A DNA stretch of 64,000 bases, taken from contig NZ_QBTZ01000001.1 in NCBI RefSeq assembly GCF_003058055.1, positions 2,048,501 through 2,112,500 on the forward strand, read 5' to 3'. How positions within the stretch are numbered: position 1 is the first letter of the stretch; every line of letters starts with the position of its first letter. This stretch comes from Acidovorax sp. 107 (GTDB lineage Bacteria > Pseudomonadota > Gammaproteobacteria > Burkholderiales > Burkholderiaceae_C). Positions 1 through 64,000 of the stretch are shown piece by piece. The notes beneath the pieces were generated by a model, which did no database searches, had not been told where the DNA came from, and saw nothing but the letters and a program-made list of their open reading frames with translations. The translations under genes and the position numbers were made by a program.

Positions 1-681
1 TGCGAGCTGGCCGCCGAGCGCGGCAAGCGCGTGGACATGCACTGCGACGAATCCGACGACCCGCACTCGCGCCACGTCGAAACCCTGGCGTACGAAACCC
101 AGCGCTTGGGCCTGCACGGCCGCGTGACGGGCTCGCACCTCACCTCCATGCACAGCATGGACAACTACTACGTGAGCAAGCTGATGGCGCTGATGGCCGA
201 GGCCGACCTGGGCGTGGTGGCCAACCCGCTCATCAACATCACGCTGCAGGGCCGCCACGACACCTACCCCAAGCGCCGGGGCATGACCCGCGTGCCCGAA
301 CTGATGGCCGCTGGCCTGACGGTGGCGTTTGGCCACGACTGCGTGCTGGACCCGTGGTACAGCGGCGGCAGCGCCGACATGCTGGAGGCTGCGCACATGG
401 GCCTGCATGTAGGCCAGATGACCAGCCAGGCGGCGATGCGGCAGTGTTTTGATGCGGTGACGGTGAACCCCGCGCGGCTGCTGGGGCTGGAGGGCTACGG
501 CATTGCCCCCGGCTGCCATGCCGATCTGGTGCTGATGCATGCGAGCAACCCAGTGGACGCGATCCGCTTGCGCGCGGCGCGGCTGGGGGTGTGGCGACGT
601 GGCGAGCGGGTGGCCAGCCAGCCCAAGCCTGTGGCCGAACTGCACCTACCGGGACGGCCGGGGAGCGTGAGTTTTTTGTAG
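1..681 (+). CDS. codA: Cytosine deaminase, C-terminal part (5' end outside window)
   Basis: The frame is open from base 1, so the N-terminal half of the gene lies upstream; 226 codons are visible. The product is a metal-dependent amidohydrolase that hydrolyses cytosine to uracil and ammonia in the cytoplasm (pyrimidine salvage). Visible hallmarks are HCDESDD (window codons 14-20), which matches the HCDE metal/substrate motif of E. coli CodA, and FGHDCVLDPWY, which matches its GHD(D/C)xxDPWY motif carrying the metal-binding aspartate. The C-terminal strand returns to the small beta domain typical of amidohydrolases (GCHADLVLM). No partner gene such as the permease codB is visible downstream; any would be upstream. 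A related isocytosine or creatinine deaminase cannot be fully excluded. Confidence 0.88.
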   Translation, partial: CELAAERGKRVDMHCDESDDPHSRHVETLAYETQRLGLHGRVTGSHLTSMHSMDNYYVSKLMALMAEADLGVVANPLINITLQGRHDTYPKRRGMTRVPELMAAGLTVAFGHDCVLDPWYSGGSADMLEAAHMGLHVGQMTSQAAMRQCFDAVTVNPARLLGLEGYGIAPGCHADLVLMHASNPVDAIRLRAARLGVWRRGERVASQPKPVAELHLPGRPGSVSFL

Positions 682-817
682 TGGGCTGCAGCTCCACAAC
701 AAGGTTGGCGAAGGCGCAATAAGCGTTTGGTCCCCGCACTTGACAGCTCCCACCTAATCAGACTGCTACGGTAAACTGACCCGCCAACCCGCTGTAAACC
801 GATATCAAGAGGCTCCG

Positions 818-1438
818 ATGCAAACAAAGCAACATTGGGAACAGGTCTACACGACGAAGTCCGAGGACGGCGTCAGTTGGTTTCAGGAGCACGCGCGCCA
901 ATCGATCGAGCTTATTTCGCGCACTGGTGTGCCCAAGGAGGCAAGCATCATCGACGTCGGCGGCGGCGCCTCGACCTTGGTCGACGATCTGCTCGCCAAC
1001 GGCTATCGGCACGTCAGTGTCCTGGACCTGTCAGAGGCCGCGCTAGCGGCTTCGCGGGCTAGGCTAGGCGAGCGAGCAGCCGGCGTGAGTTGGCTGGTTG
1101 GCGACATTACGAAGGTCGAGCTTCCACGCCATGCTTACGATGTCTGGCACGACCGGGCCGTCTTCCACTTCCTTACGGCGCGCGATGAGCGTGAAGCCTA
1201 CGTCAACGCCGTCCTTCGGGCGGTCAAGCCGGGCGGCCATGTGATCGTGGCGACTTTCGCCGAAGACGGTCCAGAGAAGTGCAGCGGGTTACCCGTCATG
1301 CGCTATAGCGCAGACGGTCTGCATAGAGAATTCGGGGCGCCGTTCACCCTGCTGCAGCAGGAGCGGGAGGAGCATCACACGCCGTTCGGCACCGTTCAGA
1401 AGTTCATCTATTGCCTGTGCCGTAAAGAGCCGAGCTGA
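818..1438 (+). CDS. Class I SAM-dependent methyltransferase
   Basis: A 206-aa cytoplasmic protein with the Rossmann methyltransferase core. The SAM-binding motif I is IIDVGGGAS (about residues 44-52), followed by an acidic motif II end (VLDLSE) and the post-core VKPGGHVIVATF strand. The substrate is unknown; the short length and simple topology resemble small-molecule or thiol/metalloid methyltransferases. The ATG is preceded by AGAGG at a suitable distance. The gene stands alone between codA and a convergent ABC exporter. By eye its codon choice is less G/C-biased at third positions than its neighbours (several CTA, AGG and TCG codons), which would fit acquisition by transfer but was not computed. 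Confidence 0.8.
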   Translation: MQTKQHWEQVYTTKSEDGVSWFQEHARQSIELISRTGVPKEASIIDVGGGASTLVDDLLANGYRHVSVLDLSEAALAASRARLGERAAGVSWLVGDITKVELPRHAYDVWHDRAVFHFLTARDEREAYVNAVLRAVKPGGHVIVATFAEDGPEKCSGLPVMRYSADGLHREFGAPFTLLQQEREEHHTPFGTVQKFIYCLCRKEPS

Positions 1439-1567
1439 CTGCCGGCGCAGCCCTGCGCGAGGCAAAAAACGGCCCGTAGGTCAGGCTAGTCCGCAGGCGT
1501 AACCCGACATCTTGCGCATCGCCACGACCTGAGCCAACCCGAGCAGTGAATCCTGAAAAATATGGAT

Positions 1568-1619
1568 CAAATCGGGCTCCTGTGCTTATTCAGCGGGCGC
1601 TGGAAGCTATAAAAACATA
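1568..1619 (-). repeat. Interspersed ~50-bp repeat, copy E (intergenic)
   Basis: Read on the minus strand it carries TTTTATAGCTTCCAGCGC, then after a variable middle AGGAGCCCGATTTG. This matches the order of conserved blocks in the copies near 15.3, 19.7, 25.7 and 40.3 kb. It lies between the convergent methyltransferase and exporter genes and ends just outside the permease stop codon. Confidence 0.6.
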
Positions 1620-1628
1620 AGCGCCCGT

Positions 1629-2762
1629 TCACGCCATGCGCGCAATCGTCTTGCGAAACCGCGCCAGCGCCAGGCTGAACAGCACCGCCCCAATGCCCAG
1701 CAGCCACACCAGCGACGGCCACACGACAGCCCAGCCCGCGCCCCGGTAGAGGATGGCCTGGGCCAGCTCGGTGAAGTGCGTGGTGGGCGCCAGCGCCATG
1801 CCGTACTGCACCCACAGAGGCATGCTCTCGCGCGGGGTGACGCCGCCCGACAGCATCTGCAGCGGCATCATCACCAGCACCATCAGCAAGCCAAACTGCG
1901 GCATGCTGCGCGCCACCGTGGCCATGAAGATGCCCATGGACGTGGTGGCAAACAGGTGCAGCGTGGCGCCTAGTAGAAACAGCGGCACCGAGCCCTCGAT
2001 GGGCACACCAATCGCCCAGCGGATCACCGCCGTGAGCGAAATCCACGTAGCGACCAGCACCACCAGCGCCATGGCCCAGACCTTGGCCAGCATGATCTCG
2101 CCGGGGGTGACGGGCATCACCAGCAAATGCTCCACCGTGCCGTGCTCGCGCTCGCGGATCAGCGCGGCGCCCGTGAGGATGATGGAGAGCATGGTCACGA
2201 TGTTGATCAGCTCCATGAGCGACCCGAACCACGCGGGGTTGAGCGCCGGGTTGAAGCGCGAGCGCACGGTGAGCTCAATGGGCTGCGCGGCCACGGTACG
2301 GTCGCGCTGCACAAACTCGGCCGCCTCCAGCTGCACGATCTGCTGCACCGCCCCGTTGGCCGCAAACGCCTGTCCCATGCGGGTGGCGTCGATGTTGAGC
2401 TGCACCTGTGGTACCCGGCCTGCCAGCACATCGCGCTGGAAATGCGCAGGGATGTGCAGCACCAGCGTGAAGCGGCCTGCATCCAGGCCCGGGTCCACCT
2501 CGCGCATGCTGATCATGGCGGGGCGTGTGAACTGGGGTGCGTAGAACGCGGTGGCGATGCGCTGGGACAAGGCCGAGTCGTCCTCATCCACGATGGCGAT
2601 CGGCACGTGGTACAGCGTCTCGGGCTGTGCCATGCCCGCCGAGTACACGGCTAGCGTGGTGGTGTAGACGATGAGGAACAGCATGGCCGGGTCGCGCCAC
2701 AGGCTCCACAGCTCCTTGATGCCTAACCTGAAAATGTTCGACCAACGGCCTCGCAGCGCCAT
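1629..2762 (-). CDS. yhhJ: ABC-2 type permease, YhhJ/YbhR-like
   Basis: A 377-aa integral inner-membrane protein of the ABC-2 family. It has an N-terminal transmembrane helix (about 25-45), a large periplasmic domain (about 50-180), and five or more hydrophobic helices in the C-terminal half. The cytoplasmic-interface signature LIREREHGTVEHLLVMP is the usual ABC-2 coupling motif. The start chosen is the ATG at 2762, one base past the stop of the preceding gene; longer upstream readings overlap that gene. It is the last gene of a three-gene operon (adaptor, fused ATPase/permease, this permease), the same order as E. coli yhiI-rbbA-yhhJ. The substrate is unknown; related exporters handle cationic drugs or lipophilic compounds. 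Confidence 0.82.
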   Translation of the reverse strand: MALRGRWSNIFRLGIKELWSLWRDPAMLFLIVYTTTLAVYSAGMAQPETLYHVPIAIVDEDDSALSQRIATAFYAPQFTRPAMISMREVDPGLDAGRFTLVLHIPAHFQRDVLAGRVPQVQLNIDATRMGQAFAANGAVQQIVQLEAAEFVQRDRTVAAQPIELTVRSRFNPALNPAWFGSLMELINIVTMLSIILTGAALIREREHGTVEHLLVMPVTPGEIMLAKVWAMALVVLVATWISLTAVIRWAIGVPIEGSVPLFLLGATLHLFATTSMGIFMATVARSMPQFGLLMVLVMMPLQMLSGGVTPRESMPLWVQYGMALAPTTHFTELAQAILYRGAGWAVVWPSLVWLLGIGAVLFSLALARFRKTIARMA

Positions 2763-2763
2763 G

Positions 2764-5535
2764 TCAGGTCTCCTGCTTGCGTAGCAGCAAGATCGCAGCG
2801 CCAACGATGACCGGCACCGCCACCAGCATGGGCCAGAACTCGGCCTGCAGGTCTTGCAAGGCGAGCGCCTTGTTGAACACGCCCCGGCTGATGGTGAACA
2901 TGTGGCTGGCCGGGTAGACCTCGCCCACCCAGCGCGCAAAGCCGGTCATGGACGACACCGGGTTGATGAGCCCCGCAAACTGCACCGCCGGGATGAGCGT
3001 GCCCACCATGGCAAAGAACATGGCCGCAATCTGGCTGCGTGTGACGGTGGAGGCCAGCAGCCCCATGCCCGTGGAGCACAGGCTGAACAGCACGGCGCCC
3101 AGCGTCAGCGTGGCAAAGCTGCCGGTGATGGGCACTCCAAACACCGTCACGGCCGCCAGGCACATGAGACCAAAGTTGAACAGCGCCAGCAGCACATAAG
3201 GCAGCTGCTTGCCCAGCATGAATTCGGTGCGCGTGGTGGGCGTCACATACAGGTTGATGATGGAGCCCAACTCTTTCTCGCGCACCACCGCCAGGGCCGT
3301 GAGCATGGCGGGCAGCATCAGCAACAGCAGCGGGATCACGGCAGGCACCATGGACGGCAGGCTGCGCACGTCGGGGTTGTAGCGGTAGCGCGGCTCCACC
3401 TCCAGCAGGCCCCGGGGCACCGTGCCCGTGCGGCTGCGGCTTTGCTCCACCAGCCACTGCTGGTGCAGGCCCTGGGCGTAGCCGATGACGGTCTCGGCGC
3501 GCTGGGGCATGGCGCCGTCCACCCACGCGCCGATCTGCACCGGCTGGCCGCGTGCCACGTCGCGTGCAAAGCCAGGCGGGATCTCCAGCGCCAGCGATAT
3601 CTCCGCGGACCGCATGCGCGCGTCCAGCTCGGCGTAGGTGGTGATGGGCGGCTGCTCGGTGAAGTAGCGCGAGCCCGCCAAGTTCAGCGTGTAGGCGCGG
3701 CTCAGCGCGGTCTGGTCGCGGTCCAGCACGGCAAAGCGCAGGTTCTCTACGTCCATGCTGATGCCGTAGCCCATCACAAACATCAGGATCAGCGAGCCCA
3801 GCAGCGCCATGGCGCCGCGCACCGGGTCGCGGCGCAGCTCCAGCGATTCGCGCCACTGGGTGCTGTGGATGCGGGCCAGGCTCTGGCGCAGGCGGGTGGG
3901 CCAGGTGGGGGCGTCGGGAACACGTACGGGCGATCGCGCAGCGGGCTCCGAAGCCTGCGCAGGCACAGGGTCTGGGGCCGTGCCCGCAGCATCCTCCAGG
4001 TAGCCGATGAAGGCTTCTTCCAGCGTGGCAGCGCCGCGTTTGGCCACGATGTCCTGCGGCGCTGCGCTCTCCAGCACGCGCCCTGCGTGCATCAGCGAGA
4101 TGCGGTCGCAGCGCTCGGCCTCGTTCATGAAGTGGGTGGAGATGAAGATGGTGACCTTGTCGCGCCGCGCCAGCTCCACCATCAGGCGCCAGAAGTTGTC
4201 GCGCGCCATCGGGTCCACGCCCGAGGTGGGCTCGTCCAGAATCAGCAGCTCGGGCTGGTGCACCATGGCCACGGCCAGCGACAGGCGCTGGCGCATGCCC
4301 AGCGGCAGCTTCATGGGCATGGACCCGCGCACGGCCTGCAGGTCAAAGCGCTCCAGCATGGCCGTCACGCGCCCGGGCACCTCGGCCTCGGGCACGTGAA
4401 ACAGACGGGCATGCAGCACCAGGTTCTGCTCCACCGACAGCTCGCTGTACAGCGAAAACGCCTGCGACATGTAGCCCACGCGCCGCCTCGTGGCCATGTC
4501 CTTGGGGTCCACCGGCTGGCCGAACAGCCAGGCCTGCCCGTCGCTGGCGGGCAGCAGGCCGGTGAGCATCTTCATGGTGGTGGACTTGCCGCAGCCGTTG
4601 CTTCCCAGAAAGCCAAAGATCTCGCCCCGCTGGATGCGAAAGCTCACATGGTCCACCGCCACGAAGTCGCCAAAGCGCATGGTGAGGTCGCGCGCCTCGA
4701 TGGCAACGTTGGTGGCGTCGTCTGCCTGCGACCGGTCCAGCGGCGGGATCTGCACCGCCTGGTGGCCCCGGCGCTTGGCCTCGGGCAGCAGTGCCACAAA
4801 GGCCTGCTCCAGCGAATCGTGGCCGGCGCGGGCCATCAGCTCGGCGGGGGTGCCTGTGGCCAGAATGTGCCCCTCGTCCATGGCCACCAACCATTCAAAG
4901 CGCTGGGCTTCCTCCATGTAGGCCGTGGCCACGATCACGCTCATGCAGGGCCGCGCGGCGCGGATGCGGCCGATCAGATCCCAGAACTGCGCGCGTGCCA
5001 GTGGGTCCACGCCGGTGGTGGGCTCGTCCAGAATGAGCAGGTCGGGGTCGTGGATGAGCGCGCAGCAAAGGGCCAGCTTCTGCTTCATGCCGCCCGAGAG
5101 CTTGCCCGCGGGCCGCGCTAGGAACGGGTGCAGGCCGGTACTGCGCGTGAGTTCATCGATGCGGCGCCGCCGCTCGGCCGCGCCGTGGCCGAACAGGCGG
5201 CCAAAGAACTGCAGGTTCTCTTCCACCGACAGCGTGGGGTACAGGTTCTTGCCCAGGCCCTGCGGCATGTAGGCGATGCGCGGGCACACGCGGCTGCGGT
5301 GGCGGCTTTTGGCCATGTCGCCGCCCAGCACCTCCACCGTGCCCTGCTGCACCGCGCGGGCGCCCGCCACCAGCGCCAGCAGGCTGGACTTGCCCACGCC
5401 GTCCGGCCCGATCAGGCCCACCATGCGGCCGGCAGCCACCTCCAGGTCGATGCCATCGAGCGCCACCGTGCGCCCGTAGCGCTGGCCTACGCCACGCAGG
5501 CGGGCCACGGGTGACACGCTGCCGGGGAGGCTCAC
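2764..5535 (-). CDS. rbbA: Fused ABC exporter: two ATPase domains plus ABC-2 permease, RbbA-like
   Basis: A 923-aa protein with two nucleotide-binding domains followed by a permease domain. NBD1 has Walker A GPDGVGKS (about residue 43), signature LSGGMKQK and Walker [17 protein letters not shown]2 (about 285-520) has Walker [10 protein letters not shown], Walker [14 protein letters not shown] and a non-canonical signature LPLGMRQRL. The C-terminal ~370 residues are an ABC-2 membrane domain with a large periplasmic loop and the [17 protein letters not shown] coupling motif. The start chosen is the GTG at 5535, which overlaps the TGA of the adaptor gene (GTGA); an upstream ATG would overlap that gene by 60 bp. 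This architecture is that of RbbA/YhiH, named for ribosome association in E. coli, although a transport role is more likely from the neighbours. Confidence 0.85.
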
Positions 5536-6602
5536 TGGTCGGCCTTGACGGCGAGGTTGGCGGGCCATTCCACCGCAGGGTCCACCCGCAGCCACGCCAC
5601 GCCGGGCAGACCGGTCTTGACCTGCTCCTGGTGGCGCAGCAGCAATGCCTTGTCGATCTGGGCCCGCACGCGGAACATGAGCTTCTGGCGCTCACTGGCG
5701 GTCTCCACCGTCTTGGGCGTGAACTGCGCGGTGCTGGCCACAAACGACACGGTGGCCGGGATCACAAAGCCCGGCGCGGCATCGAGCACGATGCGCACAT
5801 CGCTGCCCAGCGCCACGCGGCCCGCCACGGTTTCGGGCAGAAAGAAGGTCATGTACACATCGGTCAGGTCCACCAGCTGCAGCACGCGCGCGCCTGCGCC
5901 CACCACCTCGCCGGGCTGCACCACGCGGAACTGCACCCGCCCGTCGCGCGGGGCCTTGAGCTCGCTGTCGGCCAGCTCCACATCGATGCGGGCCAGCGTG
6001 GCCTCCAGCGCGCGCACGTTGGCTTCGGCGCTGGTCACCTGCGTGCGCGATGCGCCAATACCAGCCTGCGCGGCCTTGGCCTGGGCCTGGGCAGCCGTCA
6101 CAGCGGCCTGCTGGCTGCGCACCTTGGCGCGGTCGTCGTCAAGCAACTGGCTGGAGAAAAAACCTTCGCGCGCCAGCTGCTCAGAGCGTGGCAGGCGGCG
6201 GCGGGCAGTGTCGAGGTCGCTCTCGCGCTGGGCCACGACCGCCAATGCAGCCTGGTAGTCGCTTTCGCGCTGGGCCACCTGTACCTGCGCGCTGCTGATG
6301 GCCAGCTGCGCCTGCTGCAGCCGGGCCACGGCCTCTTCGCGCTGGGCTTGCAGGCCGTCGATCTGCATGCGGGCAACGGGCTGCCCGGCCTTCACGAAAT
6401 CGCCCTCGGCCACCAGGATGTCCTGCACCCGGCCCGCGAGCTTGGTGGCCACGGCGATCTCGGTGGCCTCGATGCGGCCGTTGCCGCTCACAAAGCCCGG
6501 GCCCGGCCCCCTGGACTGCCAGGGCGCCCACCGCACGACCAGCGCGGTGCCCAGCAACAACAGCGCTGCGACGGCCGCATAAATTTTCCACTTGCTGCCC
6601 AT
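5532..6602 (-). CDS. yhiI: HlyD-family periplasmic adaptor, YhiI-like
   Basis: A 356-aa membrane-fusion protein with an N-terminal membrane anchor (about residues 7-25). A split lipoyl domain surrounds a long alanine/glutamine-rich coiled coil (about 70-210). A beta-barrel domain follows, with [20 protein letters not shown] near the second lipoyl half. It would link the inner-membrane ABC exporter encoded downstream to an outer-membrane channel, which is not present here. It is the first gene of the operon and overlaps the ATPase gene by four bases, implying translational coupling. No adjacent regulator was found, and the 227-bp upstream gap to the DUF1569 gene shows no clear operator. Confidence 0.85.
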
Positions 6603-6829
6603 GGCTCTGATCCTCTTTGGTGCGGAGGCAGGAGCGCATTCGCCGTCACGTCAGCGAAGGCGCCTCACCTCAAAAAGCATCGTAAGCGCAGGGCCTGCAT
6701 TGGCTGCGTGCGGTCAGCCACCTCACTTGACTTGCATCAATTTGGCTGCAATTGCGTGGAGCCTCCGCCTGATACGCAAGGCTCTCCCTGCGGATTCAGA
6801 GGGGCAAGTGTCAGCTGTCAGAGCCTGAT

Positions 6830-7495
6830 CTAGCCGCGTCCATCAAAGGCCGACAGATGGTTGGCCAGGTGCATGGCATGCGCTTGCTCGTACTGCGGCC
6901 GGGTCAAGGCGCCGTAGGCAAAGTGGGGCTGCAGTGCGTCGGTGTGGATGGCAAAGCCCTGCACCGCCTGGCGCAGGCGTGCCATGGCAACCGATGCATC
7001 CGTGGTCGGCGCATCGAGCGCGGGGGCGCCCGGAATGGGCTCGGCCAGGTTGTGGCTCATGCGGCCACGCAGCGCAAACACCTGGAAAGCCGCAGTCCCC
7101 AGCGTGTTCTGGAACAGCGCTGACTTGGGCGACGGAAAACCCTGCAGCGAATACTCGATGCTCTGTGCGCAATGCACCAGCGTCTGCGCCCAGGTCCAGG
7201 CCGTGGCAGGCTCCAGCGCGTGGACGGCAGCCGCGTTCAGCCGCTCTGCCTCGCGCATCGCATCGTGCAGGGTGGCGAACACCAGTTGTCTGTCGTTGCC
7301 CGGTCGGTGCAGAAAATAGCCGGCTGCGCCAGCCGCAGCCAGGGCCGCCCCGGCACCAGCGGCCAGAAACGCCCGGCGACCAGACGCTGCGGGCGGCCCA
7401 GCGGGCGCAAGGCGGGCATCTGTGGGGCCGGTGACTGCGGGGGTTGCCGCGGACGGTGAGGCACCAGGTGCGCCAGAAGGTGGGGGGACTGCCAT
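6830..7495 (-). CDS. DUF1569 (DinB-superfamily-like) protein with Tat-like leader
   Basis: A 221-aa protein. The N-terminal ~40 residues are Pro/Ala-rich and precede SGRRAFLAAGAGAALAAAG, a twin-Arg-like hydrophobic segment ending near residue 60, so it is probably exported or membrane-anchored. The remaining part matches my recollection of DUF1569: SIEYSLQGFPSPKSALF, RGRMSHNLAEPIPGAPAL and the histidine-containing HAMHLANHLS at the end. DinB-like proteins are four-helix bundles whose histidines bind metal, so an enzymatic role is possible but unknown. It appears monocistronic, with about 130 bp to the next gene on the same strand. Confidence 0.7.
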   Translation of the reverse strand: MAVPPPSGAPGASPSAATPAVTGPTDARLAPAGPPAASGRRAFLAAGAGAALAAAGAAGYFLHRPGNDRQLVFATLHDAMREAERLNAAAVHALEPATAWTWAQTLVHCAQSIEYSLQGFPSPKSALFQNTLGTAAFQVFALRGRMSHNLAEPIPGAPALDAPTTDASVAMARLRQAVQGFAIHTDALQPHFAYGALTRPQYEQAHAMHLANHLSAFDGRG

Positions 7496-7631
7496 GGAGT
7501 TGCTTGCTCGCTTTGCCGTAGGGCGGTGAATGCGGCAATTGTGCCGCGCAGATACCGCTTTGTGGCCCCTGGCGGCCAGCCGCAGGGTCGGGCAGCCGAC
7601 ACAGCCCGCGATGTGAAGCGCAGCGGCAGCC

Positions 7632-8855
7632 CTACGCCACCAGGGTCGTTGTCGTGACAGGCGCAGCGGGGGCGGCAGGGGTGACGGGGGTGGTCGGGAC
7701 GGCAGTCATTTCCACGCGGTTGCGGCCGCGCTCCTTGGCCCGGTACATGGTTTCGTCCGCGCGCTGCAAGGCCGTGTCCGCCGCCTCACTGCCCGAGCAC
7801 AAAGTGACGCCAATGCTCACGGTGAGTGCGATGGTGCGCTGCTCGGTGACCACCGGGTGTGCCTCCACCAGGGCACGCAGGCGCTCGGCCACGGCAATGG
7901 CCCCACTGCCCACCGCATTGGGCAGGAAGATGGCGAACTCCTCGCCCCCCAGGCGGCCCATCACGTCCTCCTTGCGCAGACAGCGTTGGGCCAGCATCAC
8001 AAAATGCCGCAGTACATCGTCGCCTGCGCGGTGGCCCCAGCTGTCGTTGACCTTCTTGAAGTGGTCCAGGTCCATGACCAGCACCGGCAGCGTCGTCTGC
8101 GTGCGCTGGGCGTTGCTGATGGCCTTGTCCAGCAGGGTCAGAAAGGCGCGGCGGTTGAACACATTGGTCAGCGGGTCCACCTCGGCCAGGTGGCGCAGTT
8201 CGTTGGTGATGAACTCATTGGTGAGCATCAACGCACCAAACGCCACCAGCACCAGAGCGATGGTGGACTCCAGGACCACAAACTGCGACAGCGCAGCCAC
8301 CATGCCCGCTTCGGGTTGCGACAACTCCTGGGGCGTGGCCAGCTTGAACAGCATGGGCCGCACCAGCAAGAACACGCCATGCACGCCCACCGTGCCTGCA
8401 AACAGGTACCGTGCTGGCACCTTGCGAAAGCCGCCCCGTGCCATGGTGCGCGCGGCGAACAGGAAGCACACGCCAGGCACCAGGCCCGACAACACAAAAC
8501 GCACTTCCAGATTGGGCTGCACCACGGTGAAATATGCCACCGTCGTCAGCAGCAACACCAGGGCACCCGCAGCCACCCCGTGGTGCAGGGGGGCCCGCCC
8601 CGTGTATTCACGCGCGCCCAGCAGGCACAGGTAGGCCGTCATTGCGATGGAGCCCTGCGCCAACAACACGGAAGGCAACTGCGGCATGTGGTTCCGCAGC
8701 ATCAGGTTCATGCAGAACACCGTGGTGCAGAACAATGCCAGCGTCCACAACCGCAGCCCCGGGATGTTCCTGTTGAAGAACCACACGGCAGACAACACGG
8801 TGGTAACCAGCGCTGCAAGAATGGCCGCTACGATGACGAGGGTGGGGCTGTGCAC
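7632..8855 (-). CDS. Membrane diguanylate cyclase (GGDEF domain)
   Basis: A protein of about 407 aa. The N-terminal half holds six or seven hydrophobic helices (about residues 5-220), a membrane sensor without a recognisable named domain. The C-terminal GGDEF domain has DPLTNVFNRRAFL, LDHFKKVNDSWGHRAGDDVL and the active-site signature GRLGGEEFA, so it should make cyclic di-GMP from two GTP. The residues ahead of the signature do not show a clear RxxD I-site. The start is uncertain: the GTG at 8855 begins right before the first membrane helix and is preferred, whereas the frame stays open to 9110 with an implausible Arg/Pro/Cys-rich extension that would overlap the divergent gene. Confidence 0.85.
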   Translation of the reverse strand: MHSPTLVIVAAILAALVTTVLSAVWFFNRNIPGLRLWTLALFCTTVFCMNLMLRNHMPQLPSVLLAQGSIAMTAYLCLLGAREYTGRAPLHHGVAAGALVLLLTTVAYFTVVQPNLEVRFVLSGLVPGVCFLFAARTMARGGFRKVPARYLFAGTVGVHGVFLLVRPMLFKLATPQELSQPEAGMVAALSQFVVLESTIALVLVAFGALMLTNEFITNELRHLAEVDPLTNVFNRRAFLTLLDKAISNAQRTQTTLPVLVMDLDHFKKVNDSWGHRAGDDVLRHFVMLAQRCLRKEDVMGRLGGEEFAIFLPNAVGSGAIAVAERLRALVEAHPVVTEQRTIALTVSIGVTLCSGSEAADTALQRADETMYRAKERGRNRVEMTAVPTTPVTPAAPAAPVTTTTLVA

Positions 8856-9108
8856 TGTGGGGAAGAGGCGGGGCAGGTGTGGTGCCGACAAGGCGACTTT
8901 ATCGCGCCATGCATGGCCGCTATGCAAGCCGGGCGAAGGTTGGGTCGTTATCAGCGTGAACAATGGTAACCGAGAGACCCTGCGGCGCGGTGGAGATCGC
9001 GGCGCGCAGCAAGCCCGGTTTGTGATGTCGCAGTGGCTAGGCTGTAGTCCGCACAGCCAAGGCGCACCCCAAAAATAACCAGTACCAAGATCAGGAATCC
9101 AGTCCGTC

Positions 9109-9933
9109 ATGATGACTCAGACACGCCCTGCGCACGCCGCCACCAGAGCCTTGGCCGTCACCGTGTGCTGGACGGTCTTGCTGTTCAGCCCGCAAGCCCA
9201 TGCTGAGGCGGCGCTGGGCGAGCTGGTGTTCATGCTCCCCAAGCTGCTGCTCATGGGCGTGTACTACGAGGTGGCCCAACCCACTACGCTGGCCATCATC
9301 TGGTCGGTGACTGCCCTGGCCTGGATGCTGTATCTGCTCACGGGGCGGGACGTGGTGGATGAGTGGCTGTCCAGACTTCCCACTGAAGACGAAACGCGCC
9401 ACTGGATGTCGATCCACGCGTTCTGCACCCTGGTTGCCATCGGTTCGCTGGTAATCACCATGGTCGGGTACGTGCTCTGGGGGCCGCCTCCCAAGTCGTC
9501 GGTGCGCACACCCGCGCATACCGTGATGCCTACCAAAACCGAGCGGCCCCAGGCCCACAACACCCTGCCCTACCCCTACGGCAAGTCGCCCTCCAACCCC
9601 AAGGGCCAGTGGCCCACCTCTACCGAAAGTTTGCCTGGCCAACCCTGGGGGGCGTCGGGTGGCGTGGGCATGGTGCTGCTGAGAAACCCCACGCCCGAGG
9701 GCCTGTGGGCGCGCGTGTGCACCGCTGGCGCAGAGCCTTGCGATCTGCTGCGCCAGATCTATCTGGCGCCACAAAGTGGCTTGACACTGGAACGCGTGAC
9801 GCCTGGCACCTATACCTTGGAGTACACGGAAACCAGCGGCGCACAACGGTCCGGCCGGTCAGAGCCTTTCAGGGTCGGCACCAACCCCATCGACAACACG
9901 ACGTTGGTGCTGTCGGAATTTCGGCAGCCTTGA
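9109..9933 (+). CDS. Unknown membrane protein with C-terminal beta-like domain
   Basis: Not recognised. The 274-aa product has an apparent signal or anchor segment (about residues 12-32, ending in AHAEA), then two further hydrophobic helices (about 65-82 and 105-125). A Pro/Thr-rich linker (about 128-180) follows, and a C-terminal ~90-residue region of alternating hydrophobic residues (LLRNPTPEGLWARVCTAG, VTPGTYTLEYTET) looks like a small beta-sandwich. Two cysteines in VCTAGAEPC may form a disulfide. The first of two adjacent ATG codons is used. The gene is divergent from the diguanylate cyclase and is followed after 36 bp by the convergent unknown operon. Confidence 0.65.
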   Translation: MMTQTRPAHAATRALAVTVCWTVLLFSPQAHAEAALGELVFMLPKLLLMGVYYEVAQPTTLAIIWSVTALAWMLYLLTGRDVVDEWLSRLPTEDETRHWMSIHAFCTLVAIGSLVITMVGYVLWGPPPKSSVRTPAHTVMPTKTERPQAHNTLPYPYGKSPSNPKGQWPTSTESLPGQPWGASGGVGMVLLRNPTPEGLWARVCTAGAEPCDLLRQIYLAPQSGLTLERVTPGTYTLEYTETSGAQRSGRSEPFRVGTNPIDNTTLVLSEFRQP

Positions 9934-9969
9934 ACCAAAGCGCCTGGGCTGCGCCGGCAGGACGCCGCA

Positions 9970-11256
9970 TCAACTCACCACGTGGCATTCGCGCCGCAGC
10001 AGCGCCAGTGCATCGTGCATCTGGTAGTCGCGGTCGCTGGCCAGCGTGGCTTGTGCGTCTTGTACAAAACCGGACCACAGGGCCAGATAGTCCTGCTGGA
10101 AGGCCGCTGCCGCATGGCTGCGGATGAAATCGGCCGCCAGCTCGGGCTGCAGACCGGACTTGCGGATCTTGCGCACCAGGCTGGCGGCGGCTTTCTCGGT
10201 CAGCAGCGTTTTCTTGGGTGCGCCAGCGGCCAGGCACAGGAACAGCGTGAGCAGGGAGTGCTCGTCCTCGTTGCCTGCTGTCGCCTTCGTCCAGGTCTTG
10301 CTGGCGGGCTGCGGAGGTTCATCGTCTTCCTCCAATACGTCCAGGCTGCGGTGAAAGCTGTCCACTTCGGCCAGCGGGTCGTCCAGCAGGAAGTACCGCG
10401 CCCGAAAGGCCCCCATGGGGCGCAACAGGGTACGCAGGGGCGCAGCGGATTGCAGCAGCTTGGGCAGGTCGGCCAGTACCGCAGCGCATTGGGCTTGCAG
10501 CACATCGCGCAGCTCTGCGGGCACGCCAGCAGGCAAGCGCAGTGCCGTCGGCAGAGGCGCCTTCTGTTTGCGCAGGGCGGTCACCAGCTTTTCAAACGCC
10601 GGGGCGCTGGGCCACTCACCCGCCGCCATGGCCTTGGGGTCTAGCGCCTGCATCAGCAGCCCGGTACGGATCACGGCCTCGGCGTCGGCACCGGCGGTTT
10701 CCAGTTCGTCGGTGTCCAGGTCGTACTGCGCGGCCAGCCATTCGGCGGCGGCAATCGCCTGGGCGATATGGCTGCGCCGGGCCAACTCTGCGCGGTAGTC
10801 CGCGTGGGTGCGCAGCGACCACGCGGCCAGCAGTGAGGTCTCGGCATCGGCATACCCCGCCATGCCGAAGTTGCTGCTCTCGGGCATGGCGATCAGCCGC
10901 TTGAGCATGTCCGACCCGCCCTTGGAGCGCGACAGAAAGGAGTTGTCGCGCAACGAGACGGCCGCCTTGGCCAGGTCACCGTCCGTGGTCTCCAGCAAGT
11001 ACAGGCTGATCAGGTTGACCATGCGGTCCCGCGCCTTCTCCAGCTCGGGCCGCAAAAACTCGCTGCCAAAGTAGCGCGCAATCTGCACCATGCCCTTGGG
11101 CGCATCGGTGTTGATGGCTGCCAACCTGTCCGTATTGATAAGGCCATGCTGCACGCCGTAGACCAGCGCCTTTTCAAAGAAGGGGCGGGCGTCGTGGAGT
11201 TGCAGGGCATTGGCGCCCGCTGGCGAATCAGAAGCAGTCGTAGGGGGCGAGGTCAT
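9970..11256 (-). CDS. Conserved-looking unknown protein, distal gene of J-domain operon
   Basis: Not recognised. A 428-aa soluble protein, mostly alpha-helical in composition, without signal peptide or membrane helices. Residues 20-120 include a dense helical block (LHDARPFFEKALVYGV, ARYFGSEFLRPELEKARDRM). There is an acidic linker around residue 315 (LEEDDEPPQPAS) and a helical C-terminus. No catalytic motif was seen. It lies 163 bp downstream of a 257-aa unknown gene on the same strand, separated by a GC-rich repeat that may terminate or attenuate the upstream transcript. Membership in the J-domain operon is therefore likely but less tight than for the other three genes. Confidence 0.65.
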   Translation of the reverse strand: MTSPPTTASDSPAGANALQLHDARPFFEKALVYGVQHGLINTDRLAAINTDAPKGMVQIARYFGSEFLRPELEKARDRMVNLISLYLLETTDGDLAKAAVSLRDNSFLSRSKGGSDMLKRLIAMPESSNFGMAGYADAETSLLAAWSLRTHADYRAELARRSHIAQAIAAAEWLAAQYDLDTDELETAGADAEAVIRTGLLMQALDPKAMAAGEWPSAPAFEKLVTALRKQKAPLPTALRLPAGVPAELRDVLQAQCAAVLADLPKLLQSAAPLRTLLRPMGAFRARYFLLDDPLAEVDSFHRSLDVLEEDDEPPQPASKTWTKATAGNEDEHSLLTLFLCLAAGAPKKTLLTEKAAASLVRKIRKSGLQPELAADFIRSHAAAAFQQDYLALWSGFVQDAQATLASDRDYQMHDALALLRRECHVVS

Positions 11257-11385
11257 GCAGGTAATCCATAGCGTTGCTCATGCTCTTTGCAACTGGCGCG
11301 GCCCCGGGCCAGGACCGCCGAGCAAGGGCCGCCCCGCAGCGAGGGCGGTGTCCCTCTTCCCGAATCACGCAGTGATTCGAGAGAA

Positions 11386-11412
11386 GGGGGAAGGCGCGCA
11401 GCGCCTCAGGGG
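11386..11412. repeat. GC-rich palindromic repeat, copy 1
   Basis: These 27 bases are identical to 18086-18112. The core GGCGCGCAGCGCC can fold into a short hairpin. Both copies end within a few bases of the stop codon of a minus-strand gene. Around this copy the GC-rich region extends back to about 11300 and contains another inverted repeat, CGAATCAC-GCA-GTGATTCG (11361-11379). Confidence 0.7.
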
Positions 11413-11419
11413 TTGTTCT

Positions 11420-12193
11420 CTAGATAGCAGATTCTTCGTCAGAAGCACGTGCGGCGGGCGTGGCCTTGCCGCGGTCGGTTTCGCTGGTCTCGAACTTGCC
11501 ATCGTCTTCCTCGGCGGGGGTCTCGTCGCCCTCTTCCAGGCCCAGGTCAAAGGCGCGTGCTTTGGCGCGCAGCACTAGCAGCATTTCGATGAACAGGTCG
11601 CGGCATTCATAGCGAAGCAGCCAGGCCATCTGCATCCAGTCGCGGTCCGCCACCTCGTCCTGATCGATGCGCGGCTGCACATAGCCCGAGGCCAGCAGCT
11701 CGTCGTCGCTCAGCGTGACGCCGTAGTCTTCGGTCGCGTCAAAGGTGCCGGTGCGGGCAAAGGCTTCGATGCGGCTCCACTTTTCGGCAAAGTAGTTGGC
11801 CAGGGCCTCGGCACCGCCCTCCAGGTCGCCAATGGCGGTGAGGAACTCCACCGGGTCTGCATCGTCGCGGAAGACCACGGCGTTGACCATGTTGCGCAGG
11901 TGCGTGTGGGTGAGGTCCTTGTACTGCTTCTCCAGCACCATGGCACGCGCAAACTGCTCGGGCGTGACCAGCATGTTGACCACGGACGCCTTGGAATCGT
12001 CGTACTCGCGCATCACGGCCAGGATGTCCTTGGGCGCGAGCTGGTCCAGCACCACCATCAGCGCGTTGTCGCCGTCGGTGTCGGCCAGCTCGGCCAGGGC
12101 CGATTCGGCGCCCACGATGTCACCGGCCGCAATCAGGCTGGTGGTCTTGGTGATCAGGGCCAGGTGTTGGTTGCTGCTGCTCATGGTCGTCAT
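11420..12193 (-). CDS. Unknown helical protein in J-domain operon
   Basis: Not recognised. A 257-aa soluble protein starting MTTMSSSN. Residues 15-85 form a run of short helices (LAELADTDGDNALMVVLDQL, LAPKDILAVMREYDD, LVTPEQFARAM), loosely reminiscent of the helical repeats of MgtE N-terminal domains; this is only a resemblance by eye. The middle holds a Trp/Phe-rich segment, and the last ~50 residues are acidic and low-complexity (LEEGDETPAEEDDGKFE), probably disordered. The start codon overlaps the stop of the preceding gene by four bases (ATGA), so translation is probably coupled. Confidence 0.7.
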   Translation of the reverse strand: MTTMSSSNQHLALITKTTSLIAAGDIVGAESALAELADTDGDNALMVVLDQLAPKDILAVMREYDDSKASVVNMLVTPEQFARAMVLEKQYKDLTHTHLRNMVNAVVFRDDADPVEFLTAIGDLEGGAEALANYFAEKWSRIEAFARTGTFDATEDYGVTLSDDELLASGYVQPRIDQDEVADRDWMQMAWLLRYECRDLFIEMLLVLRAKARAFDLGLEEGDETPAEEDDGKFETSETDRGKATPAARASDEESAI

Positions 12194-12762
12194 TCCTTGC
12201 GCTCAAAGCCCACATCGGCCAGCCAGTTGGCGCTGGACTCTTCGCGCGTACGGCTGTTGTGCGGGTCCACCGCGTCGTCGGCGCTCAAGGCGTTGTAGTC
12301 GTCGTCGTGTTCGGCGGCGTCTTCACCGTCGTCCTCGGCATCGACCTCGCCATGCGAGGCGGCGGGGGCCATGCGGGCGTGCTGCTGCAGGTATTCCAGC
12401 CCGGCGGCCACCGCCAGAAAACGCGCGCCCTGGGGCTCGCGCAGTACGGTCTGCGCCAGGCTTTGCGCCCAGGGCTCCAGCGCCACGGCATGTGCCAGGC
12501 TGTGCCAGTCGGGCAAGGCGTCCACCGGCAGGCCCAGCAGGTGCTCGACTGCAGCAGGCTTGGTAAAACGAAAGCCCCGGTGAAACACCACAGCCACCAT
12601 CTCGGGGGCCAGCTCCATCATCTGCACCAGAAAGGCGATTTCATTGCGCTTCTCAGCCAGGCGCTTGCGCAGGACATCGTTGCCTTCGGAGTCGGACACC
12701 AGGTCGTCCAGCTCGGCCTGGTAGGCAGAGCGCAGGTCATGAAAGTAAGGAGAAAGTTTCAC
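12190..12762 (-). CDS. Unknown protein with acidic tail in J-domain operon
   Basis: Not recognised. A 190-aa soluble protein starting at a GTG that overlaps the stop codon of the J-domain gene (GTGA). Residues 1-60 look like a helical hairpin (LRSAYQAELDDLVSD, RLAEKRNEIAFLVQMME). The middle has a helical segment rich in Leu/Ala/Trp. Residues about 130-170 are strongly acidic with Asp/Glu/His runs (EDDGEDAAEHDDDYN), like the tail of the next protein. The shared acidic tails and coupled start codons suggest the operon proteins act together, perhaps as chaperone partners. Confidence 0.7.
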   Translation of the reverse strand: MKLSPYFHDLRSAYQAELDDLVSDSEGNDVLRKRLAEKRNEIAFLVQMMELAPEMVAVVFHRGFRFTKPAAVEHLLGLPVDALPDWHSLAHAVALEPWAQSLAQTVLREPQGARFLAVAAGLEYLQQHARMAPAASHGEVDAEDDGEDAAEHDDDYNALSADDAVDPHNSRTREESSANWLADVGFERKE

Positions 12763-13058
12763 AGGGGAGAAGAGGAAGAAGAAAGAATGCGCGCGCTGTA
12801 GGCCTGCCAGATCTCTTGCGCGGTCTGCAGCGGGTCGTCCAGCAGATTGCGGCGGCGGTTGTCGTCGTAGGCTTGGCGGGCGTCGTCGTCCGACAGCACC
12901 TCGTAGGCCTTCTGCACCTGAGCAAAACGCTGGGCAGCGTCCGGCGCGTCGTTGCGGTCGGGGTGGTAGAACGAAGCCTTCTGCCGAAAGGCCTTCTTGA
13001 CGTCGGCCAGCGACGCATTGGCCGCCAGCCCCAGGGCGGCGTAGTGGTCTGCAGTCAT
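12759..13058 (-). CDS. Short J-domain (DnaJ-like) protein
   Basis: A 99-aa protein made almost entirely of a J domain: helix I (DHYAALGL), helix II (LADVKKAFRQKASFY), the invariant HPD motif in HPDRND (about residues 32-37) and helix III (RFAQVQKAYEVLSDDDARQAY). J domains stimulate the ATPase of DnaK-type Hsp70s and deliver clients. No Gly/Phe region, zinc fingers or client-binding domain follows; the 30-residue tail ends in a serine run. It is first in an operon with two overlapping unknown genes and a third further downstream, suggesting that those proteins supply the client or partner function. The 64-bp gap from the YebC-family gene on the same strand leaves room for read-through. Confidence 0.88.
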   Translation of the reverse strand: MTADHYAALGLAANASLADVKKAFRQKASFYHPDRNDAPDAAQRFAQVQKAYEVLSDDDARQAYDDNRRRNLLDDPLQTAQEIWQAYSARILSSSSSPL

Positions 13059-13122
13059 GAAAAAGTGGGTGGTGTGAAAGCCGATGGCGATGGCGCAGGC
13101 CTGAGAGGCCTACGGCCGTGCA

Positions 13123-13836
13123 TCAGCCGCCTAGGCTCACAAACACGTTCTGCACGTCGTCGTTGCCGTCGATGGCGGCCAGGAAAGTTTCCACCTCTTC
13201 GAGCTGCTCGGCCGTGAGGTTGGCAGGGTTGACCGGGTTCTTGGGCTTGTAGCCCAGCTTGACCGACAGCACGTTGAAACCGTGGGCGGGCAGCGCACGG
13301 CTCACCAGGTCCAGTTCAGCCGGGTCGGTCCAGAAGGTGGTGGTGCCCTCTTCGTCGCCTGGCTCGCAGTCTTGCGCGCCCGCTTCAATGGCGGCTTCTT
13401 CCGGATCAGCGCCTGCCACGGCAGGCTCGGCCTCGATCATGCCGACGTGGTCGAAATCCCAGGCCACCGAGCCCGACGTGCCCAACTGGCCCTTGCGAAA
13501 CAGCACGCGCATCTCAGGCGCAGTGCGTTTGACGTTGTCGGTGAGGCATTCGACCATCACCGCCACCTGATGCGGTGCATATCCTTCATAGATCACGCGC
13601 TCGTAGTTCACGGCGTCGGCCCCGGTGCCCGAGCCCTTCTTGATGGCACGCTCCAGCGTGTCCTTGGGCATCGATGCCTTGCGGGCCTGCTCGACCACCA
13701 GACGCAGGCGCGAGTTGCTGGCGGGGTCGGCGCCGCCGCGTGCGGCCACGGTGATTTCCTTGACCAGCTTGCCAAACAGCTTGCCCTTGGCATCGGCTAC
13801 CAGAGCCTTGCCTTTTGCTTTCCACTGCGCGCCCAT
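13123..13836 (-). CDS. YebC/PmpR/TACO1-family protein
   Basis: A 237-aa protein with the three-domain YebC fold. The N-terminus ([19 protein letters not shown]) and [20 protein letters not shown] match the family, as do [29 protein letters not shown] and the C-terminal strand-helix pairs. Length fits the usual ~240 aa. Members were annotated as transcriptional regulators; more recent work links the family to translation of difficult sequences. The N-terminus lacks the usual MAGHSKW start and has MGAQW instead, so this may be a second paralogue beside a canonical yebC elsewhere. The AAAGGT upstream of the ATG is an acceptable ribosome-binding site. Confidence 0.9.
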
Positions 13837-14058
13837 GGGGGTTACCTTTGTGTGTGGGTTGGGGGGTGTTTGCCGTGGGTCGCTCCGCGCGGCAAAACCC
13901 TATATTTTACTCGCCACGTGGCAATCGCCCGGCAAGAATGACCCGGCCGGTGTCGTGGCAGCGCCAAATCCGTGCCTACCGGCCCAGCCCTTCGCCCATC
14001 AGCGTGTAACCTCGGCGGCATGCCCGCACCCGCCTGCCCTCGTTCCTGAATCCCTCCC

Positions 14059-15288
14059 ATGCTCAACACCCTGTGGCTCGGTTTCTTTCTGACGGCGGCG
14101 GTGGCCGCGCTGGCCCAGTGGCTGGTGGGTGGCAATGCCGACATTTTTTCGGCCATGGTGCAGGCCCTGTTCCAGATGGCGAAGCTCTCGGTCGAGGTGA
14201 TGGTGCTGCTGTTCGGCACGCTCACGCTGTGGCTGGGTTTCTTGCGCATCGCCGAGAAGGCGGGTCTGGTGGACGCCTTGGCGCGCTGGCTGGCACCGCT
14301 GTTTGCCAGACTCATGCCCGGGGTGCCGCGCGGCCACCCGTCGCTCGGGCTGATCACGCTGAACTTTGCCGCCAACGCCCTGGGGCTGGACAACGCCGCC
14401 ACGCCCATGGGCCTGAAGGCCATGAAGGCGCTGCAGGAGCTGAACCCCCAGCCCGATACCGCCACCAACGCGCAAATCCTGTTTCTGGTGCTCAACGCGT
14501 CCTCGCTCACGCTGCTGCCGGTGACCATCTTCATGTATCGCATGCAGCAGGGTGCGCCCGACCCGACGCTGGTCTTCTTGCCCATCCTGCTGGCCACGTC
14601 CGCATCCACCCTGGTGGGCCTGCTGAGCGTGGCCGTGGTGCAGCGCCTGCCGCTGTGGAGCCCCGTGGTGCTGGCCTACCTGATGCCGGTGGCGCTGGTG
14701 CTGGGCGGCTTCATGGCGCTGCTCACCACGCTCAGCGCCGCCGCCCTGGCCTCGCTGTCGTCGCTGCTGGGCAACCTCACGCTGTTTGCGCTGGTCGTGC
14801 TGTTTGTAGGGTTGGGCGCCTGGCGCAAGGTGCCGGTGTATGAGGCGTTCATCGAAGGCGCCCGCGAGGGGTTTGATGTGGCCAAGGGCCTGCTGCCCTA
14901 CCTGGTGGCCATGCTGTGCGCGGTGGGCGTGTTCCGCGCCTCGGGGGCGCTGGGCTATGTGCTGGACGGCATCCGCTGGTGCGTGAACACGCTGGGCGCT
15001 GACGCCCGGTTTGTGGACGCCATGCCCACCGCCCTGGTCAAGCCGTTCTCAGGCAGCGCGGCGCGCGCCATGCTGATTGAGACCATGCAGACCCAGGGCG
15101 TTGACAGCTTTGCTGCCCTGGCCGCCGCCACGATCCAGGGCAGCACCGAAACCACCTTTTACGTGCTGGCGGTGTACTTTGGCGCAGTGGGCATCCAGCG
15201 CGCGCGGCACGCCGTGGGCTGCGCGCTGCTGGCCGAGCTGGCGGGCGTGGTGGCCGCCATCGCGGTGTGTTACCGGTTTTTTGGGTAA
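14059..15288 (+). CDS. SpmA/SpmB-like nucleoside-recognition (Gate) membrane protein
   Basis: A 409-aa inner-membrane protein with about ten hydrophobic helices and two related halves. The first half (about 1-200) matches SpmA-type sequence (LTLWLGFLRIAEKAGLVD, NALGLDNAATPMGLKAM). The second half (about 220-409) matches SpmB-type sequence (ALVKPFSGSAARAMLIETM, IQGSTETTFYVLAVYFGAVG). In Bacillus these are two proteins involved in spore-core dehydration; fused versions in non-sporulating proteobacteria have no established function, though the Gate fold suggests transport. It stands alone, followed by a convergent kinase gene and an interspersed repeat. Confidence 0.85.
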   Translation: MLNTLWLGFFLTAAVAALAQWLVGGNADIFSAMVQALFQMAKLSVEVMVLLFGTLTLWLGFLRIAEKAGLVDALARWLAPLFARLMPGVPRGHPSLGLITLNFAANALGLDNAATPMGLKAMKALQELNPQPDTATNAQILFLVLNASSLTLLPVTIFMYRMQQGAPDPTLVFLPILLATSASTLVGLLSVAVVQRLPLWSPVVLAYLMPVALVLGGFMALLTTLSAAALASLSSLLGNLTLFALVVLFVGLGAWRKVPVYEAFIEGAREGFDVAKGLLPYLVAMLCAVGVFRASGALGYVLDGIRWCVNTLGADARFVDAMPTALVKPFSGSAARAMLIETMQTQGVDSFAALAAATIQGSTETTFYVLAVYFGAVGIQRARHAVGCALLAELAGVVAAIAVCYRFFG

Positions 15289-15340
15289 TTTTGGCTGGTA
15301 GCGCTAGTGCAATATACCCAAACAGCTATCAATTATATAG
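15287..15340 (-). repeat. Interspersed ~50-bp repeat, copy A (intergenic)
   Basis: Read on the minus strand it gives ATTGATAGCTG, then CACTAGCGCTA and a GGCC-like end (CCAGCC), in the same block order as the other four copies. It fills the short gap between the convergent SpmA/SpmB-like gene and the kinase gene. Confidence 0.65.
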
Positions 15341-15351
15341 CAGACAGAATA

Positions 15352-16680
15352 TCAACCGCCAGCGGCTCCAGGCGCAGCCACCAGCTCCCACTCGGCCAAC
15401 TGTTCATTGGTGGCAATCAGCCGCCCGACCAGCAGCTTGATGAAGGCCTTGTCAAAGCGCGACTGCAGATCCTCCGACGCCTCGCGCAGCGCGGGGTTGC
15501 GCACCTTGAGCACCAGCACCTCAGTCTCGGCCACGGCGGTGGCGGTGCGGATGCGGTTGTCGGGGCGCAGGTAGGTCATCTCGCCCAGCGTCACGCCGGG
15601 GCCCAGGGTGCTGAGGTTCCAGCCCTGGCGGCTGACGGCCACCTGGCCTTCGATGAGGATGCAGAACGAGTCGCCCGGCGTGTTCTCGCGCATCAGCACC
15701 GTGCCCTGCTCCAGCCGGCGCCAGCTGCCCAGGCGCATCAGCTCCCACAGGGCAACGTCGTGAAAGTCGGCAAAAAACGGCAGTGCTCGCAGGCGCGCAA
15801 AGCGCTCGGCCTCGGTGTCTTGCGACTTCTGGCGGGGCAGGCCCCGGTGTGCGGCCAGCAGCGCCTGGGCAAAGTCGGCCCAGGTGGCAAAGCGGTCGGC
15901 GGGCTGCTTGGCCAGCGCGCGCAGCAGCACTTCGTCCACATGCGCTGGCAGCGACGCGCGCAGCAGGCTGGGCCGCGTGGGCGTCTCGTTGCTGATCTTG
16001 TAGAGCGTGGCGAAGTCAGTGTCGCCATCAAACGGGCGGCGGCCCGTGAGCAGCTCGTACACCACCACGGCCAGCGAGAACATGTCGCTGTGGTGGGTGA
16101 GGTCCTGCTCGCGCACCTGCTCGGGCGACATGTACGACGGCGACCCCACCAGGCCGGACAGCTGGGTGGCATCGCTGCGCAGCGACAGGGCGGCACCAAA
16201 GTCGGTCAGCTTCACATCGCCGCCGCGCGCCAGCATGAGGTTGGCGGGCTTGATGTCGCGGTGCACCAGGCCCTCGCGGTAAGCGTATTCGAGCGCGTTG
16301 CAGCACTTGAAGGCGATGTCCAGCACCTGGGGCACGGGCAGCAAGGTGTCCGGCGTCGCAAAGTCGGACAGCGGCTGACCGTCCACGTATTCGAGCACCA
16401 GGTACGGCGGCAGCGCCTCTTCGTCCGCATCCAGCAGGCGCACGATGTTGGGGTGGCGCAGGCGACCCGACAGCGCGGCCTCGTTGCGCAGCAGCTTGCG
16501 GTAGCGCTCGGCCTGCTCGGGCACCTTCAGCAGGTGCGCGTGGGTCTGCTTGATGGCCACCTTGCGGCCCCGGAAGCCGTCGAGCCCCAGATACACAATG
16601 CCACTGGCGCCCCGCCCCAGTTCACGCTCGATGCGGTACTTGCCGATGATGGCGGGCGGGGCAGAAGTGGCAGTGGCCAT
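15352..16680 (-). CDS. Serine/threonine kinase fused to cyclic-nucleotide-binding domain
   Basis: A 442-aa cytoplasmic protein. Residues about 12-275 are a Hanks-type kinase with glycine loop LGRGASGIVYLG, ATP-anchoring lysine in KVAIKQ, catalytic loop HRDIKPANLM, DFG metal motif in KLTDFGAAL, and the SPEQ/DMFSLAVVVYELLTG helix region. All catalytic residues are present. After a short linker, residues about 300-430 form a cNMP-binding (CAP-like) fold (LRALPFFADF, GTVLMRENTPGDSFCILIEG, LGEMTYL). The canonical phosphate-binding arginine motif is not obvious, so it may bind another ligand. There is no transmembrane helix or PASTA repeat. It is probably independently transcribed; a partner phosphatase is not nearby. 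Confidence 0.9.
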   Translation of the reverse strand: MATATSAPPAIIGKYRIERELGRGASGIVYLGLDGFRGRKVAIKQTHAHLLKVPEQAERYRKLLRNEAALSGRLRHPNIVRLLDADEEALPPYLVLEYVDGQPLSDFATPDTLLPVPQVLDIAFKCCNALEYAYREGLVHRDIKPANLMLARGGDVKLTDFGAALSLRSDATQLSGLVGSPSYMSPEQVREQDLTHHSDMFSLAVVVYELLTGRRPFDGDTDFATLYKISNETPTRPSLLRASLPAHVDEVLLRALAKQPADRFATWADFAQALLAAHRGLPRQKSQDTEAERFARLRALPFFADFHDVALWELMRLGSWRRLEQGTVLMRENTPGDSFCILIEGQVAVSRQGWNLSTLGPGVTLGEMTYLRPDNRIRTATAVAETEVLVLKVRNPALREASEDLQSRFDKAFIKLLVGRLIATNEQLAEWELVAAPGAAGG

Positions 16681-16718
16681 GGCGGGGCTCCCGGTCAGGG
16701 TGGGCAGTTCAGGTGGGG

Positions 16719-17966
16719 TCAGGCTCCGGCCAGCGCCTGCCCAAAGTCGGCCAGCAGATCTTCCACCTCTTCCAGGCCCACCGACAGGCGGATCATGCTG
16801 TCGGCAATGCCCATGGTGGCGCGCACTTCAGCGCCTGCCTCCCAAAAGATGGTGTGCGCCACCGGGATGATCAGCGTGCGCGTGTCCGCCAGCCCCGTGG
16901 CCTTGATGGGCAGCTGCAGGCGGTTGCACACGGCCAGGCACTGGTCAGGGTTGCGCAGCTCGAACGACAGCAGCCACGAGCCTGCCTTGAGGTGCTTGCG
17001 CGCAAAGGCGTGCTGCGGGTGCGAGGGCAGCATGGGGTACAGCACGCGGGAGACGGCCGGGTGTGCTTCCAGCCACTGCGCTAGCGCCAGAGCGGTGGCA
17101 CTGGTGCGGTCCATGCGCAGCGACAGGGTCTCAGCGCCCAGGGCCAGCTGGTGGGCGGCGTGGGACGACAGCGTGCCGCCCATGTCGCGCAGGCCCTTTT
17201 TGCGCAACTGCTGCAGGCCCCAGCCCTTGGCGTCACCCTTGCGGTAAGCCGCAAAGATGTTGGGATAGCCCGACCAGTCGTACAGGCCCGTGTCGGTGAT
17301 GGCACCGCCCAGCGCATCGCCCTGCCCGCCAATGCTCTTGGTGAGCGAGTTGACCACCAAGCCCGCCCCCACCGTGGCCGCGCGGAACAGGTAGGGCGAG
17401 GCCACGGTGTTGTCCACCACGTACAGCACGCCCCGCTGCCGGCACAGTGCGCCAATGCCTTCCAGGTCGGGGATCTGCGTGCCAGGGTTGGCAATGGTTT
17501 CGACAAACACCATGCGGGTGTTGGGGCGCAGCGCGGCGGCCACATTGGCCGCGTCAGTCACGTCCACCGTGGTCACTTCGATGCCCAGGTCGGCCAACGT
17601 GCCGAACACGCTGTTGGTGTTGCCAAACACAAACTGGCTGGCCACCAGATGGTCGCCCGCCTTGAGCAGCGTGAGAAACACCGCGCAGATGCCCGCCATA
17701 CCGGTCGAGAACACGATGGAGCCGTGCCCGCGCTCCATCTGCGTGATCTTGGCCTCCAGTGCCGCCGTGGTGGGCGTGCCCTGGCGCGCGTAATTGAAGC
17801 CGCCCTTGGCCGTGCCCTGGAAGACGGCGATCAGGTCCTCGACCTTTTCGTAACCGTACTGCACCGAGGTGTGGATGGGCTTGTGGATGGCCCCTTGCTC
17901 GGCGCCGCCCAGGCGGTCGGCATGCACGATCTGGGTGGTGAAACTGTGGTTCTGCGGTGTCGTCAT
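16719..17966 (-). CDS. Cystathionine gamma-synthase family PLP enzyme
   Basis: A 415-aa fold-type I PLP enzyme of the Cys/Met-metabolism group. The internal aldimine lysine lies in NSLTKSIGG. Other family hallmarks are YARQGTPTTAALEAKI, FSTGMAGICAVFLTLL, DNTVASPYLFRAA and the C-terminal SVGLEEVEDLLADF. Reactions in the family include cystathionine gamma-synthase, O-acetyl/O-succinylhomoserine sulfhydrylase and methionine gamma-lyase; sequence alone does not settle which. The insertion around residues 220-245 (LYDWSGYPNIFAAYRKGDAK) fits a subgroup annotated simply as cystathionine gamma-synthase family protein. It is likely monocistronic; the kinase follows after 38 bp on the same strand. Confidence 0.85.
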   Translation of the reverse strand: MTTPQNHSFTTQIVHADRLGGAEQGAIHKPIHTSVQYGYEKVEDLIAVFQGTAKGGFNYARQGTPTTAALEAKITQMERGHGSIVFSTGMAGICAVFLTLLKAGDHLVASQFVFGNTNSVFGTLADLGIEVTTVDVTDAANVAAALRPNTRMVFVETIANPGTQIPDLEGIGALCRQRGVLYVVDNTVASPYLFRAATVGAGLVVNSLTKSIGGQGDALGGAITDTGLYDWSGYPNIFAAYRKGDAKGWGLQQLRKKGLRDMGGTLSSHAAHQLALGAETLSLRMDRTSATALALAQWLEAHPAVSRVLYPMLPSHPQHAFARKHLKAGSWLLSFELRNPDQCLAVCNRLQLPIKATGLADTRTLIIPVAHTIFWEAGAEVRATMGIADSMIRLSVGLEEVEDLLADFGQALAGA

Positions 17967-18085
17967 AAAAATCTGCGCTGTTTCTGCGGGGCTACTTACA
18001 AGACGGGGCGATCACTACTGGCGCGCCCTGATGCCAGTGCACCCGTGGAACTGGCTTTGCCAGGCCACCGGGTGCGCCCCCCTCC

Positions 18086-18112
18086 GGGGGAAGGCGCGCA
18101 GCGCCTCAGGGG
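18086..18112. repeat. GC-rich palindromic repeat, copy 2
   Basis: Identical over 27 bases to 11386-11412. It ends two bases before the stop codon complement of the exonuclease I gene. The hairpin-forming core could mark the 3' end of that transcript. The flanking sequence differs between the two copies. Confidence 0.7.
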
Positions 18113-18114
18113 GG

Positions 18115-19563
18115 CTACCTTTCAGGTGCGATGTGTTCAGCGTAATCGTACAAGGCGCCCAGAATGTCCTGCGTGCGCTCGTCGTCGGCCGTCTCCGAGA
18201 GTTCGTCGATTTCGGTGAACAGTTGCTCCACCGTGCGCGCCCCACCCTGCCCGTCAAACAGGCAGGCAGCGCGGTGGGCCTCCCAGCGTTCCTGCTCCTC
18301 GGGTGACAGCGTCTGCGGAAAGTTGCGCGCCCGGTAGCGCCACAGCAGCTCGGCCAGGCGCGGGTCGTCAAAGTGGGCACGCGCCTTGGCCAGCTTGTCG
18401 CCGCTCAGGGTGCGCAGGTCGTTCAGCAAGCGCCGGTCGTTGTTGCCCACAAACCCGCCGTACAGGTCCTGGTCCACATCCGGCGCGGGCTCTTGCGGGC
18501 GGGCAAACACGGCCGGCCAGATGCCGCTCATGTCGGGCAGCGCGCGCGCCACCTCGGCGTGCTGTGCGGCCTGGGCCAGGTCGATGCCCCAGCGCTGCGC
18601 CAATGCGGGCGTGAGCGTGTTCACATTGCCCACCACCATGGGCGACTTGTTCAGGTGGATGGTCTTGATGGGCAGACGCGTGACCCCCTCGGGCAGCGCA
18701 TCGGCCTTGCTGAACATGCGCAGGCGGATGTCCTCCACATTCAGCGTGGCCAGCTCGCGCGGGTCGTGGGCCAGATCCCAGGCGATCAGCTCGTTCTTGT
18801 TGGTGGGGTGGCTGGCCAGCGGCCACATCACGGCCAGGCAGCCGCGCTCGGTGGGGAACATGCCCGATACATGCAAAAAAGCCCGCGCCGTGGCCGTGGT
18901 GGCGGGCAGGCGCAGCTCGGCGGCCACGCGGTCCTTCTTGTGCAGGCTGAGCGCAAAGTCAAACAGCTTGGTGTTGTGCAGGCGGATGAGCCGCGCCAGC
19001 GCAATGGTGGCGCGCACGTCCGACAGCGCATCGTGCGCGGCGTCGTGCTGCAGGCCGTTGGCCTTGGACAGGTGCTCCAGCTTGAAGCTGGGCGTCACGC
19101 CATCTTCCTTCTTGGGCCAGGTGATGCCGTCGGGCCGCAGCGCATAGGTCATGCGCACCACGTCCAGCAGGTCCCAGCGGCCGCACTGGTTTTGCCACTC
19201 GCGCGCATAGGGGTCGATGAGGTTGCGCCAGAACATAAAGCGCGTGATCTCGTCGTCAAACCGGATGGTGTTGTAGCCCACGCCAATCGTGCCGGGCTGC
19301 GCAAACTCGGACTCGATGCGCGCGGCAAACTGGTGCTCGGGCACGCCCTGCTCCAGGCACTGCTGGGGCGTGATGCCGGTGATGAGGCACGACACCGGGT
19401 CGGGCAGATAGTCGTTGGCGGGCTGGCAGTACAGCATCAGAGGCTCGCCGATTTCGTTCAGCTCGGCATCGGTGCGTATGGCCGCGAACTGCGCGGGCCG
19501 GTCGCGGCGCGTGTTGGCGCCAAAGGTTTCGTAGTCGTGCCAGAGAAAGGTGTGGGGCGCCAT
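18115..19563 (-). CDS. sbcB: Exodeoxyribonuclease I
   Basis: A 482-aa single-strand-specific 3'-5' exonuclease that acts in recombination, mismatch repair and DNA end processing. The DEDDh active site is visible: WHDYETFG near residue 8 (motif I, D and E), GYNTIRFDDE (motif II) and HDALSDVRAT (motif III with the catalytic His and Asp). The C-terminal half carries the SH3-like and helical domains, including ELLWRYRARNFPQTLSPEEQ. The ATG at 19563 starts MAPHTFLWHDYETFG at the expected distance; a longer reading adds 23 atypical residues. Confidence 0.94.
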   Translation of the reverse strand: MAPHTFLWHDYETFGANTRRDRPAQFAAIRTDAELNEIGEPLMLYCQPANDYLPDPVSCLITGITPQQCLEQGVPEHQFAARIESEFAQPGTIGVGYNTIRFDDEITRFMFWRNLIDPYAREWQNQCGRWDLLDVVRMTYALRPDGITWPKKEDGVTPSFKLEHLSKANGLQHDAAHDALSDVRATIALARLIRLHNTKLFDFALSLHKKDRVAAELRLPATTATARAFLHVSGMFPTERGCLAVMWPLASHPTNKNELIAWDLAHDPRELATLNVEDIRLRMFSKADALPEGVTRLPIKTIHLNKSPMVVGNVNTLTPALAQRWGIDLAQAAQHAEVARALPDMSGIWPAVFARPQEPAPDVDQDLYGGFVGNNDRRLLNDLRTLSGDKLAKARAHFDDPRLAELLWRYRARNFPQTLSPEEQERWEAHRAACLFDGQGGARTVEQLFTEIDELSETADDERTQDILGALYDYAEHIAPER

Positions 19564-19660
19564 GGTCGGTAGGCTAACAGGGGGGCTGCAGGCGGTGGCT
19601 CGCGCGCAATCGGCGGGAGCAGGGGCGATCAAGCCGCCACTGTAACCGCATTTTTCAGTG

Positions 19661-19715
19661 TTTTTGGCCGCAAGCGCTAGTGGAACATGCGCAAGCAGCT
19701 ATCAAAAACATAGTA
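19661..19715 (-). repeat. Interspersed ~50-bp repeat, copy B (intergenic)
   Basis: Read on the minus strand: TTTGATAGCTGCTTGCGC, a spacer, then CACTAGCGCTTGCGGCCA. It sits in the divergent promoter region between exonuclease I and the lytic transglycosylase, so it may affect either promoter. Confidence 0.7.
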
Positions 19716-19785
19716 AGTATATTCACCGTACGGACTGATGCACATTCGCACCCCGTACACGTGCCGCCGCGCGGGACAATGGTGC

Positions 19786-21168
19786 ATGCCCAGTTTCATT
19801 GATTCCCCTTGCCCCGTGGGGCGCTCCACCGCCCTGCCCCTCGCTGCCCAGCGCGCCCACGCCCCTGCAGGCGTTGCCGGGGTGGCCCTGGCAGCCGCCC
19901 TCGCCCTCTCGGGCTGCGCGTCAACCCCCAGCGCCACCCCCACACCCTCAGCCAAACCTGTGGCGGCGGCCCCCGCGGCCCCAACGCAGACAGCTTCGCC
20001 CACCCCAGCCGCCGCACCGCTGCAGGCCAGCCCCGATGCCGACCACACCGCCGGCTTTGCCCAATGGCTGACCACCTTTTCGGCCCAGGCGCTGGAGGCC
20101 GGCATTCGCCCGGCCACCGTGCGCGACGTGCTCGGCAAGGCGCAGTGGCTGCCCCGCGTGGTCGAGCTGGACCGCGCCCAGCCCGAGTTCACCCGCACCC
20201 CGTGGGCGTACCTGGACAGCGCCGTCTCCCCCCAGCGCATCGCCCAGGGTCAGGCCCAGCTGGCGGCGCACAGCGCGGCACTGCAGGCCGCAGCCGCCCG
20301 CTACGGCGTACCGGCCAGCATCGTCACCGCCATCTGGGGCATGGAGAGCAACTACGGCAGCAACTTTGGCACCTTCCGCACGGTGGACGCACTGGCCACC
20401 CTGGCGTACGAAGGCCGCCGCCGCGGCTGGGCGCAGACCGAGCTGCTGGCAGCGCTGCGCATCATCGACCAGGGCGACATCGCCGCCGACCGCATGATCG
20501 GATCGTGGGCCGGGGCCATGGGGCACACGCAGTTCTTGCCCTCGGTGTTTCTGGCCTACGCCGTGGATGCCGACGGCGACGGGCACCGCGACATCTGGGG
20601 CAGCGTGCCCGATGTGACGGCGTCCACCGCGCATTTCCTCGCCCGGTCCGGCTGGAAGCCTGGCGAGCCATGGGGGGCGGAAGTGCAGCTACCTCCCACC
20701 TTCGACCACGCCCGCGCCGACCCCGCCGTGCGCCAGACCGCGGCCCAGTGGGAGGCCGAAGGGGTGCGGTCCATCGACGGGGCGCCGCTGCCCGACCTGG
20801 CTGGGGCCTCCGTCGTCACCCCTGCGGGTGCACGGGGCCCGGCGTTTTTGGTGGGCAACAACTTCCGCACCATCCTGCGCTACAACAACTCGGTCAACTA
20901 CGCGCTGGGCGTGGCGCTGCTGGCGCGGCAGATCGACGGCGGGGGCCCGGTGGCCGCCCCCTGGCCCCGCGACATCGAACCGCTGTCGCGCGCACAACTG
21001 CAAGCCCTGCAAGAAGCCCTGAACCGCCAAGGCTTTGCCGCCGGCACCCCCGATGGCGTGATGGGCCCCGCCACCCGCGCAGGCCTGCGCGGCTACCAGC
21101 GCAGCCTGGGCGTGGTGGCTGACGGGTATCCGACGCTGGAGCTGCTGCAAAAGCTGCAGGCGCCCTGA
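19786..21168 (+). CDS. Lytic murein transglycosylase (MltB-type) lipoprotein
   Basis: A 460-aa outer-membrane lipoprotein. The N-terminus has a hydrophobic stretch ending in the lipobox LSGC (cysteine near residue 44), then a Pro/Ala/Thr-rich linker to about residue 90. The SLT_2/MltB catalytic domain (about 95-390) holds the glutamate in GMESNYG, followed by FRTVDALATLAYEGRRR and GSWAGAMGHTQFLPSVF. A C-terminal peptidoglycan-binding domain (LNRQGFAAGTPDGVMGPATR) completes it. The enzyme cleaves the MurNAc-GlcNAc bond with 1,6-anhydro product formation. The ATG at 19786 is preferred because the upstream extension is not signal-like. Confidence 0.92.
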   Translation: MPSFIDSPCPVGRSTALPLAAQRAHAPAGVAGVALAAALALSGCASTPSATPTPSAKPVAAAPAAPTQTASPTPAAAPLQASPDADHTAGFAQWLTTFSAQALEAGIRPATVRDVLGKAQWLPRVVELDRAQPEFTRTPWAYLDSAVSPQRIAQGQAQLAAHSAALQAAAARYGVPASIVTAIWGMESNYGSNFGTFRTVDALATLAYEGRRRGWAQTELLAALRIIDQGDIAADRMIGSWAGAMGHTQFLPSVFLAYAVDADGDGHRDIWGSVPDVTASTAHFLARSGWKPGEPWGAEVQLPPTFDHARADPAVRQTAAQWEAEGVRSIDGAPLPDLAGASVVTPAGARGPAFLVGNNFRTILRYNNSVNYALGVALLARQIDGGGPVAAPWPRDIEPLSRAQLQALQEALNRQGFAAGTPDGVMGPATRAGLRGYQRSLGVVADGYPTLELLQKLQAP

Positions 21169-21325
21169 GCGTGGGTGACCCGGAATACAGATGCACTTCC
21201 CAGTTCACAAAGCCAGTGTGCTGAGGGGGAATCGCCCTCACCAACGTAGCACCTGGATGCCGTGCGCTGCAGCCCCTGGTTATGGGCAAATGCTTTTTAT
21301 CCGTTAGGATTTTTGTCAACACACC

Positions 21326-21895
21326 ATGACCGATCCCACACTGACCTTCGCGACGCAATCGGAGTGGGAAGCCTGGCTGGAGGGCCATGGCAGCACCTCG
21401 TCCGGAGTGTGGCTGCGCGTGGCCAAAAAATCTGCCGAGCAGCCCACCATCACCTATGCACAGGCGCTGGAGAGCGCTCTTTGCCACGGGTGGATTGACG
21501 GCCAGAAGCAGTCGGACGACCAGCACCATTGGCTTCAGCGCTTTACGCCCAGAACTGCCAAGAGCCTCTGGTCAAAGATCAACAGGGAAAAAGCCGAGGC
21601 GCTCATCAGCGCCCACAAAATGCGGCCCGCCGGCCTGGCCGCCATAGAACGGGCCCGGCAGGACGGGCGATGGGATGCGGCCTACGCGTCAGCGCGCACA
21701 TCCACAGTCCCCGACGACTTGCAACAGGCCCTGGACGCCAACCCCCAAGCCCAGGCGTTTTTTGCAACGCTCAATAGCCAAAACAGGTTTGCCATCCTGT
21801 TTCGCATTCAAAACGTCAAGAAGGCCGAGACACGGGCCAGGAAGATCGCTCAGTTCGTGCACATGCTGAGTGAGGGGAAAAAGCTCCATCCATAA
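21326..21895 (+). CDS. YdeI/OmdA-family protein
   Basis: A 189-aa soluble protein matching the YdeI/OmpD-associated family. The N-terminal region has EWEAWLEGHGSTSSGVWLRVAKKS and ALCHGWIDGQKQSDDQHHW, and the following RFTPRTAKSLWSKINREKAE is the family signature. The C-terminal half (about 110-185) corresponds to the OmdA helical region with FFATLNSQNRFAILFRIQNV. The family was linked in Salmonella to resistance to cationic peptides, but the biochemical role is unknown. No leader peptide is visible. It is probably monocistronic. Confidence 0.85.
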   Translation: MTDPTLTFATQSEWEAWLEGHGSTSSGVWLRVAKKSAEQPTITYAQALESALCHGWIDGQKQSDDQHHWLQRFTPRTAKSLWSKINREKAEALISAHKMRPAGLAAIERARQDGRWDAAYASARTSTVPDDLQQALDANPQAQAFFATLNSQNRFAILFRIQNVKKAETRARKIAQFVHMLSEGKKLHP

Positions 21896-22032
21896 GCGCC
21901 AGCTTATTCAAAGACCGTTGGGGCGGTCTCCCAGAAGGGGCTGGTCCTTCCTCCGCCAGCAAGGTTTCTTGTCGAACGGCTTTCAGAGGCAAATAATCGC
22001 GTTCCCAGCCCTGTCTCAGGAAGGAGTCCGCC

Positions 22033-22830
22033 GTGTTAAACGATCCGTTTGCCCAGCTCAAAACCATCCAGCGAGAGGGATGGTCTCTTTTCGCTCCGCT
22101 CGAAGCCGTCACCACCACGACGGCCGCGGAACTCGTCAAACACGCGGGCATCCGAGCGAACCAGCGGGTGCTCGACGCCTGCTGTGGCACGGGCGTGGGG
22201 GCACTGACTGCAGCGCGCATGGGCGCGAACGTCTCCGCGCTCGACCTTTCGCCCGTGCTGATCGAGCACGGCCGGCGGCACGCCGCACTGGCAGGTGTCG
22301 AGATCGAATTCACCGAGGGCGATGTCGAAGCCCTGCCGTACGCAGACGCGACTTTTGACGTGGTGATCAGCCAGTTCGGTCACATGTTTGCGCCCAGGCC
22401 CGACGTCACCACGGCCGAGCTGCTGCGCGTGCTCAAGCCGGGCGGTACCCTCGCGTTTTCCACGTGGCCCCCGGAACACTATGTGGGCCAGATGTTTGCG
22501 CTGGTCGGCAAGTTCGTTCCCCCACCTCCAGGCGCTGCCGCGCCGCCGCAATGGGGAGATCCCGGCATCATTCGCCAGCGGCTCGGCGATGCCGTGACGG
22601 ACATCGCGTTTGATCGCGCCATCATGGTGTTTCCAGCGTTGAGCCCACAACACTATCGCAAAAGCATTGAGGAAACCCTGGGCCCCGTGGTGAAACTGGT
22701 TGCCACATTCAAAGACGAGCCGGCAAAGCTCGCGGCTTTCCGGGCGGAACTCGACAACTTCGTCGCACGCTACTTCGAGAACAACATGGTGCGTCAGCAC
22801 TATTTGATGACCCGGGCGACAAAAAAATAG
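22033..22830 (+). CDS. Class I SAM-dependent methyltransferase (UbiE/Methyltransf_11 type)
   Basis: A 265-aa cytoplasmic methyltransferase. The SAM motif I is VLDACCGTGVGALTAARMG (about residues 46-64). Motif II is ALDLSPVLIEHG, motif IV is FDVVISQFGHMFAPRPD and the post-motif is LKPGGTLAFSTWP. The N-terminus (DPFAQLKTIQREGWSLFAP) resembles methyltransferases whose substrate is unassigned. The GTG start at 22033 is supported by AAGGAG six bases upstream. It is not linked in function to its neighbours, and it converges on dnaE2. Confidence 0.85.
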   Translation: MLNDPFAQLKTIQREGWSLFAPLEAVTTTTAAELVKHAGIRANQRVLDACCGTGVGALTAARMGANVSALDLSPVLIEHGRRHAALAGVEIEFTEGDVEALPYADATFDVVISQFGHMFAPRPDVTTAELLRVLKPGGTLAFSTWPPEHYVGQMFALVGKFVPPPPGAAAPPQWGDPGIIRQRLGDAVTDIAFDRAIMVFPALSPQHYRKSIEETLGPVVKLVATFKDEPAKLAAFRAELDNFVARYFENNMVRQHYLMTRATKK

Positions 22831-22920
22831 CGCTCGCTCCCCGCTAACCGATAACCACGGCCCCGCCCCCCCCGCTGTGCGCCTGTCCACAGGGCTCTTG
22901 CGAAACCACGCGGCCCTGCG

Positions 22921-25900
22921 TCAATGAAAGTCCCGGCTCCCCTGCAACGCCTGCCCCATGCGGCCCAGCAGCGGGGTCAGGTCTTTGAAGCGCTGGGCCA
23001 CCAGGTGGCGCACCACGGCCGTGCTGCCGGGTGGGCCCGCGCTGCATTGCCACACCCCCTCCACCGCCAGCAGCTGTGACCGCAGCAGCGCGTTGCGCCA
23101 CGCATCGACCATGGCGGGCCAGACGATGACATTGACGGGGCCGGTTTCGTCCTCCAGCGTGACGAACATCGTGCCCTTGGCGGTGCCGGGGCGCTGGCGT
23201 ACGGTGACGATGCCGCAGGCGCGCACCTTGCGGCCGTGGGCGGCGCCGTGCAATTGCAGGGCGGTTTGCAGGCGCCAGCGAGCCAGGCGGGGGCGCAGCA
23301 GGGCCAGGGGGTGGCGACGCAACGTCAAGCCGGTGGCGGCGTAGTCGAACAGGATTTCTTCGCCTTCGGGCGCCTGGGGCAGTTGCAGCGGGGCCTCGTG
23401 CACGGACACGTCGCGCCACAGGGGAGGCGCCGCGTGCTGGGCGGCAGCGTCCCACATCTGCTGGCGCCGGTGGCCCGACAGGCTGGCCAGGGCGTCGGCG
23501 GCGGCCAGGGCCTGCAGGTCTTGCTGGCTCAGTTGCGCGCGCAGGGCCAGGTCTTCGGTGCTGGCAAAGGCGGGGCCTGTGGCGCGGGCTTGCAGCAGGC
23601 GCTGGGCAGCGTCTGCGTGCAGGCTGCCCACCATCCGCAGGCCCAGGCGCACGGCAGGCTGGGGCAGCGGCGGTGCGCCCAAGCCGCGTGCGGGGCGCAG
23701 CGGCTCGGGGTTGCCCTCCAGGGTGCAGTCGATGTCGCTCACGGTCACGTCGATGGGCAGCACGCGCACGCCGTGGCGGCGGGCGTCCTGCACGAGTTGC
23801 GAGGCGCTGTAAAAACCCATGGGCAACGAGTTGAGCAGCGCCGCCAAAAAGCATGCGGGCTCGTGGCACTTGAGCCAGCTGCTGGCATAGGCCAGCAGCG
23901 CAAAGCTGTGGGCATGGCTTTCGGGAAAGCCGTATTCACCAAAGCCCAGCATCTGCTGGAAGATGCGGTCGGCAAATTCGGCGGGGTAGCCCCGGTCTTT
24001 CATGCCTTGTTTGAGAGGCTCTTCAAAACGATGCACGCCGCCCTTGCGCTTCCACGCGGCCATCGAGCGGCGCAAGTCGTCGGCCATGCCGGGCGTGAAG
24101 CCCGCCGCGATCATGGCGATCTGCATCACTTGTTCCTGGAAGATGGGCACGCCGAGCGTGCGCGCCAGGGCGTTCTCCAGCTCGGGCTTTTCGAGTTGAA
24201 GCGGTTCACCCCTGCGCCGACGCTCGCGCGCCTGCAGGTAGGGGTGCACCATGCCCCCCTGGATGGGGCCGGGCCGCACGATGGCGACCTCGACCACCAG
24301 GTCGTAGAACTGGCGCGGCTGCAGGCGGGGCAGCATGCTCATCTGGGCGCGGCTTTCGATCTGGAACACGCCCACGGTGTCGGCGGCGCAGATCATGTCG
24401 TAGGTGGCGGGGTCTTCGCGCGGGATCTCCTTGATACCCCAGCGCTCGCCGCGCAGGGCTTCGCGCAGGTTGAGGCAGCGGCGCAGCGCGCTGAGCATGC
24501 CCAGAGCCAGCACATCGACCTTGAGCAGGCCCATGTCATCAAGGTCGTCCTTGTCCCACTGGATGACGGAACGCTTTTCCATGCTGGCAGGCTCCACAGG
24601 CACCAGCCGCGTGAGCTTGCCCTGGGTCAGCACAAAGCCGCCCACATGCTGGCTCAGGTGGCGCGGAAAGTCCTTCAGGTCGGCAGCCAGCTCCAGCCAC
24701 AGCCGGGCGGTGTGCCGGTGCAGCGACACGCCCACCGCCTGGGACAGTTCCTGGAGGCGGTCGGTGGCAAAGGTCTCGTCAAACCAGTGGTGGTCTTTGG
24801 CAAACGCATCGACCAGAGCGGGCTCCACGCCCAGGGCCTTGCCCACGTCGCGCAGGGCGCTGCGCGTGCGGTAGCAGGTGACCACGGCGGCAATGGCGGC
24901 GCGGTCGCGGCCGTATTTGTCGTAGATGTACTGGATGACCTCTTCGCGCCGGTCGTGCTCGAAGTCCACATCAATGTCGGGCGGCTCGCTGCGCTCTTTG
25001 CTGATGAAGCGCTCGAACAGCAGGTGGGAATCCTCGGGGTCCACCGCGGTGATGCCCAGCACGTAGCAGACCACCGAGTTCGCCGCCGAGCCCCGGCCCT
25101 GGCACAAAATGTCCACGCTGCGCGCAAACCGCACGATGTCATGCACGGTCAGGAAGTACATCTCGTACCCGCAGTGCGCGATCAGGTCGAGCTCTTTGCG
25201 GATCTGCGCCTGCACCCTCTCGGGCGCGCCCAACGGGTAGTGGCTTTGCACCCCCAGCTCCACCAGCCAGGCCAGCGCCTGGGCAGGGGTCATGCCCGTG
25301 GGCACGGTCTCCAGCGGGTATTGGTACTTGATCTCGTCCAGACAGAAGGTGCAGCGCCCAGCCACGGCAAGCGTGGCCGCCAGCAACTCGGGTGGGTAGA
25401 TGCCGGCCAGCCGCACGCGCTGGCGCAGGTGCCGCTCGGCATTGGGTTGCAGCGCAAAGCCGCACTCGGCCACGCTGCAACCCAGCTTCACGGCGGTGAT
25501 CACGTCCTGCAGCGGCTTGCGCGAACGGGCGTGCATGTGCACGTCGCCCGCGGCCACCAGCGGCAGCTGCAGCGCAGCGCCCACACGCTGCAGCGTGGCC
25601 AGCCACAGGCTGTCATCAGGAGCCATGTGCAGTTCGACCGCCAACCACAGGTGCGTGTCAAACTTTGAGCCCAATTGGCCTATAGCGCCCGTTATAAATG
25701 CGCTGACAGCTATAAAATCAGAAGCATCAAAGCGCTGGCGACAAGGCGACAGCAGCAGCTCGCACCCCTGCAGCAAGTGCCAGGGGCTGTCCGCGTCCAC
25801 GCGGTAGTGCCCCTTGGGTGCTGCGGCCCGGGCGGCGGTGATGAACTCGCACAGGTTGCCCCAGCCCTCGGCATCGCGTGCCAGTGCCACCAGCCGCAGG

Positions 25901-26184
25901 TCGCCCCACAAGAACTCGCTGCCCACGATGAGGTGCAGGCCACAGGCCTTGGCGGCACCCCAGGCACGCACGACGCCGGCGACGGAGCATTCGTCCGTCA
26001 GCGCCAGCGCCTGGTAGCCCAGCTTGGCAGCGCGCGCCACCAGCTCTTTGGGGTGTGATGCTCCCCGCTGAAAGCTGAAGTTGGACAGACAATGCAGCTC
26101 GGCATAGCCCGGCAGTTCGCCCACGCCCGCTGCGGGGCCTGGCACGGCCGCGGCCTGCGAAGAGAGTCGATGCATCAAGCCCAT
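22921..26184 (-). CDS. dnaE2: Error-prone DNA polymerase DnaE2
   Basis: A 1087-aa C-family polymerase used in SOS translesion synthesis. The N-terminal PHP domain starts at YAELHCLSNFSFQRGASHP and retains LALTDECSVAGVVRA. The palm carries the catalytic aspartates in PPDIDVDFEHDRREEV and further family motifs in GRGSAANSVVCYVLGI, HVGGFVLTQGKLT and FPESHAHSFALLAYASSWLK. A helix-hairpin-helix and an OB fold (ACGIVTVRQRPGTAKGTMFV) lie at the C-terminus. The ATG at 26184 avoids a 75-residue extension overlapping imuB. Residues about 153-171 are encoded by a copy of the interspersed repeat, an apparent in-frame insertion in the PHP region. Confidence 0.95.
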   Translation of the reverse strand: MGLMHRLSSQAAAVPGPAAGVGELPGYAELHCLSNFSFQRGASHPKELVARAAKLGYQALALTDECSVAGVVRAWGAAKACGLHLIVGSEFLWGDLRLVALARDAEGWGNLCEFITAARAAAPKGHYRVDADSPWHLLQGCELLLSPCRQRFDASDFIAVSAFITGAIGQLGSKFDTHLWLAVELHMAPDDSLWLATLQRVGAALQLPLVAAGDVHMHARSRKPLQDVITAVKLGCSVAECGFALQPNAERHLRQRVRLAGIYPPELLAATLAVAGRCTFCLDEIKYQYPLETVPTGMTPAQALAWLVELGVQSHYPLGAPERVQAQIRKELDLIAHCGYEMYFLTVHDIVRFARSVDILCQGRGSAANSVVCYVLGITAVDPEDSHLLFERFISKERSEPPDIDVDFEHDRREEVIQYIYDKYGRDRAAIAAVVTCYRTRSALRDVGKALGVEPALVDAFAKDHHWFDETFATDRLQELSQAVGVSLHRHTARLWLELAADLKDFPRHLSQHVGGFVLTQGKLTRLVPVEPASMEKRSVIQWDKDDLDDMGLLKVDVLALGMLSALRRCLNLREALRGERWGIKEIPREDPATYDMICAADTVGVFQIESRAQMSMLPRLQPRQFYDLVVEVAIVRPGPIQGGMVHPYLQARERRRRGEPLQLEKPELENALARTLGVPIFQEQVMQIAMIAAGFTPGMADDLRRSMAAWKRKGGVHRFEEPLKQGMKDRGYPAEFADRIFQQMLGFGEYGFPESHAHSFALLAYASSWLKCHEPACFLAALLNSLPMGFYSASQLVQDARRHGVRVLPIDVTVSDIDCTLEGNPEPLRPARGLGAPPLPQPAVRLGLRMVGSLHADAAQRLLQARATGPAFASTEDLALRAQLSQQDLQALAAADALASLSGHRRQQMWDAAAQHAAPPLWRDVSVHEAPLQLPQAPEGEEILFDYAATGLTLRRHPLALLRPRLARWRLQTALQLHGAAHGRKVRACGIVTVRQRPGTAKGTMFVTLEDETGPVNVIVWPAMVDAWRNALLRSQLLAVEGVWQCSAGPPGSTAVVRHLVAQRFKDLTPLLGRMGQALQGSRDFH
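25671..25725 (-). repeat. Interspersed ~50-bp repeat, copy D (inside dnaE2)
   Basis: Minus-strand blocks TTTTATAGCTGTCAGCGC and GGGCGCTATAGGCCAATT match the other copies in order and spacing. Here the repeat is translated in frame with dnaE2 as roughly DFIAVSAFITGAIGQLG, without a stop codon. It sits between the CRQRFD and LWLAVELHM segments of the PHP domain. Confidence 0.7.
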
Positions 26185-26203
26185 GGACAACCGCCCCGCC
26201 CAC

Positions 26204-27808
26204 TCACCCAAAGATTCCGTGCAAAAACCAGCGGTGGGGGCGTGCCGCCGCCTGTCCGCCAGCGGGCGATGGCGCCAGACGCTCGCGAAACACCCAAACC
26301 AGCCCCGCCACGTCGTTGTGGGCCACAAAATAGTCGCGCAAGGCCAGACCCGCGCAGGGGTCTGCCGGGTCCACGCCGTCGTCCATGGCAGACCACCAGC
26401 CCGCCTCAAACCGGTGGGGCCCGGCCAGCAGGCGCAGCAAGCCGTGGTGGCAAGGGCGGTTGCCCTGGACGGCCAGCCGCCGGGGCGGGTTCAGCAACCA
26501 GGTGGGCAGCAAGGGGGCATCCGGGGTGATGCACTGCGGCGCATCGCCACCAGCACGGGGGGCCGCAGAACGGGTGGGCGCACCCAGCACGTCAGCGGCC
26601 GGGCGCCACTGCTGCATGCGTTCGGGCCGGTGGTCGGCCAGCAGCACCGGGGCCACTACCCGGTCGGCTCCCAGGCGGGCCGACAGACGCTCCAGCAGTT
26701 GGTGCAGGGCCTCGCCGGGAGCACCGGCCGGGTCGGCGCTGCCATGGCTTGCAGGGCCGCGCGCCCCGACCTCTCCAGGGGGCAGCAGGCTGGCGCTGCG
26801 GTGCGGCAGCGGGGCCGATTCAAGCAGGCGCAGCATGATCTGGTTGACCGGTGCGGCCAGCGTGGTGCGCGCGAGGCTTTCGGCCAGCAGGCGCCGCAGG
26901 TGCACCAGGTCGTGGATGGCCTGGGCGGTACGCACCTGCAGCGCCTGGGTGGGGGGCAACGCCACGCCATCGATGCGCCGCAGGTCGTGGCGCCAGACCA
27001 GCTCCAGTGCCAGCACGCCCTGCTGGCGCGCCTGCAGCCAGGCCTGCAGGGCCGTCAGGCAGCGGCTTGCGCTCCACAGCAGTGCCTCGGCCGACTCGGC
27101 CAATGCGGGCAGCTCGGTGGTCAACGCAAACTGCTCGGGCAGTTGCAGCCAGGCATGGGCCTCGGGGGCATCGCCCAGGGCCTGGTCCAGCACCTGCAGC
27201 ACGCCAGCTCCCAGGCGCCGCGCCACGCCCGCACGTGGCAGAGCCTGCAGAGCGCCCCAGGTGCGGCAACCCATCCGCTCCAGGCTGGCTACATGGGGGC
27301 GCAGCGCCGTCAGGGTATGCAAAGGCAGGCTCTCTACCCGGCCCTGCGATGGGCCGGGGCGCCCTGCCAATGCCATGCGTAGCCTGGCCTGGGCCACCAA
27401 GGCCGTCGGGCCGGCACCCCACACTGGCGGCGAACAAGGGGGGGTAGAGGGTGATGCACAGAGCGGCTGGGCTGTGGCCGATTCGCTGGCCGGGGCCTGC
27501 TGTTGAGCACTGCGGGCAGGCGCGTTGGCCGCAGCCTCCCCCGTGCCCCTGGCAGCTGCGTCGGCCCAGGCCTGCAGCACCAGCGCCAGCAATGCCTCGC
27601 GCCCGCCCCACAGGCGCTCGGTGGTGGACACCTCCAGCAACACCACCTCGCCATCGGCCAGTGCCACACGCGGCGTAAAGCGCAATGCCCACCAGCCTGC
27701 GGCCGCGCTAAGCGCTGCGGCATCTGCAGCTGCGCCCATTCCTGCACCTGTGCCCGGCGGGGCGGCAGATTCATCGTGCCAGGGCAATGGCAGTGCGATC
27801 CAGTGCAT
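26204..27808 (-). CDS. imuB: ImuB, catalytically inactive Y-family polymerase homologue
   Basis: A 534-aa protein of the Y-family fold that acts as the hub of the ImuA-ImuB-DnaE2 mutasome and contacts the sliding clamp. It starts MHWIALPLPW at 27808, within the end of imuA (38-bp overlap). LLEVSTTERLWGG aligns with the polymerase palm, but the two acidic catalytic residues of active Y-family enzymes are absent, as usual for ImuB. The helix-hairpin-helix/thumb region includes LERMGCRTWGALQALPRAGV. The C-terminal region contains a Pro/Gly/Ala-rich low-complexity stretch before the terminal LRDYFVAHNDVAGLVWVFRE. Strong operon coupling to imuA and dnaE2. Confidence 0.92.
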   Translation of the reverse strand: MHWIALPLPWHDESAAPPGTGAGMGAAADAAALSAAAGWWALRFTPRVALADGEVVLLEVSTTERLWGGREALLALVLQAWADAAARGTGEAAANAPARSAQQQAPASESATAQPLCASPSTPPCSPPVWGAGPTALVAQARLRMALAGRPGPSQGRVESLPLHTLTALRPHVASLERMGCRTWGALQALPRAGVARRLGAGVLQVLDQALGDAPEAHAWLQLPEQFALTTELPALAESAEALLWSASRCLTALQAWLQARQQGVLALELVWRHDLRRIDGVALPPTQALQVRTAQAIHDLVHLRRLLAESLARTTLAAPVNQIMLRLLESAPLPHRSASLLPPGEVGARGPASHGSADPAGAPGEALHQLLERLSARLGADRVVAPVLLADHRPERMQQWRPAADVLGAPTRSAAPRAGGDAPQCITPDAPLLPTWLLNPPRRLAVQGNRPCHHGLLRLLAGPHRFEAGWWSAMDDGVDPADPCAGLALRDYFVAHNDVAGLVWVFRERLAPSPAGGQAAARPHRWFLHGIFG

Positions 27809-28661
27809 GCCCGCTCCCTTCTGGTCGCCCCCCCTGCGCAGGGCGCGCCAGCACGGCCCCGGCCCCCCGCACAGCGGCTGTCTGGCGCCTCGCCACCAGG
27901 GCACTGGCTGCCTCCTGCGCGGCGCGGCGCCGCTCTGCCTGAGCGACCAGCACCTGCGCCAACTGGGGGTGGCAGCCCGGCAAGTGGAGTGCCAGCGCCA
28001 ACGGCGGCCCCCGGCGCTTGAGGATCTGCACCTGCATGCCAGGGGCTACCGCAGCGTCTCCTGGCAAGGCCAGCCCCTGCACCTGCAGCCGCAACAGGGC
28101 CGGTGATGCCTGCAACACTTGCGATGCCTGCATTGAGGCATTGGAGGCATCGACCGAGCGAAACACCCAAAGCAATTGCTGCTGATGGGCCGCCGCCAGT
28201 TGCAGCCGCCGCAGCGCGGCAGGCTGCGCCTGGGGCAGCCAGGCCATGACGGCCAGCACGCCCTGGCAGCGCAGCGCCTGCTCAGCGGCCCACAATGCCG
28301 CCATGGCAGAGTCGGCGCGCACCACGCACACGCGCTCTGCCCGCAAGCCCTGCGACTGCAGGGCCGGCCCAAAAGGCTCGCACGGCGGCGCCACCAGCAC
28401 CACGGCCCCGCTCTGGCGGGCCGTGGCCTGCACCAATGCGGGCAGCACCAATTGCCATTCGTGAAAGCCCGCCAGGGGCTGCAGCACCTCGCTCAGGGCC
28501 CCCACCGGCCAGCCGCCACCCGGTAGCTGTGCGTCCAGCGCGGCATGACCTGTTGGCAGCACCGACTGCGGCCCTGCACCCAGCGCGTCGGCATGCCACA
28601 CCCCCGGCACAGCGGTCGGCAAATCGGACGCAACCCGCAAGGAGGGGCGTGGCGCAGGCAT
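27771..28661 (-). CDS. imuA: ImuA, RecA-like accessory factor of translesion synthesis
   Basis: A 296-aa protein related to the RecA/SulA-like group that operates with ImuB and DnaE2. The N-terminal region matches the family: HAALDAQLPGGGWPVGALSEVLQP, followed by a hydrophobic strand (SGAVVLVAPPCEPFGPALQ) at the position of a degenerate ATP-binding core without a clear Walker A. The C-terminal region is Arg/Ala-rich. First gene of the cassette; its ATG is 30 bp downstream of a near-consensus LexA box. Confidence 0.9.
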   Translation of the reverse strand: MPAPRPSLRVASDLPTAVPGVWHADALGAGPQSVLPTGHAALDAQLPGGGWPVGALSEVLQPLAGFHEWQLVLPALVQATARQSGAVVLVAPPCEPFGPALQSQGLRAERVCVVRADSAMAALWAAEQALRCQGVLAVMAWLPQAQPAALRRLQLAAAHQQQLLWVFRSVDASNASMQASQVLQASPALLRLQVQGLALPGDAAVAPGMQVQILKRRGPPLALALHLPGCHPQLAQVLVAQAERRRAAQEAASALVARRQTAAVRGAGAVLARPAQGGRPEGSGHALDRTAIALAR

Positions 28662-28690
28662 GGTGGTTGGAAAGGTTCAGGCAACACGAA

Positions 28691-28710
28691 TACTGTAAAT
28701 ATAACCAGTA
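28691..28710 (-). promoter_or_regulatory. LexA-binding SOS box of imuA-imuB-dnaE2
   Basis: The 20 bases TACTGTAAATATAACCAGTA match the LexA consensus architecture CTGT-N8-ACAG closely: CTG and CAG are separated by ten A/T-rich bases, with matching outer TA dinucleotides. The site ends 30 bp upstream of the imuA start codon, where binding would cover the promoter. ImuAB-DnaE2 cassettes are known LexA targets in many proteobacteria. Confidence 0.88.
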
Positions 28711-28890
28711 TTTTGCTGCATGGGTGGACCTGGCAGCAAAGACCTGCCACCAAAGTCGGCGTGCAATTGCCAGCGTACGCGGGTCAAGAGCAGGCGCGGC
28801 CGGGGCACTCCCGGCAGGCGCCAGCAAGCGCTCTCAGCGCGAGGCGCGCCACCGGGGGTGGCGACCCACGCACCGGCAGCGCCGATCCGG

Positions 28891-30201
28891 CTACAGCATG
28901 CGAACCGCCCAGTCGCACCAGTCAGCCACCGCGGCATCCGAGGGCGTGACACGCTCGGAGAGCTGGGGCCAGCGGCGATGGATGGCGTTCAGGATGCTTT
29001 GCAGCTGCCACAGGGCCTCGCGCCCCACCAGCGCGACCTCGGCCATGCCAATGGGGTCGCCCTGCAGCTGCGCCAGCAGCTCCCCCTGGTGCTTGGGGTG
29101 AGAGCCCGCTTCGATCAAGGCTTTTTGCAACGCCATGAGACGGGAATCGGTAAACGCAAAGGCACTGCCTGCTGGAGGCTTGGTCACCGTGTCGGGAGGC
29201 AAGACCGCCTTGAGCTGGTCCCAGTAGGCAAAGGCTTGGGCCAGCAGCTCGATCTGGCGCGGGGCATCGTTGCCCAGGGGCATCAGGGCCGATTCGCGGA
29301 CCACTTCCTCCTGCAGCAAGGGCAGGATGAGCGCCACCAGCGCAGAGGGAAACTTGCGGTGGTTCAGCCGCAGCACCAGCGACAGCCGCTGCGCAGGCAT
29401 GTCGTCATATTTCTCGTAGAACGCGGCCACCACCTCGGCCAGCAGCAGGATACGGCCCATGGGCGTGATGTCGGCACCGGCCAGGGCGCGGGGGTAGCCG
29501 CTGCCGTCCATGCGCTCGTGGTGTTCCAGCACGGCGACCTCGGCAGCGCGTGGATACACCTGCATGTCACGGATCATGAGCATCGCCGAGATGGGGTGGG
29601 CCACCAAGTGCTTGCGCCCCACACCCACGACCCGGTGATCGGGGTCGTCCCAGGTCGGGTCCATGTGCAGCACCCCCAGGTCATGCAGCAATGCAGCGGC
29701 AGCCACCGCACTGCAGTCGCGCTCACTCACCCCACTCTTGATGGCCAGAAACACCGCTACGGTCATCATCACCAGACTGTGCTGGAACAGCGTGGGCCGC
29801 TGGTCGCGCATCACGGTGAGCTTGCAGGCCATGGCAGAAGGCAATGGCAGGGAACGCAGGGGCGCCAGCAACCGGGCACCCGAGCCCAGGGCCTCGGCCA
29901 GCATGGCTGGAAGGGTTTCCTGCTCGATCAGCGTCTGGCCCAGGACCAGCAGCGCGGGCACGTCCACGGGGTTTTCGATCGACAGATGGCGGTCGATGGG
30001 CTCGCGCAGCTTGTGCTGGACCAAGCGGTCGTAAAGGCGGCTGTCGATGCGCGCCCCTTTTTCCACCAGCTTGATGCCGTTGTCGGTGTAGATGGCAGCC
30101 TCGGCGACCACGGAGCGTCGGTCGGCCATGTCGGTCAGCGCACGCAGATAGTGGGAGCCGTCAGTGGTGTCTGCGTCCACTGAAAGAAGAATATCGGTCA
30201 T
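28891..30201 (-). CDS. HD-GYP domain protein (probable cyclic di-GMP phosphodiesterase)
   Basis: A 436-aa cytoplasmic protein. The N-terminal ~130 residues are a helical sensor-like region without a named domain. The HD domain contains LTVMRDQRPTLFQHSLVMM, the HD pair in ALLHDLGVLHMDP and a later histidine in HPISAMLMI. The GYP motif is in HHERMDGSGYP (about residue 245), followed by LLLAEVVAAFYEKYDD. These metal-binding residues predict hydrolysis of cyclic di-GMP. The C-terminal ~110 residues are helical and unassigned. Monocistronic by appearance, with imuA starting about 230 bp downstream under its own SOS promoter. Confidence 0.87.
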   Translation of the reverse strand: MTDILLSVDADTTDGSHYLRALTDMADRRSVVAEAAIYTDNGIKLVEKGARIDSRLYDRLVQHKLREPIDRHLSIENPVDVPALLVLGQTLIEQETLPAMLAEALGSGARLLAPLRSLPLPSAMACKLTVMRDQRPTLFQHSLVMMTVAVFLAIKSGVSERDCSAVAAAALLHDLGVLHMDPTWDDPDHRVVGVGRKHLVAHPISAMLMIRDMQVYPRAAEVAVLEHHERMDGSGYPRALAGADITPMGRILLLAEVVAAFYEKYDDMPAQRLSLVLRLNHRKFPSALVALILPLLQEEVVRESALMPLGNDAPRQIELLAQAFAYWDQLKAVLPPDTVTKPPAGSAFAFTDSRLMALQKALIEAGSHPKHQGELLAQLQGDPIGMAEVALVGREALWQLQSILNAIHRRWPQLSERVTPSDAAVADWCDWAVRML

Positions 30202-30730
30202 GCAAGCAACACAAATCGTTACCTCGCACTATATGAGTTTCTCTTGCAAGGCACTGACGCTTATCACGCGGTACAGACACACAACTTTGATTCACATCAA
30301 GCTGCATGCGCTGCGGTAAGAAGTTGTGTCCAAGACTGGAGACGCAGCCCACAGCAGCACCATCGGGCCAAGCCCTTGTCAGCCCCTTCTGGCAGGGGTG
30401 CCAAAGCCCCCTGTCACCCCAATGTCACTGTCCCAAATTGGCATCAGGGTTTGCATGGACTGATAGAGTTTTAGGAGCATTTTTGAAGTGCTTGCAGATG
30501 TCAGTCTTGGGTAAACCCTGAAAAGTTCCCAATCGATTGTTCACAATACTGGAACAGTTAGTTCGCGACTCGGTGGTTTTTCTCTGCCCCCCACCCGCGT
30601 ACAGTTCATCCCATCGATGAGCCGAACCCGCAAGGCGACTCACCGAACCCGGTCTGAAGCAGCTTTCTTTGTTTTTGGCGCTTTGCTCCGGTTTTTCTGA
30701 GCCGCTTCTTTAACTTCAAGGATTTCCATC
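30202..30730. other. 529-bp non-coding region upstream of the DUF4148 pair
   Basis: No credible gene. It holds the promoter regions of the HD-GYP gene (minus) and of the DUF4148 genes (plus). Noted elements are GGGTAAACCCTGA at 30509-30521, an inverted repeat TGTTC-N9-GAACA at 30538-30556, and T-rich leader sequence from about 30660 to the first DUF4148 start codon. Base composition is lower in G+C than the surrounding genes. Confidence 0.6.
30538..30556. promoter_or_regulatory. Inverted repeat TGTTC-N9-GAACA, candidate operator
   Basis: A perfect five-base inverted repeat with a nine-base spacer, 175 bp upstream of the first DUF4148 gene and 17 bp after a GGGTAAACCCTGA element. The cognate regulator is unknown; a chance occurrence is possible. 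Confidence 0.35.
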
Positions 30731-31018
30731 ATGAACAACACCGCACGTTTCCTGTCTGTCGCCGCTGTCGCCGCTTTCGCTTCCTTTGGTGCCCAGGCTG
30801 ACGAAGCCGATGCTTCGCAGTTCGCCACCAAGTTTGAAACCAACCGCACCCGCGCTGAAGTGGCTGCCGAAGCTGCCACCGTGGCACAAACCCGCTCGAT
30901 CGAACCCGCTGGTTCGCGTGTGGTGACTTACAAGTCCACGGCTGACCGTGCTGCCGTGCGTGCCCAGGCTGCTGAAGCTGTGCGCACTGGCCAGATTTCT
31001 TCGGGTGAGCGCGGCTGA
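30731..31018 (+). CDS. Small secreted DUF4148 protein, copy 1
   Basis: A 95-aa protein with a cleavable signal peptide (MNNTARFLSVAAVAAFASFG, cleavage near AQA-DE at about residue 23). The mature part is charged and Ala-rich with the DUF4148-like RTRAEVAAEAATVAQ block. Family members are abundant in Burkholderiales and are probably periplasmic; function unknown. It differs from the next gene at residues 10, 22, 88, 91 and 94 and is three residues shorter. The two genes also share a purine/pyrimidine-rich leader (TTTC-ATG context) and lie 90 bp apart. Confidence 0.82.
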   Translation: MNNTARFLSVAAVAAFASFGAQADEADASQFATKFETNRTRAEVAAEAATVAQTRSIEPAGSRVVTYKSTADRAAVRAQAAEAVRTGQISSGERG

Positions 31019-31108
31019 TTGACCAGGGGCGGCTGAATCTGCTGCCCTGGCTGCGCCGTATCTCTCAGTACCCCAATCCCTTATTTTTGAATTTTTCGGA
31101 GTTTCACC

Positions 31109-31405
31109 ATGAACAACACCGCACGTTTCCTGTCTATCGCCGCTGTCGCCGCTTTCGCTTCCTTTGGTGCCCACGCTGACGAAGCCGATGCTTCGCAGTT
31201 CGCCACCAAGTTCGAAACCAACCGCACCCGCGCTGAAGTGGCTGCCGAAGCCGCTACCGTGGCCCAGACCCGTTCCATCGAGCCCGCTGGCTCGCGCGTG
31301 GTGACTTACAAGTCCACCGCTGACCGCGCTGCCGTGCGTGCCCAGGCTGCTGAAGCTGTGCGTACCGGCAAGATCTCTGCAGGCGAAATCGGCAACGCCA
31401 TGTAA
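31109..31405 (+). CDS. Small secreted DUF4148 protein, copy 2
   Basis: A 98-aa near-duplicate of the preceding gene: same signal peptide and mature region, with V10I, Q22H, Q88K, S91A and R94I differences and the ending GNAM. Synonymous differences are scattered along the gene, so the copies are not perfectly fresh. TTCGGAG lies upstream of the ATG as ribosome-binding site. A strong hairpin terminator follows 58 bp after the stop codon. Probably co-transcribed with copy 1; the mature products would be almost the same. Confidence 0.85.
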   Translation: MNNTARFLSIAAVAAFASFGAHADEADASQFATKFETNRTRAEVAAEAATVAQTRSIEPAGSRVVTYKSTADRAAVRAQAAEAVRTGKISAGEIGNAM

Positions 31406-31463
31406 TTGCCAAGGCCCCATGCGTACGGCATGAGGGCTTTGTGAGAAGTGCCAATGCAAATGC

Positions 31464-31500
31464 AAAAGGCCGGGGCCCTGTGAGGGGCCCCGGCCTTTTT
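31464..31500. terminator. Bidirectional rho-independent terminator
   Basis: An 11-bp perfect G/C stem (31468-31478 with 31485-31495) with a six-base loop, flanked by AAAA on the left and TTTTT on the right. It can end the DUF4148 transcript on the plus strand and the scoAB transcript on the minus strand. Confidence 0.92.
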
Positions 31501-31530
31501 GCTACGTCTCTGCACCCGTAGCGCAATGGC

Positions 31531-32172
31531 TTATGGGATCAGCGTGACCCCGGTCTTGGCCTGCAGGGCCTCGAAGGTCACGCCTGGAGCCAGCTCCACC
31601 ACCTTCAGGCCTTGGGGGGTTACGTCCATGACGGCCAGGTCGGTGATGATGCGGTCCACCACGCCCACGCCCGTGAGGGGCAGCGTGCACTGAGGCAGGA
31701 TCTTCAGGTCTTCAGTGCCGTCCTTCTTGCGGGCCACGTGCTCCATGAGCACGATCACGCGTTTGACGCCAGCCACCAGGTCCATCGCGCCGCCCATACC
31801 CTTGACCATCTTGCCCGGGATCATCCAGTTGGCCAGGTCGCCCTTTTCGCTGACCTGCATGGCGCCCAGGATCGACAGGTTGATCTTGCCGCCACGGATC
31901 ATGGCGAACGACTGGTCGCTGCCAAAGATGGACGAGCCCTTGATGGTGGTGACGGTCTGCTTACCGGCGTTGATCAGGTCGGCGTCCACTTCGTCTTCGG
32001 TGGGGAACGGGCCAATGCCCAGCATGCCGTTTTCGGACTGCAGCCACACTTCTTTGTCGGCCGGCACAAAGTTGGCCACGAGCGTGGGAATGCCAATGCC
32101 CAGGTTCACATAAAAGCCGTCTTCGAGTTCATGGGCGGCACGGGCCGCCATTTGGTCTTGACTCCACGACAT
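31531..32172 (-). CDS. scoB: 3-oxoacid CoA-transferase subunit B
   Basis: A 213-aa subunit of a family I CoA-transferase that moves CoA from succinyl-CoA to a 3-oxoacid such as acetoacetate or 3-oxoadipate. [15 protein letters not shown] and the catalytic glutamate in [12 protein letters not shown] (Glu47) are present, followed by [17 protein letters not shown] and [10 protein letters not shown]. The ATG at 32172 (MSWSQDQM) is preferred over an upstream extension that would run into subunit A. It lies 43 bp behind subunit A in a two-gene operon. With pcaC nearby, 3-oxoadipate (pcaIJ role) is a reasonable alternative substrate. Confidence 0.93.
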
Positions 32173-32215
32173 AGATACTTCTCCAGCTTGTTCTGTACGG
32201 TTGTGCGGCAGCGGC

Positions 32216-32923
32216 TCAAACGCCCGCTTTTTCGGTGATGGTGCGCTTTTCAATGCGCTTTTCGGGCGTGGCGTTGTGCACGATGCGGTGCACATAGATG
32301 CCGGGCAGATGGATCTGGTCGGGCGCAATGGCGCCGGTTTCCACCACCTCTTCCACTTCCACAATGGTGATCTTGCCGGCCGTGGCCGCAGCGGGGTTGA
32401 AGTTGCGCGCCGTGAAGCGGAACTGCAGATTGCCCGACTTGTCGGCACGCCAGGCCTTGACCAGCGACACATCGGGCACCAGCGAGCGCTCCATCACGTA
32501 GGTTTCGCCGTCGAACTCGCGCAGCTCCTTGCCCTCGGCCACGATGGTGCCCACGCCGGTCTTGGTGAAGAAGGCCGGAATACCCGCGCCGCCAGCACGC
32601 AGCTTTTCTGCCAGCGTGCCTTGGGGGGTGAATTCCAGCTCGAGTTCGCCGGCCAGGTACTGGCGCTCGAACTCCTTGTTCTCGCCCACATACGAAGAGA
32701 TCATTTTCTTGATCTGGCGGGTTTCGAGCAGCTTGCCCAGGCCAAAGCCATCCACGCCCGCATTGTTGGAGATCACGGTGAGATTCTTCACGCCCGAATC
32801 GCGCAGCGCGTCGATCAAGGCCTCAGGAATGCCACACAACCCAAAACCGCCTACAGCCATGAGTTGGCCGTCTGCAACCACGCCCTTCAGGGCCTCGGCT
32901 GCGGAGGGGAATAACTTGTTCAC
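32216..32923 (-). CDS. scoA: 3-oxoacid CoA-transferase subunit A
   Basis: A 235-aa partner of the downstream B subunit. The glycine-rich [16 protein letters not shown] near residue 25 is the family signature for the CoA-binding region, followed by [14 protein letters not shown] and [19 protein letters not shown]. Two adjacent GTG codons could start translation; the second, at 32923, has AAGGAG six bases upstream and gives the usual MNKLFPS start. Divergent from a PAS-LuxR regulator, which is likely its controller. Confidence 0.92.
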
Positions 32924-32956
32924 CACGATCTCCTTATGAATGGAATGCGCTACGAT

Positions 32957-32978
32957 ACTACGTACTTAAATAAGTAGT
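32957..32978. promoter_or_regulatory. Candidate operator between scoAB and PAS-LuxR gene
   Basis: TACTTA-AA-TAAGTA (32963-32976) is an inverted repeat nested within ACTAC...GTAGT outer arms (32957-32961 and 32974-32978). It is the only A/T-rich palindrome in the 75-bp divergent gap and lies close to both start codons. The adjacent LuxR-type protein is the obvious candidate to bind it. Confidence 0.5.
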
Positions 32979-32998
32979 TTTCCGTAAAGATTAGCACT

Positions 32999-33544
32999 AT
33001 GGACGTGGATTACCGACTGGCTTTCGACATGGCCCCCGTGGGGCTGGTGCTGTCGCGCAACCGCACCATGGTCGATTGCAATCGCCATGTCTGCGAGATG
33101 TTCGGCGCCTCGCGCGAGGTGCTGATCGGCCAGTCGTTCCAGATACTCTATCCCAGCGCCGACGAATATGAGCGGCTCGGCGCCCACATGGAGCCCATTC
33201 TGAATGCCAAGGGCCACTATGCGGACAACCGCATCATGAAGCGCGCCAACGGCGAAGTGTTCTGGTGCCATGTGTCAGGCCGCGCACTCAATCGCGATGC
33301 CCCGCACGAATCGGGCATCTGGAGCTTTGAGGACCTGAGTTCGCAGCGCACCGTGAAGGCCGAGCTGACAGGCCGCGAACGGGAAGTGGCTGCCCGACTG
33401 CTGGAAGGGCTGACCTCCAAGGAGATCGGCCGGGCGCTGGAGATCAGCCACCGCACCGTGGAGATCTACCGCGCGCGCCTCATGCGCAAGTACAACGCGT
33501 CCACCGCCGCCGACCTGGTGCACAAGCTGCTCGCTGGCGGCTGA
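32999..33544 (+). CDS. PAS-LuxR transcriptional regulator
   Basis: A 181-aa regulator. The N-terminal PAS domain (about residues 5-115) has MAPVGLVLSRNRTMVDCNRHVCEMFG and HYADNRIMKRANGEVFWCHVSG. The C-terminal LuxR helix-turn-helix (about 122-180) has LTGREREVAARLLEGLTSKEIGRAL-type sequence and ISHRTVEIYRARLMRKY. There is no receiver domain, so the signal is probably sensed by the PAS pocket. It is divergent from scoAB, which it likely activates in response to a keto acid or a related signal. The ATG at 32999 gives a complete PAS domain. Confidence 0.87.
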   Translation: MDVDYRLAFDMAPVGLVLSRNRTMVDCNRHVCEMFGASREVLIGQSFQILYPSADEYERLGAHMEPILNAKGHYADNRIMKRANGEVFWCHVSGRALNRDAPHESGIWSFEDLSSQRTVKAELTGREREVAARLLEGLTSKEIGRALEISHRTVEIYRARLMRKYNASTAADLVHKLLAGG

Positions 33545-33580
33545 ACCAGCCACCAGCGGGCAGCTCTACTGCTTTTCTGC

Positions 33581-33967
33581 CTACTTGGTCGGACCGTCGA
33601 TGACTTCAGCGGCGGTGCGAAACGCTTCTACCGCCGTCGGCAGGCCACAGTAGACGCTGGCGTGCAGCAGCACTTCCTGCAACTCCTCAGCGGTGGCGCC
33701 ATTGTTCAGCGCGCCACGCACATGGCCCTTGAGCTCATGCTGTTTGCCCAGCGCGATCAGCATGGAGACGGTGATGAGACTTCGGGTCTTGCGGTCCAGC
33801 CCGGGCCGCTGCCAGACGTCGCCCCACGCATTGCGCGTGATGTATTCCTGAATGGGCTGCGTGAAAGAGGTGGCGTTGCCCAGCGCACGGTCCACAAAAT
33901 CGTCACCCATGACCTCTCGGCGGGTGGCCAGGCCTTTTTCGTAGTCTTTGGACGGGGTTGCTGTCAC
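33581..33967 (-). CDS. pcaC: 4-carboxymuconolactone decarboxylase family protein
   Basis: A 128-aa cytoplasmic protein matching PcaC: YITRNAWGDVWQRPGLDRKTRSL-type sequence, HVRGALNNGATAEELQEVLL and ASVYCGLPTAVEAF. PcaC decarboxylates 4-carboxymuconolactone in the 3-oxoadipate pathway. It lacks the CxxC of AhpD peroxidases (only one Cys here), which favours PcaC. The GTG at 33967 has AAGGAG seven bases upstream and is preferred over the GTG six bases earlier. The convergent PAS-LuxR gene ends 37 bp away; the rest of the protocatechuate branch is not in the window. Confidence 0.82.
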   Translation of the reverse strand: MTATPSKDYEKGLATRREVMGDDFVDRALGNATSFTQPIQEYITRNAWGDVWQRPGLDRKTRSLITVSMLIALGKQHELKGHVRGALNNGATAEELQEVLLHASVYCGLPTAVEAFRTAAEVIDGPTK

Positions 33968-34052
33968 GCGCACTCTCCTTGAAAGGTTGAAACATCAAGG
34001 CCTGATGGTAGCGAGCACGCGCGAGGCTGCCGTCCTGAAAACCACAGAACAG

Positions 34053-34083
34053 AAAACCCGGCGCGTGCAGTGCACACACCGGG
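34053..34083 (-). terminator. Rho-independent terminator of katG
   Basis: On the minus strand, CCCGGTGTGTGCA and TGCACGCGCCGGG can pair with two G-T wobbles and are followed by TTTT. It lies about 65 bp beyond the katG stop codon. Confidence 0.75.
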
Positions 34084-34149
34084 CTCGATCAAGGCATGCT
34101 CGGTTCACCCCACGCCGTCCTTGGACGGCATGGAGCAGAAACCTTGAGA

Positions 34150-36354
<2,205 letters not shown>

Positions 36355-36427
36355 TCATCTCCTGTGAAAGCGCGTCGGCAAAACGTATCGACAGGACAGA
36401 TGGTAGGAAGCAAACGATGACAGGTAA

Positions 36428-36465
36428 ATTGAATCGATTGAATCTCATCAATAGTCAATTTCAAT
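36428..36465. promoter_or_regulatory. Pentamer array ATTGA/TCAAT upstream of katG
   Basis: Five copies in 38 bp: ATTGA at 36428 and 36437, TCAAT at 36448, 36455 and 36461. The central pair forms ATTGA-N6-TCAAT. It lies 77-114 bp upstream of the katG start, where a peroxide-responsive activator such as OxyR would bind. The match to the classical OxyR pattern is only partial. Confidence 0.4.
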
Positions 36466-36526
36466 AAAACACCTTCACTCCATTGATTTCACTGCACCCC
36501 ATGTATTCATCGAACAGGAGATCGCT

Positions 36527-37444
36527 CTAACGCAAGCGAGCCAACGGCAGTCCAGGTGCCCCCATGTCAGCGCGCAGGATGCGACCATAGGTGGAGTCCG
36601 TGACATACGCGGTAGTGCGCCCTGCCCCGCCAAACGCCAGATTGGTGGTCGAGCTGCCCGGCGCACCGCGCAGCACCTGCACCGGTTCGGCCCGGTGGTT
36701 CAGCACCCACACATAGCCCAGGCCGGGGTTGGCCACCAGCAAGCGGCCTTCGGCATCCACCGCCAGGCCGTCGGGGCCGCTGGGGCCATACGAGGTGAAG
36801 AACTGGCTGACTTTGGCCACGCTGCCATCGGGCAGCAGCGGCACGCGCCACACGCAGTTGCCGCGCGTCACGGCCAAGTACAGCACACGGCCATCGGGCG
36901 ACAGGGCCACGCCGTTGGGGCTGGGCACGTTGTGCAGCAGCAAATCGAGCTGGCCGTTGGGTCGCAGACGGTACAGGCGGCCACTCGGGTCGTGCAGGCC
37001 GCTCTGGCCCTGGTCGGTGAAGTAGAGGTTGCCTTCGGCGTCAAAGATCAGGTCGTTCACGCCCTTGAAGCGCTCGCTGTTGCGGCGCTGCAGGTACGGG
37101 GTGACGGCGCCCGTGGCTACGTCCAGCTGCATCAGGCCGTTTTTGTAGTCGGTGATGAGCAGCGTGCCGGGGTTCAAGAACTTCAGGCCGTTGGGCTCGC
37201 CGTCGTACTCGGCCACCAGCGCCCATTCGCCTTGGGGGTTGATGCGGAAGACGCGGCCCCAAGGGATGTCGCTGACGTAGAGATTGCCTGCGTCGTCGAA
37301 CACTGGGCCTTCCAGAAACGAATCGGTGATGGTGCCGCCCCGGTTGGCATCAGCCCAGTCGCTGCGCTCGCGGCGGCGAAAGTGCTCGGGCATGGTGGTG
37401 AAGACGTCGAGGTTGCGGACCTCGGGGGCTTGCAGCAAAAACAT
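36527..37444 (-). CDS. SMP-30/gluconolactonase-family lactonase
   Basis: A 305-aa six-bladed beta-propeller of the SMP-30/LRE family, which hydrolyses sugar or other lactones using a divalent metal. Ligand positions are visible in FLEGPVFD (Glu), GVNDLIFD (Asn), PNGVALSPDG and GPDGLAVDAEG (Asn/Asp). The ATG at 37444 (MFLLQAPEV) is chosen; a longer reading overlaps the upstream amidohydrolase. No leader peptide. It is the last gene of the Bug-receptor cluster and would open a lactone made or imported earlier in the pathway. Confidence 0.85.
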   Translation of the reverse strand: MFLLQAPEVRNLDVFTTMPEHFRRRERSDWADANRGGTITDSFLEGPVFDDAGNLYVSDIPWGRVFRINPQGEWALVAEYDGEPNGLKFLNPGTLLITDYKNGLMQLDVATGAVTPYLQRRNSERFKGVNDLIFDAEGNLYFTDQGQSGLHDPSGRLYRLRPNGQLDLLLHNVPSPNGVALSPDGRVLYLAVTRGNCVWRVPLLPDGSVAKVSQFFTSYGPSGPDGLAVDAEGRLLVANPGLGYVWVLNHRAEPVQVLRGAPGSSTTNLAFGGAGRTTAYVTDSTYGRILRADMGAPGLPLARLR

Positions 37445-37464
37445 GGCGGGTCTTTCCAATTCGT

Positions 37465-38373
37465 TCAGGCGGAGGCGGCGGTATCGAAACCATACAGCCG
37501 CGCCGGGTTGTCGAGCAAGATGCGGTCCATGGCAGCCTCGCTGCCAGCCCAGGCCTGCAGCAGGTCCACCAGATCGGCGTCGTTCACGGTGCCAGGCGTC
37601 TCGGTGGTGTGCGGCCAGTCGCTGCCCCACACCAGGCGGTCGGGCGCAGCCTGCACCAGGGCCTGGCCCAGCGGCAGCGTGTCGGCGTAGCTGGGGCCAT
37701 GCACGGTCGATCGCATGTAGGCACCCGAGAGCTTGACCCAGGTGTTGCCTCCATCAAGCAAGCCGCGCACCACGCCATAGGCCTCAGCAGCCGGGCCTTC
37801 AGCCGGGTCGATGAGGCCCATGTGGTCTATGACCAGAGGCACCGGCAGCGTATGCAACTGGGGCGCAAGCGCGATGAGCTGCTCGGGGTGCGCAAAGATC
37901 TGGATGTGCCAGCCCGAGCAGGCCGGGTGCTCGGCCACCTTGCGCGCCAACGTGGCCAGCATGTCAGGTGTGGTGGTGCCCCACGATTGGGGCGAGACAA
38001 AGTTGACCCGCAGCCCGCGCACACGGCGTGCGGCCAGATGGGCCAGTTCATCGGTACTCACGCCCTCGCCCACCACGGCCACGCCGCGTGCATCGTTGCC
38101 CAGTTGGTCCAATGCATCCAGCGTGCAGGCGTTGTCCGTGCCGTAGGTGGATGGCATGACCACCACCGTGCGGGTAGTGCCCAGGCGCGCCTGCAGCTGC
38201 CGGTACGCCGCCACGGGCGCCACCGGCGGCGTGCGCGTCCAATGGGCTGACGGCGCAAAGCGCGGGTCAAAGATGTGCATGTGGCTATCGCACGCGCCGG
38301 GCGGCAACGGGCGCTGCGGGCGGTTCAGGCCCACAGAGTACGGCACGGGCGTGGTAAGCGCTGGCTGGGGCAT
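37465..38373 (-). CDS. COG3618 amidohydrolase (PDC-hydrolase/lactonase type), copy 1
   Basis: A 302-aa TIM-barrel amidohydrolase. Metal-binding HxH is in CDSHMHIFD, with further hallmarks MPSTYGTDN, VPLVIDHMG and WGSDWPH. LLDNPARLYGF ends the protein, as in 2-pyrone-4,6-dicarboxylate hydrolase LigI. Other members are sugar-lactone hydrolases and D-galactarolactone isomerase, so the lactone is not settled. It is paralogous to the gene at 43154-44113 in the same cluster (GTTRTVVVMPSTYGTDN versus GTTRVVLVTPSTYGTDN). It lies 20 bp upstream of the lactonase gene and 3 bp from the preceding receptor gene, so it is in the operon. Confidence 0.87.
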   Translation of the reverse strand: MPQPALTTPVPYSVGLNRPQRPLPPGACDSHMHIFDPRFAPSAHWTRTPPVAPVAAYRQLQARLGTTRTVVVMPSTYGTDNACTLDALDQLGNDARGVAVVGEGVSTDELAHLAARRVRGLRVNFVSPQSWGTTTPDMLATLARKVAEHPACSGWHIQIFAHPEQLIALAPQLHTLPVPLVIDHMGLIDPAEGPAAEAYGVVRGLLDGGNTWVKLSGAYMRSTVHGPSYADTLPLGQALVQAAPDRLVWGSDWPHTTETPGTVNDADLVDLLQAWAGSEAAMDRILLDNPARLYGFDTAASA

Positions 38374-38376
38374 GGG

Positions 38377-39330
38377 TCAGTCGAGTTTGATATTGCCCTT
38401 CTTCACCACCTCGCCCCACTTCGCGTCTTCCTTTTTCAAGAAGGCGGCAAAGTCTGCGGGTGTGGAGCCCACGGGCTGTGCGCCCAGGTCGGCCAGGCGC
38501 TGCTTCACTTCATCTTCCTTCAGCACGTCTTGCAGAGCCTGCTGCAGCTTGGTGGCGATGGGGGCGGGCACGCCTGCGGGCAGGAACACGCCGTTCCACT
38601 CATAGGCCTCGTAGCCGGGGATGGCAGCTTCGGCCACCGTGGGCACATCAGGCAGGCGCTTGGAGCGCTCAGGGGCCGACACAGCCAGCGCGCGCAGTTT
38701 GCCGCCCGCCACATGCGGGTAGGTGGCCGCCACGGTGCCGAACATGAAGTCCACCTGGCCTGCCATCACATCGGTGATGGCCGGGCCGCCGCTCTTGTAG
38801 GGCACATGCACCATATCGAGGCCCAGCTTCTGCGCCATCAGCTCCGCCGCGAGGCGCTGCACCGTGCCGCTGCCGCCCGAGGCAAAGTTGATCTTGCCCG
38901 GCTGTGCCTTGGCCTTGGCAATCAGCTCGCCTACGTTCTTGTAGGGCGCATCGGCCTTCACGATGAGCACGTTGGGCGCCAGCAGCACCAGCGACAGCGG
39001 CTGCAGTGCGTTGGCGGCATACGGCATCTTGGGGAACAGGTGCGGGTTGATGGAGTACGGCGTGGCGTCGTACAGCATGGTGTAGCCATCTGCCGGGGCC
39101 TTGGCCACAAAGCTCGCGCCAATGGTGCCGCTGGCACCGGCCTTGTTGTCCACGATCACGCTGCCGCCCAGCTTGGCACCCAGGCGGGTGGCCACCACAC
39201 GGGCCACGGCATCGGCCGCACCGCCGGGGGCGTAGGGTACGACGATGGTGATGGGCCGGTCAGGAAAGGCGTGGGCCACGCCAGCAGCCAGGGCGCAGGC
39301 GGCGATCAGGGGTTTGAGGAAGCGAAGCAT
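38377..39330 (-). CDS. Bug-family tripartite tricarboxylate transporter receptor 1
   Basis: A 317-aa periplasmic solute-binding protein. The signal peptide (MLRFLKPLIAACALAAGVAHA) is followed by FPDRPITIVVPYAPGGAADA, the family signature. Later VPYKSGGPAITDVMAGQVDFMF and the C-terminal PVGSTPADFAAFLKKE are typical. Bug proteins bind carboxylates or other small molecules; most genomes carry many more of them than TctAB permeases. The ATG at 39330 has GGAGA upstream; a slightly longer TTG start is less likely. No permease gene is present in the window. Confidence 0.93.
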   Translation of the reverse strand: MLRFLKPLIAACALAAGVAHAFPDRPITIVVPYAPGGAADAVARVVATRLGAKLGGSVIVDNKAGASGTIGASFVAKAPADGYTMLYDATPYSINPHLFPKMPYAANALQPLSLVLLAPNVLIVKADAPYKNVGELIAKAKAQPGKINFASGGSGTVQRLAAELMAQKLGLDMVHVPYKSGGPAITDVMAGQVDFMFGTVAATYPHVAGGKLRALAVSAPERSKRLPDVPTVAEAAIPGYEAYEWNGVFLPAGVPAPIATKLQQALQDVLKEDEVKQRLADLGAQPVGSTPADFAAFLKKEDAKWGEVVKKGNIKLD

Positions 39331-39370
39331 CGGTGTCTCCAATCAGTTCTGGGTTCTACAACAGGGCCGC

Positions 39371-40378
39371 TCAATCTGCTTTGAGGTCGAGCGCCTTGGC
39401 AATCTGGCTATAGGTGGTCACTTCGCGGGCCACGCGGGTGGCAAAGGCGTTGCCGCAGACCGATTCGGCATCCAGCCCCAGGCCGCGCAGCTTGTCGGTG
39501 GCCGATTCGCTCTTGGCAAAGTCGGCCGCTGTGCGCTCCAGCGCTTGGGCGATGGGCTCGGGCAAGCCTGCCGGGGCCAGCACGCCGTACCACACGTCGG
39601 CAGCGTAGTTGCCACCGCCTGCCTCGGCAAATGTGGGCACATCGGGCACCAGGGCGGAGCGTTTGGGCGCGCCCACGGCCAGCGCTCGCAGCTTGCCGCT
39701 CTGGATCTGCGGCAGCACCGAGCCCAAGGTTGCGAACGAGCTGTCGAGCTGGCCGCCCATCAGGTCTGTCACCACCGGCGCGGCGCCCTTGTAGGGCACG
39801 TGGTTGAGCTGCAGGCCCTGGGCGCGCGCAAACACCTCGGTGGCGAAATGGCCTGAGCTGCCCACCCCCGCCGTTCCTGCCGTCACGCGTCCGGGCTCGG
39901 CACGGGCCTTGGCCTGGTAGTCGGCCAGGGTCTTCACCGGCAGGCTGGGGGCCACCACCAACACTGTGGGGCTGCTGGCCACCGTGCACAGGGGGCGGAA
40001 GGACTTCACCGCATCAAACTTGACGCGGCCCTGGTACAGCGCCGGAATCATGGTGTGGTTGGTGGCGCCAAACAGCAGCGTGTAGCCATCGGCCGGGGCG
40101 CTGGCCACAGCCTGCGCGGCAATGATGGTGCCCGCGCCGGGCTTGTTGTCGATGATGAAGGGCTGGCCCAGCGCGCGGCTGGCGTGGTCGGCAAACGCAC
40201 GCGCCACCACGTCGGTGGGGCCGCCTGCAGCAAAGCCCACCACCAGCTTCACGGGCTTGGTGGGGTAGCCTGCCGCACCTGCTTGTGCGTGGGCGGCGCT
40301 AGACGCTACTAAAACAATAGCTGCCAGCGCATGATTGACTAGCGCAAGAGGCCTATTTTTCTTGAAATTGCATGCCAT
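39371..40378 (-). CDS. Bug-family receptor 2, with a repeat-derived signal peptide
   Basis: A 335-aa periplasmic solute-binding protein. After a leader with hydrophobic core (LALVNHALAAIVLVASSAAHA) come YPTKPVKLVVGFAAGGPTDV, VPYKGAAPVVTDLMGGQLDS and a normal C-terminus. The ATG at 40378 is preceded by CAGGAGA. The codons for about residues 8-25 coincide with copy C of the interspersed repeat, so the leader appears to be built from repeat DNA. The protein has only one or two Cys (CTVASSPTV), not typical lipoprotein positions. Confidence 0.92.
   Translation of the reverse strand: MACNFKKNRPLALVNHALAAIVLVASSAAHAQAGAAGYPTKPVKLVVGFAAGGPTDVVARAFADHASRALGQPFIIDNKPGAGTIIAAQAVASAPADGYTLLFGATNHTMIPALYQGRVKFDAVKSFRPLCTVASSPTVLVVAPSLPVKTLADYQAKARAEPGRVTAGTAGVGSSGHFATEVFARAQGLQLNHVPYKGAAPVVTDLMGGQLDSSFATLGSVLPQIQSGKLRALAVGAPKRSALVPDVPTFAEAGGGNYAADVWYGVLAPAGLPEPIAQALERTAADFAKSESATDKLRGLGLDAESVCGNAFATRVAREVTTYSQIAKALDLKAD
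40303..40360 (+). repeat. Interspersed ~50-bp repeat, copy C (inside a signal-peptide coding region)
   Basis: Plus-strand blocks AAAACAATAGCTGCCAGCGC, then after a spacer CTAGCGCAAGAGGCCTATTT match the other copies in order. On the minus strand it is translated in frame as the n-region end and hydrophobic core of the Bug receptor signal peptide. Confidence 0.72.
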
Positions 40379-40441
40379 GGTCTGTTGTCTCCTGTGCGGC
40401 CGGGCACCCTGCCCGGTCATGTTCTTGTGGCAGGCCAGCGC

Positions 40442-41380
40442 TCAGGCGACGGCTACTGCGTGCGATGCACGGGCCAGCACAGCCAGCAGGTTCTTCGCTG
40501 CGCCCACGCCCATGTTCACGTAGGCATCGCTCGTCACGCCGCCGATGTGGGGGCTGAGGATGAAGTTCTTCTCGCCCTGGAAGGGGTGGCCCGCCGTCAT
40601 GGGCTCCACCGCAAAGCTGTCGAGCCCGATGGCCATGACCTGGCCCGAGCGCACGGCGGCCAGCAGTGCGGCCTCGTCGATCAGGCCGCCACGTGCCGTG
40701 TTCACCACGATCACGCCGCGCTTGCACTGCGCCAGCGTGGCGGCGTTCAGCAGGTTGCGGTTCTCCTCAGTCAGCGGGCAGTGCAAAGACACCGCATCGG
40801 ATTCGCGCCAGATCGTGTCCAGGTCCACGCTCTGCACATAGTCCGGCAGGCTCTTCGCAAACGGGTCAAAGCCGATCACGCGCATGCCCAGGGCGTCGGC
40901 CATCTTGGCAAAGCGCAGGCCAATGGCGCCCAGGCCCACCAGGCCCACCGTGCGTCCGCCCAGCTCCAGGCTCTTGTGCGTGGCCTTGTCCCAGTGGCCA
41001 GCGTGCATGCGCGCATCCAATGCCACCACCGATTTGGCGCAGGCCAGCAGCAGGGCCAGGGCCTGCTCGGCCACGGCGGCGGCGTTGGCGCCCACGGCGG
41101 CCACCACTTCAATGCCACGGGCTTTGGCGGCTACCTTGTCGATGGTGTCGGTGCCACTGCCGTGCTTGGAGATGACCTTGAGCGCGGGGGCCGCGTCCAT
41201 CACCGCAGCGCCCACCTTGCCGTAGCGCACGATGATGGCCACGGGGTTGTGCGCACCGCACAGGGCCACCATGTCCTCTTCCGTCGGCGTCTTGCCTGCG
41301 TAGACGATCTCGTAGCCTGTGAGCAGATCCAGGGCTTGTTGCGCCAGGTCGGCGCCTGTAACGATGATGATTGGGTTCAC
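40442..41380 (-). CDS. D-2-hydroxyacid dehydrogenase
   Basis: A 312-aa NAD(P)-dependent oxidoreductase of the D-isomer-specific family, acting on 2-hydroxy or 2-keto acids. It has the nucleotide-binding GLVGLGAIGLRFAK, the catalytic arginine region VVNTARGGLIDE and the catalytic histidine in SPHIGGVTSDAY. An early HGSGTDTID segment is typical of phosphoglycerate-dehydrogenase-like members. The GTG start at 41380 overlaps the stop codon of the RraA-type gene (GTGA), implying coupled translation. A longer reading adds 18 atypical residues. In this cluster it could reduce or oxidise the product of the aldolase step. Confidence 0.9.
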   Translation of the reverse strand: MNPIIIVTGADLAQQALDLLTGYEIVYAGKTPTEEDMVALCGAHNPVAIIVRYGKVGAAVMDAAPALKVISKHGSGTDTIDKVAAKARGIEVVAAVGANAAAVAEQALALLLACAKSVVALDARMHAGHWDKATHKSLELGGRTVGLVGLGAIGLRFAKMADALGMRVIGFDPFAKSLPDYVQSVDLDTIWRESDAVSLHCPLTEENRNLLNAATLAQCKRGVIVVNTARGGLIDEAALLAAVRSGQVMAIGLDSFAVEPMTAGHPFQGEKNFILSPHIGGVTSDAYVNMGVGAAKNLLAVLARASHAVAVA

Positions 41381-42063
41381 AGCGATTCCCCTTCCTTCAA
41401 AACGCCCGCAGCGCGCAGGGCGGCAGGCAGCCATTTCGACGCGGTGTCACCACGGGCAATGGCTTCGATGCGGGCGGCTTCGTCGGCCACCTTTTTGTCT
41501 GCCAGAGCCAGCATGGCGGGGGCCTTCTCGCGCTCGATGACGACCACGCCATCGGCGTCGCCCACCACCAGGTCACCGGGGTTCACCACCGCGCCACCGG
41601 CGCTGATGGGGTGGTTGATGCGGCCGGGCACGTACTTGGTGGGCCCTGCGGGGTTAAAGCCCGCGCTGAACACGGGGAAGTCCAGTTCCAGAATTTCCAG
41701 CTTGTCGCGGATGGCGGCGTCCACGATCACGCCGGCCAGGCCACGCTTCTTGCAGGCGCTGAGCATCAGCGTGCCCATCAGCGCGGCGGTCTGGTCGCCT
41801 TTGCCGTCGATCACCAGCACATCGCCGGGCTGGGCCAGGGCGATGGCGGCGTGGATCATGAGATTGTCGCCAGGGCGCACTTCCACGGTGAAGGCGGGGC
41901 CAGCCACCTTCATGCTCTGGTGCACAGGCGCCACGCGGCCGTGCATGGTGCCGCGGCGGCCCGCTACGTCGGCCAGGATGGCGGCTTGGTAGGTGGCGGC
42001 TTGGGCCACGACGTCGGCGCTGACGCGGTCGATGGTGCGGATGATTTCTGGGAGTTGGCTCAT
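41377..42063 (-). CDS. RraA/HMG-aldolase-family protein
   Basis: A 228-aa protein of the RraA-like fold, which includes 4-hydroxy-4-methyl-2-oxoglutarate/4-carboxy-4-hydroxy-2-oxoadipate aldolases and oxaloacetate decarboxylases. The phosphate/pyruvate-binding loop and metal site are visible: PGDVLVIDGKGDQTAALMGT and AGVIVDAAIRDKLEI (the RD pair). GDADGVVVIE is the C-terminal hallmark. These aldolases yield pyruvate in protocatechuate 4,5-cleavage and gallate pathways, which would fit with the LigI-like amidohydrolases nearby. The precise substrate is uncertain. It overlaps the downstream dehydrogenase gene by 4 bp. Confidence 0.87.
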   Translation of the reverse strand: MSQLPEIIRTIDRVSADVVAQAATYQAAILADVAGRRGTMHGRVAPVHQSMKVAGPAFTVEVRPGDNLMIHAAIALAQPGDVLVIDGKGDQTAALMGTLMLSACKKRGLAGVIVDAAIRDKLEILELDFPVFSAGFNPAGPTKYVPGRINHPISAGGAVVNPGDLVVGDADGVVVIEREKAPAMLALADKKVADEAARIEAIARGDTASKWLPAALRAAGVLKEGESL

Positions 42064-42120
42064 GGGATCGGTCCGGTTGAAGGAGTCAATGAAGAAGAAA
42101 AATGGGGGTGCGAGAAGTGC

Positions 42121-43143
42121 TCAGTCGGCCTTGATGTTTCCGTCTTTGATGACCTTGGCCCACTTGGCCGAGTCGGCCTTTTGCAGATCTGCCAACTGCT
42201 GGGGAGTGCCGCCCACCAGCGTCACGCCCAGCTTGTCCGCCAGGGCAAGCACGGCGGGATCTTTCAGGGATTTGTTGATTTCCTGGTTCAGGCGCTGCAC
42301 CACGGCAGCGGGGGTCTTGGCAGGGGCAAACACGGCCTGCCATTGCTCGACCACGAAGTCCTTCATGCCGACCTCGCCCATCGTGGGCACGGCGGGCAAA
42401 GCCTTCAGGCGCTGGCCCGAAGTGACGGCCAGCGCACGCAGCTTGCCCGCCTGCACATGCGGCAGCGCTGCGGCGGCCGGAGCAAACATGAACTGCACCT
42501 GCTCGGCCAGCGTGTCCTGCAGCGCGGGGGTGTCGCCCTTGTAGGGCACATGAATGAAGCGCGCGCCCGTCTGCTGCTGCAGCAGCTCGCCCTGCATCTG
42601 CAGGATGGTGCCGTTGCCGCCCGAGGCGAACGCTAGCTTGCCCGGCTGCTCCTTGGCGGCCGCCAGCAAGTCGGCCACGGTCTTGAAGGGCTGGTTGGCC
42701 CCCACCACCAGGATGTGCGGGATGGTGCCGATGGTGACGACCGGCTCAAACGCTGTGATGTGGTCGTACGGCAGCTTGGCCATGAGGTGCGGTGCGATCG
42801 CCTGCGGGCCGATGGAGGTGCCCAGCAGCGTGTAGCCGTCAGGCGCGGCCTTGGCAACAAAGGCCGCGCCAATGGTGCCGGTGGCGCCCGCCTTGTTGTC
42901 CACGATCACGTTGGTGGAGAGCGCCGCGCCAACGCGCTGCGCCACATTGCGGCCGAGCACATCGGTGCTGCCGCCCGGGGGGTAGGGCACGACCCAAGTG
43001 ATGACCCGGCCAGCCGGCCAGTCGCCCTGGGCCAGCGCGGGGCCTCCCAACAGCGGGCTCAGCAGCATTGCGCCTGCCACCGCAGCGAGAAGGTGGCGGC
43101 GCACGCGGCGGCAAGATGGAGATGTGTTGGTCGATGCGGTCAT
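42121..43143 (-). CDS. Bug-family receptor 3
   Basis: A 340-aa periplasmic binding protein. Basic n-region (RRVRRHLLAAVAGAM) and hydrophobic core end near residue 40 (GGPALAQ), longer than average. The mature start WPAGRVITWVVPYPPGGSTD is the family motif, and VPYKGDTPALQDTLAEQVQFMF the middle one. Very similar in layout to the other three receptors of the cluster. 57 bp upstream of the RraA-type gene and 10 bp downstream of an amidohydrolase gene, so it lies in the operon. Confidence 0.92.
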   Translation of the reverse strand: MTASTNTSPSCRRVRRHLLAAVAGAMLLSPLLGGPALAQGDWPAGRVITWVVPYPPGGSTDVLGRNVAQRVGAALSTNVIVDNKAGATGTIGAAFVAKAAPDGYTLLGTSIGPQAIAPHLMAKLPYDHITAFEPVVTIGTIPHILVVGANQPFKTVADLLAAAKEQPGKLAFASGGNGTILQMQGELLQQQTGARFIHVPYKGDTPALQDTLAEQVQFMFAPAAAALPHVQAGKLRALAVTSGQRLKALPAVPTMGEVGMKDFVVEQWQAVFAPAKTPAAVVQRLNQEINKSLKDPAVLALADKLGVTLVGGTPQQLADLQKADSAKWAKVIKDGNIKAD

Positions 43144-43153
43144 GGCTTGTCTC

Positions 43154-44113
43154 TCAGGTCGTCGGAAAGGGAGCGGAAATCGATAGGGCCCGCGCCGTGG
43201 GCGTCACGGACGCAAAGCCGTACAGCGCTGCAGGGTTGTCCACCAGCACGCGCTGCAGCGTGGTGGCCCCGCCCGGCTGGGGCGACTGCCGGGCCCACTC
43301 GGCCAGGCGGTCGATCTGCAATGCGTCGTCGGGCAGCGGGTGTACGCCGGCGGTGGCCGTGGCATGGGGCCAGTCGCTGCCCCACACCACGCGCTCGGGC
43401 GCGCAGCGCAGGTAGCTGGCGGCCAATGGGTCGAGCAGGGGGTCGTCCACGCGGTGGGTGGCGCTCACGATGTAGCCACCAGAGAGCTTGATCCACGCCC
43501 GCCCGCCCTGCAGCAGCTCCAGCAGCAGCGCATGCGCGCCCTGCCCCATCTGCGCGGGAGGTAGGCGGCCAAAATGATCGAACACCAGCGGAACGGGCAG
43601 CAGGCGCAGCACGTCGGCCCGCGCCGCCAGCAGGTCAGGTGCCATCAACAGTTGCAGGTGCCAGCCCAGTGGCGCGATGCGGTGCGCCAACGGCTCCAGC
43701 GCATCCACCGTACCCGACACGCCCAGCGACAGGTTGAGCCGCACGCCGCGCACACCGGCGGCGTGCAAGCGCTGCAGCTCGGCATCACCCTCAGTGCCGT
43801 CGATCACGGCAACACCCCGCGCCTCGATCCCCATCGCGCCCAATGCCGCCAGGCCACAGAGCATGCTGCGGTTGTCGGTGCCGTAGGTGGAGGGAGTCAC
43901 CAGCACCACGCGGGTGGTGCCTATGCGCTGCTGCAGCGCGCGGTAGTCCTGCGCAGACGCATCGGGCGGCAGCAGCTTGGCTCCCGGAGCCGTGGGAAAG
44001 CCGCTGTCGTACACATGCACGTGGCAGTCGCAAGCGCCGGCAGGTACCGCAGTGCGGGGCGCCGCGGTACCTGCTGAGAAGCGTACAGGCGCAGCAGTGC
44101 TTTCGCTGGGCAT
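43154..44113 (-). CDS. COG3618 amidohydrolase (PDC-hydrolase/lactonase type), copy 2
   Basis: A 319-aa TIM-barrel amidohydrolase. The metal HxH motif is in CDCHVHVYD, followed by TPSTYGTDNRSMLCGL, VPLVFDHFG, WIKLSGGYI, VVWGSDWPHA and VLVDNPAALYGF. It is the paralogue of the gene at 37465-38373; the two share motif order and most active-site blocks but diverge in loops (for example DHFG for DHMG). Two related enzymes in one operon suggest sequential or alternative lactone substrates. No leader; cytoplasmic. Confidence 0.87.
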   Translation of the reverse strand: MPSESTAAPVRFSAGTAAPRTAVPAGACDCHVHVYDSGFPTAPGAKLLPPDASAQDYRALQQRIGTTRVVLVTPSTYGTDNRSMLCGLAALGAMGIEARGVAVIDGTEGDAELQRLHAAGVRGVRLNLSLGVSGTVDALEPLAHRIAPLGWHLQLLMAPDLLAARADVLRLLPVPLVFDHFGRLPPAQMGQGAHALLLELLQGGRAWIKLSGGYIVSATHRVDDPLLDPLAASYLRCAPERVVWGSDWPHATATAGVHPLPDDALQIDRLAEWARQSPQPGGATTLQRVLVDNPAALYGFASVTPTARALSISAPFPTT

Positions 44114-44167
44114 GGCGAGGGCTCAGTGGGCGTGAAAAGGGGCGGTGGTAACTGGCGGCCGCGTCAG

Positions 44168-45172
44168 TCAGTCCAGGCTGGCGCCCGAATCCTTGACGAT
44201 CTTGCCCCAGCGCGGCACTTCGGCGCGCAGCAGCTGGCTGAACTGCTCGGCCGTGCCGCCCAGCACGTCGCCGCCCTCGGAGCGCAGCCTGTCGGCCACG
44301 TCGGGTTGCTGCAGGGCCGCATTGATGGCCTTGTTGAGCTGCGCCACGATGGGGGCGGGCGTGCCGGCGGGCGCCAGGATGCCAAACCAGGTCACGGCCT
44401 CGAAGCCTTTGTACCCCGACTCCGCCAACGTAGGCACATCGGGCAGCTGCGACGAACGTTTGGCCGAGGTGATGGCCAGCACCTTGAGTTTGCCGTTGCG
44501 CACCTGGCCCAGCAGCGTGGGCACCGACGACATGTACAGGTCGATCTGCCCGCCCACCAGGTCCGTCATGGCCTGGGCCGCGCCCTTGTAGGGGATATGA
44601 CGCAACTGGATGCCCGCAGCGTTCTCGGCCAGCTCGCCCGCCAAGTGGGCCACGGTGCCGTTGCCCGAATAGCCCAGGGTGAGCGCATCGGGCTTGCCCT
44701 TGGAGGCAGCCACCACATCGGCAAAGGTCTTGAAGCGCGAATTGGCGGGTGCTGCCATCACGATGGGCGAGGACGACACCAGCGCCACGGCCACCAGGTC
44801 CTTCAGCGGGTCGTAGGGGAGCTTGGGATACAGCGTGGGGTTGATGGCCAGGTTGCTGGTCTGGCCCATGACCAGGGTGTAGCCGTCAGCCGGCGACTTG
44901 GCTGTGGCGTCCACACCCAGATTGCCACCCGCGCCAGGGCGGTTGTCCACGATCACGTTCCACTTGTTCTGGTCGGTAAGCTTTTGCGCCAGGGTGCGCG
45001 CGATCATGTCCGTGCCGCCGCCCGGAGGGAACGGCACGATCAGGCGGATAGGTTTGTTCGGGTAGGCCTGCGCGAGGGCAACGCCCGCAGGCGCAGCCAG
45101 GGCGCCAAGGCCGACCAGGGTGGCGCACAGGTGCGCGCCGACTGCACGAGAAAGCGATGAAAAAGCAGGCAT
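44168..45172 (-). CDS. Bug-family receptor 4
   Basis: A 334-aa periplasmic binding protein and the first gene of the nine-gene minus-strand cluster. It has a signal peptide to about residue 35 (GVALAQA), YPNKPIRLIVPFPPGGGTDM, PYDPLKDLVAVALVSSSPIV, IPYKGAAQAMTDLVGGQIDL and a usual C-terminus. Its start lies 134 bp from the divergent IclR gene, so the cluster promoter is in that gap. Confidence 0.93.
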   Translation of the reverse strand: MPAFSSLSRAVGAHLCATLVGLGALAAPAGVALAQAYPNKPIRLIVPFPPGGGTDMIARTLAQKLTDQNKWNVIVDNRPGAGGNLGVDATAKSPADGYTLVMGQTSNLAINPTLYPKLPYDPLKDLVAVALVSSSPIVMAAPANSRFKTFADVVAASKGKPDALTLGYSGNGTVAHLAGELAENAAGIQLRHIPYKGAAQAMTDLVGGQIDLYMSSVPTLLGQVRNGKLKVLAITSAKRSSQLPDVPTLAESGYKGFEAVTWFGILAPAGTPAPIVAQLNKAINAALQQPDVADRLRSEGGDVLGGTAEQFSQLLRAEVPRWGKIVKDSGASLD

Positions 45173-45306
45173 GGATTTGTCTCCGTTATTTGGTGGTTTG
45201 TCACACCGGTCTGCAGAACCTGCCCAGGTCCGGCGCCGTGGGTGCGACTGTACGCAGGCGTTTCAACCCATACAATGCAGTTGCACACAATGAAACTAAT
45301 TCCGTC

Positions 45307-46161
45307 ATGAGCAACCCGCCTGCCCCACCGCCACCACGGCCCCCGTCTGCGCGCCCAGCCCCGCGCAAGGCCCACACGCCTGCTGTCGCCGCCGCCCCTG
45401 CTGCAGATGTGAGCGCAGACGCAGCGACCAAAGACGCCAGCGGCGTCATCGCTGTCACGCGCGCACTGCAGGTGCTGGAGGCCTTTGCATTGGGCGAATC
45501 GAGCCTGCCCCTGGCCGAACTGAGCCGCCGCTGCGCCCTGCACAAGACCACCGTGCTGCGCCTGGCGCGCACGCTCGCGCAATCGGGCTTCATGGTGCAG
45601 CGCGAAGACGGCGACTGGCGTCTGGGCCCCGCTGCGGGCTGGCTGGGCGCGCGCTATCAGGCGGGCTTTGATGTGCAGAACGTGCTGGAGCCGGCGCTGC
45701 GCGAGCTGACGCACGCCACCGGCGAAAGCGCGGCTTTCTATGTGCGCGAGGGCAATGTACGGACCTGCCTGGTGCGCGTGGAAGGCCCGCAGGCCTTGCG
45801 CCACCACGCGCGCATGGGCGAAGGCTTGCCGCTGGACAAGGGCTCGCCGGGACGCGTGATCCTGGCGTTCTCGGGAGAGCCAGGCAAGGCCTACGAAGAA
45901 ATCCGAAAGAAGGGCTACCACTGGTCCATCGGCGAGCGCGAACAAGGCGTGGCCACGGTGTCCGCCCCAGTGTTTGGCATGCACTGGCGCCTGATGGGAT
46001 CGGTGTGCATTTCGGGCCCCGCCTCGCGCCTGCCGGCTGAAAAGCTGGAGTCCCTGGCCCAGACCGTGATGGCCGCGGCCACGCAGTTGTCGTATGCGCT
46101 GGCTGGCAGTTCGGCTGCGCCTGCCCACACCCCGGTGCGCGCCACCCAGTGGCATCCTTGA
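45307..46161 (+). CDS. IclR-family transcriptional regulator
   Basis: A 284-aa regulator with a long Pro/Ala-rich N-terminus (about residues 1-45). The winged helix-turn-helix follows (ALQVLEAFALGESSLPLAEL, CALHKTTVLRLARTL). A C-terminal effector domain (about 125-270) contains GESAAFYVREGNVRTCLVRV, LPLDKGSPGRVILAFSG and GVATVSAPVFGMHWRLMGSV. The ATG at 45307 is preferred over an earlier frame-open region with unlikely sequence. It is divergent from the Bug-receptor cluster and probably regulates it, with an aromatic or sugar acid as ligand. Confidence 0.92.
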   Translation: MSNPPAPPPPRPPSARPAPRKAHTPAVAAAPAADVSADAATKDASGVIAVTRALQVLEAFALGESSLPLAELSRRCALHKTTVLRLARTLAQSGFMVQREDGDWRLGPAAGWLGARYQAGFDVQNVLEPALRELTHATGESAAFYVREGNVRTCLVRVEGPQALRHHARMGEGLPLDKGSPGRVILAFSGEPGKAYEEIRKKGYHWSIGEREQGVATVSAPVFGMHWRLMGSVCISGPASRLPAEKLESLAQTVMAAATQLSYALAGSSAAPAHTPVRATQWHP

Positions 46162-46277
46162 AGTCAGCTCCGCGGCGTCGCTTCGCGCTTCCCCTCCATG
46201 GCGGGACCGCCCCTGCGCGGGGCCTCGGCTCGCGAGGATCGCTGATACTGCACACACAACACAGCAAAGGAGATCAC

Positions 46278-46859
46278 GTGAACCGCTACCCCTTCCCCGA
46301 CCTGAACACCTTGCCCGAAGACATCCGCGCGCGGATTCTGGAAGTGCAGGAGAAGGCCGGTTTCATCCCCAACGTGTTCCTGGCCTTTGCGCGCCGCCCG
46401 GCCGAATGGCGCGCCTTCTTCGCCTACCACGACGCGCTCATGCTCAAGGAAGAAGGCAGCCTGACCAAGGGCGAGCGTGAAATGATCGTCACCACCACCA
46501 GCGCCGCCAACCAGTGCCTGTACTGCGTGGTGGCGCACGGCGCGATCCTGCGCATCTACGAAAAGAAGCCGCTCATTGCCGACCAGGTGGCAGTGAACTA
46601 CCGCAAGGCCGACATCAGCCCGCGCGAACGCGCCATGCTCGACTTTGCGATGAAGGTGTGCCAGCACGCCCACGAGATCGACGACGCGGACCTCGAGGCA
46701 CTGCACCCCCATGGTTTCGATGATGAAGACATCTGGGACATCGCAGCCATCACGGCATTCTTCGGCCTGTCCAACCGCATGGCCAGCTTTGCGGGCATGC
46801 AGCCCAATCCCGAGTTTTATCTGATGGGCCGCGTGCCCAAGGCCAAACCTGGGGCCTGA
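46278..46859 (+). CDS. AhpD-like peroxidase-related protein
   Basis: A 193-aa protein of the carboxymuconolactone decarboxylase/AhpD superfamily. The redox CxxCxxxH motif appears as NQCLYCVVAHGAIL (about residues 78-91), preceded by KGEREMIVTTTSA; a second helix block MLDFAMKVCQHAHEID follows. The family is annotated as uncharacterised peroxidase-related enzymes. The GTG start at 46278 is supported by AAAGGAG upstream. It is 116 bp after the IclR gene, with a GC-rich inverted-repeat stretch in the gap, and overlaps the next gene by one base. Confidence 0.87.
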   Translation: MNRYPFPDLNTLPEDIRARILEVQEKAGFIPNVFLAFARRPAEWRAFFAYHDALMLKEEGSLTKGEREMIVTTTSAANQCLYCVVAHGAILRIYEKKPLIADQVAVNYRKADISPRERAMLDFAMKVCQHAHEIDDADLEALHPHGFDDEDIWDIAAITAFFGLSNRMASFAGMQPNPEFYLMGRVPKAKPGA

Positions 46860-47581
46860 TGATGGCCTTGCGCGCCGCAACGACGATCCTGCTCTGGGCA
46901 CTGGCCGCCCCTGCCGTACAGGCGGCAGGGTTTGGCCCCCCAGAGGGAACACTGCCCGTTTACGCATTGCCCGTGGCCGTACCCCCCGGTGCACTGTCGC
47001 CGTTGCTGTCTGCCTCGCTCTTCCGAGAAGAATCCGGCACCGGGGCCGCGCGCGCCTACTACCTGGGCGCAGGGGTTGCGGGCTCGCGCCTGCAAATCCC
47101 CGACTCGCCGGGTGCTACCGCCTGGAAAGTAGTGCCCGCCACCGATTGCGCGCGCCTAGAGCAGGTACCCACCGCACTTCTGCACACCCCTTCCGTGCAG
47201 GCAGTGCCGGTGCAGCAGAACCCGCTGCCTATGGAGTGCGCGGCAGCCTTCGAGGGCAGCTGTACCAGCCGAGACGGAGCACTGCGCATCACCACGGTCT
47301 TCGAGGGTCGGCGCCGCGCCGCGCGGGTGGGCGGCGGCTTCTTTGGCACCGAAGGCACCATCGACACCACGTTCTACACGGGCGTTCGCACGCTCAGCAT
47401 CGAGCACCTGCCCAGCCGTCTTGTGTTGCGCATGCAGGAGCGCCTGAACAACACCAACGGCTACAGCGCACCGCAGACCGCCATCCGCTATCTGCCGGAG
47501 CTGCAGCGCCTGTTGCTGCTCGGCGCCTCGGAGGCGCATGGCATGCCACAAGCGCACTGCGTTGCCCTGCCTCCACCGTAA
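46859..47581 (+). CDS. Unknown secreted protein
   Basis: Not recognised. A 240-aa protein with a clear signal peptide (ALRAATTILLWALAAPAVQA, cleaved near residue 23). The mature part contains four cysteines (TDCARLE, MECAAAF, GSCTSRD, AHCVALP), a number suited to two disulfides, and strand-like sequence (DGALRITTVFEGRRR, IDTTFYTGVRTLSIEHL). It overlaps the AhpD-like gene by one base (TGATG), so the two are translationally coupled; functional linkage is not evident. Two adjacent ATG codons could serve as start. Confidence 0.7.
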   Translation: MMALRAATTILLWALAAPAVQAAGFGPPEGTLPVYALPVAVPPGALSPLLSASLFREESGTGAARAYYLGAGVAGSRLQIPDSPGATAWKVVPATDCARLEQVPTALLHTPSVQAVPVQQNPLPMECAAAFEGSCTSRDGALRITTVFEGRRRAARVGGGFFGTEGTIDTTFYTGVRTLSIEHLPSRLVLRMQERLNNTNGYSAPQTAIRYLPELQRLLLLGASEAHGMPQAHCVALPPP

Positions 47582-47606
47582 CCGCCTCGCCGCTGCGGTC
47601 CATGCA

Positions 47607-48026
47607 TCAACTGACCAGTGCGCGCATCCAGTCCGGCAGCGGCGCCGCCTTCTGCTGCGGAAAGTCCACCCAGATGATCGTGGCCCCGCCGGCCGCACAG
47701 ACAACACCCGGCTGGTCCACCCGCTCCATCGTGCCCCAGGTTTCGAACGTGGTGCGGCCCGGGTCGCTCACGTAGAGCTTGAGCAGCACGTCGGCCGGGT
47801 ATTCGAGTTGCTTGTAGAAGTTGCAGAACGCATTGACGATGACCGGTCCCTGGCCGCGCGGGTCGGGGTTGCAGCCCACCGACACCATCCACTCGATGCG
47901 TGCGGTTTCCAGGTAGCGAAAGTACACGGTGTTGTTGACATGGCCCATCGCATCCATGTCGCCCCAGCGCACCGGGAACCGCATCTCGAAGACCAGCTTC
48001 TTGACCTCAGGGATTTCTATCTTCAT
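47607..48026 (-). CDS. Hot-dog acyl-CoA thioesterase (4HBT/YbgC type)
   Basis: A 139-aa single hot-dog domain. The active-site region is VRWGDMDAMGHVNNTVYFRYLE, here quoted as its two halves VRWGDMDAMGHVNN and TVYFRYLE; the Asp and His-Val-Asn-Asn pattern is that of 4-hydroxybenzoyl-CoA thioesterase-like proteins. It hydrolyses acyl-CoA thioesters. The ATG at 48026 is 20 bp after the SDR gene stop, so the two genes form an operon. The C-terminal part (AAGGATIIWVDF) is normal. Acyl chain preference cannot be read from sequence. Confidence 0.88.
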   Translation of the reverse strand: MKIEIPEVKKLVFEMRFPVRWGDMDAMGHVNNTVYFRYLETARIEWMVSVGCNPDPRGQGPVIVNAFCNFYKQLEYPADVLLKLYVSDPGRTTFETWGTMERVDQPGVVCAAGGATIIWVDFPQQKAAPLPDWMRALVS

Positions 48027-48046
48027 AGCCGCCCACGCCCCGAGGA

Positions 48047-48829
48047 TCAGACCGCGAAGCCGTCGTCGGCAGCAATCACCGCGCCGTTCACAAAATGGCT
48101 CTGGTCGCTGGCCAACATCACCAGCAGCGCATCCAGGTCCTGCGGCTGGCCCACGCGCTTGCGGGGCAGCATGTCCATGAGCTTCTTGCCCTGCTCGGTC
48201 TGCCAGTGGTGGTGGTTGATCTCGGTATCGATGTAGCCGGGGCAGATCGCATTCACGTTGATGCCGAACCGGCCCCACTCCAAGGCCATGGCCTTGGTCA
48301 TCTGCACCACGGCGGCCTTGCTCATGCAATAGGCGCCGATCTGCGGCAGCACCTTCAGGCCCGCCATGGACGCGATATTGATGATGCGTCCGCCCGTGAA
48401 GCTGCCCGGCGCTGCGCCGCGCGAGCGGGCCAGCATGCGTTTGCCCACCTCTTGCGCCACAAAAAAGGCGCCCTTCACGTTGGTGTCAAAGATGAAGTCG
48501 TAGTCCTCGGGCGTCACGTCCTGGATGCGCTGGGTGGTGCTCACGCCCGAGTTATTCACCAGAATGTCAATCGACCCCATTTCGGTCTCGGCGTGGGCCA
48601 CGGCGGACTTGATGGAGTCGTGGTCGGTCACGTCCAGCTCGATCACATGGGCGTCACCGCCCTCGCCTTCGATGCGCGCGCGCAGCTCCTTGAGTTTTTC
48701 CACCCGGCGGCTGGCCAGCACCACCCCTGCGCCCGCGCGGGCCAGCGTGCGGGCAAACTGCGCGCCCAGCCCGCTGGAGGCGCCCGTGATGAAGGCCACG
48801 CGGCCGGACAAGTCGATGCTGTATGCCAT
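48047..48829 (-). CDS. Short-chain dehydrogenase/reductase
   Basis: A 260-aa classical SDR. The NAD(P)-binding glycine motif is TGASSGLG near residue 16; the NNSG segment, catalytic Ser (NIASMAGL) and YCMSK (Tyr/Lys) are all present, as is PGYIDTE at the substrate side. An arginine pair after strand 2 (ASRRVEKL) suggests NADP preference. It forms an operon with a thioesterase and is divergent from ETF-ubiquinone oxidoreductase, which points to fatty or branched-chain acyl-CoA oxidation rather than sugar metabolism. Confidence 0.9.
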   Translation of the reverse strand: MAYSIDLSGRVAFITGASSGLGAQFARTLARAGAGVVLASRRVEKLKELRARIEGEGGDAHVIELDVTDHDSIKSAVAHAETEMGSIDILVNNSGVSTTQRIQDVTPEDYDFIFDTNVKGAFFVAQEVGKRMLARSRGAAPGSFTGGRIINIASMAGLKVLPQIGAYCMSKAAVVQMTKAMALEWGRFGINVNAICPGYIDTEINHHHWQTEQGKKLMDMLPRKRVGQPQDLDALLVMLASDQSHFVNGAVIAADDGFAV

Positions 48830-48855
48830 TTAGAGTCTCCCTACTGATCAAAATA

Positions 48856-48867
48856 GAACGGTCGTTC
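48856..48867. promoter_or_regulatory. TetR-type palindromic operator GAACG-GT-CGTTC
   Basis: A perfect 5-2-5 palindrome in the 139-bp divergent region between the SDR/thioesterase operon and the ETF-ubiquinone oxidoreductase gene, 27 bp from the SDR start. This shape is typical of TetR-family regulators of fatty-acid and branched-chain amino-acid degradation in proteobacteria. No such regulator is encoded in the window, so it would act in trans. Confidence 0.6.
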
Positions 48868-48968
48868 GATTGTCTATATTCCGTGAATACAATCAGTCGC
48901 CAGACAGACAGGGCGCGGTCGGCGCTCTGTAGAAAATAATCCATTATCAAACGCCCGACGAGAAGCCC

Positions 48969-50669
48969 ATGACCAACGAAGAAATCCTCGCCCAATACGG
49001 CCCCCGCGAATCCATGGAATACGACGTGGTGGTCGTTGGCGGCGGCCCTGGCGGCCTTGCCACTGCGATCCGCCTGAAGCAACTGGCGGCCGAAAAAGGC
49101 CAGGACGTCTCGGTGGTGGTGCTCGAAAAAGGCTCCGAACCCGGTGCGCACATCCTGTCGGGCGCCATCATGGACCCCAAGGCCCTGACGGAGCTGATCC
49201 CCGACTGGAAAAAGCGCGGCGCTCCGCTGAACCAGCCCGTCACCGACGACGCCTACATCTTCCTCAGCGAAAAGTCGGGCTTTCGTGTGCCCAACATGTT
49301 CCTGCCACCGTTTGCGCACAACCACGGCAACTACATCATCAGCCTGGGCAACCTGACCAAGTGGCTGGGCGAACAGGCCGAAGCCCTGGGCGTGGAAATC
49401 TTCCCCGGCTTCACGGCTGCAGAAGTCCTCTACAACGACAACGGCTCCGTCAAGGGCGTGGCCACCGGCAATATGGGTATCGGCAAGGACGGCGAGCCCA
49501 CCGAGAACTTCCAGCTCGGCATGGAGCTGCTGGGCAAGTACACCGTGTTTGCCGAAGGCGCACGCGGCCACCTGGGCAAACAGCTGATTGCCAAGTTCCA
49601 CCTCGACAAGGACCGCGACCCGCAAAGCTTCGGCATCGGCGTGAAGGAGCTGTGGGAGATTGACCCCAAGAAGCACCAGCCCGGTTTTGTGATGCACACC
49701 GCCGGCTGGCCCATGGAGAACGACACCTACGGCGGCGCCTTCCTGTACCACCTGGAGGGCAACAAGGTGGCCCTGGGCTTCGTCACCGGCCTGGGTTATG
49801 CCAACCCCTACCTGAGCCCGTTCGAAGAATTCCAGCGCTGGAAGACGCACCCCAACGTCCGCTACTACTTCGAAAACGAAAAGGGCGAGATCACGGCCAA
49901 GCGCCTGTCCTACGGCGCACGTGCCATCAACGCCAGCGGCATCAACGCTTTGCCCAAGACGGTGTTCCCGGGCGGCGCACTGGTGGGCTGTAACGCGGGC
50001 TACCTGAACGTGGGCCGCATCAAGGGCAGCCACGCCGCCATCAAGACCGGCATGCTGGCCGCCGAAGCCGCTTATGACGCCGTGGTGGCAGGCCGCCAGC
50101 ACGACGAGCTGACCGCCTACCCCGAAGCCTTCGAAAAGAGCTGGCTGCACACCGAGCTGAACAAGGACCGCAACTTCAAGAACTGGTTCAAGTACGGCCT
50201 GACCACGGCCACGCTGATGAACGGCTTTGAGCAGTTCGTGCTGCGCGGCCACATCCCCTGGACGCTGCACCGCGACAAGCCCGACCACGCGTACCTGAAG
50301 CCCGCAGCAGAGTGCAAGCCCATCGTCTACCCCAAGCCCGATGGCAAGCTGACCTTCGACCGCCTCTCCAGCGTGTTCATCAGCAACACCAACCACGAAG
50401 AGAACCAGCCCGCCCACCTCACGCTCAAGGACCCGAGCGTGCCGGTCAACATCAACCTGGCCAAGTACGCCGGCCCCGAGGCGCGCTACTGCCCGGCGGG
50501 TGTGTACGAGTTTGTGCCCGACACCACCAAAGGCGGCGATGCCCAGCGCCTGCAGATCAACGCGCAAAACTGCGTGCACTGCAAGACCTGCGACATCAAG
50601 GACCCCACGCAGAACATCGTGTGGGTCACGCCGGAAGGCGGCGGTGGCCCGAACTACGCGGGCATGTAA
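48969..50669 (+). CDS. Electron-transfer flavoprotein-ubiquinone oxidoreductase
   Basis: A 566-aa membrane-associated iron-sulfur flavoprotein that passes electrons from ETF, reduced by acyl-CoA dehydrogenases, to ubiquinone. The FAD-binding VVVVGGGPGGLATAIRLKQ begins near residue 19. The GAHILSGAIMDP segment and the membrane-surface region are normal. The C-terminal ferredoxin-like part has YCPAGVYEFVPD and CVHCKTCDIKDPTQNI, supplying the 4Fe-4S cysteines. Length and order match the family. A strong terminator follows 33 bp downstream, so the gene is monocistronic. Confidence 0.96.
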   Translation: MTNEEILAQYGPRESMEYDVVVVGGGPGGLATAIRLKQLAAEKGQDVSVVVLEKGSEPGAHILSGAIMDPKALTELIPDWKKRGAPLNQPVTDDAYIFLSEKSGFRVPNMFLPPFAHNHGNYIISLGNLTKWLGEQAEALGVEIFPGFTAAEVLYNDNGSVKGVATGNMGIGKDGEPTENFQLGMELLGKYTVFAEGARGHLGKQLIAKFHLDKDRDPQSFGIGVKELWEIDPKKHQPGFVMHTAGWPMENDTYGGAFLYHLEGNKVALGFVTGLGYANPYLSPFEEFQRWKTHPNVRYYFENEKGEITAKRLSYGARAINASGINALPKTVFPGGALVGCNAGYLNVGRIKGSHAAIKTGMLAAEAAYDAVVAGRQHDELTAYPEAFEKSWLHTELNKDRNFKNWFKYGLTTATLMNGFEQFVLRGHIPWTLHRDKPDHAYLKPAAECKPIVYPKPDGKLTFDRLSSVFISNTNHEENQPAHLTLKDPSVPVNINLAKYAGPEARYCPAGVYEFVPDTTKGGDAQRLQINAQNCVHCKTCDIKDPTQNIVWVTPEGGGGPNYAGM

Positions 50670-50701
50670 GCACCGTCAAAATTCATAGCACCTTGCGCTT
50701 G

Positions 50702-50728
50702 AAGGGCCTGCACTGCAGGCCCTTTTTT
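50702..50728 (+). terminator. Rho-independent terminator after ETF-ubiquinone oxidoreductase
   Basis: GGGCCTG (50704-50710) pairs with CAGGCCC (50716-50722) around a five-base loop, followed by a run of six T. On the opposite strand the A-rich left flank is weak, so it mainly serves the plus-strand gene. Confidence 0.9.
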
Positions 50729-50762
50729 ATGGAAATCAGTCCGATCTGCAGCGCAATACCCC

Positions 50763-52436
50763 TCACGCAGCTGCGCGTGTGAGCTGAAACTGCCCCATCG
50801 CACCCGCCAGCCGGTTGGCCTGGTCCTTGAGGCTCTGGGCCGCTGCGGCGCCCTGCTCCACCAGCGCGGCGTTCTGCTGCGTCATGTGGTCGAGCTGGTC
50901 CACCGCCTGGCTCACTTGGCCGATCTGCGTGCTCTGCTCGCTGCTGGCCTCGTTGATCTCGGACATCAGCGTGGTCACACGCTCCACGCTTTGCACGATG
51001 TCGCCCATCGTGGAGCCCGCGGTGACCACCAGCCGGGCGCCGTCACTCACCTTGTCCACGCTGGTGGAGATCAGTGCCTTGATCTCGCGCGCCGCATTGG
51101 CACTGCGCCCGGCCAGGCCCCGCACCTCGCTGGCCACCACGGCAAAGCCGCGCCCCTGCTCGCCCGCACGGGCCGCCTCCACGGCCGCATTGAGCGCGAG
51201 GATGTTGGTCTGGAACGCAATGCCGTCGATGATGCCCACGATGTCGGCGATCTTCTTGCTGCTGGCATTGATCTCCTCCATGGTCTTGACCACCTGGTTG
51301 ACCACTTCGCCCCCCTTGCTGGCCACCTCGGTGGCGTTGAGCGCCAGCGCGTTGGCCTGGCGCGTGCTGTCGGCATTGGCGGCCACCATCTGCGCCAGCT
51401 GGGCAATGCTGGCCGCCGTCTGCTGCAGGTTGCTGGCCGCGTGCTCGGTGCGCATGCTCAGGTCGGTGTTGCCTGCGGCCACTTCGGAGCTGGCCACATG
51501 GATGGATTCGCCCGAGTCACGCACCTCGGTCACCACGTAGTGCAGTGACTCGACCATCTTGTCCAGCGCAGTGAGCAGCTGGCCGATCTCGTCGGTGCGC
51601 TGGGTTGGCATGCGCACCGTGAGGTCGCCCTGCGCCACCACAGCGGCCGCCTCGGACGCCTGGCGCAATGGCAACACGATGGAGCGCCGCAGCAGCCAGC
51701 CAAACAGCGCCGACAGCGCCACCACCACCAGCACCGCCACGGCGCTGATCCATTGCGCACGGGACGCGTCGGCAATCATGCTGTCGCCCGCCTTCAGGGA
51801 GGACTGCTCCGACGCCGCGAGCAACTGGTCGATGGACCGCAGGTATTGGGTCAACGCGGCGGCGTGCTCCTGCAGCTCCTTCTGGCTGATGATCTTGGCT
51901 TCCAGTGCGTTCTGCACCAGCGCGTCCCGCAGCACGGCGTATTTCTGGCGCTCGGCCTGGGCCTGAGCCCACAGGGGCCTCGCGCTCTCGCTGGAAGACG
52001 CCTTGGTCAGCGCTTCATCAATGCGCTTGCGCATGGCGTCTTCGGCGGCGATCTGGTTGCGCATTTCGGCCACCAGGGGGAACACATCGGACGACATCGT
52101 GGCGCGCAACGCAATCTGGCCGATATAGACCGACTGGGTTTTCCAGTCACGCACGGTGCGTTCGATGGGCAGTTGCTCCGTGGTCAGCAACGTGGCCTGG
52201 CGGCTCGTGTCCTGCCCTGTGAGCCAGGTGGTGGCACCCAGCAGCGCCACCGCAAAGCCCAGGATGCCAAAGCTGGCCGCCAGCTTCTGGCCCACGCTCA
52301 GAGTCCGGCGGCGCCGGGCAGGTGCTGGGCTCTGGGCGGCAGCGTCTGGCGCCGCACGGCTGAACTCCGCGCCGGCCGGTGCGGTGGAGAAGGCGGCGCC
52401 GCCAGGCGCCCCGGAAGTGGCGGGCAAATAGTTCAT
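50763..52436 (-). CDS. Methyl-accepting chemotaxis protein
   Basis: A 557-aa inner-membrane receptor. An unusual Pro/Ala-rich N-terminal extension of about 45 residues precedes the first transmembrane helix (about 50-72). A periplasmic four-helix-bundle sensor (about 73-230), the second helix (about 232-252), HAMP (LLRRSIVLPLRQASEAA) and the cytoplasmic signalling domain follow. The hairpin tip is intact (IDGIAFQTNILALNAAVEAA). No C-terminal CheR-binding pentapeptide is present. Ligand unknown. Alone, ahead of the 5-oxoprolinase gene on the same strand but 130 bp downstream of it, it is probably separately transcribed. Confidence 0.92.
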   Translation of the reverse strand: MNYLPATSGAPGGAAFSTAPAGAEFSRAAPDAAAQSPAPARRRRTLSVGQKLAASFGILGFAVALLGATTWLTGQDTSRQATLLTTEQLPIERTVRDWKTQSVYIGQIALRATMSSDVFPLVAEMRNQIAAEDAMRKRIDEALTKASSSESARPLWAQAQAERQKYAVLRDALVQNALEAKIISQKELQEHAAALTQYLRSIDQLLAASEQSSLKAGDSMIADASRAQWISAVAVLVVVALSALFGWLLRRSIVLPLRQASEAAAVVAQGDLTVRMPTQRTDEIGQLLTALDKMVESLHYVVTEVRDSGESIHVASSEVAAGNTDLSMRTEHAASNLQQTAASIAQLAQMVAANADSTRQANALALNATEVASKGGEVVNQVVKTMEEINASSKKIADIVGIIDGIAFQTNILALNAAVEAARAGEQGRGFAVVASEVRGLAGRSANAAREIKALISTSVDKVSDGARLVVTAGSTMGDIVQSVERVTTLMSEINEASSEQSTQIGQVSQAVDQLDHMTQQNAALVEQGAAAAQSLKDQANRLAGAMGQFQLTRAAA

Positions 52437-52567
52437 GAGCGTTCTCCTGTTTCATTTCCCGCACCGTGCGGGGGTGAAATCCGGCGGGGCCAGCGACGTG
52501 CACCGTGCGCCCCCGCAGGTTCGCAGCACACAGCGCCGACCCCACCGGGGGTCAGCAATCCATCACG

Positions 52568-56221
<3,654 letters not shown>

Positions 56222-56270
56222 GTGTAGTGGCTCCGAGATAAAAAAATGGAAAGAGGTGGTGGCTGTGTGG

Positions 56271-56819
56271 CTAGGCGATGGCAAGGTGGGCGGGGGCCAG
56301 CCTTTGCATGACCTGCCACACGGCAGGAATGGGGGGTGCGGTGGCCAGAGCCCGCTCCACAGGGCACCAGGGGCTTGCCAGCGAAGCGGCCCAGGCCATC
56401 ACGGGCAAGATGTCGGCGGGCGGCAGGGTCTGCATGGTGTCGATCACGATGCGAAGCTCCTGCGCCAGGCGGTTGCCGGGGGCAAATCGCCAGTGGTATT
56501 GGCCGCCCGCCACACACACGGCGCGGTTTTCCTTGGCAGTCATGGCAGACAGCCACAGGCAGTGAAAGTCGGCGCAGGCCGGGGCTGGAGGCTCGGTCAG
56601 GCAGAAGGTGTAGGCGTTTTCGTAAGCGCGGCCAAAGTTGCGCACCAGGGTCTCGGCTATGGCCTCGCGGCCCAGGGTGCATGCTGGGGCCTGCCCGTCG
56701 CCCTGGCGCATTTCCATCTGCAGCAGCGCGCCACCGGCAAAGGCTTGCGCAATGAGGTGCGGACGATTGAGGTCCTTGGCGCGCAGGTACATCTCGATGG
56801 TGTCTGAGGGCGTGTGCAT
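56271..56819 (-). CDS. NTF2/SnoaL-like protein of unknown function
   Basis: A 182-aa soluble protein, probably of the cone-shaped NTF2-like fold: an N-terminal helix ([20 protein letters not shown]), then [12 protein letters not shown] and strand segments such as [22 protein letters not shown]. No catalytic residues can be assigned. The ATG at 56819 follows GGAGAAGC-like sequence; longer readings overlap the TRAP receptor. It is 31 bp downstream of that receptor and 49 bp upstream of the oxoprolinase, so it belongs to the operon and may isomerise or bind the substrate. Confidence 0.65.
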
Positions 56820-56850
56820 GGTGCTTCTCCTGAAAGGCGTGCAGGGAAGG

Positions 56851-57816
56851 TCAGCGCTGCGTGTAGTACGGGATGAAGATCTGGTTGGCCTCGCTGCCCA
56901 CCGAGCGCACCCACTCGCGCGAGAACCGCTCGCCCAGGCGCTTGAGTTCGGCATCAAAATCTGCTGGCGCACGATCCACCTTGATGCCCTTGCGCTGCAG
57001 CTCGGCCACCGACTCTTCGGCCACCGCAGCGCTCATGGCCCAGCCGCGCGTCTCTGCCTCGGCGGCAGCCTTCGTCACCGCCTGGCGTGTGGGTGCAGGC
57101 AGTGCATCAAAAGCCTGCTGGTTCACAAAAACGATGTTCTTGGGAAACCAGGCGTTGATGCCGTAGTACTGCTTGATCTGGCCCCAGACCTGGTTCTCTA
57201 CCCCCGTGAGGGCGGAAGTGATCATGGAATCGAGCTTGCCCGCCGACAGAGCCTGGTTGACTTCCACCATGGGCACGTCCACGGGCGTGGCGCCCAGCAG
57301 CTCGGCAATGCGCACGGTGCCAGGGTTGTAGGTGCGCATGCGCGTGCCCTTGAAGTCGGCGGACGAGCGCACGGGGTTGATCGAGAACAGCCCCTGCGGC
57401 GGCCAGGGCACTGCGTACAGCGCCTTGAGCCCCTTACTGGCCATGTGCGACTCGATCAGCGGCCGCTGCACGTCCCACATGCGCCGCGCGTCGGCATAGC
57501 TGCGCACCACAAAGGGCACAGCATCTGCCCCGGCGATGGGGATGTCCCGCACCAGGTTGGTCATGATGGTCTCTCCCGCCTGGGCCTTGCCCTCCTGCAC
57601 GGCCTGGGGGATCTCGTTCAGCTTGAACAAGGCGTTGTTGGCATGGACCTCGATGTGCAGCGCGCCTGCCGAGGCACGCTCTACGTCTTGCGCAAACTGC
57701 ACGAGATTGCGGGTATGAAACGACTCCGCGCGGTAGCCCGTGGCCAGCTTCCACTGGGTCTGGGCGTGCAGCACCGGGGCCACGGCGAACGCGGCCAACA
57801 ACACCAAGGTCTTCAT
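56851..57816 (-). CDS. dctP: TRAP transporter solute receptor (DctP family), copy 1
   Basis: A 321-aa periplasmic binding protein. The signal peptide (MKTLVLLAAFAVAPVLHA) precedes WKLATGYRAESFHTRNLVQF. The conserved ligand-arginine segment reads GTRMRTYNPGTVRIAELLG (about residues 155-173). It is a paralogue of the receptor at 59801-60766 with nearly the same motif there. Two DctP proteins (DctP6 and DctP7) of Bordetella pertussis are known to bind pyroglutamate, and their genomic association with 5-oxoprolinase-type genes is what is seen here. It follows dctM by 42 bp. Confidence 0.92.
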   Translation of the reverse strand: MKTLVLLAAFAVAPVLHAQTQWKLATGYRAESFHTRNLVQFAQDVERASAGALHIEVHANNALFKLNEIPQAVQEGKAQAGETIMTNLVRDIPIAGADAVPFVVRSYADARRMWDVQRPLIESHMASKGLKALYAVPWPPQGLFSINPVRSSADFKGTRMRTYNPGTVRIAELLGATPVDVPMVEVNQALSAGKLDSMITSALTGVENQVWGQIKQYYGINAWFPKNIVFVNQQAFDALPAPTRQAVTKAAAEAETRGWAMSAAVAEESVAELQRKGIKVDRAPADFDAELKRLGERFSREWVRSVGSEANQIFIPYYTQR

Positions 57817-57858
57817 GGGGAACTCCTGTGCGGACGTTGCGGGCGTGGGTGCTGGGGG

Positions 57859-59157
57859 TCAGCCTTGCATCTGGCGGGGCAGCCAGAGCACGACATCTGG
57901 CACGAAGTACGTCATCACGACGGCCACAATCATCAGAGCGAACAGAGGCAGCGCCGTGCGTGCAATCCAGGTCACTTCGCGCCGGGTCATGCCCTGCAAC
58001 ACAAAGAGGTTGAAGCCCACGGGCGGCGTGATCTGCGCCATCTCGACCACCAGCACGATGAAGATGCCGAACCACACCAGGTCAAAGCCTGCAGCCTCCA
58101 CCGTAGGCAGCAGCACTGCGATGGTCAGCACCACCATGGAGATGCCGTCCAGGAAGCAGCCCAGCACAATGAAGAACACGATGAGCAGCAGCATCAGCGC
58201 AAAGGGCGACAGGTGCAGCGCCCCGATGAACTCGGCCAGGTGCCGTGGCAGGCCGATGAAGCCCATGGCCAGCGTGAGGAACGCGGCACCCGCCAGGATG
58301 AGGCCGATCATGCAGTACACGCGGCAGGCAGCGACCAGCCCTTCCTTGAAACGCTCCCAGTTCAGCGAGCCCTCGATCTTGGCCAGGATCAACGACCCGG
58401 CCACACCCAGCGCCGCAGCTTCGGTAGCGGTGGCAATGCCGCTGTAGATGGCGCCCAGCACCACGACGATGAGCGACACGACGGGAATAAGGTGGCGGGA
58501 GGCATACAGCTTTTGCACAAAGCTGAGACGGGCGTCAGGCGCAGGCACCTTGTCCTTGTTGAACAAGGCCCACACCACGATGTAGCCCATGAACAGCGCA
58601 GCCAGCATCAGCCCCGGAATCACCCCTGCCAGGAACAGCTTGGAGATCGACACGTTCGCCGCCACGCCGTAGACGATCATGATGATCGATGGCGGAATCA
58701 GCAGTCCGAGCGTGCCCGCACCGGCCAATGTGCCCACGGAGATATCTTCGGGATAGCCGCGCTGCTTGAGTTCAGGCAGCGTGATCTTGCCGATGGTGGA
58801 GCAGGTGGCGGCCGATGAGCCCGAGATGGCTGCGAAGATGGTGCAGCCCACCACGTTGACGTGCAGCAGGCGGCCGGGCAAGCGCTCCAGCCAGGGCGCC
58901 AGGCCCTTGAACATGCTGCTCGACAGCTTGCTGCGGAACAGGATCTCGCCCATCCACAAAAACAGCGGCAAAGCCGTCAGCGTCCAGCTGGAGGTAGACC
59001 CCCAGATGGTCAGCATCATGCTGTCGCCCACCGGGCGGTTGGTAAAAAACTCCATGCCGACCAAAGCCACTGCCAGCAGTGACAGGCCGATCCACAGGCC
59101 CGATCCGAGCACTGCGAACAGCACCACGATCAGACCCAAAGCGATGATGACGTCCAT
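57859..59157 (-). CDS. dctM: TRAP transporter large permease (DctM)
   Basis: A 432-aa inner-membrane protein with about 12 transmembrane helices. It shows the DctM hallmarks GAGTLGLLIPPSIIMIVYGV, ATATEAAALGVAGSLILA and AQITPPVGFNLFVLQGMT. It forms the Na+-driven translocation channel with the small subunit. It is encoded 21 bp after dctQ with AGGAGA before the ATG. It has two possible receptors in the operon. Confidence 0.95.
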   Translation of the reverse strand: MDVIIALGLIVVLFAVLGSGLWIGLSLLAVALVGMEFFTNRPVGDSMMLTIWGSTSSWTLTALPLFLWMGEILFRSKLSSSMFKGLAPWLERLPGRLLHVNVVGCTIFAAISGSSAATCSTIGKITLPELKQRGYPEDISVGTLAGAGTLGLLIPPSIIMIVYGVAANVSISKLFLAGVIPGLMLAALFMGYIVVWALFNKDKVPAPDARLSFVQKLYASRHLIPVVSLIVVVLGAIYSGIATATEAAALGVAGSLILAKIEGSLNWERFKEGLVAACRVYCMIGLILAGAAFLTLAMGFIGLPRHLAEFIGALHLSPFALMLLLIVFFIVLGCFLDGISMVVLTIAVLLPTVEAAGFDLVWFGIFIVLVVEMAQITPPVGFNLFVLQGMTRREVTWIARTALPLFALMIVAVVMTYFVPDVVLWLPRQMQG

Positions 59158-59178
59158 GATGAAGTCTCCTGGAACGGG

Positions 59179-59688
59179 TTATTCGGAACGTGCTGCTTCG
59201 GACACCGCCATGAAGGCCGTCCCCTGGAAACGCAACACCAGCGCATGGGCAAACGCCAGCGCAAAACCAATGCAGCCCATGGCCATGCTGATCTGGGGAA
59301 TCCACAGCGGCGACGCGTCGGCCGCGGGCGAGATGTCGTGGGTGATGTAGGAGATCCACACCGAACGCACGGCATAGCAGGCGATGTACACGGACAGCAC
59401 CAGCGCGCTGACCAGGCAGAACCACTCGAAGGCACTGCGCCAGCGGGCGGGCAGCCTGTCCAGGATGAGCGTCACGCGGATGTGATCGCCGTTTTGCAGC
59501 GTGCTGGGCAGCGCAAAGAACAAGGCAGCGGCAATGGCGTAACCCGCGTAGGCGTCGAGTCCGTCGATGTTGAGGTGGATGACTTCGCGGGCAAAAACGC
59601 CCAGCGTGACTGCGCCGAACGCGGCCAGCATCGACAGGCCGGACAGCAGCATCAGCAGCCTGTAGAAATTTCGGACGAGCTTGTCCAT
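59179..59688 (-). CDS. dctQ: TRAP transporter small permease (DctQ)
   Basis: A 169-aa inner-membrane protein with four hydrophobic helices and the DctQ pattern: NFYRLLMLLSGLSMLAAFGAV, LPSTLQNGDHIRVTLILDRL, and a terminal helix (MGCIGFALAFAHALVLRF). It pairs with DctM. The gene lies 112 bp downstream of the second dctP gene; that gap holds a GGCCCC-GTG-GGGGCC hairpin (59765-59779) that could protect the abundant receptor mRNA or attenuate read-through. Confidence 0.9.
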   Translation of the reverse strand: MDKLVRNFYRLLMLLSGLSMLAAFGAVTLGVFAREVIHLNIDGLDAYAGYAIAAALFFALPSTLQNGDHIRVTLILDRLPARWRSAFEWFCLVSALVLSVYIACYAVRSVWISYITHDISPAADASPLWIPQISMAMGCIGFALAFAHALVLRFQGTAFMAVSEAARSE

Positions 59689-59800
59689 GGCGTACTCCTG
59701 TAACGCTTGAAAAAGAGGGGGGAGCGGTAATGAAATTGCGGGGGTAGCGCGCGGTGCGCTACCCGGCCCCGTGGGGGCCTTCAGACATGTTCAGACGCGA

Positions 59801-60766
59801 CTACTTCTTGCGGTAGGCGTCGATGATGGCCTGCCCCTCGGCACCGGCCGATTTCACCCAGTCGGCAGTCATGGATTCGCCGATGCTCGCCAGCTCCTTC
59901 TTGATGCTGTCGCTGGGCTCTGCCACCGTCATGCCTTTGGCCGACAGTTCCTTGATGAACTCCTTGTCCACACGCTCGCTGGTGGCCCAGCCGCGTTCTT
60001 CGGCGGCAGCTGCGGCTTTGAGCACGGCGTCCTGCAGGGGCTTGTCGAGGGCGTCAAAGGCCTTCTGGTTCACCACCGTGGCATTGCGCGGCAGCCACGC
60101 GCTGACGGGGTAGAAGTACTTGACCTGCTCATACAGCTTGGACTCCACGCCGCTGGCGCTCGACGTCAGAAAGTTCTGCACCGTGTTGGTCGCGAGGGCC
60201 TGGCCCAGCTCGGACAGCTGGATCGTCACGGGCTGCGCCTTGAGCAGCTGGGCAATGCGCGTGGTGGCAGGGTTGTAAGCGCGCATCTTGGTGCCCGCAA
60301 AGTCTGCGGGCGTGCTCACCGGCTTGAGCGAATACAGCGACTGACCAGGCCATGGCACCGAGAACAGCACCTTCACGCCCTGGGCGGCGAGCAGCTTCTC
60401 TTGCGCGGGCTTGGCGGCCAGGTACAGGCGTTTGGACTCTGCATAGGTGGTCGCCAGGAAGGGGATGGAGTCCACGCCAAACAGCGGGTTCTCGTTGGTG
60501 GCGCCCGACAGGATGAATTCGGCCGAAGGCACCTGCCCGGTCTGTACCGCGCGCTTGATTTCGTTGGCCTTGTACAGCGAACCACCGGGGTGCAGGGTGA
60601 TCTTGAGTTTGCCGCCGGTGAGCTTGTCCACTTCATCGGCAAACTGCTGCACGTTCTGCGTCTGGAAACTGTTGGCGCCGTAGCCGGTGGGCAGGTCCCA
60701 CTTGACCTGGGCCTGGGCCGCACACACGCTGAGGGCAGCCGTCATACACAGTGCAAATTTTTTCAT
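59801..60766 (-). CDS. dctP: TRAP transporter solute receptor (DctP family), copy 2
   Basis: A 321-aa periplasmic binding protein. The signal peptide is MKKFALCMTAALSVCAAQA, followed by WDLPTGYGANSFQTQNVQQF. The ligand-arginine segment is GTKMRAYNPATTRIAQLLKA. It is related to the receptor at 56851-57816 (shared Q/N-rich first strand and M-R-x-Y-N-P-x-T core) and probably binds the same or a close ligand, presumably 5-oxoproline. It is the second gene of the operon, 24 bp after the D-glutamate-cyclase-family gene. Confidence 0.92.
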   Translation of the reverse strand: MKKFALCMTAALSVCAAQAQVKWDLPTGYGANSFQTQNVQQFADEVDKLTGGKLKITLHPGGSLYKANEIKRAVQTGQVPSAEFILSGATNENPLFGVDSIPFLATTYAESKRLYLAAKPAQEKLLAAQGVKVLFSVPWPGQSLYSLKPVSTPADFAGTKMRAYNPATTRIAQLLKAQPVTIQLSELGQALATNTVQNFLTSSASGVESKLYEQVKYFYPVSAWLPRNATVVNQKAFDALDKPLQDAVLKAAAAAEERGWATSERVDKEFIKELSAKGMTVAEPSDSIKKELASIGESMTADWVKSAGAEGQAIIDAYRKK

Positions 60767-60790
60767 GGGGAGACTCCTGGGGTAAGCCGC

Positions 60791-61630
60791 TTAGAAGCTG
60801 GCGAGTTGGTGGTTGAGAAGATCGGTGATCAGCATGCAACCCGGGGCATGGGTGATGCAGAAGGCCGGTTGGGCGTTGAGGATGGCCGATTGCGGCGTCA
60901 CGCCGCAGGCCCAGAAAACAGGGATCTCACCGGGCATCAGCGCTACGGCATCGCCATAGTCGGGCTGGGACAGATCGGTGATGCCGATGAGAGCCGGGTC
61001 ACCAATGTGCACCGGTGCGCCGTGCACGTTGGGAAACCGCGAGGTGACCTGCACCGCCCGAATCACATCTGCTGCAGGCATGGGACGCATGGTCACTACC
61101 ATGGGGCCACCAAAGGGACCCGCCGACTCGGTTTGCACATTGGTGCGGAACATGGCTACGTTCTTGCCTTCCTCAACGTGGCGCAGGCGGATGCCTGCCT
61201 CGATCAATGCGGACTCGAACGAGAAGGAGCAACCGAGAACGAAGGTGACCAAGTCAGAGCGCCAGAGGCTGGCGATGTCCGCCACCTCTTCCGACATTTC
61301 ACCGTGACGCCAGATGCGATAGAGCGGCACATCGCTGCGAATGTCGATGCCCTTGCCCAGGGAGGGCAAGGTGAACTGTCCGGGCTCGCTGACCGCCAGC
61401 ACAGGGCAAGGCTTGGGGTTGCGTTGACAGAACCGCAGGAAGTCACTGGCAAGCACCTCGGGCAGGATGACGACGTTGCCCTGAACATGGCCATCTGCAA
61501 GGCCACTGGTGTGCGATGTCCACAGGCCCTTGCGGATAGTGTCACGGACATGGATCGGGTTGCTGGCACCTTCAGGACCAAACACCGCGAGCGAATTTTC
61601 TTGAACGAAGTCCACCGTTTTTCCTTGCAT
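60791..61630 (-). CDS. DUF1445 D-glutamate cyclase / putative hydro-lyase family protein
   Basis: A 279-aa cytoplasmic protein of the YcsI/DUF1445 family. The characteristic blocks are [33 protein letters not shown] and [14 protein letters not shown], which contain the conserved cysteines. The related domain in mammalian D-glutamate cyclase converts D-glutamate and 5-oxo-D-proline. First gene of the operon with TRAP transporters and 5-oxoprolinase, it could handle the D-form or the racemised substrate. The ATG at 61630 has no clear ribosome-binding site; a GTG at 61615 with AAGGA upstream is a plausible alternative start. Confidence 0.85.
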
Positions 61631-61767
61631 TGAGAAATGTCAATTGCATGACGTTGGGCAGATTGTGTTGGGGTGTTAACGACCCTGGCAAATTCAAAAA
61701 ATTTCTATTACGTCATCGATTTTTTCCATGCACTCCATTGGGGAGAGGCGAACCATATTGGTGCCAA

Positions 61768-61805
61768 GGGAAAACCCTGAGAAAAAATTTACGGGTAAAC
61801 CCTGA
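61768..61805. promoter_or_regulatory. Two direct GGG(A/T)AAACCCTGA repeats in the oxoproline operon upstream region
   Basis: GGGAAAACCCTGA (61768-61780) and GGGTAAACCCTGA (61793-61805) start 25 bp apart, between lysR and the D-glutamate-cyclase-family gene. The second is identical to 30509-30521 upstream of the DUF4148 pair. The GGG-CCC arms make each a small palindrome. The function is unknown; a LysR binding site or promoter element is possible. Confidence 0.5.
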
Positions 61806-61891
61806 CACCGCCGGACCATTGGAATGCCGGGAAAAAAAGGTGTGTGTCGAGCGCGCCCGGCAGAGTGCGCCGAGGCGTTTTTGACGGAGGC

Positions 61892-62803
61892 TCAGCCCTT
61901 GCGAGAGCGGCGGGCTGGCGCGGGCTGCTGCTGCTCGATGAAGTCCAGCGCCGAACGCACCACGGCCTCCATGGCGGGCGATGAGGGGTCTTCGCGGTAG
62001 CTCACGTGGATGGGCAGCGGCCGCAGCGCCGCGTCGCACGCCAGCGCACGCAGGTCGGGGAATGCCAGCAGACGCTGCACTGCCAGGCGCGGCAGCGTGG
62101 CCACGCCAAAGCCGCCTTGCACCAACTGCACCATGGCAGAAATCGACGAGATGGTGTGCACGCAACGCGGCTCCACCTGGGCCTGGCGCAGCGTGTCGAG
62201 CAGGGAGACATGCGGCTGCGAGCCACGCTGGAAAGTCAGGATGTCAGCGCCTGCAAAGTCTTCCAGCGCATAGCGGCGCTTGCGGTGCGTTTTGCTGTTG
62301 CCCACAAACACCATCTCCATGGGCGTCACCGCCTGGCTGCGGATGCCATCTGCCGCCGCTGGCAAGGCGGCAAATACGGCATCCAGCGTTCCGCGGCGGA
62401 TCTGGTCGAGCAATACGGGGGTGGTCTCTACCGTCAACTCCAGCTCCAGCAAAGGGTTGTCCTTGCGCAACTGTTCCACCCACGGAATGAGCCATGAGTG
62501 CAAGACCGATTCGATGGCCCCCAGCCGGATCGACACCTCCAATGGGCCGCCCGATCCCATCTCGGATTTGAGCTGGCGCTGCAGCTCCAGCATGCGCTTG
62601 GCATACACCAGGAACCGGGCACCGGCCACCGTGAGTTTGAAATGCTTGTCGCGCCGGTCCAGCAATAGCACGCCCAGCTCTTCTTCGAGCGCGGAGATGC
62701 GGCTGGACATGGCGGACTGGGTCAGAAAAAGCTTCTCGGCAGCGCGTGTCACGCTCTTGAGAGAGGCTACCCAGTAGAAGGCTTCGACAAAACGCAGGTT
62801 CAT
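61892..62803 (-). CDS. LysR-family transcriptional regulator
   Basis: A 303-aa regulator with the LysR winged helix (MNLRFVEAFYWVASLKSVT, AEKLFLTQSAMSSRISALEE). A C-terminal effector domain covers about residues 90-290 (RLGAIESVLHSWLIPWVEQL, TFQRGSQPHVSLLDTL, VQGGFGVATLPRLAV). It is encoded on the same strand directly upstream of the 5-oxoproline operon, 262 bp before the next gene, and is the likely regulator of that operon with 5-oxoproline or glutamate as effector. Confidence 0.93.
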   Translation of the reverse strand: MNLRFVEAFYWVASLKSVTRAAEKLFLTQSAMSSRISALEEELGVLLLDRRDKHFKLTVAGARFLVYAKRMLELQRQLKSEMGSGGPLEVSIRLGAIESVLHSWLIPWVEQLRKDNPLLELELTVETTPVLLDQIRRGTLDAVFAALPAAADGIRSQAVTPMEMVFVGNSKTHRKRRYALEDFAGADILTFQRGSQPHVSLLDTLRQAQVEPRCVHTISSISAMVQLVQGGFGVATLPRLAVQRLLAFPDLRALACDAALRPLPIHVSYREDPSSPAMEAVVRSALDFIEQQQPAPARRSRKG

Positions 62804-63056
62804 GGTGTTCTTCGGAAGGGCTGGGTGTGCTTTTACTCAAACAGCTCTGCGCATTGCCCAGACGGGCGCACTGCGATGGTGCGCGGTGTGGGAATCCACC
62901 CGCCTTTTTCCGGCAGACACCGCGCTGTAAAAGCGATTGTGCCGTCGCATTTCAAGGTCACAACGCAGAACTGCTCGCAGTTGGGGCGCTGGCCAAAAGT
63001 GCGTTGCCAGTTATCTGCAAGAAATCTCCGGCGTCTTGCCACGCCACATGAACGGC

Positions 63057-63515
63057 CTACCCGGTGAACAAGGGCAGGTCTGCCTTCTTCAAGGTCCGCA
63101 GCACAAAGCTGGAGCGGCTGTGCCGTATGCCTTTGATCTTGTAGAGCTTCTCGCGCAGCAGGCGCTCGTAATCGCGGGTGTCCTTGACGACGATGCGCAG
63201 CAGGTAGTCGTAGTCACCGGAGACCAGGTGCGCCTCGATCACTTCGGGAATGCTGGCCAGTGTCTCGCCAAACTTTTCGAGCGTGTTGTCCGAATGGCTG
63301 TCGAGGGTGACCTGCACCAGTACCGTGTCGGCCAGGTCAAGGGACTGAGGATTGATGCGCACCGTGTAGCCCTGGATGACACCCGCCTCTTCCATCTTTT
63401 TGATGCGCCCCCAGCAGGGTGACGGGCTCAGGCCCACGGCCTGCCCTATTTCTTGCAGGCTGGCGCGAGCGTTTGCCTGCAAGACAGCGAGAATTTTTCT
63501 ATCCAGTCGATCCAT
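63057..63515 (-). CDS. Lrp/AsnC-family transcriptional regulator
   Basis: A 152-aa regulator with the helix-turn-helix (LDRKILAVLQANARASLQEI, VGLSPSPCWGRIKKMEEAGV) and the RAM ligand-binding domain (VQVTLDSHSDNTLEKF, HLVSGDYDYLLRIVVKDT). It is typically amino-acid responsive. Divergent from the gene that starts at the right edge of the window, 482 bp away, with an A/T-rich palindrome next to its own promoter. Confidence 0.94.
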   Translation of the reverse strand: MDRLDRKILAVLQANARASLQEIGQAVGLSPSPCWGRIKKMEEAGVIQGYTVRINPQSLDLADTVLVQVTLDSHSDNTLEKFGETLASIPEVIEAHLVSGDYDYLLRIVVKDTRDYERLLREKLYKIKGIRHSRSSFVLRTLKKADLPLFTG

Positions 63516-63997
63516 CGGCCTGATTATTCAGCAAATCATTCAGATGCAGAAAATTATTCTGCATTTCCAATAGAATGCGCCAAATTCAGCAAATTCATCT
63601 GCAGCACCCGGTGCATACTTCTTCCATCAAGGCGCTCTTACCGGAGCGCACAAATTGACAAGGCCCCGGCTGGTTACCGCCAGCACGGGGCCCTTGGCAT
63701 TGCAACGTCTGCGGCACGGGTGCAGGGGACTCGCCGCAGCAGTCAACGCACCAATGGGCAGTCCGCCGTTCACTGCCGCTCCAGCAATCCGTCAGCGCTG
63801 CTGGCAAGCCCTCCTCCTTTGGTGTCACCTACGCAACTCCAAACCCCTTGCCGCCCCGTTGATAAGCACGCTTACCAGCACAAACCCCGATGCCTGCGGT
63901 CATGCTGCACCGCCATAATTTGACCGAGGTCGGGGACCGCTGTGCAAGGGGCTTGCGCGCAGCCAATCGCCCTGGCCCAACATCAACAGGAGACACC
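63516..63997. other. 482-bp divergent regulatory region
   Basis: No credible gene; short open frames have unlikely composition. It holds the Lrp-type palindrome near its left edge, an inverted repeat TAAGC-AC-GCTTA (63863-63874), a possible -10 CATAAT around 63914, and AGGAGA just before the start codon at 63998. The promoter of the next gene and of the Lrp-type gene both lie here. Confidence 0.6.
63544..63564. promoter_or_regulatory. Candidate Lrp/AsnC operator
   Basis: A 21-bp near-palindrome with arms ATGCAGA and TCTGCAT around an A/T-rich centre, only 29 bp upstream of the Lrp-type gene start. Further related TTCAGCAAAT and TTCATCTGCA elements surround it. The A/T-rich spacing is characteristic of Lrp family sites. 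Confidence 0.55.
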
Positions 63998-64000
63998 ATG
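63998..64000 (+). CDS. Start codon of a gene leaving the window
   Basis: The last three bases are ATG, preceded by CAGGAGACACC, a good ribosome-binding site at the right distance. The gene itself lies outside the window, so its identity cannot be read. Its divergence from an Lrp/AsnC-family regulator suggests amino-acid metabolism or transport. Confidence 0.7.

Follow-up and report, generated by a model that had tools for sequence, protein, structure and literature searches.

The DUS of Neisseriaceae and the USS of Pasteurellaceae are about 10-12 bp long and occupy both coding and non-coding places. Rickettsia palindromic elements (RPEs) are insertions relative to orthologues. By the account of Frye et al. 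(2013, PMC3630211), DUS are described as high-copy dispersed sequences, numbering in the thousands, whose dialects follow phylogeny. REPs, according to excerpts of PMC3733652 and PMC2817692, are units of 20-40 bp, mostly tagged by GTAG or CGTC, often paired, flanking RAYT and present in tens to hundreds of identical copies; the first of these sources places them mostly downstream of coding regions, with some inside replication or repair genes. The Beta-proteobacterial repeat element (BRE) is given, in the excerpts of PMC3110155, as about 90 bp long, with a GC content of about 69% in Bordetella, frequently in tandem and in at most 29 copies, occurring in Comamonadaceae among others, with some copies inside ORFs.

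We analysed a window of 64,000 nucleotides, the whole stretch of DNA under study, from the Acidovorax sp. 107 genome (G000), which was compared in detail with its nearest relative, G444, and with G455. The window carries six copies of a dispersed repeat with a 66-bp unit composed of GCTAT-N7-ATAGCT, a core, GGCC and AT tracts, holding about 57 bits of information. The conserved span runs from about -13 to +51, counted from the A of ATAGCT (about 64-66 bp), and 27 of the 66 consensus positions are G or C. An initial annotation had listed five copies of about 50 bp; all five are present where it placed them and share one register, the real unit is longer, and the profile HMM by which the copies in the window were scored adds a sixth.

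Copy 1 (1559..1624, minus strand, 31.4 bits) is intergenic between the convergent ORFs of a methyltransferase (818-1438, plus) and an ABC-2 permease (1629-2939, minus). Convergent ORFs also enclose copy 2 (15278..15343, minus, 52.7 bits), which takes in the final 11 nt of ORF 14059-15288 (plus), is followed by ORF 15352-16680 (minus) and has an orthologous copy in G444. Copy 3 (19651..19716, minus, 61.2 bits), likewise found in G444, separates the divergent ORFs of an exonuclease (18115-19632, minus) and a lytic transglycosylase (19738-21168, plus). Save for the 11-nt overlap, these three are intergenic, as annotated. The newly added copy 6 (50671..50736, plus, 22.4 bits) lies in the intergenic space between convergent ORFs 48969-50669 (plus) and 50763-52436 (minus), with orthologous copies in both G444 and G455. 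Rfam gave no match within the window at the gathering score, nor did Pfam for three ORFs at copies. Such a repeat is apparently undescribed in this common bacterial family; our literature searches yielded no account of it.

The proposal of a genome-wide family, intergenic and coding and translated without breaking the frame, was borne out: a 464-kb stretch of G000 holds 65 copies, against none in reversed DNA, which extrapolates to about 690 per chromosome. Genome-wide, the pattern ATAGCT-N3..6-GCGC-N5..25-AGCGC has 115 matches versus 2 for its reversed form, and a rigid version with N4 and N10 spacers has 109 versus 0. Lengthening the second spacer by one (N11) left no match in the genome, and the spacing is therefore fixed; this control bears on spacing only and is uninformative on distribution. 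Stretches of the three genomes contain 65, 64 and 63 copies, about one site per 6-7 kb of chromosome. Scored with a shared matrix, the weakest copies reach 19-23 bits, the top non-copy position 9.7 bits and reversed DNA at most 8.1 bits; as nothing in the three stretches scores between about 10 and 19 bits, the copies form a discrete class. Despite the 57-bit motif, mean identity between copies is 53%, and the highest pairwise values are 0.77, 0.77 and 0.80. Synonymously shuffled genes exceeded 14 bits in 0/359, 4/313 and 2/287 cases; that these are element-bearing genes retaining element codons is only a guess.

Two copies in the window lie within genes. Copy 4 (25662..25727, minus; 49.5 bits by HMM, 69 bits by matrix) is translated in sense and in frame within the DnaE2 ORF (22921..26409, minus; Pfam PHP, DNA_pol3_alpha, finger and HHH_6), the start codon of which is probably over-extended, and forms residues ~228-249 of its 1162 amino acids. 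The annotated in-frame translation is correct; the copy lies shortly past the Pfam PHP match, which spans residues 104-214. The nucleotide motif is present in DnaE2 of 33 of the 36 close orthologues in the genus, the exceptions being G445, G471 and G479, genomes with one strict site each, in which the protein has the same length at this point. The segment is recognisable in several further genera. The outcome that the initial annotation named as refuting it, the presence of such segments in distant orthologues, thus holds in part, but the cores are lineage-specific and in more remote DnaE2s this region is several residues shorter. An ancient insertion is conceivable as the origin of the copy at this site alone. 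GC3 in DnaE2 is 0.30 inside the element versus 0.865 outside (30 loci), and the corresponding codons of the motif-free G471 and G479 genes are not AT-rich. Synonymous codon identity in the element (0.78) is unexceptional, since other windows of the gene range over 0.56-0.84. A leave-one-out test showed that the DnaE2 copy matches the dialect of its own lineage.

Copy 5 (40303..40368, plus; 57.3 bits by HMM, 79 bits by matrix) is antisense in a Bug/TctC receptor gene (39371..40420, minus; Pfam TctC, E 2e-66). Its complement encodes FKKNRPLALVNHALAAIVLVA, most of the Bug signal peptide, in agreement with the initial annotation. Of 19 close orthologues, 18 carry this copy, the exception being an element-poor genome, and in G445 the gene is motif-free at the same length. 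The signal-peptide segment has a GC3 of 0.26-0.52 against 0.83-0.91 (18 loci). In DnaE2 and in the Bug signal peptide alike, the protein is best read as having made room for a DNA signal.

Comparison of orthologous loci bears on how copies arise. Among 58 G000 sites tried against G444, 21 were not alignable; the other 37 were all occupied, with none absent. No clean empty site was seen in the comparisons of G000 with G444 and G455, and two weak G455 copies face G000 gaps that are 87 and 101 bp shorter, in poor alignments. In 12 motif-free comparisons, covering six genes in which the copies are weaker (24-37 bits), the orthologue had the same length, and 11 of 23 motif-free comparisons showed a gap nearby. 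Because the motif is present or absent in several conserved genes without a change in length, point substitutions appear to write or erase sites, by gain or loss. The same-length orthologues do not support the suggested in-frame insertion in the manner of RPEs, and the suggested mobility fared no better: the closest copies in the stretches scanned are 77-80% identical, empty sites of a clean kind were not seen and positions are static. If this is right, in-frame repeat-like protein segments, a caution of wider use, need not stem from insertions.

The substitutions are also unevenly distributed. In 42 pairs of orthologous copies between G000 and G444, mismatch was 0.108 in columns above 1 bit versus 0.230 in columns below 0.5 bit, and in 19 pairs with G455 it was 0.180 versus 0.494; the high-information columns are thus the slowest to change between orthologous sites. 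Low-information columns outpace the flanks, an excess that selection alone does not explain and that counts against the reading as a DNA signal. It is very improbable that the family is an inert relic, an old repeat merely decaying: such decay would account for the low identity among copies, but not for column-specific conservation, which contradicts a uniform rate, nor for the AT-rich codons found in element-bearing DnaE2s and missing from G471 and G479, the empty score interval or the existence of lineage dialects.

The copies are evenly spaced, with 0, 1 and 0 gaps below 500 bp in the three genomes versus 8.2, 8.8 and 7.0 expected, and a second replicon of 190 kb has 1 copy versus 26.6 expected. 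A replication-polar signal was considered and rejected: plus/minus counts per 820-kb bin were 9/5, 8/9, 7/16, 9/6, 6/13 and 4/4, giving no consistent polarity (96 of 115 pattern matches, binned by coordinate with the origin not located; two bins lean minus). Only 28-34% of copies fall within rough gene calls, and two of the six frames account for 46 of 60 such copies from the three genomes, some of them mutually orthologous. The remainder favour 3' ends, at a median distance of 19-36 nt from adjacent 3' ends and 80-114 nt from 5' ends, and occupy convergent more than divergent gaps (14/42 versus 6/42 in G000, 10/33 versus 6/35 in G444, and 17/45 versus 0/36 in G455). This preference would suit an RNA-level 3' end element, either an mRNA stabiliser or a terminator, as would the incorporation of some copies in terminator-like hairpins, the three terminator-like sites adjoining copies 1 and 2 (a scan of 1-20000 found 18 versus 11.6 expected) and a fold z averaging -1.52 over the best 30 copies of G000. 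However, 18 of the 65 G000 copies lie in rough gene calls, 6 in sense and 12 in antisense, ten copies of the G340 dialect show no fold excess (z -0.01), and base-pair covariation is slight, with no pairing excess in the left and right dyads and a weak one in the core at pairs 6-32 and 8-30, making this explanation improbable. The small share of copies in genes and the 3'-end preference of the others, also expected from a role in the transcript, count against the reading as a DNA signal.

It is unlikely as well that the copies belong to an old, slowly moving family of REP/RAYT or other mobile type and are rewritten in place. Several dialects have a palindromic core, a RAYT-like gene (NF047646) adjoins gltB in G000, PF01797 matches occur in 37 of 40 genus genomes, and the element lies near the RAYT 3' end in five of eight neighbourhoods from element-bearing genomes, in one at only 12 bits; near-identical copies do occur in the DUF1010 cassette arrays of G466. 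Against this, the stretches of the three genomes have no near-identical copies, copies are over-dispersed rather than clustered, the same-length motif-free orthologues strain the idea, no RAYT in these neighbourhoods has close elements on both sides, and 142 of the 150 family genomes have RAYT relatives although the majority of them are element-free. The RAYT neighbourhoods of two element-poor genomes contained no element. RAYT was rejected as a driver, its presence being uncorrelated with that of the elements.

The left dyad GCTAT-N7-ATAGC is constant and the core differs by lineage. Such a high-copy dispersed motif, common within a genome and differing in dialect between lineages, is of the type seen in uptake sequences. 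Quite plausibly, though by no means assuredly, we are dealing with a dispersed DNA signal for a putative DNA-binding factor and not an inserted element. More tentatively, the analogy suggests that it may serve to recognise self DNA, much as uptake sequences do, although with 66 bp and 57 bits it greatly exceeds known uptake sequences in length. It is doubtful, yet conceivable, that it would represent a third, independent bacterial self-DNA recognition system, so far seen in only one Burkholderiales family: a modular 66-bp watermark on the chromosome that has lineage dialects, enters even conserved proteins through point mutation and is read by a putative DNA receptor. Under the signal model, sites at fixed places would be written and erased by point substitution, and a putative trans-acting factor would recognise the 66-bp site. 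Drift of its core specificity among lineages, followed by the whole set of sites, could yield the dialects. If marked chromosomal DNA were handled preferentially, good sites might then spread through selection or molecular drive to any place where the coding sequence allows it.

Even spacing, rarity on the second replicon, fixed sites and dialects would suit equally well a site for a chromosome-organising or replication/repair protein, for instance a condensin-like complex or a large protein of the nucleoid, needed every few kb, with each site weakly selected directly and the dialects tracking the protein. We regard this as a possible but rather unlikely account; sufficiently strong selection at about 700 sites, some in conserved coding sequence, is a tall requirement. 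Known organising sites (parS, matS, KOPS) are much shorter or fewer than the present ones. If the signal reading is right, several hundred sites per chromosome would constitute one co-evolving system that marks core chromosome versus plasmid DNA and shapes proteins, including DnaE2, a signal peptide and part of a Pfam domain of unknown function, that offers a natural experiment on how a binding factor evolves jointly with a large set of sites, and that provides a way to find the protein which reads it.

Set beside the described systems, the repeat resembles BRE, so far as its source excerpts go, in occurring in Comamonadaceae with some copies in ORFs; identity with BRE was rejected on composition and arrangement alone (G or C at 27/66 positions, not tandem, 65 per 464 kb). 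It shares with REP/REPIN-RAYT, as these appear in the excerpts cited, high-copy palindrome-bearing units mostly 3' of coding regions and sometimes in replication or repair genes, but differs in having no near-identical copies (at most 0.77, 0.77 and 0.80, the G466 arrays excepted), almost no closely spaced copies, no rayt flanked by two inverted copies and no correlation with rayt presence. Like RPEs, it is translated in frame within proteins; unlike them, it has several motif-free orthologues of the same length, a difference against which the 11 comparisons with a nearby gap weigh. From DUS and USS it departs in being 66 bp long and built in modules, with 57 bits and several hundred copies, rather than a short motif, and it joins them in its high-copy dispersed sites, coding and non-coding, with lineage dialects.

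All five copies of the interspersed repeat reported in the initial annotation were confirmed, and a sixth was added at positions 50671-50736 (+) of the window. The repeat stands, with a unit of 66 bp in place of the roughly 50 bp first described. The element holds 57.5 bits of information (192 copies, stretches of three genomes: Acidovorax sp. 107, or G000, and its sampled relatives G444 and G455; G numbers denote genomes of the same genus or family). Counted from the A of ATAGCT as 0, its conserved blocks are GCT at -12, ATAGCT at 0, GCGC at 10, AGCGC at 24 and GGC(C) at 33, with AT tracts near -4, 39 and 49. Spacing is rigid, the correct spacer yielding 109 matches and one additional base none.

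Scanning with a profile, as had been proposed, revealed 65 copies in 464 kb of G000, 64 in 400 kb of G444 and 63 in 400 kb of G455, and none in the reversed DNA of the same three stretches with the same position matrix. This density of one per 6.3-7.1 kb extrapolates to about 690 elements on the 4.92-Mb chromosome. A strict pattern matched between 0 and 397 times per genome in the genus, at least once in 39 of the 40 genomes scanned, and was present in 35 of 150 family genomes. A core-independent pattern (GCTAT-N7-ATAGC-N28-GGCC) was found in 53 of these 150, with two control matches, and in five of nine family members of an order-wide sample of 300. Beyond the family, it matched once each in 5 of 291 genomes, which is at chance level since the control gave single matches in seven genomes of the order-wide sample.

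The element is not a recent mobile repeat. The earlier view of a mobile element is not supported, given low copy identity, fixed occupied sites and over-dispersed copies. Within single genomes of the three stretches, no copies exceeded about 80% identity (mean 53%). Near-identical copies are, by contrast, found in G466, within its DUF1010 cassette arrays. Among 58 G000 sites tried, 37 were occupied in G444, none was empty and 21 were unalignable. In G455, 13 of them were occupied, 43 were unalignable and 2 were scored as absent, the lengths there differing greatly. Conversely, G444 sites were present in G000 in 38 cases, absent in 2 and unalignable in 20, and G455 sites in 15, 4 and 37. One of these six reverse-direction absences is of near-equal length (105 vs 96 bp expected), with a terminator hairpin in both genomes and a degenerate G000 side; two weak G455 copies lie opposite a G000 gap shorter by 87 and 101 bp, in poor alignments, and the remaining three differ in length by about 600 to 1200 bp. 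Under a null preserving the coding/non-coding split, spacing was over-dispersed (CV 0.89, 0.74 and 0.67 vs 1.11, 1.07 and 1.05), these values not being independent, as many sites are common to G000 and G444. Almost all family genomes have RAYT relatives, with or without elements.

Comparison of the two protein-coding hosts with their orthologues, also proposed at the outset, showed the DnaE2 segment to be present in 33 of 36 close orthologues within the genus (4 of the 40 genomes lacking one) and the Bug signal-peptide copy in 18 of 19 (one weak, 23 bits; missing in G445). The motif-free DnaE2 orthologues are those of G445, G471 and G479, genomes with one strict site each; they are ungapped across the element and have a gap of 3-4 residues directly after. 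GC3 in DnaE2 is 0.30 within the element vs 0.865 outside (30 loci), and in two motif-free genomes measured the segment is GC-rich (0.86 and 0.73). The Bug/TctC receptor family is itself very large, with at least 52 matches in 27 of 40 genus genomes.

When coding copies were compared with their orthologues in other sampled genomes (76 comparisons), the orthologue bore the element in 53 cases, 37 without a length change and 16 with a nearby gap. In the other 23 cases it did not, 12 of these, from six genes, being of equal length and 11 having a nearby gap. The copies in those six genes are weaker, at 24-37 bits, and well above the 9.7-bit background. Among conserved proteins, G444:340672 scores 27 bits vs -59 in G471 and -39 in G479, G444:336657 scores 32 vs -75 and -70 in motif-free orthologues, G000:270085 scores 35 (31 in the orthologous G455 copy, -80 in G345), and G455:252974 scores 19 by a shared matrix vs -12 in G000 and -43 in G444. 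At several genes the element is present or absent by substitution, whether gained or lost.

The motif is discrete and static, rich in information, and conserved at its own columns. Mismatch was 0.108 in high-information and 0.230 in low-information columns for orthologous G444 copies (42 pairs), and 0.180 and 0.494 for G455 (19 pairs); Spearman correlations of column information with mismatch were -0.61 and -0.73, and -0.62 for 8 G444-G455 pairs. The whole element changes faster than its flanks (0.166 vs 0.089; intergenic copies, flanks indel-filtered), which means that its free columns are fast and counts against a simple maintenance story.

The frame of the element is kept in other genera, with cores that differ by genus: GCCGGCG..CGCCGGC in G171, AAACTATGRCCATTTGACGGGGGCTAA in G340 and AGTGGCC..AAGGGCTAC in G345. 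G454 and G450, of the same genus, share a CGCGCGG variant. Two common genus cores, GCGCTTGATGGATAAGCGC and GCGCTTATCCATCAAGCGC, are mutual reverse complements, as inversion or a template switch at the hairpin might produce. With each matrix built without the genome's own DnaE2 copy, the own-genome matrix scored the DnaE2 core best in five of nine genomes (G455, G454, G171, G340 and, by the small margin of 5.6 vs 4.0, G345); in G000, G444, G450 and G453 the better scorer came from the same dialect group. A fixed site in one gene therefore tracks the other copies of its own genome, suggesting a factor that acts in trans. When all copies were assigned, their own genome was recovered for G340 (10/10), G171 (12/13), G345 (7/9) and G314 (28/35), and less often for G000 (22/65), G444 (19/64), G455 (39/62), G453 (0/9), G454 (6/12) and G450 (1/6), as expected under shared dialects within the latter two trios.

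Rough gene calls place 18, 21 and 21 copies of the three genomes in coding sequence, with antisense frame 1 (26/60) and sense frame 1 (20/60) the predominant frames; the consensus is open in the former and has one stop in the latter. Intergenic copies are commoner in convergent than divergent gaps and lie near gene 3' ends. Some copies are now built into GC-stem, T-tail hairpins resembling terminators (G455 region 212283; locus L328:11733 of G453; window 50671-50736). The longest element-free gap in the scanned chromosome is 44 kb, with metabolic and transport genes (10 of 31 called genes scanned). The 190-kb second replicon of G000 (C2) has one copy vs 26.6 expected; a 20-kb piece of it gives an 88.8% match to the Polaromonas sp. 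JS666 plasmid of 338 kb.

A 54-59-bit copy also occurs in the DUF1010 cassette of class 1 integrons, between dfrA12 and aadA2, as in an E. coli plasmid (NZ_MZ513635.1, L260:2352-2642, cassette annotated as a gene) and in Salmonella (AB571791.1, L261), which suggests that the cassette originates from this bacterial family. The start of Pfam PF06231 (DUF1010) resembles an antisense translation of the element (LASSA..SASSY). In G000, one copy coincides with a weak match to DUF1010, at C1:2936756-2936833. Arrays of DUF1010 units, each with a similar element, lie at L297:9502-11483 (G466, units about 320 bp apart), L298 and L299, and are probably chromosomal integron cassettes.

We infer that a putative DNA-binding factor reads the element. 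The function of the element might, at a guess, be to mark self-DNA in the way of uptake sequences, since these are a known case of dispersed motifs that form dialects (PMC3630211); the main rival, a chromosome-organising site, fits the present data equally well. Neither a prior description of the motif nor a match to its sequence words was found in the literature searched, mostly outside subscription journals. The nearest repeat found there, BRE (PMC3110155), differs from the element in GC, arrangement and number.
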